From Romanomermis culicivorax (lineage: Eukaryota > Nematoda > Enoplea > Mermithida > Mermithidae), in the NCBI GenBank assembly GCA_963922205.1, contig CAWUHX010000291.1, positions 1-64,000 of the forward strand: a stretch of DNA of 64,000 nt. The letters run 5' to 3'. Shown in pieces: positions 1 through 64,000 of this stretch. Made by a program: the position numbers and the translations under genes. Positions within the stretch are counted from its first letter, which is position 1. Each line of letters begins with the position of its first letter. The notes beneath the pieces were generated by a model that saw only the letters and a list, made by a program, of their open reading frames with translations, searched no databases and had not been told where the DNA came from.

Positions 1-953
1 CGAAATCAACCAAGGGAAAATGGCCATGAAAAAAGTATACACCCAACATTAATCGAACTTAACTAGGATGTTAGTTATGCAATCTCCAATGGTGATGCTA
101 AGAGCAAAAGAGAGGAGATTCAGTACAAGTCATGAATAAATAACGTCTGGTCGACCTAACCCTATAAAGTAATTTAGCCTTTTGAATGGCACTCTGCTAC
201 AGTATGCTCGCAACTCATGCGTTACGAAAAAGTCATTTTTGGATTCTATGCACAGTGTTGATAAGTTTTAAGCTATCTGAAGTTAACGAGAAAGAAGCTT
301 TGTTGTGCTATTTTTCATGTGTAGAATCAAGAAAAGTTCCCTGTACGTGGGCGTTGAAAGCTTGGCCAGCTTTCTCTCAGTTCCTCTCTCTTTCTCCATC
401 TGTCCCTAGCTATTACTCGATTCTTCTGAATTATGCATATTTCTCATTAACTGAGCTTATGCAAAAAGATACACACGAGCTAAAATGATTTTCTCGCTGC
501 TTATGTATGTGCTCTTATGGTGAACGGCGCAGTCGGAGTTGATGCCGGGTATCGATTTTTCCCATTTGGTCAACCCTGTTTTTCTATTATACGCTCATTT
601 AGGCCTGTCTTAGCGCATGCTTTATGATAAAGCTTCACAGAGAGATATGTACGAATGACAAGTAGTACAGTTTGCTAGATTTCGTTTCTTCTCTTGTGAC
701 ATTCTCCTAGACGAGAGATCCTTCTACTGCCGCACTTTTCCTAATTGTTGTTTCTCTTCGAAGGTTATTTGTGTGTGCCTTTTTACTTCCAAATAATATA
801 GTTACAGTATCTCTACGTTTTCATTAATTAATATTTAGAATCAATGTGCCTAACGATGAAGATCACATTCTCCGCCTGCTTGGGTTACTACAATTTTTTC
901 CTATCTTTGAGATAATAATTCCGTAAACATCATCGTCCAATTGTCATTTTTAG
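1..953. other. Intron or upstream sequence, no exon recognised
   Basis: AT-rich sequence before the first recognisable exon. A 100-codon open frame at 186-488 has no splice context or recognisable composition. Because the next exon begins in phase 0 straight after a TTTTTAG acceptor, this stretch is most likely part of an intron of the scaffold gene whose earlier exons lie outside the window. Confidence 0.4.
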
Positions 954-1040
954 GATGATCAAGCCATATCCAAAATCGCCGAAATGGGTAGGCGGAAATT
1001 GCCGAATATTCCACAAGGGATGCAATCATCAACGTCTCAG
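954..1040 (+). CDS. cla-1: Scaffold gene, exon 1 of the window
   Basis: A 29-codon exon, open from the acceptor TCATTTTTAG to the donor CTCAG/GTGAAG, phase 0 at both ends. It encodes [20 protein letters not shown] followed by QGMQSSTSQ, a basic LPxIP-type stretch. It reads in frame into the exon at 4691. It is too short to be found by ORF length; the evidence is the clean splice borders and GC-richer codon-like composition against the AT-rich intron. Confidence 0.6.
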
Positions 1041-4000
1041 GTGAAGATTATTTTTATGCAGAATGTCTACTTTTTTCCGAAGAATACACGAGGAAAAAGT
1101 TCGATTTTTTAACGACGCTTATTCTAGCTTATAGATCCTGTTCTAAATAACATTTACAGAAAACGAGAAAAGGATAGAGACGTCGAAGTGAAGAGAACGT
1201 CTCTAGGAAATCTCGGGACCTTCCATTGTCTTAGCATAACGCCTGATCTATATCCTTGCAATGCGAAAGATATTAGCTCAGTTATTGCTTCTTCTTTGGG
1301 TCTGCAAGCTTGTGTAGGATGTGTGGTTTTTGTGCGTGATTGTGTCTATGTCTAAAGCTCATTTCAGATCGATATCAAATTTTCAGACAGTGTAGTGGCA
1401 TGTACAGTGTATAATTTAACACGAACTGATTGATTTAAACTATATTTTTAGATGAAAAATTTCGCCAGTTGTACTCAATGAATCTACTGAGGCTATCAAT
1501 GTTGTTTCGAGTTTGTAAGCAGAACGACTAGCAAATGTAATATTTTGCCTACCGGTGAAATTGACTTTCAAAAACTCCTTCGCTTGTTAATATTTTTTTG
1601 CAACACTGCAAGAAGTAAGCTTGGGTGAACTGCAGATGTCCTGAAATTTTCTTTTTTTCTCGCTGATTTAGACATGGGAAAAGTTTCAAAATAAATCACA
1701 TTTTTGATGCTGTTAGACATCCTACGACTTTTAACGATATTATTATTCTCAACATTCATAAATGTTTTGCGAGACGTACTGGGCCCGGTTTCACCACAAT
1801 GTTACGAGTCTTACGAGTACTACGAGTGTCGAATTCCAGGAGTAAATGAGTTTCACCAGCTTCACTCGTGCTATGGGTGACGAGCTACAACCTACGGGTG
1901 ACGGACTGCAAGCTACGAGTAATGCAAGTTGTGCTACGGATGATGTGCTTTGAGTTACGGGTCCGTAGCAAGTGTTTCACCATTTTTTTCGTAGGACTCG
2001 TAAAATTATCATTTTATGGGTGTTTTTTGGCACTCGTTATATGGGAATTCGTAATGTTTTTATAATCGGATGGTGCAATCGGATTAGGAAATTTGTTCTA
2101 AAAATTATTAATTTCTAAGTTATTCTGAAATTTCATCAAACCTTGGAGAAATTTTCTCAATTCTTGTAAAAATTTGTTAGATTTTGTTAAAAAATATAAA
2201 AATTTCGAAAAAATTTTTCCTAAGTCTATGGAAAACCATTTTCATAACATTTTCGAAAATTCGTCAATTTTACAGAAACTTTCTAAATTTATTGTAAAGA
2301 TAAGTTAATTTTATTAAAAACATCCAAAAAAATGCAAAAAATTTCTAGATCTTTGCAGATTATTCATTTTTGTTAGTTATTTGTACGGAATGAAAGAAAG
2401 GCCACTTGAAAAAACTCGTTAATACTTGAAAAAATGTGTTACTACTTGAAAAAATTTGTTACCACCTGAAAAAAAAAATCTTTATCTTCGCACCTGACGC
2501 ACAACATTTTTTTCAAGATGCATCGCAAAAATTTCAAAATGCTTCGCAAAATTTTCAGGATGCATCGCAAAAAAATCAAGATGTGAGAGTTTTCCGATGT
2601 TTGACTGTTTTTCAATTGCATCGTAATTTTTTGAAATGCATCGCATAATAAGATAACATCTTGAAAAAATCAAGATCCCATCCTGAAAAAAAATCAAGAT
2701 CCCATCTTGACAAAAATTAAGATGGGTGGCACATTTCCGAAACTATACAATCAAAGGCGTTCCTCCACCCCTTTATATATTATGAACAGGAACCTTTCAA
2801 AGTGGATTTATAAGGTCACGGCTTGCTGGCAGAGGGCACTCTTGGTTTTTACCAGAGGGGGTGGCAGAGGCGGGAAGGTTATTTTGCACGGGAAATCCGA
2901 CGGACATATTGGTTTTTCATAAAAAATTTTATTCTTTTGGGTTTTTCAGTAAAATGTCAAAAATGCTTGTTTTTCACCCAAAATGCGATAATTTCGAATA
3001 AGTATTCAAATTATCGTTTTTGTGTCGGGTTGACAAAAGAAAACAAATGACAAAAATACACAAATAAATACCACTAAGCTACGAGCCTACGGACCCACTT
3101 CTGGTCCGTGAAAATCTCATCAAATTTACGGGTCCTTTCATTATCACAGTGATGGGTAACTCATTTGGTGAAACTGAACAGTCGTAAATTATGAAAAACC
3201 GTCGCTCGTAGCAGTCATAACATAAACTTTATTTTTTGGTGAAACGGCCATTCGTAGCACTCCTAGACCCGTAATTCATTGCTCGTAAACTCTGATTTTT
3301 GGTGAGATGGCCATTCGTAACTCTCTTAACATGGGACTCGTAACTCGTGACATATTACTCTAAATACGGAGTTTTGTGGTGAAACCGGGCCCGGTTGGAA
3401 TGAAAAGTTAAATTTTTTGAGTTCAAAAGCAGTGCATAATAATATGAAACAATAGTACGTTTTTCTTGAAATGCTTCCAAATTATAAGAGTGGAAAGCAG
3501 GTTTTTTAAGTACGGCGCTAATAAAGTTGGGCCTGTGCTATTGAACATTCTAGTCGTGCTATGAAAAAGTAATAAAAATTAAAGAAAATTTGTGTTAATG
3601 AGACTTGTGCTAAAAAACCGAGGTGGAAAGCTATACAAACATATATTTCTACGATTTTCTGCTAAAATCAGAAGTCACATTAGGACTGCATAATCGGGAG
3701 TATACTTAACTAAACTCAAACAATCCATCGAACAAAAATCTTACTGTAAAAGTTGTCTTGTAACAGCATCTGATGTAAGTACTGATTTTTGTCATTTTTT
3801 AAGTTAACAACAAGCATTTTATAGAAAAACAAACTATCGCCTCAGGCTGGCCTTTAAATGACCAGAATAAAGATATGTTTTAGCAGAGATAACATGTGTG
3901 CGGCTTTTCATTCTGGGGTATTCAAAGTTGCTCGCTGTTTGATGGGTTCTTCGATTGGAATCCAAGAAATCACACACCGACCTGTATAGATGTCATTGGC

Positions 4001-7000
4001 ATTCAGCAACAAAGTCAGCTCACGCTGCAGTCAAAATTTTCACTACATGTAATAGTATGAAGTTTTATTTTTCTGGCAGGAGTGAAATAGAACATTTCAA
4101 TAGTGTAAGATAATTTAAATACAGTGTTTCATTGATGCTTCTGGAAACAAAAGTTATGCGGCCTGACACTCATGATAGCGAACGATATACAAATATTTCA
4201 AACTTCAAAATAGACTGACTAATGCTTGTGATAACAAGGTGGAGATCTATTACTGTTTAATATTTTAAAGATTTCCTGCTGATCTGTGTGCCGCATTGGA
4301 CTGAAAATATGTGAACGTACTCAACTAACCTTCAATCATTCTTTTCAGAAAAAAATTAAGTCGTAAAGGCTTTGTGCAAATGATTTCGACGACAGTGATA
4401 ATTTTTGTTATTTACAGATTTACAAGCATTTTATAAAACACAGGCAATAACAACATTCAAAAAAATCAAATCAGCTTCTCATTCAATAATTAGGTCAAGT
4501 AATTTTCATTAAAGCTTCGTGCTCAACAAAACGCTTTTGCAGTCTCGGGAGAGAATTTTCACATACAATCTCCTCGATGTCCTTTGGGTTATAATAGACA
4601 TCGCAGTTTTGTACCCACTCTCAGTCAATTAAGTACACTAATTTTTTGACAATCTCGAACATTTTTTGGGGATAATACCTCTCTTTATAGCTCATGCCAG
4701 TCGAAGACTATGGACATCAGCGCCAGTGGCGCTCGGCATCAGACGCCTCGTTCCTTGAATCAGAGACCACTGCCACCTTGCCATCATCAACCATGGTTTT
4801 CCGACCTCAATCGTCCACAGAAGTTCAGCAGCAGCAACATCATCAAACGAACAATCGGGCCAGTCTCGTCCGTTGTAAAAGCGTACCAGGCAACAAAGGC
4901 GCCCAGCTGTTCAGCGGAGCCAAAATCCCTGTGACTTTGGCCCGCGTTTTGCTGAAGCAGGAGTTGCGTGAAGCTCTACTTCGACGCAGCATTCAGTTGG
5001 AAGCTTGTGAAATCGAAGCCAATCAAAGGCAGTACAATATTCACAGGCATTTGCTGACAGGTGTCTATCCCCGCAGTGTGGGATTAGACAGTGTGCCATC
5101 GAGGATCAAGTGCTCTTTGCCGCAACAGCTTGTTGAAGGTACTTGGATATGTTGTGTTACTGTGCCATCTCGACGCTTCCAGTGTGTTTTGTCATGCATC
5201 CATGAAAAGGAGCTTCCCAACTTGACTGCTGAACTGACACTTTCTCTGCATCCAATGCTGAACATCGACGTTTGCTAAAATATGCTGTGGATATATTCTT
5301 AAGATTGAGGTTGGGGATTAATTTTTATTCAATTCTTGAGTGAAGAGTGTACTGACTTGCTGGCAGCTTCTTAAGGATATTATAATAGCTTGCCTTTTCG
5401 AAATCAAGATTCACAAATAGGTTTAAGGAGAAAGATTCAGGAGCAACCAACCCAAATTATCAAACCCAAATTTTTCAATTTGAATACAATTAGTAAGAAC
5501 GGGTCGATGTTGGGTTTTCTACTTTATTGTGATAACTTGGAGAGCTTTCGCCATTGCACAACCGGAAAGTGAGTGATTGGAAATGAGTACAAAATTAAAA
5601 ACAAAAGACGAAAACCAGACGAAGCAGAACATAAGCACTCCAAAACTATTGCTACAGTAAACCGTGCGTTTATTAGTGCTTCATGTGATCTACAATGAAA
5701 ATGTACACTTTGGCTGGCGTCATTTTTGAACGCATTCAACGCGTTCAAAAATGACAAAACGTTAAGGAACACTACAACGAAAAAAACGTTTTGTAGGCTG
5801 CCACGTCGAGTACAAAAAACCCACGAGTTCTACAACAACCATGTTACCTTCCTGTTCGAAATATGCCGAATACACATCGGCTCCTACTCAACGGCCATTT
5901 AGCGCCAGTATGCAAACTTTGCCTTACATGTCGTCGATGTCCACCACCGCCACTGCTAGCGAGTATTTCACTCGCAGCAATGCCAGTACGCAGTTTGACG
6001 CGTCCATCAATGCGTCACAATCCAAACGTTTGGTGAGCGGTTCGTCGCAGACGTTCGCCCAGGACGAAGACGTCTACGGGAGCATTAAAACGACGACGAG
6101 CACGCTCATCTACGGTAACCTGTCGCCTAAACTCAAAGACGCTGATACGCAAACTAAAACATTCATCAATGCAGCATCTAGTACGTCATTTGACAATTCG
6201 ACGATTTCGTGTGCGGATTATTTCAGGAGGAGGAGTTCTGCAGCTTACGGAAAGAGTGCTAGGTCAGTGGGCACATCCACGTCGGACGTATCGTCGGATA
6301 ACAGTAAAAAATGGGCGTTGGAACAACGTATGGAGAACAAACACATTCCGAGGACGAAAACGATTTCTACAAATACAGAAAAACAGGTTTCTGATTATGG
6401 CAATTCCTACAATTTCTTTGAGTATCAACTCAATATGCATAGGTATGGGAAAACAATAAAACATACTCTATACATCAGATTTTTTGGGATTTGAGGATTA
6501 GATTTCAATAAGATAATGTTCCACCTTATCCAGGTGGGTGTCTGATCCCAGTCAAATAGTGACTTTCTGAGGCGAGGAGTTATATTTCCCTCCAAAACGT
6601 GACAAGTTGGTTATCAATCGATGGATCTCGTTGAGATTCATTCAATTTAAAAGGACGTACCTTCGTTTCTGACGCAATTATTGATGGTGAAGTTTGGTTT
6701 GAAATTAACTTGACCACCCCCGATTTTTTGTTGTTGTCGATGTACGATTGCCCCGATTTTTCATGTTTATAGTCCGTTTGTTATAAAATGCTTCCAATTT
6801 GAAAATTGACACAAATCAGTACTGTCGTCAAAATCGCTTTTACTGTAAAATTTTTCACTCGAAAATTTCTTTAAGGTTAGGTCAGTATGTTCACAAATTC
6901 CCAGTCTTATGTGATATATTGTTTATCAGAAGATCATGAAAATCTGGAATACTACTTGCATGCGAATGTAAAGTGGCAAAATCGAACAATTTCCAAAACG

Positions 7001-10000
7001 TGAATATCCGAAGAAAATATTGTGTCCTTATTCCCCGAATATCCCTTTCCATGAATGTCCCGATTGCCCGAAAGTCCCCATTCCATGAAGGTCCTGATTC
7101 TCCGCATAATGAATAAATTTCCCACTAGTTCTTATTCCCCGAAAACCAGGGATGGGATGGACCAACTTTTTTGACTAAATCAGTTCCGAATTCGGATCCT
7201 AAACATTAGATCCGAACGGATCGGGATCCTGTACATAGCATATACTAATGTGAATGAATAATCTTGTGTATCATGTTTAATTTTTCAAAATCAAGTTGTA
7301 TGGATCATAATTTCTTAGCAGTTCGAGAGTTATATGATAATCATTGAATGAAATGAGAAGCAAATTGAACTAAGCTCAAAATCTTCAGACTTTTTTGCAA
7401 GCTTCCATCTGCGTCGTGCAGGAATGACTGAAGAAATTCTGCGCTGAAAAAGTTTTACTTGTTCCAAATAAATATAAATTTTTACTTTCGGTTCGGATTT
7501 TCAGTCGGAAAATGATTGTATTAAATAAGTGAAGGAAGGGTGTTAAGATGGAAAAGTGGGATTCGACAAACTTTCACGTTTCAGTAATTGCGATTTCCAA
7601 TGCTTCGTGAGAATAAATAGTTTTGCATCGAGTAACAAATTTAACAGTAATTTATTTTTTGACAGTAGTTAAGTTCAACGACATTCACACTAATTACGGT
7701 GCGAATTTTGTGCGAAGTTTCGTGGAAAAATTTTTTTTGAACGGGAGGAACGTACAATTTATAATGTTTCGACGGAAAAATTGACAATGTACAACGCGCA
7801 ATTTTAAAATAGACCGTCTATTTTCGGGAAACGGGGTTTGATAATTTCGGGGAATAGAGACTTTCGAGGAGAAGGAAAAATCAATGTTTGATTTAAAGCA
7901 TCCTTGGAAGAAACCGGACTCAAGGGGAAATTAGGCATTCGAGGAATGAGGATACACCTATTCGTTAGACCTGCTTCTGATCGAAAAAATGAATCGGCGG
8001 TCATGACAAAGTAGCAAAAGAAGTAAGGCTGACATACTCTCAGTCAGGTTGCAATTAACACATAAAATTGCGTGTCTGAAAATGCAAAACAAACTACTTT
8101 TCATTTGTTTTTAATAACTACTGAATTTGGCAACTTGAAACGGATCCAAGACATACTGACTCAAAAAATGAAGGCCATTTTTTGATCATATCAAAGATAT
8201 TACATCAAATGTTGAACTACTTATTATGCCAATCTACAGTAAAGTTACTTTGTCCAGCATGTCCTTTTGCTGATATGCACAGTAAAAATTGACCTTATCG
8301 ATCTCAGATAATTTAGATGTTGAATATCAAAGGGTGTTGAGGCGAGAAAGAGTATTTTTTGTCAACTTGCTATTTCTGTGGGACATTTCAAATGATAATC
8401 AGTGGCAGAAAGTGGGTACCATAAATGAAAATAATGCTACAGTCTTCATGCCAAGTCCAGAAAAACAAGCTTTTCGAAAAATTATTTAGAATCGACTTCT
8501 GACCAGTGTCAATCGTCATAGCTCTGTCAAAAATTGAGAACAAAACTTTCCATTCGTATTTTTAAATGAATCACAACGAATTCTGTCGATTGACCTCTAA
8601 TTTGTCGAATTTTACCACAAAATTCTTTGTTCTTGAAACAGGGTGTCTCCATAATCGATTGTTCTGTTTGAGACATCTCCAGAAAGTTCCCTTATAAGCT
8701 TTATTCTTAATTTTTATTTGACAGCAAAATCATGTCATAAATACTGTCCCTATTATTTTTCGAAAAATTATTTTTCTCCATTAGCAGTCGTCTAACTTAG
8801 TGTGTTAGTCTATCATCTGAGACCGCTAAGATCAATGTTTATTGTGTCAGTTTACTGTAAATTGATAGTGAGCAGCTCAACACTTCATGTAATATCTCTG
8901 GTGTTGTCGAAAGACTGTATCAAATTAAGTCAACATGGATACTTGGGTCCTCGAAAAAAAACACCGTTTCAAGTTGTCGATATCAGTTGGGCCTGAGAAA
9001 AATAAAATTTTATTTTGCATTTCGGAAATACAATTTTTTTGACATTTATAGCTTGCAAACTCACCCTGAAACTACGTTGATTTTCCTTCTTTTCCTGCTT
9101 TACTATGATAGTAAATTTAATTCGCCATTATCGAAAAAAGTGTCGTAAAGGTACGCTGCATAGGTTTAACGCTGCCATGAAAACAGTGGAAGTGATGACT
9201 TTTTGGAAAATCATTCGATTTTCGCGACTTTACACTTACAAAGCTCGAAAAATTTATATTTATGAAAAAAATAATATCGAATTCGAACTCAACTACATAA
9301 GTTGCAATAAATGTGTAGAAAACAGGCTAAATTATTTTTTGAGCGTGCAATTTCAGGCGATCCTCGCAGAAATTAATTCTTTCAATATGGCCTTGTTTGC
9401 ACAAATGCCCCACCAGACTTTAGTGCTTGCTTTCTTTTATACAGACTGATCAATACTTGGATGTACGTAAAGTCCGCAAACATCAAAAACATCGCAAAGC
9501 CATCAGCGCCATGGATTACTTTTCTGATGAGGATGATGACGATCAATTGACCAGAGAAATAAGAAAGTCCAAAATTTTGAGCGAAATCGAACGTCGGCGA
9601 GAAAAACTTTTGAAACAAAGTTTGCCGTATGGGGCCGGCTATTCTTTGACGTCATTCGACTCCCGTATAGGTGGCGCAGGCGCCAGTGACTATTCGTCTC
9701 ACATTCCGCATTACGGTAGTTTGCCCAGGATGGACGCTTACAATCACTATGGTCAGGATTACGGGTCACTACCCCGGAGTAGCAGGTGTTGCGACCCTTA
9801 TTCCATTTACGGAACTCTAGGTTTCAGGCAAAAAGTCCATCCGATGTATCATTCAGATTTGGGCTACTTGTCAGATTTGCAGGATTACGGGATTGGCGAT
9901 AGGATGCTGAATAGCAGAAACATTACTATGAATACCCCCACTGTATCATATGATCAATATGGGCAAAGATACGCTAGTCGATCATTACCTTATTTGGATC

Positions 10001-13000
10001 AGCTGGATCGATATCATTCGGGCAAGTTATAGATCTTACTGGTTTCCAGTTGTCAGCTGACTCTACTCCACGTAAATTTTACTAAGCAAGCATGTCTGAG
10101 AGGCATACAAATTCTGGAAAATCACAAATCGTTAGGTTGAGACCAAATTTAGCGTTAAAAGCCGAGATTTCAACAATGTTATAACTCCATGTGTTACTCT
10201 GCTGAAAAATTGTTGTATGATTGTAACTTAAGGCCCCGTCTCGCTTTTCGATTCTGCACCATGTCACGCCGTACTGCGTGAAGTGTCTATACTACCAACA
10301 AGATGCCGTGCTATACTTCCGCGGTCATGTTGTGTCTTATTTTCTACGCATTTATACTTCACTCATTTTAAAATGACCGATGCAGCGATCCTTTTTGGAG
10401 GCATGCTCAACAGTAAAAAATTAGTAAACTTTATTACTGTAATAAACGGAGAAAATGTCTTGTCCATGAGCAGTAAGCAGAACAACTGAAAATTATCTCC
10501 CATAGCCTCGTTGAACAGTCAAAATTATTCGAGTAACACAAATCAGAGGCAAATAAGCATCATCATCTTTTTATGATTTTGGTATCCTCTTTATAACAAA
10601 AGAATTAAACGTTTTTCTACAGTATAATTTTCCATCAAATTGAACCACAGTTTCCAAACAATCTACCTGTCCAGGTTAGCGCAGTTGATAGCGCGTCTTC
10701 CAAGAAGATGGAAGGTTCGAGCCCCTCTTTTTGCAAAGCATTTTTCCTAAAGAAACAATAATAGCTGCTGATGGAAGGCGAGCTGACCAACATGCGCCAT
10801 TTTTCATGTGCGCCATTACTGAATGCGCATTGTTCATTTGCGTCATGATTCTTATTGCGCTAAAACAGTGTACGGAATGAAATAACGCATATCTAATGCA
10901 GTTATGAAGATCACCCAGGCTTGGCAAAAACCTGCAGTATTGTAACTTATGTGACAACCATACACTAGTCACAAAAACCCTAGTCACAAAGCCATAGAGT
11001 TGTAAATTATAATCAATCTGCAAATTTTTCGGATTTTGAAAACATTCTACATAAGTGAATTAAATAGGTGATAATCTACATCTTGTAATCTTTTTCATGG
11101 AATTTTCAGTATGCAAAAAGCTAAACCTGATTGCGACTTTCATGACATCATTTATCGATCAGTTGCTGCATTTATCGATCAGTTGCTGTATTTGGAGAAA
11201 AGAAGAAATGGAGCTGTGTAAAGAAAGGCTTACCTAGTAGAAATATTTCTTTTCTCACTTCAAAAACTATCATTACATGAATTTTCAGATTTCGTCATTT
11301 TGACCCGTTAACTCGAGCAAAATTTAGAAAAATGTTTACTGCCCTGTTACTAAAGATATTCCAGTTTCAAAGGCACAGGGCGATGAAAAAATATGATGAA
11401 AAACATCGAAGAAAATAACGAAAATTAAACATGACGAACAAAGTAGAAGTTAGAGGAAATGGAGACTGCAGAGAAATTTTTTATTTTTGTAAATTTCTGT
11501 CAATTGTCACCTTTTTACGTACAGATGCATCATTGTTTTTAGGAAGGTAAACACAAAGGTGGCGCATTCTGAAAAAGCGCATATGCAGTTGGCGCATTGT
11601 ACACATGGCGCAAATGCATAGTGCGCATATAACACTGGTGCATTTTGAAATCGGCGCAATTGGGCAGGGAGTAAATGGAAAAGCGCAAATGAAATCGGCG
11701 CTTATGGCTGCAAACCATCGCTTCACTGACTTGAAATTGACACACCTGCACATGGTGCAGCACTTTGCTACATTTAAATCATTATTTTCTGTCATTATTT
11801 ATCATTTTCCAATTCCACCTAAACTCGCTCAAATCTATTTTTTCTGTCAAAAAACGCACTTCATCACCTTTTTTGATGCACAAAATGATTAACAAAGAAC
11901 ATAAAAATTTTATTGTCACAGAATCTGGTAGTACATTCCTTTAGCTTTCGTAATAGGCATATCTTGTATATCAACAACAACAAAATACTTTTCCTTTTGG
12001 AAGCAACCCAACCAAACAAAATTGTCCATTATTGAGCATAAGGCAAGCTTTTGGTGATTTTCTTCAAAAAGCGTGGAGGTGATTTCATTTGCTGTTGCAT
12101 CAATCGATAGCTAAAAAATTAACGATCAAAACTGTATTTTTCATCTCGATTCGATAAAACTTCTGCACCGAACTTTTTAAAAAAATGAACTTTTCAATCT
12201 GGCATCGTGATTTCTCTGCCTTTTTCTGTAAAGAAGGTGCATGGATTCACGTTTGTGTTTTGCCATTTGGCGTGCATAATGTAGCAATGCCTTTTTGTGA
12301 CAAGGTCAATTTTCTGTAATAAATTGAAATACGTAGTGCTTTGAGAATAATTTATGTAAAAGATCGATGAAAAGGAAAAAATTAGACTAATCAAAGCAAC
12401 ATTCAGAAAATATAGGATTTCTGAAAAAAAGAGTCCCTATTATTTCAGTAGTTTTCCCTGGTGTAGTTCTTACTTAAAATTCCTTATATATTCTCAAGAA
12501 GTCTGGTGAATTGCAATTTCAACATCAGTTATTATGGGTATCGGTAAATACAAAAAATTATTGTCCTTCAACATTTTTCATCCTGACAACTCGAACAGTG
12601 AAATCCTCCAATCAGACTTTGTAGTAATGTCTATCAGGACAATGTTCGAATTTGCAATCAATTTTCATACTCCTTTAATAACAAAAGGTTGAAATTCTGA
12701 AAAACCAAATGTGCGTACAATAAATTTGTATGACCAAAATGATGTAATTTCTTTTCAATCATAGTTAAAAATTGGCATATCACTTTCCCACACAATATTA
12801 TTTTCTGTTGCATTCCAGAGAAAATAGCTGCTATATTTTTTTGAAAGACAATTTTGCATTAGTTTTGTCAGACATCATGGAAGCATTACGGATACGCATA
12901 AATATTTATACAATACTATAGTAAACAACTGACTATTTTAGAATTTTTCTGTAAAGCCCTATTCAGAAGTGAAAAATCCTAGGATTTTTGTCGCCGACAA

Positions 13001-16000
13001 TCGGCGACAGTCGTCGACTGTGGTAAAAAAGGAAACTCCAAAGAAAATTTAGGTAGTGTCGTGCAATTTGAGCAGCAACGCCTGCAGCAATGCGAAGTAG
13101 AGCAGTTCGGCAAGGGAAGTATAAACAGCTCAAAGCGACAGAAAGTGGCGCAAGGCAATGCAGCATTGTGTTGCTGGGAGCAGTGTGACGTCGAGTGGCG
13201 CAGTGTTGTGCAGAGCAGCAATGAGCTTCCTGTCATGGAGTGGCACAGTGGTGTGTAGTGCGCTGCCAGGTGGTGAAGCATAGCGACACCTTAACTTTAC
13301 TTCGCATACTTCAGATCCCTCACGATTGGCTCAAAAATCGATTCCTTTACCCATGGCAACTTCAACTTTGCGATATCAACCGGAACCAGGATTTTTGTCG
13401 CAGTACGCCAATTATCTCAATGAACAGTTCTTAAATCGACCCTTAGACGACGCTAACGTTTGGAATTCGACAGCTGCTGCTGCCGGCATTCAATCTTCTA
13501 CTTCGGCCTATGGACCGTCACAAAACATGCCACCAAATTATGACGCCAGCTTGACGCCTAACATAAGGAATTATCCAATGCCACCGATTCAAACTACGCA
13601 GTGCAGATATCCGCAAGAAACGGGATTGGGTAGCAATGGTCTGACGTCGTATCAAAGTTTGGGGCCGTCATCTACTTTGTCGAGGCTTTCATCTGGGTGA
13701 TTATTATATAATTACAGCCTACTGTAATAGCCTTCCATTTCTCAAATCATATGCTCAATGCTAATGTGTCAGAAAATATGCGCTCGAACCGACAACCTTG
13801 TTCATTAGGGAGAGGTGCGCTACCAACTGAGCCACGATTGGATAAACGTGGAGGTGTGCAGCCTGACCATGTGATGAATAGATGTACCAGACAACACTTT
13901 TCTCATCATTGGAGAAGGAAAGGGTCCTAAATGAATCGTAATTGCAGACAGATAAATGTCCGAAAGTGGTTCTATTGTATGTCGATTAAGCTGCCATGTA
14001 ATTTCGGCCCCTGAATCGATTCAACGAAAATTAATTTATATGGAGTGTCTTTTCAGCTACCGCGTTATTTCGGTCAACTATATCATTCTCCTGTTGGTCG
14101 ATTTAATCACTCCAAATACACATAAATCGTAAAAATTTAAAACGTCCCGAATAAGGAGCAAAATAAATGCTCTTACTTATAGCATCAAGGAAATGCTGCA
14201 AAAATGAGTGTTATGAAATTAATCAGAAAGGAGGTGCTGAATGATGATCACTACAAAAAAATTGATAGTGGTATGTGCATGACTCTCTAGAAATGTAAAT
14301 TTCTTTTTCATAAACATGTATTCTGATTTTTTTCATGAATTTCGAAGAGTTGAGGAGAACATAGAGGACCATATCATTCTGATGGCATGTACGTGACGTT
14401 TCTCTTTGAATTTCTATGTTTCTATTCAAATTTTTTTTTCTATATTTTTCTATTTTCTATTCAAATATGAAAAAATATGTGAGTAATAGAGTACAATTTG
14501 GCTGATTAAAAAATTGGCCGAATCGAGGCAGTATATGAGTAGAGCAAGTAAAAACTTCGTTGAAAAATCAACACAGATGACTAAAACGAATGGGTCTTTA
14601 GTGTTTTGGCTAAAATGACATGGTGGCTGAATTATGACACAGTCGAAACGAACAGTGATGGAACCACTGTAGACCTGAGTTGCATCGCGGCCAGGGCCAC
14701 GGCGGCCGTGACCAATCAGACTACGCCACTGAAAATTGGCGTCAAATATGATTGGTTGCTTGTCACGAGTATGAAATTTGATTGATCATGGCAGCCGTGG
14801 TCGTACGGTGAAAAGGGTGGTTGAAATGGTAGTAAGCGTGTTAGGATCCGGCTGAATGATGAACAACCAGTGGACTATTATAACGTGTTGTATAAGGTAA
14901 TTTAAGTTAAGGGTTAAGGCCGCATTGGTCCTTTCTGTCTTGTCTGCCTACCGCTCCAACAGATAACCACTAATATCGGCTGGAGACTGAGCTGGAGGAG
15001 TGGTACTGGCCATAACGCTGGTGCTTCTTATGGCCTCCTGGCAACAGAGGCATGAAGACAACAACAGAAAACTTACTTACAACGGAAAAGCCTGACTAAA
15101 CCTAGCCTGACAAAGTAACACACTTTCAGAAGACGAAAAAACGCTCTGTATTTGTATTCGCAAAAACTTGATCGCAAAAACTTTCCAAAACTCATGGCGT
15201 TCCCGTACTGGACGGCCGGTGTTAAGAGCGAAGAATAAAAATGCCGAAAAGGGAACAGACAATAATAATCATAAAATCTATTATCATTCTCCTGAATTCG
15301 TTAAACGTTATAAAACAGTAAATGATAAAACGCCGAATGTTAATAAATATTCGAAAGTGATAAAACGGTAAACAAGCAACAACAAACACTTGGAGGATTT
15401 ATCACTGTGGCCCTTGGCTCCTAAAGCACCATTGAAGCCTTGTCCTTGTTCATATACATGAACTTTGTACCCCAGGTGGTCGGTCTCCCCGTACGAACGG
15501 CGCTTGATGAACACTTACAATTACGACCTTCTGCCCCAGTCGCGGAGCAACGCTCCTGTTTCTCCCTACCCTTATCAATATAGCAGATATAACGTTTCTT
15601 CCTCGGCTCCAACCCTCTTGCCCGATGTGGGCTACAACAGCCTAACTCAACAATATCCTCCATCTGGATCTTACCAACAACAACAGCATCAGCAATACCA
15701 GGACGCAGAAATGCGGCGCCGAAATGGTAGCAGTTACGGCGGCCGGCCTTTATCGTCGGGACCATTGAATCTAGGGCGTCACGATTATGCTGGACCTACA
15801 GGTAAATTCCACGAATTAAGGCCAAGTGAATGTGAATATACGTGCCCTGGTCTTTCAGACATAAACGATTTGTATAGACGGACCGGCTCCGCTCCTTTGC
15901 AGCAGTCCGTGGACTACCAAAATGTTGCTCAATATCAAATGCAGAGTGCCCAATCGAAAGGTCAGCTGAATCAGCATGTAAGCTGTGCGTCTTTGAATTA

Positions 16001-19000
16001 TAGAGAGAAACACTCGAACTTCACACCGTAGTTAGAAGGACACTTGAGCCTTAGCGTAGAATAGTCTGCACAGTGAGGACTAATTCTCATATTTATACTG
16101 AAAGTGCCATACATGCATCGCCATAGAGAGATTTTGGGGTTTTGACCACTCAAGAAGTGATGAACTGGACTGAGCTAGCCTACGCCTTGTACAGAGTGAG
16201 CCAAAAAAGACGACCAGTGCTGACTTTCATAACTTTCGAATCATTGTATCTTTTTTAATGCAGGTTGCCGCATTAGAATCCTATATTTGTCTTTGTTGTA
16301 AAGGTCAAGTTTTATGCTCCTAGCTTTTATGGTTTTTATATAAACAGAAATTTCGTGAAAGTGGTCATTTTTCAAAAAGTAAAAGTTGTGGAATCAAAGT
16401 AAAAGTTGTCCTACTGTGAAAAAAGTTTTGTAAAATTGTTTACACACAGCAATATTTTAAAAATCACCCAGATTTGTAATTTAGACGTAATTAAAATTCA
16501 TCAGTTTCTTGTTTCAATATGAGTTTCAATATGTTTCGTCAAAATCAGAAAAAAATTATTTGCAAAAAAGTCGATGTTTAGTATTTTTAATTCCAGTCAG
16601 TCAATATTCTAGCAATCTGACTGCAACTTTGCACTTTTTATGCCAGATATTCTGCCTATTGATGGCAGCAAACCCCATTAAAAAATCTTTATTCATTCGA
16701 AAGCAATGAAAGTCAGCACCGGTCGCCTTTTTTTGGCTTACCCTACATATTTTTCTATTTTTCGCAATATTTTTGCTTGGCGAATAAAATTATTATTAAA
16801 TTTTGCATCAACCGATTGTGGTCTATTAAAAATATAATATAAATTAGTGTTTCTTCGTTTTTTAACCAGTTATGAGCAGACGTGCACGGCAAGAACTTTC
16901 CAAGGGGAAGGGTCCTTTGACTTTTTATCCATGGAGTAGGAGGGTGGGCGCGCAAAAAAAACAAAAAAAAACTTTTGCAAGCTTGTTTTTCATACAAGAT
17001 ATGCACAAAAAGCATCAAAAAGCTGTCTTGGAAAAACTTCGGGGGGTGTTTGACGGTTTTTTTTGGGCCAGGGGGTTTGGCCAGGGTCCCAGGTAAGAGG
17101 GTTTACCCCCCTATCCCCCACTATGTGCATGTATGGTTATGAGCGGTTAAAATTTTCTGGTCTTATCCAGATTTTCGTTGCTGCTGATTTGTAGTGGCAT
17201 ACAGCTTTTGAGACTTTTGTGGATTAAAACAGCTCAATGGAACAGCGTTTATGATGTAGAAGCTTATTTGTCTCGGGTTTGAGGATTTCCGATGCCCTCA
17301 ACCCGTACCTTTAGGACACCGGGTCTTATTTAGGAGAAACTGAAACCGTAGATTTCCGAAGGTAAATTAAATTATAAGTTTCGCTTAAAATGTGATGAAT
17401 GCCTGCAAGAGACACGTGTTTGGACTATTCATTCTTAATTCATTTTATTAATTTATTTGATTTGTTTTATTCACGTGTATTTGATTTATTATGTTCTATA
17501 CAGTAAAGTAAAGAACAGTGGTTTCCTTCTGCATGCGATAAATTCCCACGCTTAAAACTTTCACTTGAGAACTACTTGAAAAGCACATGTCCAGGATGAA
17601 ATGGCTGCAACTGCTAAAAATTTGTTCGGTTTCCTCCGGAATTCAAATGCTTGCACGTTTCATGAATAAGAAATCTGGGCCTACAGTAAACTTGTAAATC
17701 TGCATTTATATCGAATTCAAGATTATTGGCCAAACTTCGACGCCTCGTTGTACGTGGCAAGAAGGCCGCCCTATCATCACATCAGATCCGATGCGAATTC
17801 CGGGGGCGGCTCCCAACATAGGAGGCCCTATTGACTTACAAAGTCAACAGCCGCTATCTTATAATGTACATAACGTCGGCAGTTATAGTAGAAATAATTT
17901 ACCTTCAAGTGCTAACGCTCGTTTCCAAATGAATCAACCTAACCGTGGTGCTATAAAACGAATTTTATTGTCCAGGGATCCGAAAGACAAATATTCGAAA
18001 GGCAAGTAAACAACTTTGACCTCACCTCGAAAGTATTTGACGTTACACAGATATGCGTTTGACCTCACCGAAGCAGTAACTTTTCAGAGCAACCGGAAAT
18101 TTTTTGGTCCAAAATGTTGCAAATTGGGCATCATTCGATAAATCCTGCTGAGGTCTATCCAAAAACATGATTTAAGACACAATGTCTGATAGAAGTGTTT
18201 GGAAATTAAAAATTAAAGTGGCCCTCAAAAATTGCTGTTGGGGGTAATTTTATGCGCTGATAACAGCTGAGATAAGCATTCGAGCTGACAAAAAATTCAT
18301 TGAGCTATAGTATGACAAGTTTGCAACTTTATCATATTTTGTCTGGAAAAGCTCTTTTAACATTACTCTGTGCTGGGCGGGCATCAATTGAACTAGCTGT
18401 GCTAAAATTAGGCTCTAGAAGTATTATGATTTTTCTTCCATCTGATAAACTAATTAACACTTGAAGCCGAATGGTTTATGTTTTATTCGCCAACAAAGTT
18501 TAATTTTCTTGATTTCTGATCAACAAAGTTCGCAGAATTCTTTAAGCTGTAGCTCAAGTTGCGGGTAGCCGAGCCTGAAACTTCTCTTATACATAGTCCT
18601 TAATGGGACCTTAATCTGCCATAACATCGTCTAGAACATTTGCACGACAACATAACACAGACATTAATGTGATGATATATGTTTGAGGCACTCTGTGTGC
18701 TATATTGATCTACGACAGATCTATCTGTTGACTAAATATTAGAGTAAATAAGTGAATTTAGTTTCTTATGGTATTTTATTGTTCTTTTTGATGATGCATA
18801 AATTGCTCAAACACGTTAAATTAACGTTTTATATGTTTTCAAATCTAACTTTTTCATTTCGCGGCATAACAAAAATTGTACTTACTTTTTAACTGGTGCT
18901 CATATAATGGTGGGCGAGTTTTTAATTTTGTCAATTTGCAGTCGTGTCACATTTAAAGGATTATATGCGCCATAAATACGATACAGAACCTTCGAAAAGA

Positions 19001-22000
19001 CAAAAAACCACAGACATTTATACGCATGAATAAATGTTAGATGCCCACACTTCATTTTTGACTCCCCAATGTGATGGTCGACCCTATCAGAAATTGTGTC
19101 TTAAAATGCTGAATGTTGTCATATCCTGCAAACTTCAACGAAACAAATTCTATAGTACATAAAAGTCGTGTATAAAAATGATTCATAAGATCAGGGCCGT
19201 GCGCAGGATTTTTTCATGGGGGGGGGCGGACTAGATTTTTTCACTGAATAGCCCCAAAAATGTTGATCTTACACGGATATACTGTGTGCATCATCGTTTT
19301 TTTTCCTCGAAGATTTTTTCCACATGAGAACCGGAACCACAATTTTTTTCCACATTTTTAAAAACGCTTATAATGTGGCTACGGTTGCTTTTTTATGCAT
19401 TTTAGGAGCATACCCCAGCATTTTGTTGTAGTCAGAAACCTGCAAAAATGAGGAAAAAAATTGAGAAAGTTCTGGTTATGTTAGTCAAAATGAGCTCATG
19501 AAGAATATATTGGTGTTCTATAGAATGGTCCGGCGCGGAGCGCCGGAAAAATTTTTTGATTTTTGTATTCTAAAACGCTGAAAAATAAATCTCTCCAACA
19601 GATAATTCGTGAACAAATGTTTTGAAATCGCGTTCTAGAGTAATGTCTTCAATTTCCACCTTCAATAAACGCAAAAGTTCAGATTGCAAACGTTTAAAAA
19701 ATTCCAATCATCGAGGGAAAAAATTGAGAGACATGATGAAAAATCTCTATTTTCGGCGACATAATTGACTGTAAACGATTAGAAAATGAAACGATCTAAC
19801 TTGATTGATAGAAACTGTTGAGCATTAATTAGTAAGTCGAAGTAGATATGCTAACGGCCGCGCCTGATAGAATATAGTTATAATTATACCCATGACCGGC
19901 GCGACGCGCCGGAAAATTTTGAGATTTTGACCTTTTAAAGTCCACCAAAACGCATCTTTTCGTTTTAGAGTTACTGCCTCAATGGGGGGGGGGGCGGCCG
20001 CCCCCCCCCGCCCCCCCTTGCGCACGGCTATGCATAAGATACTACCTATTGTGACAATTTAAAATTTACACGCGTTTCCTTGCTACGGAATTTAGGTGGT
20101 GGATTAGGTATGAAAATTATCGGCGGCAAAATTTCACCGACGGGCGAACTAGTCGCCTACGTGGCGCGTATTTACAACCAAGGGCTGATCGGAACTTTGG
20201 AAGAAGTCAGAGAAGGTGAAGAGAATAGAATTTCCCATAATAATATGAGAAAAACCTGGAAACATAGATGCTAGAGTACACATGATATGGCGCAGCTCAC
20301 GTTACATCACTTTTCATAGGCCTTGTTTATAATCTGAACTAGGATCCTTTTCTAATCGTCGGCCTGGAAACTTTACAGAAAATATTGTGGTATTCTATCA
20401 CGACTTATCAAGTGCATATTTTGACAGCTATTGCTGAAGAAAGATTTTTCGTCTTTCGTCACCCTTGTGCTAATTTTAGTATAAACAAGAACTTTGGCCA
20501 AAAAACATTGGTTTAACATTACACAGCGTGTTATAGTATTTATAATTTCGTGCTTCATGTTTCTATGGTTGCCAAATGTGCCTCCTACTTGTACATCATT
20601 GTGAAAACCGCAATTTGTTGAATTGGGAAAAACCCCAAATGCGTCCTCGGAATACAGATTGCGCCTGAATTTTTTGGTGCAGTTATGGTAATTTAAGTGT
20701 GAACAGAACTTATGTGGAAGAATTTCATAAATCACCCGAAATATGGAATACATGATTTTAAAATCAAATTTCAGAGTTGACTAATGTCGAACATGCCAGG
20801 TGAAGTCTGTATTTTAGCAGAATGCTTAGAGGTATTGACCCCAGCAAACTCGATCAGCCCCCAGCAACGCTCGAGAAGACAATAGAGGAAAATGGTCTGG
20901 AGAAAAGAGAAACTCTTCATAAAAATGAAAATGATGCCGTTGTTTAACGATTTTTCTAAACAAAGTAAACATGACACCATAGAAGTAGCATTAAAACTGT
21001 AAAAAATGCTGACTAAGCAAACAGTTTCACATATTTAACTAATACAGGTTCAAGAATATGCAGCTTGGATGTTAGAAAACCTTCCTTTTTGTTATCAAGA
21101 AAGAAACAAAATTTATTTTACTACTGTCCTAGCCGACCCAGCAAAACCACTTTCCTAGCCGACCCAGCAAAATTTCTATGCTGTATTATATCAAAAATGT
21201 GAGCTAATATTGGACAAAACGATTAGAATGAACAAAAAATTTTTCTAGGCGATCAAATTCTGGAATGGAATGGTATACCATTGACCGGCAAAACGTACGA
21301 AGAAGTGCAGGCCATAATTAACGAATCGTACGGTGAAATCGAAATCATAATCAATAGGTACAATGTTTTTTGTATGTGACGTCTACAGTCTAACATATAT
21401 GTGGTCCCTTAGTCTGTTTTTCTTGAAATGCTTTTAAACAATAACGTCAGTTGATTGTCATACTTTTGGAGTTTTCCGCTAAACTATGTAGCACATAGGA
21501 CAAAAGGTTTGTGACCTACTCAAATTAACTTTAAGAAGTCTTTGAGAAAAATTTGTGTCTTGAAAGCGTTGTGTAAAGGCTTTCGATGAAAACGCTTATT
21601 TTTGTTACTTTTTCCATTAACAAACATTTCATAAAAAGCACACTATAACAAACATGACTTTTTTACACAGAAAATTTTTCAAATTGCATTCTATTTAATA
21701 CTTGAAAAATGTGATGTCCGATTTCACAAAAAATTACTAGATTCACTCTAAAAGTCAATAAATGTTTATTGTAGTTTCGTGACTGTAAAATACACGAAAA
21801 AAAGATTCGACATGCGCACGCAAGTACTTCAACTGAATGATACGGTAGTCATGAAAAATAATCGAAAACGTTTTTTGGGGCAGTCATGTCTATTTTTTAC
21901 CGTGAATTTTCGTATTGTTTAGTGTACAGACCTGAGGAGAGATTTTTACGATACCATGCGTCAAACTAGGCGCTTTCTACTTTCAGCGACGCCAATCTTC

Positions 22001-25000
22001 AGCGGAATCAATCGACGTCCAATCCAGCCGTCATCCCCACAGCTGATAGTGGATACGGTAAGTAGTCGGAAAATGATAAATTCAAAAAACGTGGAGAGGT
22101 GTAAAGGTTTCGAACAATTTCATTGCAGTGGATACACAGTGAGCTGTGTTGCAGGTTACAATTTACTGTAGAAAACTGTCGGAGGAGCCATGTGAAAATT
22201 TGGACTAATTACATGACCCTATTTACAGTAAAAAGTTGGAGGATGGAAGAAGATCAGAAAAACTTGACAAGTATATTTTTGGTCTTCATCCTAATTTACT
22301 TTAGCTTGCTGTAATTAGAGCGATACCAAATTCCGAAAATTTCCATGACACAGTGAACAGGGTGAGTAGTCATGGTAGATTCGAACACAGTGTGGAAGGA
22401 GTTCTTCTGTTTTCACCACAACTTACTGTGAGCCATGTGAAAATTACGACCAATGTCATAATCTTGGATACGGTAAGCAGTTGAAGGATGGAAGATTCGC
22501 AAAATTTGAAACAGTTGCTCTTGGTTTTCATCCTAATTTATTTAGCTAATCGTGCAGAGCAATTCCACGGTAGTGGATACGGTAAACAATCAACTGATAG
22601 AAGATTGGAAAACTTTAGAATGACCTACTGGTTTTCAGCCTAATTTAATAACTTTTATCGGAATGATGTAAAAATTCCTATCAATGTCTTGATTTTTGGA
22701 TACGGTATGCATGTGAAAGATTTAACATTGTAAAAATAAAGTACCGGCGTTTTTTGGATTTTCAAAATTACATGCAGTTTATTGTCACTGGAGCGATGTT
22801 AAAATCTCGACCAATATCATGAAATTTCAAATACCGTAAGCAGTGTGAGGATGGCAGATCGAAAATTTTGAGGAAGTTTTTTTCGGTTATGTTTGTAGTT
22901 AACTGTAGCTTCCATTAAAAATTTACATCAATTTCATGATCTGTGCTTCAAAATTTCAGTTTCGACCGGATTATTGGACGGTAAAGCATCGCCCTGTTTT
23001 AGTTCCACGCCACCGCAGCAGGTCGGTCTGCAGTCCCTGTTGCTCAAACAGCAGCAACAACAGCAGCGACTGCAAAGCCAGGTAGCATCAGCCAGTCGAG
23101 CACGCCGCCGGGCATGGCAATAATTATAGTTATTTACTTCTCTATCCACACCGGCCGAACACCCTGTTGCCTATTCATTGTGCTATCTTTTACCCCAGCA
23201 TGCCATTCTCGTGTGACTTTGATGATTGATTGATTGATTGATTGATTGACGTGACACTTTTCCCTACTATTCTACAACAAGCAATATACATTTTACGTGT
23301 TTGCTGATGGCGGTCTATATGTCCTAAAATTTATTATGTGACACCTTTGTACCGGCTTGGAACAGAGGTAAGCATCGCTCAAAAAATTTTTTGTTTACAG
23401 TAATATTTTATGACGATGAATTACGATAACACATCGACGTGGAGCAGGAGGGATTAGAGAGTTTTGACTTCATCCAGATGCGACTTTTCAAAACGAGAGG
23501 GAATATTTTCTTCCAAAACGCAACAAATGGAAACCAAATGTACGATCATTTTGACGGAGTTTTCTGAAGTTAAAGTTGGGTAAAAATTTGATTGACCTCC
23601 ATTCAGATTTTTCTGGCCGCCGATATGCCATCACAGATTCAACTTTTGAGTTTTTTACGATTTTCACCTGTTTTCAACTCAAAGTTTTCTACAAGAATAG
23701 GACCATGCTCATCTCATTATCTTTCGAGCCAGGAAGACATGTTGCTAATCCACGGACATGCTGTAGTGAAGTTTCAAGTGGTCAAGAAAATTGTGTCTCA
23801 TTGGTTGAACTTACAGTCACAGTTTACTTAAACTTGGTCGTTTTTCTGCAGTTTCTGACTTATCGTTTTGAAAACACTCTTTGGAACAATGAAGAGTTCA
23901 TCAGAAGTTTATCAGAACCCAATCATGAATGCACATGTAGCGGGTTCGGGGAGCGAAGCCTACTAAGGAGTCCTAAATTTATACTCCTTACTGAACTGCT
24001 GAAAATTCAGGAAAAGATTCCAAAAAAAAGTTTTCTACTAAAATTGGTCCTTTTGAAGAGGACTTTTAAAGCTTTCAATTTTCTCTGCATGATCTTCCTT
24101 CAAGGAAAATTTTGGTCGCGCTTATCGATTCAACTCTGATACATGATCCGTGCAGCTTGTTATCTTAGTTGAATTTACGCTACATTTTGTTGCTGCCGCA
24201 TGTGTCACAGTAAATTTTGATATTTACTGTCATACTGTTGAATCGTATTTCATGTCAGAACAACCGTAGCTCATTTATTATACAGGGTGAGCCAAAAAAG
24301 GCGGCCAGTGCTGACTTTCATAGCTTTCAAATAGATGAAGCTTTTTCGATGCGGCTTGCTGCCATCGATATGTAAAACATCTGGCATAAATACTGCAAAC
24401 TTACAGCCATATTGCTCAGATATTGACTGGCTAGAATCAAAAATACTAAACGTCGAATCATAAGAACCATATAACAGCTGAAAGCTACAAGTGACACGTT
24501 TCAATGGTCAATACTGGTCAATAGCGGAATCGACTTTGCTTTCATTTTGCTTTTTTCCAATTTCAAATCAAAAGCTCTTGATTTTGGCAAAATTTTGCCA
24601 ATATTGAAACAATAAACTTCTGACGTTAAATTATGTGTAAATTACAAATATGGGTGATTTTTAAAGGATTCTTGTGTGTAAACAACATTAAAAAACTTTT
24701 TTCACAATAAGACAATTTTTAGTTGTTGAAGGAAGATTATCACTTTGTCTCTTTTCCGCTTGTGGTCGAGGAACTTTTATTCATGGGCTATAATAATAAC
24801 TAATCAATTTTTTGTGCCGTCATTTCAAAATTAATACTTTATGGTGTCAATTTCTATCTGAACTGTTTGGGTCGTAAGGAATGTTTGATCGCGGACGAAA
24901 GCCTGCATGCCCGTTTTATTTATTTCCCGCACGTGTCTCTATACTCTTCTTTTCGATTAAAAATATAGGGGTTTTTAATGAAATTTGTGTTCAATCTTCA

Positions 25001-28000
25001 ATTGATAAGCATGCGTTTCTGAGCTGTAATATTATTTTTGTGTTATTTTTATTCGTGAACATTCGTCCAAGTTCTTCCAAAAGTAATTCTTATTTAAAAC
25101 ATGTGTGAAAAATAAACTTCAGCATGTTCTAAGGATTTAAATGTTGGGAAAAATTTTTCTTTTTTCAAAAAAACTTCTTTGCTTACATAGTATAGAACAG
25201 TTTTCCTTGAAAAAAAATTTGAATTGGATAATCCTGATTTCGACATTATTACAAAATGAGAGACGTTCAAAAGAATACAGCTTTTCTAACGTTTGACCAG
25301 CGGTGTTAGCATCATCATTGAACCATTGTTCAATTTTTCTTCTCTTTTAACTAGTGCATGCATACATATTCCACGAAATCTGTTGAATAGTGCCCAATAA
25401 TCGAAGTATTGAACAACATATGATTGATATAGTAAACTAATGGTTTTCACGGCTGATAACATTCGAGGTCACCACACAGCACACATGCAGTCTTAATGAA
25501 AACAAATGCATTGGTTTCGTAGAAGAATGGTTTTGAAACTTCTTTGAGTAAAGTCAGTCACCCTACAGTCTGTTTTTTTCAAACTTCATTTTTCTAGAAA
25601 GAGGGTGAAAATTCTGCAAATTTCTGTATACAGGAAAGCCCTCAAAAATGTGGCAGTTAGCAAGCGCCGAGCACTTGCTCTTCAGATCACTATATTGAAC
25701 GAAAGTATTGGTCGCTATCGTCTGCATTTGAATTAAAGTCGACAAAATATGGATTAGACGCTGGATAGCTTGCATATGCAAGAAAATGTTTTTTACGTGA
25801 GATAAGCCTCTTTTTTCTTGTCGAAAGAGGAAGGGAAAATTACAAGCCGTTCGGCAGTCTACTTTTGAGATTCATATTTCCATGTGTCATGTAAATCATA
25901 CTTCATTCAATTTCACTTCGGAGAATTGAAATTCTTGAAACTCTAAACATAAATGCATTCTATTTACAGTCATAATGAACAAAATCGTCTGTAAAACAAA
26001 ATTCCTATTCTTCTATTCAGAGCTTTACGGAAACGATCATCGATTGTCGTTAATGTTGGAATGGAGAAATAAATCAGAATAATTGGAAAGATATTTTTAA
26101 AATTTAGATGTATACTTTTGAAAGAAAATCGGAAAAGTTCTATAGTCTGTTTTTTATGAAACGCTCGTAAACCAGAAAAATGACAAAAATTTACACTGTC
26201 GCCAAAGTCATTTACACCAGGGGCCGGTATTACGATAAAGCTGGAGTTTTAGTTTGAGCTGGAGCTTAAGACCGTCTTCGTTAAGATGGAGCTTAAATCG
26301 CTATTACTGAAAGTTAAGCCGGTGCTGAGCAAGAGAGACGAGTTAAGCTACAGCTTAACTACATTTTTATATCTTTTGTGTGGAAAGTTAAGATGGAACT
26401 TGGTTAAGTTAAGGCCGATGTATAGTAATCCGTAATCCTGATCCTTAATCCTGAGTTCCTGACCCGATAAGGATCAGGAAAGGATAGGACCAGGTAAAGT
26501 CGTCCTTAACGTCCCTAAATTTAAGGATCAGGACGACTACATGACAAATATTTTACAGTAAGATTAGATATTGAGATGCGTAAGTTGTATAAATGAAGAC
26601 GACCAGACAGTAGATTTTATACATTTTATTGATCTTGTACATTATTCTGATATTTTTTTTGTGTTGCACATGTTTACATACATTGTTTTTATGGTGTTTT
26701 TTGTTTATTTGTCATATTTCAATCCCCCCTTAATTAATTTTTTTAATTTTAAATTTTTCAATTTTTTAATTTTTCAATTTTTTAATTTTTTAATTTAAAA
26801 TTTTAAGTTTTGAATTTCATATTTTTAAAAAATTTCTTAATTTGAAATTTTAAAATTTTTGGTTTTAAATTTTATATTTTTTAAAAATTTATTTATTTGA
26901 AATTGAAAAATTTTTTGGTTTTAAATTTTTAAACTGAATTTTTAAATTTTGAATTTTTAAATTCAAAATTTTTAAATTCAAAATTTTTAAATTTAAAATT
27001 TTTTAATTCTAAATTTTTCAACCTTAAATACTTTAATTTTAAATATTTTAATTTTAAATATTTCAATTTTAAATATTTTAATTTTAAATATTTTAATTTT
27101 AAATATTTTAATTTTAAATATTTTAATTTTAAATATTTTAATCTTAAATATTTTAATTTTAAATATTTTAATTTTAAATATTTTAATTTTAAATATTTTA
27201 ATTTTAAATATTTTAATTTTAAATTTTTTTAAATTAATAAAGGTTGACATTAAAATTAATTAATTTTTTAGAAAGTTAATTTTTCAATAAATAAAACGCT
27301 GGAATCAATCAACAAAAGCCGCAAATCTGCCGTTTTGTTGTAAACGAACATGACTACAGTATTACAACGCGCTGTAGTTGCAAAGTATTGCACTTGCGTA
27401 AAGTGCGCATATTTCACCGAAAAAATTGAAAAATCTATTTCTTAACTGACTACTCTATCTTATCTGGTAGCGAATTCTTAGTTTTTGCTAATTTCACTTC
27501 ATTTTACATTCCAATTACCGAAAAATGTAACTAGAATTATGCGCAGGCTAAAGCCGTTTCGCATTTGATGAGTATTTACTGTAGCGTGTAGCTTTCCCGA
27601 TCCTTAAAAAGTACGGAAGGCTTGTACTTTGTTCCCGACGTCAGGAAAGCCGATCCTTTCCCGATCAGGAAGACATCGGGAACACCTTTCCTTATCAGGT
27701 CGGGAACGCTATCCCGATCCTGATTTCAGGATTACGGATTGCGTCAGGATCGAAAATTTAGGGAACGAGCTTTCCTGACTCAGGAAAGGCCATTTTTTTA
27801 AGGATCAGGACGACTATACATCGGCCTTTACAGCTCAAGTCGGTATTATTAAGAAGTTAAGCTGCAGCTTAGCAAAGCTGTTGCTGAGCACCAGCTTAAG
27901 TTCCAGCTTGACTTTTTCATATGTTTTGTGTTGGAAGTTAAGCTGCAGCTTAGCAAAACTTAAGTTTACCTTTTTTTAAACTTTTAAGCTTAACTTTTTG

Positions 28001-31000
28001 CATCAAAATTTTTTTGTGCCTCTACAATGTTTATTAGTTTATTCTGTTTCTACCATGTTTATTTTCTTCAGTGTGCATAATCCGACAATAGTACCTAGTA
28101 TCTATATGCATTGAACATATTAAAAATAGCAACATGGATAGCATATATGCATAAGTAAAGCGATTAGTCATTATTGATTTTCTAGGAAAAGTTTTTGAAT
28201 TTTTATCGTTATCTTTTTCGTTGTCACTTTTTTGTCCTTGCTTTTTGTGGTCATTTTTGCCATCAAAATTTCGTTAATTTATTCATTCATCGATCCTCTT
28301 GCTGATCTTCTTAATGAAAACGAAAAATGAAAAAGAAATTCACGAAAAATGTGATTTCTTGTCGTTCTCCTTTATCAAGCAATATAACAAAACGATCAGT
28401 CATTATTGTATAACAACATAAAATACGAACTTAAGACAGCTACCCCCCAGTCTTAACTTTTTCACGTTAAGCTGCAGCTTAAGCTCTAGCTTATCTTTCG
28501 TAATACTGGTCAGACTTAAGCTCCAGCTTAACGGTCGAACGGACTTAAGTCCGAGACTTAAGTTTGAATCTTAAGTCTCTTGCTCAGCTGCAGCTTAACA
28601 ATTTTTTAGTAATACCAGTCAAGCTGGTGCTCAGTTGGAACTTAACTTTTTTCATATGTTATAACGTTCTAGAGACTTAAGTTGCATCTTAAGCTCCAGC
28701 TTAAGTCACAATAGTAATACCAGTTTTTAGAGCAAATTTTTTCTCAAAAATTGTTGAAAGCTGTTCAAGTAAACTCTGAAGTTTTAGTCCTGTATGACAT
28801 ATAGTTCAGCAGAAAATTTTAAAAATATAAAATAGTACTTTCCGTCCATTGTAGATATTTACAAGAATTTGAAGAAAAACAGATCATAGGAGAGCTAAGT
28901 AAAATATCAATCTCAATTGAATTTTGGCCTACCTATCTACGGTTCAAATAATTTCTGCCACTTCTTGATCACTCTGTTTACAAAAATCGGCTTCTAAAGC
29001 TTCAATCTCGATACAAAGATTTCTTTATAAACAAAACAGCTTATTGATCAGCAACTGATTATTTATAGAAATTAGGAGTTCATCAATAGCTGTGCATTGT
29101 AACACATAAATTACCGGCCGAAACCGTTGTGTTAAGACACATTTTCCGTAAGAATCAACCAAGGCCTGTAGTTAAGTGTGATAAGTAAAAAATTAATCAT
29201 ACCTCAAAAAAACATATTTTGTACAGTTTTTTGCGCTGAACAACATGCCAGTATTTGTTTGATCTAAAAATCAAAATTCGTTTTGCAACATCAATCCAAA
29301 GGTTAAAATTTTTTGCAATTTTCGAAATTTTAGGTCACAATCATTGAAGGCCTATAAGTAATTGGCTATGCAATGTCGATCAATAAAACTTTGTCAGTGA
29401 ATGTAACAGTGCTTATTGTATATGCATAACACATATAGATATATGTAGCATCAAAATTGTGGTTTACACTACACGTTAAATTCCAATTTTCAGCAGTTGT
29501 CAATGACTCAAATTCACACATTTTTGTTGTAAAGTCAAATAATGAGTGTCATTGATTAAACTGCACTATGTTATGGCCGGACCCCTTGGCCACATACCCA
29601 CAAAGTTTTATCAAAATAAAAGAACCATTGAGTGTGCCACAGTGAAACAAATGGAAAGCATTTTTGAATCAAATTACAAAATTTTTTGTTTAAAAATACA
29701 GTCATTCACCCAAAATCCTAATAATCCCTCTAAAGATTTTAAACATTGCAGTCTGACATCTTGGCTATATACCCTTAAGGTTTGGTCATAATATCACTAT
29801 CCTTTACATGAGAAATTACACAAAGTAAAACGCATTCTTGATATTGTTGAAAAAACTACAGGTGCAAATTGGTGTTCCATTTAGTCAGAATATTATTAAT
29901 TCTAGTCCGAATCGACTACATTGCAGCAACAGTATGTGGCTTCATACCCACCAAGTTGCATAATATTAAAAAAAAACAAATCATACCCACCAAGTTGCAT
30001 CATATTAAAAAAACAAATTAAAAAAAACAAAAAAAAACAAAAAAACAATCGATGTACAACTGCTGAAGAATTTATCAGGTGTGCTACAACATATAGAAAG
30101 GTCAAGAGAACATCATTCCTCACTGGCAATCTCAAAATCCTACACAAGAAGTTGGGTCTTAAAGCAGTTGGTAACAGGAGCTATTTCAATTTCCAGTTCA
30201 CATCTACTGAAATCAAGGCAACTAAAACTTCCGAGGTTGATACTGGAAGCATATTCAAGATGAAAATATTGAATCTTGGACAGTTACCAAAGCTTGAAAT
30301 TCATCATTTGGTTCATGAAGACCAGCCAGAGGTTTCACCCCTTCAAGCATCAAAGTTCTGGATTGCTATTGATCCAAAAAACACAATCGCCAACTTTGAA
30401 GAAGAATCTGAAGATCTTCCAGCCGCCACTGATGAGCTATATCAAATGGAAAGCAGTGCCTTCAACTGTCCTTAAGAAGACTGTATAAAGGCTTTTGTAC
30501 TTCATCACAACTTGTTGCAGCATATTATTTAGGGTAACCCCAAGCTAATGCTATAGTGAACAAGTTTACATGTTATGGCAATACGAAGCTATAGTAGAAC
30601 ACCAGAAAGTGTTTGCTTGACCCCTGGCTTGCCTGAAGTTTAAGAAGCTCTTCGATTGTTTTATGAAGCTGACTCATTTGATGTTATGGAAAAATGTTGG
30701 GCTTTAAAGAAGCATAAGATATGCCATCACTTGACATAAAAACAATATCAATATTTACTGGAAAAACACAACGTGGCATTGTATATTATCGAAAATTCAA
30801 TACTGAAGTTGTCACTGAAGAAATGAGGCAGAACCTATCTTTTGTCAGATCTGACTTTCTCACACCACAACAAATTACTGGATTCTGGGCTAGGTAAGCC
30901 AGCCATTGTTGGGAAGAACCTACTACATTTTATTGTAGCAACCTGAAAGGAGAATGTGGTGTTGAAGGTAAAGAAGAATTCTATGAGAATCCAGTGATGT

Positions 31001-34000
31001 TTGATACTCATTTAGAATATGAACGTGAACTACTGAAAACAGATTGTTTTGAATAATTGTTTCAATAATTAATATGTAGATCTGACTCTTTAAATATGTC
31101 ATCTAGTTTAGAGCAAATCTTTCTATCAGATTCAAGTAGATTTTATGTTGAGCTCTTATGATCTGAAAATGATCCAGAGTTTGTCAGTTTTTGCTAAAAA
31201 TTTGAACAATCTTTCATCTTATAGTTAACCAAGAGAACGTGGCTTTTCTAATTTTCAATATGATGCAACTTGATGGGTATGTAGCCACATACTGTGGCTG
31301 CAATGTAGTCGATTTAGAATAGAATTAATAATAGTCCAACTAAAAGGAACACCAATTTGCACCTGAAGTTTTTTCAACAATATCAGGAGTCTGTTTCACT
31401 TTGTGTAATTTCCCATGTAAAGAATAACTATATTATGACCAAACCTTATGGGTATATAGCCAAGATGTCAGCCTGCAATGTTTAAAATCTTTAGAGGGAT
31501 TATTAGGATTTTGGGTGAATGACTGTATTTTTAAACAAAAAATTTTATAATTTGATTCAAAAATGCTTTCCACTTGTTTCACTGTAGCACACTCAATGGT
31601 TCCTTTATTTTGATAAAACTTTGTGGGTATGTGGCCAAGGGGTCCAGCCATGACATAGTGGAGTTTAATCAATGACACTCATTATTTGACTTTATGGGGT
31701 ACAAAAATATGTGAATTTGAGTCATTGACAACTGCTGAAAATTGGAATTTAAAGTGTAGTGTAAACCATAATCTTGATGCTACATACGTGTCATGCATAT
31801 ACAATAAAGACTGTTACATTCACTGACAAAGTTTTATTGATCGACATTGTATAGCTGATTACTAATAGGCCTCCAATGATTGTGACCTAAAAGTTCAAAA
31901 ATTGCAAAATTTTGAACCTTTGGATTGATGTTACGATGCGAATTTTGATTTTTAGATCAAACCAATACTGGCATGTTGTTCAGCGCAAAAAACTGTACAA
32001 AATTTGTTTTTTTGAGGTATGATTAATTTTTTACTTATCACAACCTTGGTCGAGTCTTAGAAAAATTGTGAAAAATTAGAAAAATTAGAAAAATTTGTAA
32101 AGGCCCATCAAGTATTGGAGCGATTTCAGTATATAAAACATCGCAAGGTAGATATTGAACTTTTCGATCGAAAGATACCTAACACCTTCAACAAGTATCT
32201 GTTGAGCACTTTAAATCAAGCTTTGACGCAAGAAACGTAAGAAACGCAAGATGCTTACAAAATAGCTGATTTCTGCCACACTATGCAAAATTTTTTTGCA
32301 AAATATACTTCACTGGATAGAACTCGTCAAGATATTTCTTGCGCACAGAGAAAATGAGGGATTCATTTGATTTTGATAGTTGCAATCACTTGTGACAGAT
32401 TTTCGAGAAAAAAGTATAGATGGGCCTTAAGCTGTATCTACGCGGAAAAATTAGTCTAGCCATCAAATTTGATCCCTCTCTTTTAAATCATCGGCTAAAT
32501 AGCATCATAATAAGCATCACACCAAGCGCGCTAAATAAAGTTTACTTCCAAAAAAGTAATTATTCTGAGTCATTTAGTGTGAAGTACTCGCTTTCACCTC
32601 TACAGAAAAAGTCTATTTCAAAAAACGGACTATAGGGCATCAGTCATCTAACCATTTGTTACATCCAAACGGGTACTATACTAACCATAAATTGTTGTAG
32701 ATTTTAATTGAGTAATCATTTTTTAACTGGACAAATCTGGGTCCATGCTCTTTCCTTTTTCTCAAAAATTTGATGATGGTTCAAGGAACAAATTCATAAT
32801 TTTGGTATACATAAAAAACCAATTTCAGCACTCCAATGAGCTGAAATTTCGTCAACCGGCATCTCCAATATGCTCAATTTGCAGACGAAAAATGTGTTAA
32901 TTTTCGTATAGTTACGTTCATTATATGAACTTCTCAAATTTCAGGAACCGATCACCGGTGAACTATGTTTGCGCATGACTTTCGAAGAAGAAACGGGCAC
33001 ATTGTTTGTAAATGTCCAATCAGCGCGGAATTTGAAACCAATTTCCAGAACTCAAAGCCCGAACGCCTTCGTCAAAATTTACCTTTTGCCCCGTCGGATG
33101 TAAGGCATACATGTTAGGGATCGAGGAAGTGCTGAATTACAATAACAAAAGAGAAGGGTTGTTTAATGTAAATAAAAAAATATCAAAATAAGTACTGCCT
33201 GTAGAATCGTTTGAACGGATTTGTTACTATAGAATCGTTTTATATAGAAATAGGAACAAAATATGTATTTTTGAGGTATGATTAATTTTTTACTTATCAC
33301 ACTTAACTATAGGCCTTAATCGATTCTTACAGAAATTGTGTCAAATGTTATATATTTAGAAGTATTCGAGAGTTACATTATAAATCCGCTTTTGGTTATT
33401 CAAAAAATATCAGGTTTCTATTTGTAGCTCGTGAACGAAGAAATTTCTTCTCATTGACTACACTATCAAGCTCACTAATCTTTTCGCGATAGACTTCACT
33501 TTCGTCGTTTCGTTTCAACCGGCCGTTTCAAAATAGACGAAATTTTGTATTATGTGAAACTTCAGAATTTTGGTAGCATTACCCTATTAGTTTTTTGTCA
33601 TCATTTTCGGTTAATAGAAAAATTCCTTCTGATGAATCATACTTGTTATTTCAGAGTAGAAAATAAACGCCGCACGAAATTCATACCGAACAATCGTAAT
33701 CCGGACTGGAATCAGACGGCCGTCTACAAAGATTTGACCAGGGATCATTTGAGGGATTCGTTTTTAGAATTCACAGTTTGGCATTTGGATCAAACTTCTT
33801 TGTACGGCAATGAATTTTTGGGACAAGTCGTGCTTAATTTGTCGGGTAAGCATAATGCTACTGGAAGCTATGCATTATTCTCACACCGCAGTCCTTTTTT
33901 ATAAAATGCTTGTGAAAAGTGAAAAATGACACAAACTCGCTTGAAAATCTTTTAAGTAAAACGTTAACGTTAGAATCTTTTCCTCGTAAAATTTATGAGG

Positions 34001-37000
34001 GAAAGCTGAGGTTTACAGAGTACGAGAAGGGTGACTTGAAACAACTTGTTACAACTTGAAAAAATTTGTTACTATTTGAAAAAATCGTTATCTTCGACCA
34101 TAAGGCACAACAATTTCCAGATGCTTCACAAACATTTCAAGATGCATCGCAAAAAAATCGAGATGTAAGCGTTTTTCGATGTTTGAAGTTCTTTTCAAGT
34201 GCATCGCAATTTCTTCAACATGATCTTAAAAAAATCAAGACGTCATCTTGAAAAAAATCAAGATACCATCCTGAAAAAATCAAGATCCATTTTGAAGAAA
34301 ATCAAGATCCTATCTTGAAAAAATTATGATCTCATCTTGAAAATAAATCGTGATCGGCGGCACATCAGAGGATGAAAATTTTGGAACTATAGCCATTTAA
34401 AGTGAATTTCTGAGGTCAGGACTTGCTTGCGGAGAGCGCCCTCGGTTTTTAGGGTATGACAGAGGAGGTAGGTTATTTACCACGGGGAATCTGATGGACA
34501 TATTGCTTTTCCAAAAATTTCCGAAAATTTCTTTTTTTATTTGTTATATTTTCATGTTTTCTTGAAATTTTTGCGATGCATCTTGAAAAAATGTTCGAAA
34601 GTAATGATTTTTTCTAAGTGATAACGATTTTTTTTTCAAGTGGCCTTTTTTGTATTCCGTAGAAATTATTATCACAAAATTTCGCGTATGATAAAAATCT
34701 CATTAAAATTTTCGTTTTTAGAATCCATGAATCTATCGAATATTCCCAAATGGTACTCATTATCAAGTCAAATGCTCCGATCCCATAGGCAACATCGTTG
34801 TTGAATTCTGAAATTCTATAAGATATTCGCATTTCAGGTCACCTGACTAAATTTATTCACGATTTTTCTGTTAGTTGTCGCTATGGCCGTTATTCTTATG
34901 ATTTTTTGCTTGGATGGACTAATGAAGTTTTCAGAATTTTTACCCTGTCGTTTTTTCCTACTATGCTGTTATCGATCTGTAATTATAGAGTATACATACA
35001 GTAGTAATATATCAATGTAAAATTGGTAGAACTTCCGGTGGCCGAGCTTGACGTTGTGGTCAAAAAGTAGTATTTTAGATATTGCGCCGAAGAACATAAC
35101 CATTCGTATCGTATCACTGTAATTGTATCGTATCACTGCAATTTTTCGCCACCATTTTATATTGTATGAGCGATAACGCAATAATAATTTATTTTGTTAT
35201 CCTAATAAGTTGAATTGTGTAAAAGATATTTTGATGCAGAAAGTTATTTTAAACCTGGGATGCACTGGTCACGAGTTCAGCCAGTGTTTGCAGGATTTTG
35301 ATTGTTTTGAAAAACATAATTTTTGAAGCAAAGTGGATTAATTATAGCCCACTAAGTGGATTAATTCATTTTCTGACGTTTCTCGACGTTATAAGTCAAC
35401 AAAAAAGATCCAAATCCGAAAAAAATTCCGGTGGTATGCGTCGATTATGATATTCACAAAATGCATTTCCGCCTAGAATGTTAAAAACAAAATTTTATGC
35501 CAGAATCCAAAGTGAAACGAGTTCTTGCTGACTGAAGTCTAAATGTTTACAAAACTGCCTCATGATCAAAATGGGTGCTTTATGGCAAAATGCTTCACGA
35601 ATTGATAGGCTTGCTAATGCGCATCAAAGTAAAAGTTGTTATCTATAAACGTAATTGCATTAATGATAGACATGGAACTGTAACGTATCGAATTCCAACC
35701 CATGCAGTGTTTTTTTTGTGCCAAAACATGGTTTTTGGCACAAAAAAATTTGGAATGGCACAAAAAATTTTGAGCGTTTGTGCCAATTGGCACAAAATTT
35801 TTGGTTGGTCAAACATTAAATTTCCTTGATTTTAAGACGTTTTAGAGGCTGAAAATACAAAACTTTTTCGGCGCTTCGCGCCAAGAATGAACATCATAAT
35901 ATTTCCTATTCCTATTTTTGACCCGCCCGAACGCGAACGATTTCTCTCCGAACAGTGTATTAGTATCGTTGCAGCACATTTTATAGGCTATCAATGACTG
36001 ATGAATGAGAAGAAATTCTGAATATTCTCTGTTAATTCAGTCAAATTCGGATTCAAAACTGAAATTCGTACTTTTTGTGTTTGATTGATTGATTCGAATA
36101 GAAAAATCGATATCGTTGGTAATGATACAATCAGGGTTGGCAAGGCTTTGGTTTTTTGGTTTTTGGTTTTTAAAAAAAACCAAAAAATTGCAAAATCTCT
36201 GGTTTTTTGGTTTTTTTGGTTTTTTTTCCAAAATCATTGGAAAACTGTTTTTTCACCTTAGTCGATCTTCTAGACATGTATAGGTGTCTATCTCTAAATC
36301 AACAAAACAATTAAATTAGTTGAATTGACTTCACTACAAAGTAGAAAAAAGTCGTATTTTTATGATACATTTCGTACTCAAAAGAAAATCAATCGATATC
36401 CTTTGTATCCATCTTGCAAGCACACATTTAGTACATGAGACAACTTTGCTATAATTGGCTCACAAAAAAGTAGATGCTAAATCTTTCGTGGAGTGTACTT
36501 CGACTATACGGGGTGACATCCATTGATCCATATCATCATCAAAATGGGTATTACTGCGTCTGGTTCACACCCACCCTATAGCGTTAGCAACGCAAAAGGT
36601 ACCTACAGTAAACGTAGTAGCATGTTCACGTCATACAACAAATGCAAGTACTTGTGCATCGCGTTGTTTGCTCGCAAAATTCAAAGCAGCTATTTGGTTA
36701 TGCATCACGGTTTTGGACGCAACGACCAAAATTTAGTCAACCTTTGACCCGAGTGACCTAAATGCTAACTTTACGAGTATAATGCTTGTCTTATATTTTG
36801 AAGAATAATGAACAAAGTAATTATATGTTGTGCTGTGTTAAATCGAGATTCAGACCAGTGATCCTCCGAATGACCAGTGGTCAATTAAGTGACCAGTGGT
36901 CACTCAAGTCAACAAGCATATTTTTTGATGGAGAATTAGCCCATTAACTGGCAATTTGAATGTTATCTAATTTTCACTCAAGATTGGTGCCCAAGGGTCA

Positions 37001-40000
37001 TCCCAGTGACCAGCGGTCAATCAACTCGGCAAACCTTTTCTTTGGCTTAGAAAACTTCCATTTTGTGGCTAGTGATCATCCAAGTGACCAACCTAATCAA
37101 AAGATGCGTTTTCTGATGGATAGTACTAAAAATACACAGCGTAATTTTGAATAAAATTGAAATGTGGGTCATCCGAGTGACCAGACCAGCTGAGTGACCA
37201 GCAGTCATTCAACTCGACAAACCTTTTCTTTGGCGGAGAATTAGCCTATAACTTCAATTTTGTGGCTAGTGATCATCCAAGTGACCACTCCTGATGAGTG
37301 GCCAGTGGTAACTCGAATCAAAAGACGTTTTTTCGGATGGAGTTACAAACACAGAGTAATTTTGAATAAAAGCAGACTATGATTTACTTCTAATTATTTT
37401 CGTGACTCGACTGATGTGTATTTGCATTTTTGCTCATCATCTACACCGTGTTTTTTATGTTTTCCTTGTCCAATTTGTTTGTCTCTATTTCATTTATGCT
37501 TGCTTATTTTTTTCTTGAAATGCTAGTTTGCCTCATAGCTTATTTCTCAAATTTCAAACACATTTTTCATGGCTCATAAATTTCAACTTTTATTCAAATA
37601 AACATGCTAAATTGCAAAATTGGTTTTGAAAGATATCCTATAAGATATACTTTTTCAAACATGTTAGCCTTGTTAAGGAAATATGTGAATCTGAATTACA
37701 GCAGTATTATTGGAGCTTTTGGTTTCAAAATTGCATTTTCGCAGGTTGTTTGTGTTCTGTCCCTCAAGAAATTACAGATAGGTACAGCTCTCCCTGGTTC
37801 TGAAACCCCTTTTCCCAATGTCTTAGAAAATCTATCTGAAAAACAAATATTGAAAAAAATTGATTTATTTGTAGCAAAAAATCATATTCATGATCAACTA
37901 TAGTCGATTTTTTTCTGTTGCTGCTGAGTAATAAACCTGGAAAGCATGAGCTAGTTTCAAATTTTTGTGGATATTTTATTTTACATGTTTTATTTTTGAA
38001 GAATATTTTAGTATATTTGATCAGTTTTTTGAAAATTTCAGATCAAAACATCTGTTTTAAAGCCTAGTGAAGGTCATTTTGATGACAGTATGTATCTGCT
38101 AAAGGAATATATGATTCTATACCTAATGAATAATATATCTTCAGTAAAAATCACTGATTATTATTTCGGTTAAGAAAAATTTTACTGCTGAATTGTAGTT
38201 AGTTTAAATATTCACAAAATTGTTTCAAAGTTCTGGAATAATCAGCTTTTGCTGAAATTTTATTTTCTGTCATTTTTCAATGAAGCTTGAATTTTTTGTG
38301 AAGAAAAAGGAAAGCAGTTAGCAGCTTCTCCTGAACTTATTCTATCTTCATCATGGTGCATCAGAGGGCAGGGGATTCCATTAGCAAGAAGAAAGTCTTT
38401 CTCGAAGCTTTCCATTTCCCCAAAATTTAACAGATTTTTATGTTTCTTTCTCGAGGAAAATTTATCAAGTTCAAAGTTTCATACTGCATGCTGTGCAGGT
38501 TATTATTTGAATTTTCCCAAGATTTTTTGCAAGATGTACTAAGACAAAGAACGTGGGATAACACACATGGAAAAAGAACGGCAAAAAATAGTTCACAATG
38601 CAACCATTTCTCCCATGAATATCCTCTTCAAAGTCAAAAGCAAATCGTATTTTTGGTTTGCATCCTGGAAATCATCTGCATATGATTGACCTTTTGGAAA
38701 CATCTAGAAGATCGATCTCTTTGACCATTTGAACATCCTTAAATGTGGAACTAGATGGGTCCAACCCATTAAGCAATGCTTTTCAGACTCATGGAGTAAA
38801 AAATTTGTAATTTTGGATAAGTAAGACTAGAAAATGGATCCTCTTTTACCTATTGTGTCATGGTCACACCACCTTATAATCTCAAAAAATTTTACGTTGC
38901 ACATAAAACATTTTTGTCGTTGAAAAAATGGAGGCGGACCATAAAATCAAAATGGTTTTGTTTGATACTGTAAGATAATTATTACTGTACCTTTAACGAC
39001 AGTACGATATGATTCTCCAGCACAATTCTGTTTCGGACATAATGGTCGATTTCCCAGCTGTCCAACCGGAGGTAAATTCGGTAGAAGACCATTAGCTATC
39101 GCAAAATTGTTGGCAGATTGTTCTGAGATGCAAATGGTGGCAATTCCGATAATATTAGTGTCTGTGTCCTACAGAGCCATTTTGACGATACAGACAGCAA
39201 ACAAAAGCAAAAACAGCAGGAAAAGACAACAATAACCTAGAACTCTGAAGTTTCTATAGTAAATGAGCTACAATAGTTTAATTTTCAGCTTTACTTACTT
39301 ATTCGTTTGAACACCATCAATAACTCAAAAGACCTTTCATATATACACTATCCGACTCTACACCCATAAACTTCAAAATAAGGCGGAGTAATCGGATGAC
39401 CTGAGGGAGTGGTCCCTCGGATGACCCTGGTTACCAATCTTGAGTGAACATTAGATCATTCAAAACGTTAGTTATACACTAATTCTCCACCAAAAAAAGG
39501 TTTGCCGTGGTCTGGTCACCCGGATGACCCACATTTCAATTTTATTCAAAATTACGCTGTGTATTTTTAGTACTATCTATCAGAAAACGCGTCTTTTGAT
39601 TTGAGTGACCTCTGGCCACTCATCAGGTTGGTCACTTGGATAATCACTAGCCACAAAATGGAAGTTATAGGCTAATTCTCCACCAAACAAAAGGTTTACT
39701 GAGTTGATTGACTGCTGGTCACTCAGTTCGTCTGGTCACTGGGATGACCCCTGGGCATCAATCTTGAGTGAATATTAGATAACATTCAAATTGCTAGTTA
39801 ATGGGCTAATTCTCCATCAAAAACAATGTTCGTTGACCTGAGTGACCACTGGTCACTCGGTTGACCACTTGTCATTTGGAGGATCACTGGTCTGAATTTC
39901 GATTTAACACAGCACAACATATAATTACTTTGTCCATTATTCTTCAAAATATAACACAAGCATTATACTCGTAAAGTTAGCATTTAGGTCACTCGGGTCG

Positions 40001-43000
40001 AAGGTTGACTAAATTTTGGTCATCGCGTCCGAAACCGCGATGCCTAACCAAATAGCTGCTTTGAATTTCGCGTGCAAACAGTGCGATGCACAAGTACTTG
40101 CGTCTACTGTATGACGTCAACATGCTACTACGTTTACTGTAGGTACCTTTTACGTTGCTAACGCTATAAGGTGGGTGTGAACCAGACACAGCAATACCTC
40201 AAAATGTTATAAAATATGATTGAGTTTAATATCCTGAATCTATTGTAACGGTAAGCTTTTCAATTTTCTTAGCTCGAAATTTCAAAATATAAATGAGACA
40301 ACAAAAATAAAATTTTATACAGATCAGTTAAGCGCACTGTAGGTTAACAAAGAGAAGAGCTTTTGAGTGGCTCATTTTTATGTGACTTGATGTCGCTACT
40401 AAGTAGAAAAAATTGTGCAAAATTACGTATATCTATCATGCAAGCGAGAATAGTATATTTAATAAGACCCATTTGCTGTAGTTATAGCTCGCAGACAGGT
40501 TTGAAAAGCAAAAATTTGGAAACATCTGAAATGTCTATGTGTGACCTTCAACTATATTCGTAATATCAATAACATATGTAGTAATCTATCAATTGTAATT
40601 GATTTCTTTTGAGTTTTGATTACTTACATTGTGTATTGTATATTTCTCTTTATTTGTAATTTTTCTTCTTTCCCTTGAATTTGCCCCTTACATATCGCAT
40701 GCTCTGTTCCATTTTTACTTTCCTTATGTTCTTCACTAATGGTTCCTTTCTTATGTGCTCACTATTGCTGTATTTCTATTGCTATAATAGGGATTTCCTA
40801 TAGGATAAAATAATGACACTTCCGATAAGATTAATACTTCTAGCTGCCATTTTAAGGCTCCCTAACTAGTCTTAGATGATACAGGGAGCTTCTAGCAGTT
40901 TTTTACATAGTTATTTTGATGTACCAAACATACTAAAGAATTAAACCAGAAAAAAACCACTAAAAAACCATAGAAAAACCAAAAAAACCACCAAAAAACC
41001 AAAAAGTCGAAATTTCAAAAGTTTGGTTTTTGCCAACCCTGGATACAATATTTCGGCCGAAAATTTACACAATTTTTAACTTTATTTTCCCTACTTTTTA
41101 CAGTGTTGCTAAATGTAGATCAATAATTCATATTCGTCGTAAGTCGAAGTGAATCAATTTGAACTTCCTGAACAATTCTAGAGTTAGTTATTTAAATTTT
41201 GTCAGCATTCCATTTCTTTTAGAGTTGTCGTGAAATATTTTCTAGTACAGTTTTTTCTTATCTGACTGAAATGATTTAGCTGAAAAATAGGTTGAGGAGC
41301 ACGATTTTTCTAAAAAATTAATGCGTTTTAAACGTTAACTTTTCATCAAACTTTTGGCATAAAACTTTTCCGCAGTTTTTCAGTATGCTTCTAGTAGAAA
41401 AAAAATTTTTGTGCCATTGGCACAAATTTTTTTGGCCGTTTGTGCCAATTAGCACAAATGTCCGTGCACAAAAAAACGCTGCTAGCATTGCGGAGCGAGA
41501 TCTGTCATCAATTTGATTCGTCGAAAAATTTATGGATTTTTTATCGTTTACTGTAGTCAATTCGAATGACAAATGTTTGTTTTTAATCACCGTCTTTTTC
41601 CTCGAAGATTTCTTCCACATGAGAACCGGACCCAAAATTTTTTTCCTCATTTTCCAAAAGTTTTCGACATTTTTAAAAACGCTTATAATGTGGCTACGGA
41701 TGCTTTTTTATGCATTTTAGGAGCATACCCAAGCATTTTGTTGTATTTGTAGTCAGAAACCTGCAAAAATGAGGAAAAAAATTGAGAAAATTCTGGTTAT
41801 GTTAGTGAAAATGAGCTCATCAAGAATATATTTGTCTTCTATAGGAGCGGATAAAGAAAGCAAGTTAACGATAGAGTTCTCATGAATTTATCCGCTATCA
41901 AAATTTCTGTGATTCCGATTAGTATCATCTTATTTTATTTAGTTCTTGGTCCGGCGCGGACCGCCGGAAAATTTTTTGGATTTTCACTTTCTAAAACGCT
42001 GGAAAATGAACCTTCATAACGTTGGGAAATAAATTAAAATCAGACTGATGAAGTGTAATTTGCTCCCCATTCCGGCGCGCGCCGGAAAAATTTTCGGATT
42101 TTTATATTCTAAAACGCTGAAAAATAAATCTCTCCAACAGATAATTCGTGAACAAAATTTTTAAAATCGCAGTCTAGAATGATGTCTTCAATTTCCACCT
42201 TCAATAAACGCAAAAGTTCAGATTGCAAACGTTTAAAAAATTCCAATCATCGAGAGAAAAAATTGAGAGAATTGATGAAAAATCTCTATTTTCGGCGACA
42301 TGACTGTAAACGATTAGAAAATGAAACGAGCTAACTTGATTGATAGAAACTGTTGAGCATTAATTAGTAAGTCGAAGTAGATATGCTAACGGCCGCGCCT
42401 GATAGAATATAGTTATCATTATACCTATGACCGGCGCGGAGCGCCGGAAAATTTTGAGATTTTGACTTGTTAAAGTCCACCAAAACGCATCTTTTCGGTT
42501 TAGAGTTCCCCAAAATTTTTTCCATAATGAGAACCATACCCAAATTTTTTTTCCTCATTTCGAAATTTTTTTCCTCAAAAGAACCCATTTGAGGAAAAAA
42601 CGGTGTTTTTAATGTAAATTTTACCCGTTTTGCATCCAGCTGTGTTCAGGTTTTTATGCGCACAGCGACCAAATTTCAGGCTGCAACCAAATTTTTTCTG
42701 CCAAGTTGCACAGTGCAACTTGAAGCCTGACTGCCCTTCCGGAGATGCATTTTATGCGTGATAAAATGGAAAATAGTGAAAATTTTATTTATTCAACAAC
42801 TTTTCTACATTATTCCAGTGCGTGGTTCGAAAATGTCATTCTAGCTAATGCTTTAGCTTTTAATTATCAACATTTTATGGATAAATGTTTGATCCTGTGT
42901 TGTTTTTGGTGAATTTAACAAAAAGCAAGATTTTTTTTCCTTTGTATGTTCCCAAAATTTTTTTCCGGTCTCTAGAAACATTTTGACATTTGTGTGATCA

Positions 43001-43522
43001 GAACATTTTGACTGCAAGTAGAAATTCTTTCTGGTTGAAGAATCGAAGTTCTTGTTTGCTTTCTTCTAGATTTTGAATTGTAGTCTGCCCGAGCCCGACT
43101 GAAAATTTATTGTTATCCCTGAAAAATTAAACCTTCTGTCGTTTAAATAAAAGTTCAAAAAGTTCATTTTCCAGCAATCTAGGATATCAAAATCCCCCAA
43201 AAAAATTCGGTGATATGGCGCTGAACAAGTTACTCATACCATTGTTTCCATTTTCTGTTAAAACAGAAAATTGGGTTCTAAAATCCTAAAATCGACACGT
43301 TTCGAATGAAATACAGGAGAAATAGCTTCTGGTGAGTGAGCAACCAAAAATCTATCTGTGCAACCAAAACTTTTCCCGAAGTTGCACATTGCAACATGGC
43401 CTGTGCAAAAAAACCCTGGCTGGGTTGTTGTTTCCATGTCACTCTAATTAACTTGGAGTTATTTGTTTTACTTTTTAGGAAGTTCTAGTGCGAGACTTCA
43501 CTTTCCAGGTCGGAAAATTTAG
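954..43522 (+). CDS. cla-1: Active-zone scaffold, CLA-1/Fife/Piccolo type; 14 exons, 5' partial
   Basis: Gene-level entry joining exons 954-1040, 4691-5138, 5797-6386, 9445-10021, 13315-13696, 15476-15960, 17786-18001, 20096-20215, 21249-21357, 21987-22057, 22960-23081, 32945-33099, 33655-33845 and 43479-43522. All junctions keep phase, giving 1,198 codons plus stop. The first ~900 residues look disordered (Y, S, Q, P rich) with an acidic/coiled patch. A PDZ domain follows (about 906-1004, carboxylate loop [11 protein letters not shown]), then a Q-rich linker and one C2 domain (about 1070-1196) ending the protein. PDZ plus a single terminal C2 is the layout of nematode CLA-1 and insect Fife, which organise release sites and vesicle clusters at presynaptic active zones. 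RIM/UNC-10 is the main alternative but normally has a second C2. The start lies upstream of the window. Domain family is well supported; the exact orthologue is inferred. Confidence 0.72.
1781..3392. mobile_element. Foldback element with TACGAGT-type arrays
   Basis: The ends GGGCCCGGTTTCACCACAA (1781) and its inverted complement (to 3392) bracket about 1.6 kb. Inside each end the motif TACGAGT/TACGGGT recurs many times on the left (1800-1990) and as ACTCGTA/CTCGTAGC on the right (3080-3360), so the two halves are inverted arrays. A second repeat unit (2400-2920) sits in the middle. No transposase is visible. I could not define a target duplication. Confidence 0.6.
2392..2925. repeat. Dispersed repeat with GATGCATCGCAAAA motifs, copy 1
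   Basis: Contains several copies of CTTGAAAAAA..TGTTAC, then GATGCATCGCAAAA and CAAGATCCCATC motifs. It ends with a block containing GGCTTGCTGGCAGAGGGC and GGACATATTGG. The same order recurs at 34030-34520, and the final block recurs inverted at 43880-44010, so this is an interspersed family inserted inside the larger foldback element. Confidence 0.6.
3451..3837. repeat. TAGTCTGTTTTT MITE, interrupted copy
   Basis: Diverged copy of the TA-flanked MITE family defined at 53529-53779. The left end has the CGTTTTTCTTGAAATGCTT form; the right end has CAAGCATTTTATAGAAAAAC. It is longer than the ~250-bp family norm, so it has probably taken in extra sequence. Confidence 0.5.
4211..4443. repeat. TAGTCTGTTTTT MITE, diverged copy
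   Basis: Shares the family's internal blocks GATTTCCTGCT, GTGAACGTACTCAACTAACC, TTCGACGACAGT and the terminal CAAGCATTTTATAAAA in the same order and spacing as the better copies at 53529 and 63237. Lies in intron 1 of the scaffold gene. Confidence 0.5.
4691..5138 (+). CDS. cla-1: Scaffold gene, exon 2
   Basis: Follows the acceptor CTCTTTATAG and ends at GAAG/GTACTT in phase 1. Encodes a 149-codon stretch beginning [13 protein letters not shown] with a Q-rich patch (EVQQQQHHQ), then a likely helical charged region ([20 protein letters not shown]). An earlier in-phase donor (ACAG/GTGTCT at 5059) could give a shorter version. ATG 4694 could serve as an internal start for a short isoform, but the exon also reads on in phase from 954-1040. 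Confidence 0.72.
5719..5755. repeat. Perfect 15-bp-arm hairpin before exon 3
   Basis: The arms GTCATTTTTGAACGC and GCGTTCAAAAATGAC are exact inverted complements around a 7-base loop. The hairpin sits in intron 2, about 41 bases upstream of the exon 3 acceptor at 5796, in the branch-point region, so it could mask or present the splice site in the transcript. No protein-coding signal overlaps it. Confidence 0.8.
5797..6386 (+). CDS. cla-1: Scaffold gene, exon 3
   Basis: Starts in phase 1 after GTTTTGTAG and gives about 196 codons rich in S, T, N and Y, without recognisable domains: [14 protein letters not shown], then [16 protein letters not shown] and so on. Two ends are possible. AAACAG/GTTTCT at 6386 is in the phase that joins exon 4. 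CATAG/GTATGG at 6442 is a better donor by sequence and keeps 18 more natural-looking residues ([18 protein letters not shown]), but needs an unseen linking exon to restore frame. The frame stays open to 6494. Confidence 0.68.
6769..6960. repeat. TAGTCTGTTTTT MITE, partial copy
   Basis: Begins TATAGTCCGTTTGTTATAAA and carries the family's CAGTACTGTCGTCAAAATCG and GGTTAGGTCAGTATG blocks. The right end is degraded. Lies in the intron between exons 3 and 4. Confidence 0.6.
7015..7965. mobile_element. Foldback element with TTCCCCGAA arrays
   Basis: The left side (7015-7150) repeats ATTCCCCGAAT, TTGCCCGAAAGTCCC and TTCCATGAANGTCC. The right side (7820-7960) repeats the inverse forms TTTCGGGGAATAG and CTTTCGAGGAG. 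The two arrays would fold back on each other across about 650 bases of AT-rich spacer. No open reading frame of note inside. Confidence 0.45.
7966..9444. other. Intron sequence, nothing recognised
   Basis: AT-rich sequence leading to exon 4 of the scaffold gene. I looked for a short linking exon to connect the 6442 donor with exon 4 and did not find a convincing one. Confidence 0.4.
9445..10021 (+). CDS. cla-1: Scaffold gene, exon 4 (acidic/coiled and YGSLPR region)
   Basis: Begins after TTTTATACAG in phase 0 and ends TCG-G before GCAAGT in phase 1, a GC donor. After a basic start it has an acidic run (SDEDDDDQ) and a probable coiled segment ([20 protein letters not shown]), then a tyrosine/glycine-rich tail with two YGSLPR motifs and a related YGTLGF. 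No enzyme domain. The charged helix followed by low-complexity sequence fits active-zone scaffold proteins. The frame would stop three codons later if the GC donor were not used. Confidence 0.78.
10672..10740 (+). repeat. tRNA-like SINE head
   Basis: Contains an A-box-like TAGCGCAGTTGATAGCGCG and a B-box-like GGTTCGAGCCCC at tRNA-like spacing, so it could bind polymerase III factors. The outer sequences do not pair as an acceptor stem and no clean anticodon arm forms, which argues for a SINE head or tRNA pseudogene and not a working tRNA. Confidence 0.5.
10785..11715. mobile_element. Foldback element with GCGCAT arrays
   Basis: The left arm (10785-10870) repeats ATGCGCCATT, GTGCGCCATTACTG and AATGCGCATTG. 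The right arm (11555-11715) repeats the inverse TGGCGCATTG, TGGCGCAAATG and AAGCGCAAATG. The spacer is AT-rich and includes a 20-bp direct duplication (ATCGATCAGTTGCTG...) at 11155-11194. No transposase seen. Confidence 0.5.
11740..12960. other. Intron sequence, nothing recognised
   Basis: AT-rich intron 4 sequence between the GCGCA foldback element and the palindrome cluster before exon 5. No exon-like composition or repeat family was recognised. Confidence 0.4.
12972..13009. repeat. Palindrome cluster in intron 4
   Basis: An exact 18-bp palindrome, AAAAATCCTAGGATTTTT (12972-12989), runs directly into a 9-bp-arm hairpin, TGTCGCCGA/TCGGCGACA (12989-13009), followed by GTCGTCGAC. The stretch from here to about 13290 is much richer in G and C than the surrounding intron. 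Confidence 0.75.
13315..13696 (+). CDS. cla-1: Scaffold gene, exon 5
   Basis: Enters in phase 1 after ACTTCAG and leaves at TCTGG/GTGATT in phase 2. About 127 codons of P, S, N, Q, Y-rich sequence: [20 protein letters not shown] near the start and a [22 protein letters not shown] end. No domain is recognisable. Both junctions match exactly the phases of exons 4 and 6, which is the main support. Confidence 0.76.
13785..13850 (-). repeat. tRNA-like SINE head (minus strand)
   Basis: On the minus strand the sequence reads TCGTGGCTCAGTTGGTAGCG (A box) and, about 40 bases on, GTCGGTTCGAGCGC (B box). A usable anticodon arm and acceptor stem are not evident, so I call it a tRNA-derived repeat or pseudogene. 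Confidence 0.5.
14698..14801. repeat. Small foldback repeat, CCACGGCGGCCGTG arms
   Basis: CCACGGCGGCCGTGACCAAT at the left and GATTGATCATGGCAGCCGTG at the right are imperfect inverted complements about 60 bases apart. This is a GC-rich miniature foldback element inside intron 5. Confidence 0.55.
14860..15070. repeat. GC-richer block of probable retroelement origin
   Basis: Composition is near 50% GC, unlike the flanks, without an open frame or splice borders. It includes GGCCGCATTGGTCCTTTCTG and GGCCTCCTGGCAACAGAGG. Such blocks are often retroelement 3' ends, but I see no second copy here, so the type is unproven. Confidence 0.25.
15476..15960 (+). CDS. cla-1: Scaffold gene, exon 6
   Basis: Starts after TACCCCAG in phase 2 and ends AAAG/GTCAGC in phase 1. 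About 161 codons: [20 protein letters not shown] at the start, then Q/Y-rich [18 protein letters not shown] and further low-complexity sequence. A later donor, CAGCAT/GTAAGC (15979), is out of phase with exon 7, so 15960 is preferred. The frame stays open to 16031, where an unspliced product would end. Confidence 0.74.
16191..16744. mobile_element. Nonautonomous element with ACAGGGTGAGCC-type ends
   Basis: The left end ACAGAGTGAGCCAAAAAAG and right end CTTTTTTTGGCTTACCCT are inverted repeats. Internal blocks GACCAGTGCTGACTTTCATA and the right-hand AATGAAAGTCAGCACCGGTC extend the inverted match to about 45 bp. The same family recurs at 60663-61434 and, truncated, at 24282. CAGGGTG-type ends are common in mariner-like elements, but no transposase is present. 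Confidence 0.65.
16870..17130. repeat. G-rich/A-rich low-complexity block
   Basis: Contains runs of A, then GGGGGGTGTTTGACGG, TTTTTTTTGGGCCAGGGGG and ACCCCCCTATCCCCCAC. It looks like a transposon terminus of the kind seen near 57260 and 59760, but I could not pair it with a second end. Confidence 0.3.
17786..18001 (+). CDS. cla-1: Scaffold gene, exon 7 (PDZ start)
   Basis: Starts after CACATCAG in phase 1 and ends TCG-AAA-G before GCAAGT, again a GC donor in phase 1. Encodes [20 protein letters not shown] and ends [19 protein letters not shown], the first beta strand of the PDZ domain. The split codon G+GT rebuilds the first glycine of the PDZ GGGLG loop, which is strong evidence for this junction. 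Confidence 0.78.
18002..20095 (+). other. cla-1: GC-AG intron (scaffold intron 7)
   Basis: Donor AAAG/GCAAGT is a near-perfect GC-AG consensus; the acceptor is AATTTAG. The alternative GT donor three bases downstream (AA/GTAAAC) breaks the frame of the PDZ domain. The intron's second half is a hAT-like insertion (19192-20032); 18010-19180 shows nothing recognisable. Confidence 0.75.
19192..20032. mobile_element. hAT-like nonautonomous element, 8-bp target duplication
   Basis: Ends CAGGGCCGTGCGCA and TGCGCACGGCTATG are inverted repeats. The direct 8-bp duplication CATAAGAT flanks both sides (19184-19191 and 20033-20040). An 8-bp duplication with CA..TG ends is the mark of hAT transposons. The interior carries two CCGGCGC-armed hairpins (about 19532 and 19896), homopolymer G/C runs at both ends, and several hundred bases shared with 41590-42510. 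No transposase frame remains. Confidence 0.82.
20096..20215 (+). CDS. cla-1: Scaffold gene, exon 8 (PDZ core)
   Basis: Encodes [20 protein letters not shown] and [20 protein letters not shown]: the carboxylate-binding loop, second strand, and the helix aA region of a PDZ domain. Acceptor AATTTAG; donor AGAAG/GTGAAG in phase 1. The loop is GLGM, not the classical GLGF. This is one of the two most diagnostic exons in the window. Confidence 0.9.
20805..21190. repeat. GACCCCCAGCAG repeat family, copy 1
   Basis: Begins TTGACCCCAGCAAACTCG and ends in two GCCGACCCAGCAAAA units. The middle shares AATGATGCCGTTGTTTAACG-type and GCTTGGATGTTAGAA blocks with 59757-60215 and, inverted, with 56865-57285. 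A roughly 400-bp nonautonomous family; this copy lies in intron 8. Confidence 0.6.
21249..21357 (+). CDS. cla-1: Scaffold gene, exon 9 (PDZ end)
   Basis: Encodes [20 protein letters not shown] and [17 protein letters not shown], the GDxIxxxNG turn, the aB helix and last strand of a PDZ domain. TYEEV supplies the aB start, where most class I domains carry histidine; here a threonine or tyrosine sits at that site. Acceptor TTTTTCTAG, donor AATAG/GTACAA in phase 2. Confidence 0.9.
21409..21646. repeat. TAGTCTGTTTTT MITE, full copy
   Basis: Starts AGTCTGTTTTTCTTGAAATG and ends CATTTCATAAAAAGCACACTA, inverted relatives of each other, with the family's internal blocks in order. Sits in intron 9 between the PDZ exon and exon 10. 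Confidence 0.7.
21987..22057 (+). CDS. cla-1: Scaffold gene, exon 10
   Basis: A 71-base exon from acceptor TACTTTCAG (phase 2) to donor TACG/GTAAGT (phase 1), encoding [19 protein letters not shown] and ADSGY. It links the PDZ to the Q-rich linker. Its 3' end with donor is copied in the intron that follows. Confidence 0.75.
22058..22959 (+). repeat. Degenerate tandem units carrying copies of the exon 10 donor
   Basis: GGATACGGTAAG-type sequence, identical or nearly so to the end of exon 10 plus its 5' splice site, recurs at about 22466 (GGATACGGTAAGC), 22575 (GGATACGGTAAAC), 22698 (GGATACGGTATGC) and 22831 (ATACCGTAAGC). Around each lie repeated CCATGTGAAAATT, ACCAATGTCAT and TTTTCATCCTAATTTA blocks. 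Spacing is 110-135 bases. The intron therefore appears to have grown by tandem duplication of the exon-intron border. Confidence 0.65.
22960..23081 (+). CDS. cla-1: Scaffold gene, exon 11 (Q-rich linker)
   Basis: Follows CAAAATTTCAG in phase 1 and ends AGCCAG/GTAGCA in phase 0. Encodes [20 protein letters not shown] and then a Q-rich stretch ending [15 protein letters not shown]. The next in-phase exon (C2) is 9.86 kb away. If the donor is not used, the frame reads 13 more residues ([13 protein letters not shown]) to TAA at 23121-23123, giving a PDZ-only C terminus. Confidence 0.75.
23082..23340 (+). other. cla-1: Possible 3' UTR of a PDZ-only isoform
   Basis: Sequence after exon 11 stays GC-balanced through the in-frame stop and for about 100 bases beyond, unlike true introns of this gene. 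It includes the simple repeat (TGAT)n at 23222-23250. No canonical AATAAA was seen nearby, so an alternative transcript end is only suggested. Confidence 0.3.
23350..26140. other. Intron 11, unassigned part
   Basis: AT-rich intron sequence. It holds an ACAGGGTGAGCC-type fragment at 24282-24725 and otherwise no recognised repeat or exon. A 187-codon open frame (23576-24139) lacks splice borders and protein-like composition. Confidence 0.35.
24282..24725. repeat. Truncated ACAGGGTGAGCC element
   Basis: Starts ACAGGGTGAGCCAAAAAAGG, then CGGCCAGTGCTGACTTTCAT, exactly as the left end at 60663. It then matches the reverse complement of the interior of that copy. The right terminus is missing. Confidence 0.6.
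26411..27829. mobile_element. Nested element with AAGGCCGATGTATAG ends
   Basis: AAGGCCGATGTATAGT at the left and ACTATACATCGGCCTT at the right are near-exact inverted repeats. Next to them lie iterated CCTGATCCTTAA / TTAAGGATCAGGA and AACGTCCC/GGGAACG motifs. It lies inside the AGCTGCAGCT foldback element and itself contains a 15-bp minisatellite. Confidence 0.7.
27030..27225. repeat. 15-bp AT minisatellite
   Basis: About thirteen head-to-tail copies of TTTTAATTTTAAATA with few changes, flanked by looser TTTTTAAATTT repeats from 26745. The minus-strand open frame across it ([10 protein letters not shown]...) is a by-product of the repeat period being a multiple of three. Confidence 0.85.
29145..32060. 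mobile_element. Long-TIR element with decayed ORFs
   Basis: Two arms of about 800 bp (29145-29945 and about 31263-32060) are inverted copies. Both include GGTCACAAT(C)ATTG, GATCAATAAAACTTTGTCAG and an 81-codon mirrored open frame starting [18 protein letters not shown]. The spacer of about 1.3 kb holds protein-like fragments in broken frames. Length and layout fit a deletion derivative of a long-TIR DNA transposon; class unknown. Lies in intron 11, between the PDZ and C2 exons. Confidence 0.75.
29960..31055 (+). pseudogene. Decayed ORF inside the long-TIR element
   Basis: Frame 29921-30475 carries protein-like sequence (for example [20 protein letters not shown] and [20 protein letters not shown]). 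After frame breaks a second stretch near 30720-31050 reads [20 protein letters not shown] and later [15 protein letters not shown] before a stop. Codon-like composition and position between two TIRs suggest an element-encoded protein now disabled. I do not recognise the family. Confidence 0.45.
32945..33099 (+). CDS. cla-1: Scaffold gene, exon 12 (C2 domain, first half)
   Basis: Starts after CAAATTTCAG in phase 0. Encodes [20 protein letters not shown] then [13 protein letters not shown] and [12 protein letters not shown], i.e. C2 strands 1-3 with the YVKVYLLP-type motif seen in RIM and Piccolo C2 domains. Ends CGGAT/GTAAGG, phase 2. Calcium-site aspartates of the first loop are not obvious, suggesting a calcium-independent C2, as in RIM. 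Confidence 0.88.
33262..33335. repeat. Solo terminus of the long-TIR element
   Basis: GAGGTATGATTAATTTTTTA and CTTATCACACTTAACTATAG match the outer end of the arms at 29145 and 32040, followed by GGCCTTAATCGATTCTTAC. Only one end is present, in intron 12 between the two C2 exons. Confidence 0.65.
33655..33845 (+). CDS. cla-1: Scaffold gene, exon 13 (C2 domain, second half)
   Basis: Acceptor TTGTTATTTCAG, phase 2; donor TCGG/GTAAGC, phase 1. Encodes [20 protein letters not shown], the KRRTKxxxxNxNPxWNQT signature of RIM/Piccolo-type C2 domains, then [11 protein letters not shown] and [13 protein letters not shown] (strands 6-7). The final strand must come from the next exon. Confidence 0.9.
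33880..33990. repeat. TAGTCTGTTTTT MITE fragment
   Basis: CAGTCCTTTTTTATAAAATG and GAAAAATGACACAAACTCG match the left third of the family; the rest is absent. Lies 35 bases past the exon 13 donor. Confidence 0.5.
34030..34640. repeat. Dispersed repeat with GATGCATCGCAAAA motifs, copy 2
   Basis: Same order of motifs as 2392-2925: CTTGAAAAAATTTGTTAC, GATGCATCGCAAAAAAATC, CAAGATCCTATC, then the GGACTTGCTTGCGGAGAGCG block and GATGGACATATTGCTTTT. Orientation is the same as the first copy. Confidence 0.6.
36547..40198. mobile_element. Nested element with GTGACCAGTGGTCA arrays, 8-bp target duplication
   Basis: Ends GGTATTACTGCGTCTGGTTC and its inverse (TGAACCAGACACAGCAATACC-type) are flanked by TCAAAATG on both sides (36539-36546 and 40199-40206). 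The arms extend about 820 bp (36547-37370 and 39380-40198). Both contain iterated, near-palindromic GTGACCAGTGGTCA units. The 2-kb centre has protein-like fragments in broken frames that I cannot assign. Confidence 0.85.
37604..38690 (+). pseudogene. Decayed coding sequence in the centre of the nested element
   Basis: An open stretch at 37604-37903 ends [20 protein letters not shown] and DQL. Later fragments in changing frames include [20 protein letters not shown] near 38330 and [18 protein letters not shown] near 38570. Position in the middle of a TIR element suggests a broken transposase, but the family is not recognisable to me. Confidence 0.3.
41590..42520. repeat. CCGGCGC-hairpin repeat block, related to 19290-20000
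   Basis: Shares long stretches with the hAT-like element at 19192, in the same order: GCATTTTAGGAGCATACCC, CTCTCCAACAGATAATTCG, CTTCAATTTCCACCTTC and the AACGGCCGCGCCTGATAGA block. It carries three hairpins with CCGGCGC arms (about 41949, 42072 and 42431). The outer ends differ from the 19192 copy. Confidence 0.65.
42560..43440. repeat. TE-derived AT-rich block
   Basis: Contains GTTGCACAGTGCAACTTG and AAGTTGCACATTGCAACATG palindromes and ends GCCTGTGCAAAAAAACCCTG, a terminus shared with other elements of this window. No gene signal. Confidence 0.4.
43479..43522 (+). CDS. cla-1: Scaffold gene, proposed terminal exon 14
   Basis: After acceptor TTACTTTTTAG the phase required by exon 13 gives [13 protein letters not shown] and a TAG stop. 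The ARLHFPG segment falls where a C2 domain's last strand (the HWYPL position in RIM) is expected, at a similar distance from strand 7, so it plausibly completes the domain and ends the protein. The same segment is also open in another frame up to a donor at 43603/43604, so an internal exon of another transcript is possible. The preceding intron is 9.6 kb. Confidence 0.45.
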
Positions 43523-43879
43523 CTCGGCATCATCGAACAAAACATCCTCAGGAAGAAAGAAGAAAAGTTCTTATGCGTTAGTGTGTTATCTGCCCACAGA
43601 AATGTAAGTAAATGTCCGAATCATGTCAATATTTAAAGAACAACCATGATTTGACAATTACCATTCGACATTACAAATTTTCAACTAAGGCTTCTCTTGA
43701 AAATTGACATTCGGAAGTCAAAAAAGAAAAATGTTTGGAATTTGGTTTGCATGGAGGAAACAAAACCGGCACAATGTATTTATATTGTCGTCGTAGCAAA
43801 AAGACGCTTGTAAAAATTTCGAGATGCGTCATGTTTTGCAAGGAGAATCCAATCAATTTTCGTCTCTTTGTGGGGTTCC

Positions 43880-44010
43880 TGAGCAGGTGGTAGGGAATGG
43901 CCTCCCTCCTCAGCTACCTGTTGTAAAAACCAAGGATGTCCTCTGCCAGCAAGCCGTGACCTCAAAAATCCACTTTAAAGGGTTTTCGTGTATACAAACA
44001 TATACACTGC
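43880..44010 (-). repeat. Fragment of the GCTTGCTGGCAGAGG repeat, inverted
   Basis: Reverse complement of the terminal block of the repeat at 2780-2890 (CCTCTGCCAGCAAGCCGTGA). It abuts the reverse transcriptase fragment in one open frame, which suggests it may be part of the same retroelement or that one inserted at the other's end. Confidence 0.5.
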
Positions 44011-44206
44011 AAAGGGAAATTGGTCGGTAATTTGAAGTTGATAAGGAGTCACCTTTTTTGTATACTGGGATTACATTAGCAGTTTTCCATATAGATGGTA
44101 ATGCTCCAGTTCTGAAAGAAACCTCGAAGATATGAGAAAGTGGGTCAGCCAAACAATTGGATAGTTTTTTTTTCCGGCGCATCGCACCGGATTTCATTTC
44201 ATTCAT
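44010..44206 (-). pseudogene. Non-LTR retrotransposon reverse transcriptase fragment
   Basis: On the minus strand the frame reads LADPLSHIFEVSFRTGALPS, then IWKTANVIPVYKKGD and SNYRPISLCS. The pattern W-K-A-x-V-x-P-x-(Y/F)-K-K-G-D ... N-Y-R-P-I-S is the conserved N-terminal block of Jockey/CR1/RTE-type reverse transcriptases. The catalytic FADD region is absent and the sequence runs straight into an unrelated repeat, so this is a dead 5'- and 3'-truncated fragment. Confidence 0.85.
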
Positions 44207-44636
44207 AATTTTTTTATATTATACTACTGTGCAATTAGAAAATGTAATTCAAGCTAATGCTTATAGCTTTTAATTATCAACATATAATGAATAAATGTTT
44301 GATCCTGTATTGTATTTGACGAATTTGACAAAAACCAAGATTTTTCTCGGTTGTTTTCCCAAAATCTATTTGCGATCTTTAAAAAATTTTGACTTTTGTG
44401 TGATTAAAACATTTTGAGTCTAAGACAATAATGGTAGCGATTCTTCCTGGTTGAAGAATTCAAATTCTTGGTTGCTTGCCTAGCTTTTGAATATTAGTTT
44501 GCCCTACTGAAAATTCATTGAATCCTCTGAAAAATTAAATCTTTTGACTGGGAAATAAAGATTGAAAAGATTCATTTTCCAGCGTTTTAGAATATCAAAA
44601 TACAAAAACATTTTTCGGCGTTACGCACCGAACAAG

Positions 44637-44842
44637 TTAAAGGTCAACTATACTTCGCCGTATGGCACCACATTGATCTGCTATACTTCACCGGTGCCGT
44701 ATGGCGCTTGATGAGTGGCTGCTATACTTCACGCCGTATGGTGGTAAATGACAATAAGTAAATGAAAATGATAAGTAACTGCTATACTTACGTGCCGTAC
44801 GGCGCCATACAGCACTGTACGGCGAAATATAGTTGGCCCTTC
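44637..44842. repeat. Foldback MITE with CTATACTTCGCCGTATGG motifs
   Basis: AGGTCAACTATACTTCGCCG at the left and CGGCGAAATATAGTTGGCCC at the right are inverted. Between them CTATACTTC..GCCGTATGG recurs three times. A related piece lies at 10265-10325. Confidence 0.65.
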
Positions 44843-44849
44843 ACTCTAC

Positions 44850-47390
44850 CAACGGTTTCATTTTCTCGCCAAAACTCAGCAAATTGGGTTTTAAAAGCCT
44901 AAAACCGACGTGAATCAGACGAAATACAGGAAAGCTAGCTTTTGATGGTTTTTCCGATAAACTTGAGCGAACTTGTTGATTTTAGAATGAGCAACTAAAA
45001 TTTTTCCCCAAGTTGAACACTGCAACCTAGCCTGTGCAAAAAAAGACACTGGCCAGAGCCAGCAATCGACTGGGTACCCGGGCCCGGCCAGTCAGACCAT
45101 GCCCGGCACCGTGCCCAGGCATAGTGTTTCAATGATTTGCCGAATGCAAAAAAAATTATCTTCACAAAGTTCAAAAATTTGTGAAGACCACTGAAAATTT
45201 TGTGAAAAAATTGTGATTTTGGTCACATACTTAGGCACAATATCAGAGATAAACTGATTGAACCACAAGACAGAGGAGCCCAAAATTTTTTTCGCCAAAA
45301 ACACCGATTTGGCGAAAAACAGTGACTTGTCTGATTTTCGAATTTCAATAGCACGTTTTTGAATATAATTTTTCCATTTTGTTCAATTATGAAAAACGAT
45401 TGAATTGAGTGCAATATCAGACAGTCGAACGTAGAAAAGGTTCATTTTCCAGCGTTCTAGATTATCAAAATCCAAATATAATTTTCCACGCTTTGGGCCG
45501 AAATTTTGTTTAATGAATTTGCCATTTCGCCCGAATTTATGAAACATCGTTCACTTCAAGATAATTTTCTAGCTAGTTGGCTGATTGAAGCGTTGTATAG
45601 TCAAATTAATAATAGAAAAGCAACCGAAAACTGGAGCGAAAATCTTTCATTTCCTAGAAATTCTACTGGCGATATCTCAGTGATCAGCCAATGTATAATA
45701 ACTGTATTTGATATATTATTCCCTCCGGCCCAATGCGCCGGAAAAGTTTTTGAAGTTTTGTAGTCTAGGACGCTAGTAAATGAATGTTTCCAAGGTTTAT
45801 TCCATGAAATTTTTCAGTCTAGAATGATGTTCAGACTTTTGAAATAACATGATGTTTTCAATCAGCTAACCTCATACATGTAATTGGGGAGGAAGTGTTA
45901 TAGGAAACTCACCCCCATCAAAATCGCCGGCCATATGGTAAGTTATAGGGACCCTCATACTTTTGGTCGGAAAAATACTGAAAAATGTCAATTTTTTAAC
46001 AACAAAATTGGTTAAAAACATTAATTTTCTGATCGCTCCACACCATGAATACATTTTTATGTTTTTTTAAAACAAAAATTACTGTTTTCTGAACCATTTT
46101 CGGTCTTCTTGGCTAACCTGATAGAAAATCAGCTTGAAGTCGGTGAGGTTTAATCGTAAATTTGGGCGAAACAGCAAGAAGGATAAATTTCTATTGATTT
46201 CAATACTAGAACGCTAAAAAATAAATTTTGTCAACATCAATTTCCTGGATAAGAGGTCTAATTTTGCAGTCAACTGAATTATTTTTTATATAAGAACAAA
46301 ATTTTAAAATCGTATTGAAAGGATGCATCGTGAAAACTCCCATGATATGAAAATCGACTTCTGCACCGTGCACAAAACGGCCAAAAAATAGTGCACGGCC
46401 TACAAAAACTGCCCAGTGCACAAAAAACCCTGGTTCAAATTCAAATGTGCATAAATAAAAGATCTATTTATATTTTTGACTGGAACAGTGACGTAGAGAA
46501 AATGTTTGAAACAATTTTGATTTCTTTCCCCAAATGGCGAGAAGCTCCATGCGAAAAGAGTACGTAAGATTATTTATGAACTCTATTTTCTGATGAACTA
46601 ACCAGAAAAATTTGACCAGAAAAGATGCATTTTGGTAAGAGGAGTTTTCGAAACTGTCAGAACGTAGAACAATATGGTATATATAAATATATGAAACTGC
46701 ACCTGAAACACATGATAATTAGGTGATGATTACATTCAAATAAATGAATACACTTTGAATATGTTTACAGTAAAATTTTAACAAATTTCAAATTAAGAAA
46801 ACAGGAATGTTTCTTGGAAGTTCACTCGCAAACGTATATAGTTGTTTATGCTTTTGAGCTATTACGGGCCTGACCAGTCAGGCCCGGCCGAGCCCGGCAA
46901 AATTTTTCCGAAGCCCAACCCGGGCCACTCTCGAGTCGGGCCGGGTGGCCTGTGCAAATTCCTGCAAGACCCACCATCTCGATGAAAAGCCTGAGGAACA
47001 CCCTAGAAAATTCTTGCCGTGCCTATCTGCTTGAAATAGGTACGGCAAGAATTTTAACATCGGTTTCACTAAGTTTGGTGTGTAATTCGAACATTTTCCA
47101 TCGTATTCTACAGACTTTGAACATTTTCATTATGCACAAAAACGCATAAATAAAGCGTTTGGGGGAATTTTTGAACAAAAAAGTAGTATTCAAACAAGTA
47201 GTATTTTATTCCACTCAAAGTCTTGAAAAAGTGGAAAAATTATCGAGTCTTAAAAATCAGTCAATTGATGTTTTTACTATTCATTCTTATTGAAAATTTC
47301 AAAGTTATATCAGCGATAAAAATGAAAAAAATTCGAAATTTTTCAATGCTGCTCGCATTTTTTTTTAATTCTTTCAGCGAATTTTCTTAT
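44850..47390. other. Intergenic transposon-rich region
   Basis: Between the scaffold gene and the MICOS gene. It contains GGGCCGGGC-rich transposon ends (45070-45120 and 46865-46945), a CCGGCCCAATGCGCCGG hairpin near 45725 and GTGCACAAAAAACCCTGG-type ends near 46420. An 85-codon open frame at 45506-45763 (KHRSLQDNFLASWLIEALYS) looks protein-like but has no known relatives to me. Confidence 0.45.
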
Positions 47391-47397
47391 TTTTAGA
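47387..47397 (+). promoter_or_regulatory. moma-1: Probable trans-splice acceptor of the MICOS gene
   Basis: TTATTTTTAG followed ten bases later by the start ATG. No upstream coding exon joins here in frame, so the acceptor fits nematode spliced-leader addition or a 5'-UTR intron. Confidence 0.45.
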
Positions 47398-47407
47398 AAT
47401 CCTATTC

Positions 47408-47431
47408 ATGCCTACGAAACGTGTCGACGAA
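47408..47431 (+). CDS. moma-1: MICOS gene, exon 1
   Basis: Eight codons, MPTKRVDE, from the first ATG after the acceptor-like site to donor GACGAA/GTAAAT in phase 0. Too short to stand alone; supported by the join to exon 2, which completes the family's ELPIY motif. Confidence 0.75.
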
Positions 47432-49762
47432 GTAAATACGCTTCAGTCGCAAATATTGATTAATATTATACAAATTATTATTTTCATCAGTTGCCTATTT
47501 ACCCGACCGCCGAACCACTAGCGAATGAAGATGCTCAGAAAGTTTGTCATAAGTATGGAAAAGTGGAAGCGTACATTGGCGATTTTAGACGTTCGTATTT
47601 ATCGCCCATTTACGGCTTTTTCGTTAGTCAATTGTCAAAATTAGAAAATGCGTCGAACATCTCGAAGAAATATTACGCGAGTAAATAACGCTCAAAATTT
47701 CATTTAAATTCCCCTGTTTTTGGAATTTTGTAGATATTATGCCGTATTTTTACGATGAAAATAAAACCGACGTTACAAAAGCAATTTTTATCGGCGTTGC
47801 AGGAATGGGCGGTTTTTTATGGGGTTATAGAAGAGGTAAAATGTTTTTGTTTTACTTTTTCGGATTTTCCGGTTCGGTCTTTGCAACTTTCGATTTCAAA
47901 TTTTCGTTTTACAATGTTGAAACAAAGTGTTCGTACTGCGTACTTGAAAAAATGAGCGGTCTAAACACGTGTTTTAGATGTTTGCCTCAATAGTCGGAAA
48001 AATGGTTCGAAAAAAAATTCTTGTACTCTAAAATTTTTTGGACCTTTTATATGTTTGAATGAGTATTTTTTACCCAAAAATTGACATTGTCTACCTTTTG
48101 TCGTTCAAAAAGATATGTTTTGTCCATAGTATACATGTGAAAAATTAAATTTGCTCGAGTTATTTTTGTAACTCATCGCTAAAATATTTTTATATCGGAT
48201 CAGGTGGCTATTTAAAAAAAGTAACTTATCCGGCATTTTGCGCCGGATTAGCAGCCACATTTTGTTATCCGAATCAGTCGATTGATTTCGCCCGAATCGG
48301 CTACGCTCACGCCAAACAAGCGATCGATGAATTCGTTGGTAAATTTGAATTTTCATATGAACACAGGTCCTGGATCAGATCAATTCAAATTGGTCTGGAA
48401 TTTCATAGCTGTTCTTATAATTTTGTATTCCAAGCAGGATTTTTTTGTGCACTGCGTGGTCTGCCCACTGTACAATGATGTTTAATAAATTGAGACGAAA
48501 ATGTTTAATAAATTCAGGCAAGAAGGGCGAAAAGGTTCCGGCGCGAAGCGCCGAAATTTCAATGGATTTTGATATTAGAATGCTGAAAAATTAATTTTGT
48601 CAACATTTATGTCCTGGATAAGCGGTCTAATTCTGCAGTCAATTAAATCATTTTCCATACAAAGCAAAGTTCAAAAATCATATTGAAAGCATTCAATTTG
48701 AAAACCTACATGATATGAAAATCGACTTCTGCACCGTGCACAAGGCAGCCTAAAAAATTTGTGCATGAGCTTCGAAAACTGTGCTCAGTGCACAAAAAAA
48801 CCCTGATTCCAAGACTATCTGTTCTCAAAATTTTGGCTTCCAAAACATTCTGTTCTTAACGAAAATGCATTGATGTTTCAACTTTCAAGGAAATTTTTGC
48901 AAAATGCCAAATTCGATTCTGAAAGCTTGGCCGGAATTCTCTTAATTAAGATTTCCTAGTAAATTTCTTTTGTATAGATTGTTCATGTTTTTCAGATCCA
49001 AAACTTAAATAAAAACAAACTTGGCATAGAGTCGAATTGAACAACATGAAATGAATACTTTTCATGCAAACAGTTTGATATTCTCAATGCATTTGACATT
49101 AAATTATGAGCCACGATCAAGCTTTCCTGAAGCCAGATTTTTTCTTCTCCAAAATTTTGTGTTTTTGCTGAAATTTTGCTGGACATATTCGATTTCTTTG
49201 CCAAAAATTGTTGCAATCTGACAAGGCGTTTTGTGCCCTTTTTTATTGAAGCGCAACTATAGTCTTTTCTCTCGAAATCACTGTAAATATTTACAGCAAA
49301 GGATGCGAATACTATTTCATATTTTTACGATTTCCTGCTAAGCCATATATGTCGCATAGAGATGGAAATTTGTGAGCCTGCTCAACTCAATCTTGCTGAT
49401 TTTTGAGTAAAAATTCCTTACCTTAATTGTGCTTTGTCCATAACGTTTATTTATCATATTAACAGACATTTTTAAAAAAACCGGCTATTAATGTTCACAG
49501 GATTTTAAAAAATTGGCATTTTTCGACCCATAAATTCCAAATCCGCATAGAAAAAAATTGATAATTGAAAGCTTGGAAAAAGTCCAAGAGACTTGAGAAA
49601 GTACGAAGAAACGAAGTTGTTGGAAGTCCCAAACTGGCACTTTTGTCTCTCCTGAAAATCATTATTGACCTTGTTTCTTTTTTCTTAGAACCACCAACGC
49701 CCAAACTCAAAAAGACCAACCAATCGATCGACAATTCTACGAATGAAAAATCGCTGAAATAA
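47408..49762 (+). CDS. moma-1: MICOS subunit, ApoO/ApoOL (MIC26/MIC27) family; five exons
   Basis: Gene-level entry joining 47408-47431, 47491-47680, 47734-47835, 48204-48338 and 49689-49762 in phase, 174 residues. The protein opens MPTKRVDELPIYPTAEP; the ELPIY start of the mature region is typical of ApoOL. It then has a predicted helix region, a glycine-rich membrane segment (AIFIGVAGMGGFLWGY), a basic link (KKVTYPAF) and a second membrane segment with FCYPNQS, matching the family's KKxxYP...YPxQ signature. Such proteins sit in the inner mitochondrial membrane and help form crista junctions in the MICOS complex; the nematode member is MOMA-1. Length is slightly below vertebrate relatives, mainly at the tail. 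The TAA stop overlaps an AATAAA. Confidence 0.85.
47491..47680 (+). CDS. moma-1: MICOS gene, exon 2
   Basis: After TTTCATCAG, phase 0, to GCGA/GTAAAT, phase 1. Encodes LPIYPTAEPLANEDAQKVCH and the amphipathic stretch through FFVSQLSKLENASNISKKYY, the matrix/intermembrane-space domain before the first membrane segment. Confidence 0.85.
47734..47835 (+). CDS. moma-1: MICOS gene, exon 3 (first membrane segment)
   Basis: After GGAATTTTGTAG, phase 1, to AGAG/GTAAAA, phase 1. Encodes IMPYFYDENKTDVTKAIFIG and VAGMGGFLWGYRRG. The GxxGxGG pattern is the glycine zipper that lets ApoO-family proteins oligomerise. Confidence 0.85.
48204..48338 (+). CDS. moma-1: MICOS gene, exon 4 (second membrane segment)
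   Basis: After TATCGGATCAG, phase 1, to GTTG/GTAAAT, phase 1. Encodes GYLKKVTYPAFCAGLAATFC and YPNQSIDFARIGYAHAKQAI. KKxTYP and CYPxQS are the most conserved words of the family. Confidence 0.9.
48500..48815. repeat. Element end with hairpin and GTGCAC motifs in MICOS intron 4
   Basis: Starts with TTCCGGCGCGAAGCGCCGAA, continues with the shared ATGCTGAAAAATTAATTTTG tract, and ends CAGTGCACAAAAAAACCCTG. The same order occurs at 46190-46435, so both are copies of one nonautonomous family. Confidence 0.6.
49257..49492. repeat. TAGTCTGTTTTT MITE copy
   Basis: Starts CTATAGTCTTTTCTC and ends ACCGGCTATTA, with the family's TTTTACGATTTCCTGCTAAG and GGAAATTTGTGAGC blocks. In MICOS intron 4, about 200 bases before the last exon. 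Confidence 0.7.
49689..49762 (+). CDS. moma-1: MICOS gene, exon 5 and stop
   Basis: After TTTTTCTTAG, phase 1. Encodes EPPTPKLKKTNQSIDNSTNE and KSLK, then TAA; a short hydrophilic tail. The stop codon is embedded in AATAAA (49758-49763), so the poly(A) signal may overlap the coding end; other signals downstream were not ruled out. Confidence 0.75.
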
Positions 49763-49808
49763 ACTCGTATCGGTCGTTACGATCTGTATATTGCGATTTA
49801 GCTATAAT

Positions 49809-50058
49809 TATAGTCTGTTTTTCATAAAATGCTTACAAATTGAAAAATATTAAAAATCAGTAGTATCGTTGAAATCGTTTTCACAAAGCTTTTACGGTTA
49901 GATTTTTTACTCAAAAAATTGCTAAAGGTTAGAAGAAAATACTCACAAATTTACGGTCCAACGTTACGTATGGTTCAGCCGGAAAATATAAAAATATGTA
50001 ATAGTACTTGCTTTCCACTTTAATTATTCAGGAGCATTTCAGAAAAAACAGATTATAG
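49809..50058. repeat. TAGTCTGTTTTT MITE copy
   Basis: Begins TATAGTCTGTTTTTCATAAA and ends AGAAAAAACAGATTATA; a complete 250-bp copy lying 47 bases downstream of the MICOS stop codon, so it may be part of that gene's 3' UTR. Confidence 0.8.
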
Positions 50059-50279
50059 AATAAATGCAAAATAGTTTCTTTTGTGCGTTCCATGTGAAAG
50101 ACAGGCGGGCTTACCCGGATTTGGATGTCACAGGATTGAAAATTTGTGAGCACAACTAACCTTGAACGACTTTCCGAGTAAAAAATCCTATTGTAAAGCT
50201 CTATGTAAGCAACGTCGATGCAGATCTTTACAAAAAAGAGACAAGTTTTATATAAAGGCAAATTACAGCTCATATTTTT

Positions 50280-52774
50280 ACACCCGGAAACTGTTTTGGA
50301 TTTTCCAAAAGCCGCGAGTCTAACGCAAAATTGATAAAGTTGTAGGAAAAAAGAAAATGCACAAAATCATAATTTTAAAAAACATTTTTCCGCATGCAGT
50401 ATCAAGATCACGAATTCTCCAAAATAATTACCGCACAAGTTGATTGGGGAAAATTTTTTACGTCAGAGCAGCCGGTCAAAAGACAAAAACAATCGAAATC
50501 CAAAAAAATCCTGGGTCTCTGGGCCAACCATTACCCTGCAATAGACAATAGGGCCTGAATTGAAGCCTGAACCTGAAAAAAATCCTCGGGCTGGGCCGAC
50601 CTATTTTTCGAAAGCCCGAAAAGTTTTGATGTGCCCGGTATTTAGTGTGCTTATGTTCGTTGTGATTACTGTATCAAATAAATTTTGTTTGTGACACCCA
50701 GCGTTTTTTTTGTACAAGCCTCTTTGCACCTGTACAAAGATCGGCCAAAAACTCTTTGTCAGAGTCGTTCTTTTGATGGCGAACTGGGCTGCAGCCCAGG
50801 GCCGCTAAGAATTTGGCGTTTCTAAAATTTTTTAGTGTGTACTTGAAGAATGCCTATCTCGGGGGCCCTCGATCAATTTTTCTCTTGTTGTACGCAAACA
50901 GTTCAAAGTAAATCATCTACCTAAAAATGGCGTTGTGTGCAATAAATTTTGGAAAAATTGAGGGCCGCTAAACCTGAGTTTGCCTGGGGCCGCTAAAACC
51001 CTAAAGACGGTATGGCTCTTTGTACGAAGAAATTTTTTTTTCAATAAAACATCACGATCTTTCGTGTTCTTCCGCACAAACCTTGTTCTTCTTGATAGCA
51101 CTTGAGTTCATGTCCTTCATAATCATTTTACAAATTAAGAAAATATACTCATACTCTCATAAATCTGAAAACTTCAGGTTAAACTTGAAATTTCTGAAAA
51201 TTACTTTCATGATGCTTCTAAATCGGAATCGGCTTCATGTTTAAAATTATGGTTACAAAAAAACTTGGAAAAATAGATTTTGACCTTCTGAAACGTACCA
51301 AAATTTGTCTTTTCCATACAGGACCGCCAACATTTTTTCTCCTTTTCTGGAAATTTTTCTCCAGAAAGCAAGATTTGTAGAAAAACAGTGGATAGACCAT
51401 TGCAAAGAATTATAAAATAATTCCGGCGGCAAGCGCCGGAAAATTTTACTGTATTTTCTGATATTAGAGCCTGAAGAAGCGTTTTCTGACCAATGTCGAT
51501 AAAATCTCTTTGTACTTCGTAACATAACAGAGATTTTACAAAGATCATCATAAAAATCTTTGTACGGAGCCAGAAATGTATGTCTCCTACAAAAAAAACG
51601 GTGGTTAAATGTAATTTTTTTCAGTTACTTGAAGAAAACCAAGAGATTTTCGATTTTTCAATTTTTCTAAACCAAAAAACTATGGACTAAGAAATTTTTA
51701 AAATCGGACTTTTGGATCGGGCTTCAGGCTTTGTTTTTTTTAATTGGGCCGGGCCTCGGGGTTAAAGCCCGATTTCGAACCGAGCCGGGCTCGGGCTTTA
51801 AAAAAAATTTTTGGGCCGGGCCGGAAATTCCAGGCCCGATTCAGGTCCTTACAGACACAAAGCATTAAAATTCACCGCCTATTCAAGTAAATTTGGTGAC
51901 AAAATATTTTAGCCATATTTCAGGGTCAAACGGTTTAGAATGACTCAAAAACAGCACATTATAGTAAATTTGAAAGGTGTTTTTCCCTGGAAAAGGAGGT
52001 CGATCGACAAAAGCCGCCGTTTCACCGAGGGAAATGCCACCTCGACTAAGACAGGGAAGAGCGCGAAATCGGTTACCGATAAAATTAAACTGCAGTAATT
52101 TTGCATTTCTGCGCCAAACCACTAAACCTCCAATCAGTACTTCGAAATGCACATTTTTTCACGCCGAGCGATTCGAACTAGGTCAGCTTTAGCAGGAATG
52201 TTTCTCTTGAGCAATACTGATCGAGTGAAAATCCTGGATTTGAGCGTATATTATTCTCTCATTTCTAAAACAAAATTTTCAATGACAATGGAAGGCTACA
52301 TTGATTTTTTATCACATGAGTACAACAACAAAGATGACGAAGTCACAAAAAACGTATAATTGGAGAAACCATATAAACAAATAAGCGTTTCAAGAAGTGG
52401 GGACGAGGGGTGTGGTCCTCAGATTTTCTATTTCTGCAGAGCAGCTTCCAACTTTACTGAATTCAAATTTCAATATTAGAAAACGTTCAATTATGAAACT
52501 TGAATTTTGAAATCACCTGAAATTTTAATTGAAAATGTGCATCGAAGAGTAAAAAGTGGGAGGGAGATTTTCCGACCAAACTTTAACCACTCATAACTTT
52601 AACGGGAAGTACACTATTGTAAATCATGTTCTTGAATAGATCACGACGTGATCTATCGATTCATATCCAACTTACTGTAGGAAAAAATTCAGTTCGATTT
52701 TAAAGTGTCACGAATTGTGTAGCGTCAAACGCCCATCGGGTGAGACCACTACCGACCCTTACTCTCGATAATCA
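50280..52774. other. Convergent intergenic region, transposon remnants
   Basis: Separates the 3' ends of the MICOS gene and the minus-strand gene. It includes GGGCCGGGC-rich ends (50520-50640, 51716-51850), a TTTTTTTTGTAC-type inverted pair (50703 and 51590) around AAGATCGGCC/CTTTGTAC repeats, and a TTCCGGCGGCAAGCGCCGGA hairpin at 51421. A GC-balanced island at 51975-52150 is open on both strands and unassigned. Confidence 0.5.
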
Positions 52775-52990
52775 TCACAAAATCATATCTAAAAACTCAT
52801 TTTCTCTCGATGTACTCCTTTCCAACGGTACCGGTCCCTCGGGCAACCGAAGCTCCACTTGCGTACCAAAATATTGTCTCAGTAGTTCAATTGAATTCGG
52901 ATAATCGGCAACGACGTGAATTTTCTGAACTGTGCAACTTTCAAGCATAGATTTCAGGTCGGGAGGGATGATTCGTTCGTTTTCTTGAGC
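52775..52990 (-). CDS. Minus-strand gene, last exon
   Basis: Minus-strand acceptor CCGTTTCAG, phase 0. Encodes AQENERIIPPDLKSMLESCT, VQKIHVVADYPNSIELLRQY and a tail ending ENEFLDMIL before TGA. Codon-like composition contrasts with the AT-rich flanks. Confidence 0.8.
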   Translation of the reverse strand, partial: AQENERIIPPDLKSMLESCTVQKIHVVADYPNSIELLRQYFGTQVELRLPEGPVPLERSTSRENEFLDMIL

Positions 52991-55900
52991 CTGAAACGGT
53001 GATACTGAGGTACTGAATATAGGAGGTTCCATCGCTCTATAATCTGTTTTTCTTGGAATGTTTGTATTAATTGTGAAAAACAGGTAACATTTCATATTTT
53101 TATCATTTTCAGCTACATCTTACATGTCGCATAAGAGCTGCAAAGATGAACAAATTATTATTAAAAAAATTAGTAAGGTTTATGTAGGCGACTTTGATTG
53201 TTGTACTCATTTTTTCATTTTTTTAATCACAAGCATTTTGCGAAAAAACAGATAATAGTAAGTTTTTTTCCAGATTCAAAGAATGATTGATATAGCAAAG
53301 GAATTTTTTGACATACTACAGACAACTTGGAAGATTTTAGGTAAAAGGCAAGCTCCGAAAAAACATTTAACGATTATCTACGAAAAGATTTGACCTTATT
53401 CAATTTTGAATAAATTTTTCGATCTTCCTGTGGTTCTTGATTAATAACGTATCAAAAGTTCTACCGTAAACAAAAATCAGAAGTTCATTATTTTTCATTG
53501 GTGTTGAAACGTTTTTACAATAAACTAGATATAGTCTGTTTTTCTTGAAATGCTTCTAATAATGAAAGTGGAAAGCAAGTATTATTCCAGATTTTCACTA
53601 TTCCCTGATGAACAATAATATCATATAGGACTGGAAATTTGTGAACATACTGACCTAACCTTTAACAATTTTTCGAATGGAAAATTTTACAGTAAAACCT
53701 CTATGTTATCGATTTTGACGACAGTACTGATTTGTGTCCCTTTTTTGGAAGCATATTTTATAAAAAAAACAGACTATAGACAAATACTGTTCATTACAGA
53801 AGTTTGTGAAAAAGTAACGGAATTTATTTACAAAGTAGCGGTTCACTATGATACATACGATTGGGATGCAGGAGTGCATCAGCGCTACCATAGTCACAAG
53901 CGCTACCAAATTAGAAAAAAACGTTTACACCTTGCGTTGAAAGTTACAGTTGCGGTATGCGTTCTGTGTGGTGAAAATTATTTTCTTTGCCACTTTTGTA
54001 GAACAGTGCGCAAAAATGGTTAAAAAGACGCAATGTTTTCCCCGACTGGTAAACCTTATACCTTAGTAGAAACGATATTCAATGAAAGTCAAAATGCTTG
54101 AAATAACATCGTGATTATCTACTGGTTGTTTAGGTAGGAATATTTCAAACAAAATTATCGGTTCGTCCGTTCGCTGACCGTTGACGAGAAAAATGTCCGC
54201 ATTGATTACGGTAACAACCTTATTAATAATTTTTCGGGTGTTGAACTTACTTTCATCGGCTCGCTGCATCGACCATTTGAAAAGTATAGATGACTATAGG
54301 TTTTTTGATATACCTGCAGATCGAATTGTTGTTACACAGAACAAGAGCTTAAATCTGTAAGCTAAAGCCTGAACTACTATTTTAATCTGTTTTTTGACTG
54401 CTCGTAAATATCAAGAGTGGAATGTAAGTACTATTTCGTATTTTTACAATTCACTACTTTCGTCAGCCAAGTTGAAAAATTCTATTTAGAAAACCCCACA
54501 ATAAAAGCTTCGGTGTATGCGACTATGAAGGGTCGTGGTTATTTTTCGTCATTTTTCAGTCTGCAAGCATTTTATAAAAAATAGAATTGCTTCTAGTTGT
54601 TGCGGATATGATTCAGTTTATCAAACCTGAACCGTATGCAGCATAAAAATTCGGGTATGGTGCACGAGCGCTACCATAGTCAGAAGCGCTACCAAATTGG
54701 AAAAGAATATCCTATATGCGTTGTGTGTTGGAAGCAGAATTTTCACACTCGTTTTGCGTCAGCATTCATCACGAAAATAGGGACGATTATGAATCAATTT
54801 TTTTCATATTATATCTTACAAGTTATCATCATGAAAAACAAAACGCCATTTTTTAACCACTAAATGACGCATATAACGCAAAAAATTATGAATTTTGTGC
54901 ATCAAAAAATTTAAAACATCAACCTGTGAAGCATTGACATCAAAATTATTGACCTGCCAGAGATTACCCGTAATTTGCATAAAATTCAAGCGCGCATTGT
55001 GAATACGATTATCTAAATTGACATAATCGCATTGAACCATCGATTTTTTTAATTTAGTACTTAAGAGAGTTTTCCGTGTCCATTGTGTATGATGCGAGTA
55101 AAGGAATGCTGTCTGGTCTGGTATCTTGTTTTTTTCTGATTCCTAAACTTCTGTCTATGATTTGATGATTTTATTACTATCACCGTCTTCATTAGGTCAT
55201 TGTTCAGATTTTTTGCATACAACATTGTTTTATACTTGAATACCACGTCCAAAATAACATGAAGTGTGCCGCATTTTGTTATTGTAACAGGGTGGTCGCA
55301 TCGATGACCATTTCTGTGGATTTTATTTTTTGTAGGATTTTCGGATTTTGTTGTTGAACAGGACCATTTTGTTGTGCCTGTCATTGTTTTATAAACACGA
55401 TGCATGATACCACTTTTAACACAAAGTGTACGGTGTTTTTTTCTAATTTGGTAGCGCTTGTGCACTAGGTAGCGCTTGTGCACTAGGTAGCGCTCGTGCA
55501 CTAGGTAGCGCTTCTGCATCCCAATCTAAAAATTCATTAGGGTGGCGTTGGAAATGTCCATTAATAGATCAATGGTCAAGATGATCAATTGATTAGAATT
55601 GCTTAAATTACACAGAAGCCTCTGGACAGAGTTATTTCGAGTGGTTAGAATGACGACTGGTCACTTTACCTTCCAATGCATGATCTGAAATTGTGTAAAT
55701 TTCAAAACCTTGCCATTTTCAAATATTGAGCAGAAAATTATGCATGGTTTGTTCCGCTCAGAAATGCGTGAACTATACTATAAGGAACTGTCATAGAAGC
55801 GATCGAATAGGTACGCTGCCCTGCCTGTGCCTAAACAACAACTTATAAATTTAGCTTCAGGACGAACAAAAGTGCTTAATTTTTGACCCACTCTAAAGCA

Positions 55901-58900
55901 TTTTTTCTGTGCCTAAAATCCGAAATTCTAGGAAAAAATTTAAATTTCTGACTTTAACACGGAGAAGCATGGAGGAAATCAACTTATGAACACCATTTTG
56001 TAGATTTCGGAATGCTGTCGTCTTCTAAAATGATTCTTATTCCGCCGGCCGAATAGGTGTCGACACTGTGAATCCGTGAATTGGAAGGTATGAGTCATTT
56101 TTGAGATCGCCAAAATATAAACATGAATCTGTGGCATGCGGAACGATGAAAAACTTCCTTTGCTTACCGTAATATAGCAATTTTATGTTCATAATATTTT
56201 TGGATGCTCGTTAACTGTGATGTTTCAAAACAATAATCACATTACTTACTATTCCATCCCTATTAAAATCGTGCAATAAGAACGATCCAGTACCCGTTGC
56301 AGATCCAACGAAATAAATGATCAAATTTCTGATTACGGTCGTTTTAGTCGCACAAATTTTTTCGATAGCCCTTCTTATATAACTCTTCTTGGCGGCGTAA
56401 ACGTTTGTAAAATCTGAAAAAACTGACATGCCGGAAATTTGGTACCGGGACATTAGAGTGCGAGATAATGGGGCGCGGATATTAGAGCGCGGACATTTGA
56501 ACGCATGGACATTAGAGTGCAGGACATTAGAGCGCAGGAAAATGGAGCACAGAAACTTAGATCGGAGCAAAATAAAAACCGAGAGTGAAATGATCTGAAA
56601 AATAACTATATTTCTGCTCGAAAATACTGATTGTTCAAATTTTTTATGGCTCTGAAGAAGTTGATGTTACTACATTTTTCCACCATGGAGTATTTCTTCT
56701 CATCTTTCGTTCTTTTTAGTTTTTCTTATTTCGCTATTCTTACTTTTTGTCGTCTCCTTTTCTTTATATAATGTCTTGTTTGTTTTCATTTTCTTCTGTT
56801 TTCGCTTTTTTATTTCTAATATCTCATTGTTCGTTCACTCTATCATTACTCGTATTCATATATGCATAGCATAGAAATTCTGCTGGGGTTCAGCATGGAC
56901 AGGGCGTGTAATACAAAATTTTTTTCTCCATTCTTGATAATAAAAAAAGGTATTAGAAGGGTCTTGTAACATCCAAACATCATATTTTTACACTTATATT
57001 AGTCATATATGTGAAATAATTTGCTTAGACAGCATTTTTAAAAGTTCTAATGTTACTCATTTCGAATCAAATGTGCTTTGATTAGAAAAATTGTTAAACT
57101 ACAGCGTCATTTCCATTTTTCTGACGACTTTCAATCCTCTCTTGCTCATTTTCCTTTGTCAGTTTCTCTATCATTGCTAGGGTAGTCAAATCTGCTGGGG
57201 GTCAGCAAGAATCTGCTGGGGGTCAATAAAAATCTGCTGGGGGTCAAAACCACCCCAACCCCCCCCCATGTGCGCGTATGCTCGTATTCTTTGTTTTTAC
57301 ATTTTTATTCATCTTTCCATTTCCGTTTGTAAAAACACTTTGGGCGGTAAGTTTGTTGGCGGATTAAAGGCCGATTATAGTAATCGACGATTAAACGTCG
57401 CTTATAATTCAGGATTAAATTTTTTTCGTAAGTTTGTCGGCCGATTAAACGTCGATTAATTTAATCCAGGATTAAAGCAATCGGTAAGTCCGTCAGCCGA
57501 TTAAAGCTCGATTATCATAATCGGCGATTATAATAATCTGAGTTTTCAATCCTGCCCCACCCCAGGTTCAAAAAGCCGATTATATCTGTTATTGCGACTG
57601 CATAGTCGGTTTAGTAGTTGAAAAATAAATGTTGTTGATTTTTTGGACGATCTATACAAGGATGAAGCAGAAAATCAAGTTTAAACGAAAATTAAGCAAA
57701 AAATCAAGTATAAATTCGTCATTCCCTGGATAGATCGAATCCGATGCAAGCATATTCGAATGAGAAGTTCTGGTCGCGATTTAAACTATGTAAGGACAGT
57801 GCAAGAGAGCTATTTGAATAAAAAATTAATAAAACTAAAAAATAAACAAAAAAATTTATTTAAAAACGAAATTTTTTTAATGAAAGTTCTATAAAAATGT
57901 TCTAATAAAAAAATTGAAACCCTACAGTAAATGATATTATTTAATTTTCTTCAAAATAGTTCAATTTCTTCAGAATCAAAATTAGTGGTTTTCTGTGGAC
58001 ACGTGGATTGATCACGAGTAAAATTGATAAGGATAAATTCATGACGAAAGGCGAAGTACTGAAGGAAAAGCTGTTCACCTACACTATAGACAGTATACGT
58101 TGTACAGTTTTCAATAAGCAATTATACTTTTAATCCTGGATTATATGATTTTAATCGGCGATTATATTTTTAATCGGCCATTACATAATCGTCCTTTAAT
58201 CGGCTGACGAACTTACCGATTATTTTAATCGCCGATTAAATTTTAATCCACGATTACATAATCAGGGATTAAACGTAATCCTGGATTATTTTAATCGGCC
58301 ATCAAACTTACCGCCCTTTGTGAGTAGATGAACGGAGGAATAAATACTTTTCGAGAAATAATTAGTACGAAGATGGGGTCCGCGCATTTTCCACACGGAA
58401 GTTGCGAAAGGCATAAAAGATTGCAAATATTTGACCATTGAATCAAATTGTTTCATTTTGTTATTTTCGAATTTATCTTGTATTTCTAACTCGCATTCAG
58501 AATAATATACACACAAAGAAAAAGTGGCAGCTTTTGAAATAAAACTGCTTGCTTAATATTCTTTATTAGTTATGTTAAAAAACAATTCAAGATTCGCCTT
58601 CAATGAAGACCAGGGAACGTGGGTTCGAAAAATTCAGTTTTTTTCAAATGCACTCTGATGTCCCTGCGCTCTAATGTCCGCGGTCTATTGTCCTGCGCTC
58701 TTTTGTCACGCGCACTAATGTCCCGGTCACGCCAAAATTTTAATCAAACTTTAATGAATATTGAATCCGCTAAAAATTGAGATAAGCTACTTTAAATCTT
58801 GTTTTGGATAAATCTCAACTATATCCATCGTCTGATGCTCACTTTGATACGTTTTAAAGAGTCCATGCAGCATTGGAAAGTATGATTCTAAATTAGCAGA

Positions 58901-61900
58901 ATTGATTTTTTTTTACTTTGAACGACATCATGGAAAATGCCGTTGTCGTAAAAGGATAAAATCCACCGAGGATCAAAACCTCGTCGAATCAGGTTGTCTC
59001 GTAATCGGAAAAATTCGTTTTGCATCGACGTTCGTCGTTGAATCGAAGCGATATAGTTTGGCCATGAACTACCTCTAAAATATCATCGGGGAGAAATTAG
59101 AATTTAAATTACGAAATTTTCATCACTGCGTTTTTCAAGGAAAAGAATTCTGGTAGAGGTATTTGAAATTTAAAGTTTCATAACAACAACAAAAAATTAG
59201 GTAGCAAATTTCGAGATTATTTTTGAATAGTAGCTTTCAGCGACCTTTGTTCAACAATTTTAAGTTTGCAAAAAGTCCCGAGAACATACGGATGCCCAGA
59301 TGCTCTTACCAGAGTATAAATGCATAATACCATTGCCTGCTTGCTTCATTAAAATGAAACGCTAATACTCTTATGTCCAGTTCTGATCTACTCTTCTGCA
59401 TTTAAAAATTCGTATGAAGTGAATTCCATAGGTTCGAAGCATATTTCGTGCTCCAAGCTTCACTAAGAAAGAAATAATGTGGTCTTTCTTGACTGAGGCA
59501 ACTTCTTATCTTATTTCACTAAATGAAGTCAGTTAGATGCTCATCGAGGTCATCTCACAGTTCATGATCAGACCATGAAACATTTAGCCGACATAAATTC
59601 AATCAACCAAATATCTCAATCAGCATCATTTTTGGACTAAGAAAACAAATGAAATTCAAGAGCATGTTAAAACTGTAATGATTTTCCCATTTGCAAGACC
59701 TTAACTTTAAATCTATTCCGTTTACTGTTACGTTCACGCAAAACTTGCACAATACATACCATACATGCACGTGGGGGGGGGGGGTTGACCCCCAGAAAAT
59801 TTTGATTGACTCCCAGCAGATTCTTGCTGACCCCCAGCAGATTCTTGCTGACCCCCAGCAGATTCTTGCTGACACCCAGTAGATTTGACCCCCTTCCAGC
59901 AATGATTGAGAAAATGACAAAGGAAAATGAGCAAGAGAGAAGAGAAAGTCGTCATAAAAATCTAAATGATGCTGTAGTTTAATAATTTTTCTAAACAATG
60001 CATACTTGATTCCAAAGATGTAACATTAAAACTCTAAAAAGTACTGTCTAAGCAAATAATTTCACTTATCTGACTAATATATGTCGAAGAATATGCTGCT
60101 TGGATGTTAGAAGACCTTTTTAAGACCTTTCTTTCCGTTGTCAAGAAAGAAAAAAATTATATTCTACCCCCTGTCCTGCCTGATTCCCAGCAGAATTTCA
60201 ATGCTGAGCTTGTATGCTCCGAACCCATGTGGTATGAAAAAGAAATGTCAATTGCATCAGCGCGAAGTCTAAGCCCATTTATTTTGAAATGATAGGCGCA
60301 GCGAGAGCCAAAAAATTAGGTGCAATTTGATACGCAATTTTCAGTAGTGAAAAACTCTATACTGCAGAAAAAAACTGAATTTCTTCATGAGAAGGGGAAA
60401 AAGCAAAATCATTGAAAAAAGATCATGCTTATATATACTGTCGTTTTGGACAGAACTGCGTCGACACTCGGGTGCCTCTCGAAAAATTTGACCACTTAAC
60501 ACATTTGACCACATCGAAGGAAATTTCAAGCTGTACCCTTCGTCGCTCACTGACGAAAAGTTCTTTCATTGATTACAGTAATAGTCTTACTGGTTGACAA
60601 ATTGACAAAAAATAACAAAAGTTCAGCAACGTTGTCAAAATATCGTAAACAGTTTTTACTATACAGGGTGAGCCAAAAAAAGGCGACCAGTGCTGACTTC
60701 TAGAACTTTTGAACGGATGAAGCTCTTTTAATGCGGATTGCTGCATTAGAATGCTCTGTTTATCTTTGTTATAAAAGCCAAATTTTATGTTCCTAGCGCT
60801 CATGGTTATTGCACAAACTTGAATTTACTAAAAGTGGTCATTTTTCAAAAAGTAGAAATTATGAAATCAAAGTAAAAGTTGTCCATTTGTGAGAAAAGTT
60901 TTGTAAAGCTTTTTACACGCAATAATACATTAAAACTCACCCAGATTTGTGAGTTACGCGTAATTTGAAGTCACAAACTTCTTGTTTCAATATGGGGCAA
61001 AATGTCGCCAAAATCAAGAGTTTTTGTTTTGAAATTGGAAAAAAAGAAAAAATCAAAACGAAATCAATTCTGTCATTGACCAGATCGAAAAAAGATTAAA
61101 ATTATCGGTGAAACAGAATGTTGGACACACTAAAATGGCTCTCTTGTAGTTTCCAGCTGTTATATGGTTCTCATGAATGGATCTATTGTACTTTTCTGTT
61201 GTAAAACATGTTGATTTTGTCAATTTTTGCCAATTTTTTAAAATTTATTTGCAAAAAAATCGACGTTTAGTATTTTTGACTCTAGTCAGCCAATATTAGA
61301 GCAATCTGGCTGAAGCTTTGCAGTTTTTATGTCAGATGTTTTATCCATCGACGGCAGGATACCGCATCAAAAAACTTCACCCATTTGAAAGCTAAGAAAG
61401 TCAGTACCGGTCGCTTTTTTTGCTCGCACTGTGTAATTTATTACAAACTCGCTAGGTTAGTTGAGTATGCTCATAAACTGGCAGTCCTTTGTGAAATTTG
61501 TTCAGAAGAAAAAGTGACTTCAGGCTGCAAAGTTGCTGACTTGAATCAGACGGTGCTGTTATTTGTGAGATTTGTCTTTAGGGAGCTTCTCACGGCATTT
61601 GCTCTCAGCCAACTGAGCTTAGCCTTCGGGCAAACGTGAGGGGTACCCGAACTTCTGATAATAATTATAGGTCATCGCTTCTGACGGATTTCAGCTAAGG
61701 CTCCACAAAGAAGCCATGATCTAGGGCGGCTAGCGTAGCGTTAGAATCTTTCTCGTACGGCCGGGGTTGGATACGTGTACACACACGAAATAGCTGGCAT
61801 CGTCTGGAGTACCCAGTCTATTATAATAACGTGGGGCTAATAAGCACGAGCTAACTCTTATGAAAAATTCCAGTTCAGTAAGACGATGAGCTTCGAAGTG

Positions 61901-62715
61901 ATAGTCTCCTGCCGCCTGTGACCAAAAAGCCATGCTGCAAGGCTATCTGTTGAGCACAGGTGGGGAAGAAGTGCCATGTTTGACACAATTGAAAAACACT
62001 GCCCGCTGTGGGGATCCATCACTCAACCTTCTGAATACAACGCAGACAGGCTATAACTGCACTAACCGAGCCACGTGGATAGTTGAGAAATTGTGGTGAT
62101 TGTGCAGAGCAGGCCGCGTGATGAACAGCTTAATTTAGTACTACAACATGGACGTAGGAGAAATCCATGACTATCGCTATTAGCTGGGTGTAGCGGAACT
62201 GCATGTACGCTAACCATGTTCATATGAGATGGGCTCTCGCATTCTATGGTACTAAGCCTGGTGGTTCGCCCATAAATGAAAATGTCCTGAATCAACTTCT
62301 AATTGGTTCAGAGGTGTTTTGTCGGGTCCTTGGAAGATACTCTCTGCCAGAAGATCTAGAAGATTATCTGGAAATTTCAGTTTTTCTTACCGCACAATGA
62401 TCGCCGTTCTATGCACAAATCGTTCACCCTTGTACGTTCCCATCAATTTTTCTTCAACCAGTGTGGGATTTTCGTCCACGTTTATTTTCAAAGATTGCGC
62501 CGTCTGTTTTACAATCGGCGGACAAACTTGGAAACTGGTCAGATTGCGACATTTGAGCTCGTGCCGTTTCATCGGCCTGACGACTGCGATTTCACCAACC
62601 TCAATAGAAAAACATGGGTTTTCCATGAAAGTCGTCGAATGGCGGTCAACGAAAGTCGCTGGCAAAAAATCAGTGCTTCTGTTACCGCATTTGGACAATA
62701 ATCGTAGGCATACAC
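52775..62715 (-). CDS. Unidentified protein gene, 3' part; five exons
   Basis: Gene-level entry, minus strand, joining 62715-62391, 59074-58917, 56413-56250, 54218-54123 and 52990-52775; phases agree at every junction and give about 318 residues to the TGA stop. The first exon enters in phase 1, so more exons lie upstream. I do not recognise the family. From about residue 104 the order is strand (RTAIIVRGSS), helix (NEFFRLRDNLIRRGF), strand (WILSFYDNG), helix (IRRAIEKIC), strand (RNLIIYFVGSATG), and near the end helix plus strand (DLKSMLESC, KIHVVADYPNS). This is reminiscent of caspase/legumain-like folds, but the usual GHG and Cys positions read GSA and Tyr. That is a hypothesis only. Five cysteines lie in the first exon, perhaps a separate domain. 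Confidence 0.6.
53037..53258. repeat. TAGTCTGTTTTT MITE copy
   Basis: TATAATCTGTTTTTCTTGG at the left, GCATTTTGCGAAAAAACAG at the right, with the family core. It lies just upstream, on the minus strand, of the last exon. Confidence 0.7.
53529..53779. repeat. TAGTCTGTTTTT MITE, best copy
   Basis: TATAGTCTGTTTTTCTTGAA at one end and ATAAAAAAAACAGACTATA at the other are inverted complements flanked by TA. About 250 bp; core blocks are GTGGAAAGCAAGTATTATT, GAACATACTGACCTAACC and CGACAGTACTGATTTGTG. TA duplication and short TIR are typical of Tc1/mariner-derived MITEs. Confidence 0.8.
54123..54218 (-). CDS. Minus-strand gene, fourth exon found
   Basis: Thirty-two codons, phase 0 on both sides, VVTVINADIFLVNGQRTDEP and IILFEIFLPKQP. 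Donor CCA/GTAGAT is acceptable. The acceptor TTATTAATAAG lacks the usual pyrimidine run, so this exon is less certain than its neighbours, though it fits exactly between them. Confidence 0.5.
54380..54585. repeat. TAGTCTGTTTTT MITE, diverged copy
   Basis: TTTTAATCTGTTTTTTGACTG at the left, CAAGCATTTTATAAAAAATAG at the right, with the GTAAGTACTATTTCGTATTT core. In the intron upstream of exon 54123-54218. Confidence 0.6.
55436..55515. repeat. 18-bp tandem repeat
   Basis: Four head-to-tail copies of GGTAGCGCTTGTGCACTA with one or two changes. It is the inverted arm of the AGCGCTACC pair described at 53863-55530. The minus-strand frame across it (ERYLVHKRYLVH) follows from the 18-bp period. Confidence 0.85.
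56250..56413 (-). CDS. Minus-strand gene, third exon found
   Basis: Minus-strand acceptor GTCAGTTTTTTCAG, phase 1; donor GGAATA/GTAAGT, phase 0. Encodes FTNVYAAKKSYIRRAIEKIC, ATKTTVIRNLIIYFVGSATG and TGSFLLHDFNRDGI. Strong splice sites on both sides. Confidence 0.85.
56865..57285 (-). repeat. GACCCCCAGCAG repeat family, copy 2 (inverted)
   Basis: On the minus strand begins with three TTGACCCCCAGCAGAT-type units and shares the family core down to GAACCCCAGCAGAATTTCTA. Inverted relative to the copies at 20805 and 59757. Confidence 0.75.
57337..58322. mobile_element. Foldback element with GATTAAA/TAATCG arrays
   Basis: GGGCGGTAAGTTTGTTGGCG at the left and ATCAAACTTACCGCCC at the right are inverted. 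Both sides carry dense GGCGATTA, CGATTAAACG and TTTAATCGGC units, mutually palindromic. The centre is AT-rich without a gene. Nested within the GGACATTAG element. Confidence 0.7.
58917..59074 (-). CDS. Minus-strand gene, second exon found
   Basis: Minus-strand acceptor TATTTTAG, phase 2; donor CAAA/GTAAAA, phase 1. Encodes GSSWPNYIASIQRRTSMQNE and FFRLRDNLIRRGFDPRWILS and FYDNGIFHDVVQ. Flanked on each side by inverted copies of the GACCCCCAGCAG repeat. Confidence 0.82.
59757..60215 (+). repeat. GACCCCCAGCAG repeat family, copy 3
   Basis: Preceded by a run of twelve or more G. Four units of GACCCCCAGCAGATTCTTGCT-type (about 22 bp) then the family core to TTCCCAGCAGAATTTCAATG. Same orientation as 20805; inverted with respect to 56865. 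Confidence 0.75.
60663..61434. mobile_element. ACAGGGTGAGCC element, longest copy
   Basis: Left ACAGGGTGAGCCAAAAAAAG and GGCGACCAGTGCTGACTT; right AAGTCAGTACCGGTCGC, TTTTTTTGCTCGCACTGTGT. About 770 bp with TA at both borders. No transposase. Confidence 0.7.
61600..62350. other. GC-richer unassigned block
   Basis: Higher GC than surrounding introns, with stretches such as GGGCGGCTAGCGTAGCG and GGCCGGGGTTGGATACG, but no continuous frame of note and no second copy in the window. It could be a decayed retroelement. Lies in the intron after the first exon found of the minus-strand gene. Confidence 0.3.
62391..62715 (-). CDS. Minus-strand gene, first exon found
   Basis: Minus-strand acceptor TTTTTTCCAG, phase 1; donor GTGCG/GTAAGA, phase 2. 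Encodes VCLRLLSKCGNRSTDFLPAT, FVDRHSTTFMENPCFSIEVG, the cysteine-bearing RHELKCRNLTSFQVCPPIVK, and a charged stretch ending GERFVHRTAIIVR. Exons farther 5' must exist because the phase is open. Confidence 0.82.
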
Positions 62716-62799
62716 CTGGAAAAAATTGAAAAATGCGAAAGAAAAGCTGAAAAGCGTGATCTAAAAAATGGTCCACCAAAAAGCTTTTTAGTATGCTAT

Positions 62800-62985
62800 A
62801 CTCCATTCATTTTGAAATGATCGATGCAGCGGTCGGACTTTCGGCAAACGCAGCATTACTAGAGATCAGGAAATCAATTTCAATAATCTTGAAATAGTTG
62901 AAAAGAGTGATCCTGCAGGAGTCTGAAAGGTTCAGCTGCGACCTCGTTGCATCGATCATTTCAAAATCAATAGAGTATAATATCC
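62800..62985. repeat. Foldback MITE with GAAATGATCGATGCA arms
   Basis: TTTTGAAATGATCGATGCAG on the left and GTTGCATCGATCATTTCAAA on the right are inverted, with ATACTCCATT/ATAGAGTAT flanks. Single arms of the same family occur at 10355-10400 and 54250-54300. Confidence 0.7.
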
Positions 62986-63236
62986 ATGCTAATCAACGTC
63001 TCTAAGGTAAAGTTTCTGCAGTCTATTAATCTAAAATTTCGTATAGCTACACTTTACTCTGAGCTGTACTTACAGTAAACCATTCGATTTTGCTCTAATA
63101 TTTCTAAAACCATGCAAGCGTTTATGTCTCATTAGTCTCATACACATCTTATTCTAGAAAGTTTTACTGTTGGCTTTCTAGGCTGTATTTTTAAGATGAT
63201 TGATATCGGAGTGATTTTGACGATAGTTGTGAAACA

Positions 63237-63482
63237 CTATACTTGTTTTTCCTGAAACACCTGAAAATATTAGTAGTGGAAAACAAGTATTATTTCATAT
63301 TTTTACGATTTCCTGCTAAATCCTATGTCACAAATGATTGGTTATTTGTAAACCTACTAAACCAACTCATTCCAATTTTTTAAATAAAATGTATTACTGT
63401 AAAAGCTTTAGGTAAACAACTGAGGGCGGTACTTATTTTTGACATTTTTCAATTTGCAGGCGTTTTATAAAAAATAGACTAT
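63237..63482. repeat. TAGTCTGTTTTT MITE copy
   Basis: CTATACTTGTTTTTCCTGAA to GGCGTTTTATAAAAAATAGA with the complete family core. Possibly in an upstream intron of the minus-strand gene. Confidence 0.7.
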
Positions 63483-64000
63483 AAAAGTTTTTATCTCCGT
63501 ATATGATATGACACTTCCAGCAGGCAAGCTGTCGTTTTTGGAACCTTCGGTAGATTTTAATGATTCTGAACCATTATTGTTTAATTCAAAACACATAATA
63601 GTTATTAATCGATTTGAGCTTTTTACTGTAGTTTCTTCACTTGAAATTTCATAATACATACGACTGCTCCAAGTGGAATAACGGCTTTTTTGATATCAGT
63701 CTATGAATAATTGGGTTATTGAGGATGCAAAGTTAAAAAAATGCGGAGAATTTCGAGAATGCCTTACTGGAGATAATGAAACTAGGACACAGACTTTCTA
63801 ATTTGATTCATCAAAAAACAGGATGCTGTACTCAGTTTTCAGCTTGCTGGAAAGTGACCTCACCGAGCAAGCGGTCCACTTAACTTCGAATGATTTCTCA
63901 AGGCGAGCAGAAAATTTTTTATTCTGAAGGCCAAGTGACGAAATATGGACAAAGGAGTAAATGGCGGTATTAATGACAATGCAAAGATAGACGTGGCTCT
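63483..64000. other. End of window, possible upstream minus-strand sequence
   Basis: A 64-codon minus-strand frame at 63465-63659 contains NNNGSESLKSTEGSKNDSLP, which is exon-like in composition, but I could not find a convincing acceptor-donor pair. The remainder shows nothing recognised. Confidence 0.25.

Follow-up and report, generated by a model that had tools for sequence, protein, structure and literature searches.

Foldback elements with arrays of reiterated end words in a 64-kb window of the Romanomermis culicivorax genome

The stretch of Romanomermis culicivorax DNA analyzed here (64,000 nucleotides, "the window") contains nine foldback pairs whose ends carry arrays of short words, the words differing from one element to the next. 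We consider it likely that these are foldback DNA transposons whose reiterated end words are putative binding sites and whose arrays grow and are then kept. Each end of an element carries several copies of its word, and some related elements elsewhere in the genome have words of this kind around their transposase genes, which makes it probable that the proteins responsible for transposition dock there.

Inverted pairs and end arrays in the window

The original prediction had listed nine foldback pairs, and all nine are present in the sequence at nearly the coordinates given. Their ends are inverted relative to each other, as claimed: when 200 bp per end was compared, the 6-mers common to both ends in inverted orientation exceeded all 200 shuffles in 9/9 pairs (for E6 a stretch ~250 bp inside was used, and for E4 the nested E5 was left out). 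Each of the nine named words, with set mismatches allowed, occurred more often in its element than in any of 200 shuffles of that element; CGATTAAA and CCTGATCCTTAA are weak as single words because they also occur at 76 and 43 places, respectively, elsewhere in the window. Judged one end at a time, repetitiveness was reached by at most 2 of 200 shuffles at 12 of the 18 ends, the ends not repetitive at this level being E2L, E2R, E3L, E6R, E7L, and E8R. An unbiased scan for repeated 7-mers placed 100 of 1,063 scan windows above the 99.9% shuffle level, versus 1.06 expected. After merging, these gave 28 regions, of which 13 lie at ends of the nine listed elements, and the scan missed E2R, E3L, E7L, and E8R. 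Arm-to-arm matches at E 0.01 linked arms of the same element only (7/9 pairs) and never crossed families. The "at least eight" elements of the original prediction proved to be a lower bound, as E10, E12, E13, and F carry arrays too.

Copies of the tip motif lay in the predicted polarity in 45/45 cases in E1, E2, E3, E4, E7, E8, E9, and E12, the motifs having been chosen by inspection and the extra pair X1 left out; polarity was mixed in E5, and the tip motif of E6 is unrepeated. Two claims about the arrays stood in part. The arrays do lie at or near element ends, except in E6, where the array is well inside the tips. The words had also been described as often palindromic, and an excess exists in some elements: among ten window elements, palindromes exceeded shuffles in E4 and E9 only by a strict measure and in E4 and E12 (10/300) by a looser one. 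With an excess in few elements by either measure, a general palindrome rule was dropped.

A window-wide scan for tips plus duplications returned 53 matches versus 4 to 12 in five shuffles, many of them artefacts of AT arrays or palindromes, and only elements named individually here were used from it. A scan of the window for CWG duplications found none, and one for TWA duplications gave 7 matches against a range of 1 to 8 in eight shuffled controls; from these, E5 (14/14) alone was used. Rfam and tRNA scans of the window gave no match, nor did searches that used three tip/word patterns against viral contigs and a single E6 arm against plasmids.

PHIS-like elements and their transposase-bearing relatives

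The elements had been called unrelated. Their words do differ, but five of them fit, on sequence features, within one superfamily, PHIS, which includes NuwaI and PIF/Harbinger: E1 and E4 with CWG flanks and E5, E9, and E12 of the TWA type. The NuwaI-like foldback MITE E1 (1782..3391, word TACGAGT) has an inverted tip of 19/19, counted from 1781, and its tip GGCCCGGTTTCACCACAA is reiterated inward, with three copies on the left and three on the right, all in the predicted orientation. Left ends were preceded by CWG in 6/6 copies (the window copy and five fetched); both flanks were CAG in one fetched copy, and those of the window copy were CTG/CGG. A first look at the genome gave 197 E1 candidates. 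A piece inside E1 (2367-2923) is related to E10 (34021..34680, word ACTTGAAAAAATTTGTTACT). E4, also NuwaI-like (26221..28720, tip GGGCCGGTATTAC, word AGCTGCAGCTTAA), splits an M MITE at model position 80-81, as seen by comparing filled and empty sites; by eye it is flanked by CAG on both sides, with a right tip that is six bases short. There were 154 genome candidates at first look, and a 292-bp arm is found at 88 to 95% identity in 39 other scored copies.

The PIF/Harbinger-like E5 (26412..27827, word CCTGATCCTTAA) is nested in the left array of E4 and has a 14/14 inverted tip, AGGCCGATGTATAG, that starts with A and is flanked by TTA/TTA. E9 (57342..58316, tip GGGCGGTAAGTTTG, words CGATTAAA and AATCCNGGATT), likewise PIF/Harbinger-like and nested in E8, has in its window copy a 14/14 inverted tip starting with G and flanks of TTT/TTT. 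Among 20 loci, the window included, 9 of 13 two-ended E9 copies had an exact 3-bp duplication, TAA or TTA in 6 of the 9; the first look gave 321 genome candidates. E12 (44641..44839) is a PIF/Harbinger-like MITE of 199 bp made almost wholly of the word CTATACTTCGCCGTATGGC, with 384 candidates at first look. Its empty TTA site is present in a paralogous F copy near 43232, and its right duplication copy is altered.

Published criteria for PHIS/NuwaI are a CWG target duplication, a DDE_Tnp_4 transposase, a TIR of 12 to 61 bp, usually starting with GGG, and a second ORF with Myb/SANT, and those for PIF/Harbinger are a TWA duplication and a TIR starting with A or G (PMC4482050). The elements described here resemble both groups in their CWG/TWA duplications, GG-rich tips, and, in the transposase-bearing ones, DDE transposase, and possibly in a Myb-like second protein (PMC4482050). 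Unlike the GGG of the PHIS groups described there, several tips here begin with GGC (PMC4482050): among the NuwaI-type elements, GGG was seen only at the left end of E4, whereas E1 and A79 start with GGC, A77 with GGC/AGC, and N2 with CAG/GAG.

The latter three are among the transposase-bearing elements of the genome. That transposase genes bracketed by such words would be found was borne out, though as superfamily relatives and not as proven partners of the nine. Of the eight transposase loci examined, four, representing three families, proved to be PHIS elements with two ends, each tip being followed immediately inward by a word array. In N2, A77, A78, and A79, the arrays at either end, as well as the words shared between the ends, surpassed all 200 shuffles and every interior window used for comparison. 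In N2, which is 3,077 bp long, 20/20 copies of the word are confined to the outermost ~170 bp on the left and ~205 bp on the right. N2 (locus L074) matches DDE_Tnp_4 at 9.4e-30, and loci L077 and L079 were matched in a genome search with PF13359; the Myb-like call in N2 (PF13873) is weak, its E of 0.13 falling short of the cut-off. By eye N2 is flanked by CAG/CAG, and the window E9 represents its empty site. Flanks were CAG for A77 and CTG for A79 in a scan requiring equal 3-bp flanks, which also gave chance-like 12-13/14 matches in L075, L076, L078, and L080. A78 has TTA flanks and a 14/14 inverted tip starting with G. Reading frames are broken in N2 and L078, and L075 and L076 had no two-sided arrays with tips. 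L074 was considered as an autonomous partner of E9 and rejected, the transposase belonging to N2, which is inserted in an E9 copy. No transposase-bearing copy was assigned to a particular family among the nine, and the 148 window ORFs scanned (of 159 listed, at least 68 aa) contained no transposase domain at E 0.01, hAT included.

E6, its hAT-like neighbors, and further elements

E6 (36547..40198) is a long-TIR foldback whose word, GTGACCAGTGGTCA, lies some hundreds of bases inside each tip (~320 to 750 bp on the left, ~340 to 590 bp on the right), so that the array is not the border. Its arms are 92% complementary over 467 bp, and its window copy is flanked by an 8/8 duplication, TCAAAATG. 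There are at least 59 genome matches, with 40 of 241 candidates scored; among 13 two-ended calls elsewhere, 4 had an exact 8- to 9-bp duplication and 9 did not. With such duplications, inside the 8- to 11-bp range of Mutator-like elements, and TIRs of at least 467 bp, E6 behaves like a Mutator-type foldback. Of the 122 MULE matches in the genome, none of those listed was closer than 100 kb to any E6 arm listed, and the longest ORF across eight E6-bearing loci was 146 aa. Four E6 copies (L010, L013, L022, and L011) contain 4, 5, 4, and 2 copies of a 31-bp unit; they are 94.5 to 99.5% identical and differ by whole units, a fifth copy (L012, 74 to 76% identical) having been aligned but left out. 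Since near-identical copies differ in this way, arrays appear to grow by tandem duplication.

The gain and loss of units in E6 agrees with the original suggestion that the words are amplified. Against one mechanism, the array trait is common to several superfamilies, as the Galileo authors proposed (PMC3573991), since E6 and the hAT-like F, E13, and E14 lie outside PHIS. The last three are classed as hAT-like on their CAG tips and on an 8-bp duplication that is full in E14 and nearly so in F. E13 (35705..41481, tips CAGYGTTTTTTT, word GTGCCAATTGGCACAAA) encloses E14 and E6 and has hAT-like tips without a target duplication; its inverted sharing of 46 and direct sharing of 42 were each reached by 0/200 shuffles. 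E14 (36132..41041, words GGTTTTTTGG/CCAAAAAACC), which encloses E6, has a 10/10 tip, CAGGGTTGGC, and an 8/8 duplication, GATACAAT, and its array was not significant under a composition filter. F (42647..43418), a MITE with the word GTTGCACAGTGCAAC and tips CAGGKTTTTT, is flanked by GCTGTGTT/GCTGGGTT (7/8), and its inverted sharing was 25 versus 9.1 in shuffles (1/200). The elements h48 and hATg resemble E14 in combining an 8/8 duplication with the lack of a significant array, and M63 has an array on the left (1/200).

E7 (53859..55526) has the tip GATTGGGATGCAG, the 18-bp word TAGTGCACAAGCGCTACC, and an additional direct copy of its left end near 54655. Four copies of its motif lie in the left half, two of them in the extra mid-element left end, and four in the right half, each oriented as predicted. 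The first look gave 470 candidates with differing array lengths. E8 (56441..58727, tip GGTACCGGGACATTAGAGCGC, a 15-bp word) has five motif copies on the left and five on the right, all in the predicted orientation, and 1,122 candidates at first look. TA was rejected as the E8 duplication: among 59 tip-motif matches at 20 loci, 13 TA-adjacent ones were picked, and TA may be part of the tip because 12 of these 13, which include L064 and L065 with identical sequences, continue as GGTA. In E2 (~7022..7958), the word GTCCYNATTCCCCGAA, with a 17-bp period on the left, occurs in five copies on the left and two on the right, against a shuffle maximum of one; its tips are imperfect. E3 (~10783..11671, words GCGCAT and TGCGCCATTT) has a left-right inverted sharing of 43 versus 15.1 in shuffles (reached by 0/200), with weak tips and a left end that alone is not above shuffles. 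A target duplication was not seen for E2, E3, or E7.

What the arrays may be

It is highly improbable that the inverted pairs are chance pairings of independently inserted solo units bearing arrays. The original prediction had allowed that left and right arrays might belong to independent insertions; this was found for X1 (56857-60216) and demonstrated for none of the nine. X1, which interleaves with E8, was rejected as a foldback because its arms are stand-alone copies, as is a further unit (20833-21190, besides 56857-57260 and 59776-60216), and it represents two independent insertions. Such an origin of the other pairs is opposed by target duplications, by empty sites, by nesting, and by inverted tips that match perfectly at the outer ends, as well as by the two-ended copies of E6 and E9 elsewhere. 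A single insertion has been demonstrated, or very nearly, for E6 by its 8-bp target duplication, for E4 by the older MITE that it split, for E5 and E9 by their perfect tips and 3-bp duplications, and for E1 by its 19-bp perfect tip and the CWG flanks in six copies. For E7 and E8 it rests on perfect tips, and for E2 and E3 the case is weaker. Chance pairing is excluded for E4, E5, E6, E9, and E12, and in E1, E7, and E8 it is unlikely.

Given transposons, the arrays might still be passive minisatellites, in which hairpin- or repair-prone ends gain tandem copies without a binding role. The unit gain and loss within one E6 arm would fit this, as would the equal divergence of copies taken from one arm and from opposite arms in the four families for which this was measured (E2, E7, E8, and X1) and the run of 15 consecutive word copies in an E8 relative (L067). 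We nevertheless think it unlikely, as the reiterated unit is the tip motif in its predicted polarity, the same word occurs at both ends, the N2 word is absent between its end arrays, and the E4 arm has been kept in so many copies. It is very unlikely that what preserves the arrays is their folding into DNA or RNA hairpins, with self-repair or small-RNA production as the benefit, and not their use as protein sites. E12, the sole element folded, does fold better than most shuffles (single-strand z of -2.75; 4/200 shuffles as good), but in E7 and E8 the 6-mers repeated inside one arm are for the most part direct (E7R, 59 direct versus 2 inverted; E8L, 32 versus 2) and do not fold within it, and X3 has long 91% arms yet at most a weak word array, on the right side (4/200).

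The preferred reading, with the words as putative binding sites, is as follows. The elements are mostly non-autonomous cut-and-paste DNA transposons, each end having two layers: a polar terminal tip reiterated inward and, in several families, a second and sometimes palindromic word. Both would be bound by transposition proteins; in PHIS, the transposase would act at the polar tip motif and a Myb/SANT-like partner at the palindromic words as dimer sites. Many sites per end could raise occupancy and ease the pairing of both ends. Arrays might grow via slippage or post-excision repair and be retained because copies that are bound better are more mobile.

Reiterated end words have been described in Galileo, Tm1, Muta1, and the Medicago MtPH-A6-4, and multiple protein-binding sites have been proposed (PMC3573991, PMC4079207, PMC3169594, PMC5225508, PMC2213677), as a selectable convergent trait according to the Galileo authors (PMC3573991). 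Galileo, Tetris, and Tm1 share internally repetitive TIRs with the present elements, Tm1 having 1 to 9 units of a motif that is most often 14 bp, but Galileo has a P transposase and Tm1 a MULE one, none was found for Tetris, and none of the three is PHIS (PMC3573991, PMC4079207, PMC3169594). Muta1 combines a palindromic terminal motif with nine copies of a 12-bp subterminal repeat, and a single genome, that of Aedes aegypti, holds ten MULE families that have long TIRs and short subterminal repeats, the repeat number varying among non-autonomous copies (PMC5225508). These have 8- to 9-bp duplications, long TIRs, and a MULE transposase (PMC5225508); of the elements here only E6 looks like them, and no transposase was tied to it. 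MtPH-A6-4, a PIF/Harbinger element, has a 60-bp unit in one plant subfamily, while the words here are ~7 to 31 bp, family specific, and often include the tip motif (PMC2213677). The terms "tandem" and "subterminal" do not occur in the main text of the PHIS paper (PMC4482050). What is new is the density of the arrays and their two-tier arrangement in NuwaI/PIF families of an animal genome.

A tentative extension, which we regard as possible but doubtful, is that each PHIS family has a private array word read by a co-evolving Myb/SANT-like partner, so that splitting of words would let families coexist without cross-mobilization. If this is true, array length would tune mobility, and the tip motif (for the transposase) and palindromic word (for the partner) would form a modular targeting code. 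Consensus-based repeat annotation may split elements of this kind into satellites, MITEs, and hairpins. In sum, the R. culicivorax genome brings together several transposon families, some elements with transposase and some lacking it, that have one architecture but different end words, and in which the co-evolution of transposition proteins with end sequences would become directly testable.

Word arrays at the element ends

In all nine foldback pairs listed in the window (E1 to E9), no shuffle of the element (200 made, mismatches as allowed) contained the named word as often as the element itself did, and shuffle means were below 1 for seven of the nine. Outside their elements, CCTGATCCTTAA and CGATTAAA are found at 43 and 76 other places in the window at equal tolerance. 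The ends of each pair are inverted relative to one another, as first observed, with inverted 6-mer sharing above all 200 shuffles (9/9), and 12 of the 18 single ends are repetitive at a level reached by at most 2 of 200 shuffles. In an all-against-all comparison of arms (19 sequences, ten elements, E cut-off 0.01), the only matches were between arms of one element, in 7/9 pairs (E2 and E3 excepted), and none crossed families. The words are therefore unrelated, but the original prediction of unrelated elements holds only to that extent: the tips of E1 and E4, both NuwaI-like, are more alike than in any of 300 shuffles and top the 66 tip pairs. The second-ranked pair, E4 and the long-TIR foldback E6, was reached by 3/300 shuffles.

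An unbiased scan for repeated 7-mers placed 100 of 1,063 windows of 240 bp above the 99.9% shuffle level, against 1.06 expected. These merged into 28 regions, 13 of them on ends of the nine elements; other regions led to E10, the PIF/Harbinger-like E12, and the hAT-like E13, E14, and F, and further ones lie, for example, at 5581, 11041, 12961, and 50761. Clusters of GGGCCGGGCC-rich words were seen at 51690-51855 and 45050-45120. G+C content is 28-41% per 2 kb, about 36% for most of the window.

Tip-motif copies share the direction of the tip in E1, E2, E3, E4, E7, E8, E9, and E12: 25/25 are forward in left halves and 20/20 reverse in right halves, in a count that used motifs picked by eye, excluded the candidate X1, and included two left copies of E7 near its middle. 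Orientation is mixed in E5, and the E6 array lacks repeats of its tip. The words had been described as often palindromic; a palindromic second word type is present in E4 and E9 and in the transposase-bearing elements N2, A77, and A81 (at most 1 of 300 shuffles), but palindromes are not clear in E1, E2, E3, E5, E6, E7, or E8, nor in E12 (92/300), A78 (50/300), or A80 (22/300). The controls, MITE M and the long-TIR element X3, showed no palindromic excess (300 shuffles).

Insertion and dispersal

Borders and flanks indicate single insertions for several elements. E6 is flanked by a perfect 8-bp target duplication, TCAAAATG, and lies inside E14 (duplication 8/8), both being within E13. E4 interrupts a copy of M, with model positions 2-81 to its left, 80-244 to its right, and CAG on both sides; M, a dispersed MITE of about 250 bp with TATAGTCTGTTTTT ends (e.g., 49808-50057, 53530-53779, and 63238-63484), has 16 matches within the window (E up to 1), including these two halves. 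E5 sits within the array of E4 (tip 14/14, TTA/TTA flanks) and E9 within E8 (tip 14/14, TTT/TTT flanks), while E12 occupies a TTA for which a paralogous F copy provides the empty site. The tip of E1 matches at 19/19; those of E7 and E8 are perfect over 13 bp, although neither window copy shows a clear duplication, and the tips of E2 and E3 are imperfect. A 15-bp AT-only minisatellite, TTAAATTTTTTAATT, occupies 26734-27229 within E5.

The candidate X1 was rejected as a foldback. Its arms are two independent units in opposite orientation, a third unit is solitary, and the pair interleaves with E8. The unit, a repeat of about 390 bp with CTGCTGGGGGTCAGCAA or a variant at both ends in equal orientation, stands alone in three copies (56857-57260, 59776-60216, and 20833-21190). 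Independent insertion of left and right arrays was found for this pair only, which is an addition to the nine listed.

Across the assembly (359.1 Mb, 595 contigs; the window is C291:1-64000), a first look gave 241 candidates for E6, 321 for E9, 1,122 for E8, 197 for E1, 154 for E4, 470 for E7, and 384 for E12; 40 candidates per element were scored. Thirteen two-ended E6 elements were called among 20 regions, two with wrong partner ends and two (L015 and L025) with common flanks; target duplications of 8-9 bp were exact in 4/13, and one more matched at 7/8. For E9, 20 loci yielded 13 two-ended copies, nine with an exact 3-bp duplication (TAA or TTA in six). CAG or CTG precedes 6/6 left ends of E1, and the one copy of five fetched whose right tip fell within the fetched length is flanked CAG/CAG.

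The window holds other repeats. X3 (29136-33342) has arms of about 800 bp, 91% identical, a 189-aa ORF, no clear word array, and an extra tip copy at 33256-33342. hAT-like MITEs lie at 48435-48805 (perfect duplication ATTCCAAG) and 19192-20032 (duplication CATAAGAT, 8/8; long G and C runs near the ends). Hairpins resembling CCGGCGC-NNN-GCGCCGG, mostly followed by AAAATTTT, were noted by eye at 19529, 19897, 41951, 42073, 42432, 44177, and 51422, and one also within 48435-48805. The start of that MITE is overlapped by an ORF (48149-48478) with a weak, below-cut-off match to ApoO (MIC26/27). A tRNA-like stretch at 10675-10745, with A-box- and B-box-like motifs by eye, is perhaps a SINE head; ARAGORN called no tRNA there. 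The window also holds one exon encoding a C2-domain protein; Piccolo is that protein's top relative of solved structure, and RIM is the next.

Transposase-bearing elements and array turnover

The genome contains at least 154 DDE_Tnp_4 matches, and we inspected eight loci: the six top-scoring, L074 (adjoining an E9 arm), and L081 (from ten equal scores). N2, a 3,077-bp element flanked CAG/CAG and inserted in the E9 copy at L074, carries a DDE_Tnp_4 ORF (9.4e-30) with frame breaks upstream and a weak Myb-like piece; its 20 copies of GGAGAAGTT/AACTTCTCC all lie near its ends (shuffle mean 0.77, maximum 4). A77 (L077; CAG, tip 13/14), A79 (L079; same family, CTG, tip 14/14), and A78 (L078; TTA, tip 14/14, a single stop within the domain) span 2.8-3.3 kb and carry arrays just inside both tips. 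In these four elements, none of the 200 shuffles and no interior window compared reaches the level of the end arrays. A80 (L080) has two-sided arrays and an incomplete right tip, A81 (L081) has an array on the left and no right end found within the 4 kb fetched, and L075 and L076 yielded no two-sided arrays with tips. Transposase-bearing elements bracketed by word arrays are thus clear at 4/8 loci, in three families.

The arrays of E6 grow and shrink through tandem duplication, for which there is direct evidence, because the number of a 31-bp unit in one arm varies (2, 4, 4, and 5) among four copies with 94.5-99.5% identity when gaps are disregarded; between L010 and L013, at 99.5% identity, the difference is a single unit. 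Array length also varies among E7 and E8 relatives. Word similarity within an arm is about that between arms in E7, E8, E2, and X1, which gives no indication of arm-specific homogenization. Amplification could proceed by slippage, unequal exchange, or abortive gap repair, the last put forward for MtPH-A6-4 (PMC2213677). Of the proposal that one mechanism amplifies transposase-binding words in the TIRs, tandem duplication is demonstrated in E6, and binding in this genome we infer.

PIF/Harbinger elements require a DNA-binding ORF1 in addition to the transposase, and Myb/SANT domains recognize about 6-8 bases (PMC9921582); in Harbinger, a Myb-like protein binds the TIRs (PMC9179366). Short words reiterated at the ends would thus fit sites for a Myb/SANT-like partner, and a protein may bind the words in this genome. 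PMC9921582 also cites maize Suppressor-mutator, where multiple internal sites for TnpA are thought to join both ends, and doubts sequence-specific internal sites for mPing and mPong. The Galileo authors regard multiple sites as a convergent, potentially selected trait (PMC3573991). In the literature searched (subscription papers and RepBase reports lay outside it), no two-tier arrays of tip motif and second word, like those here, were found in NuwaI or an animal PIF family, while end arrays are described for MULEs, the P-type foldback Galileo, and one plant PIF/Harbinger subfamily.
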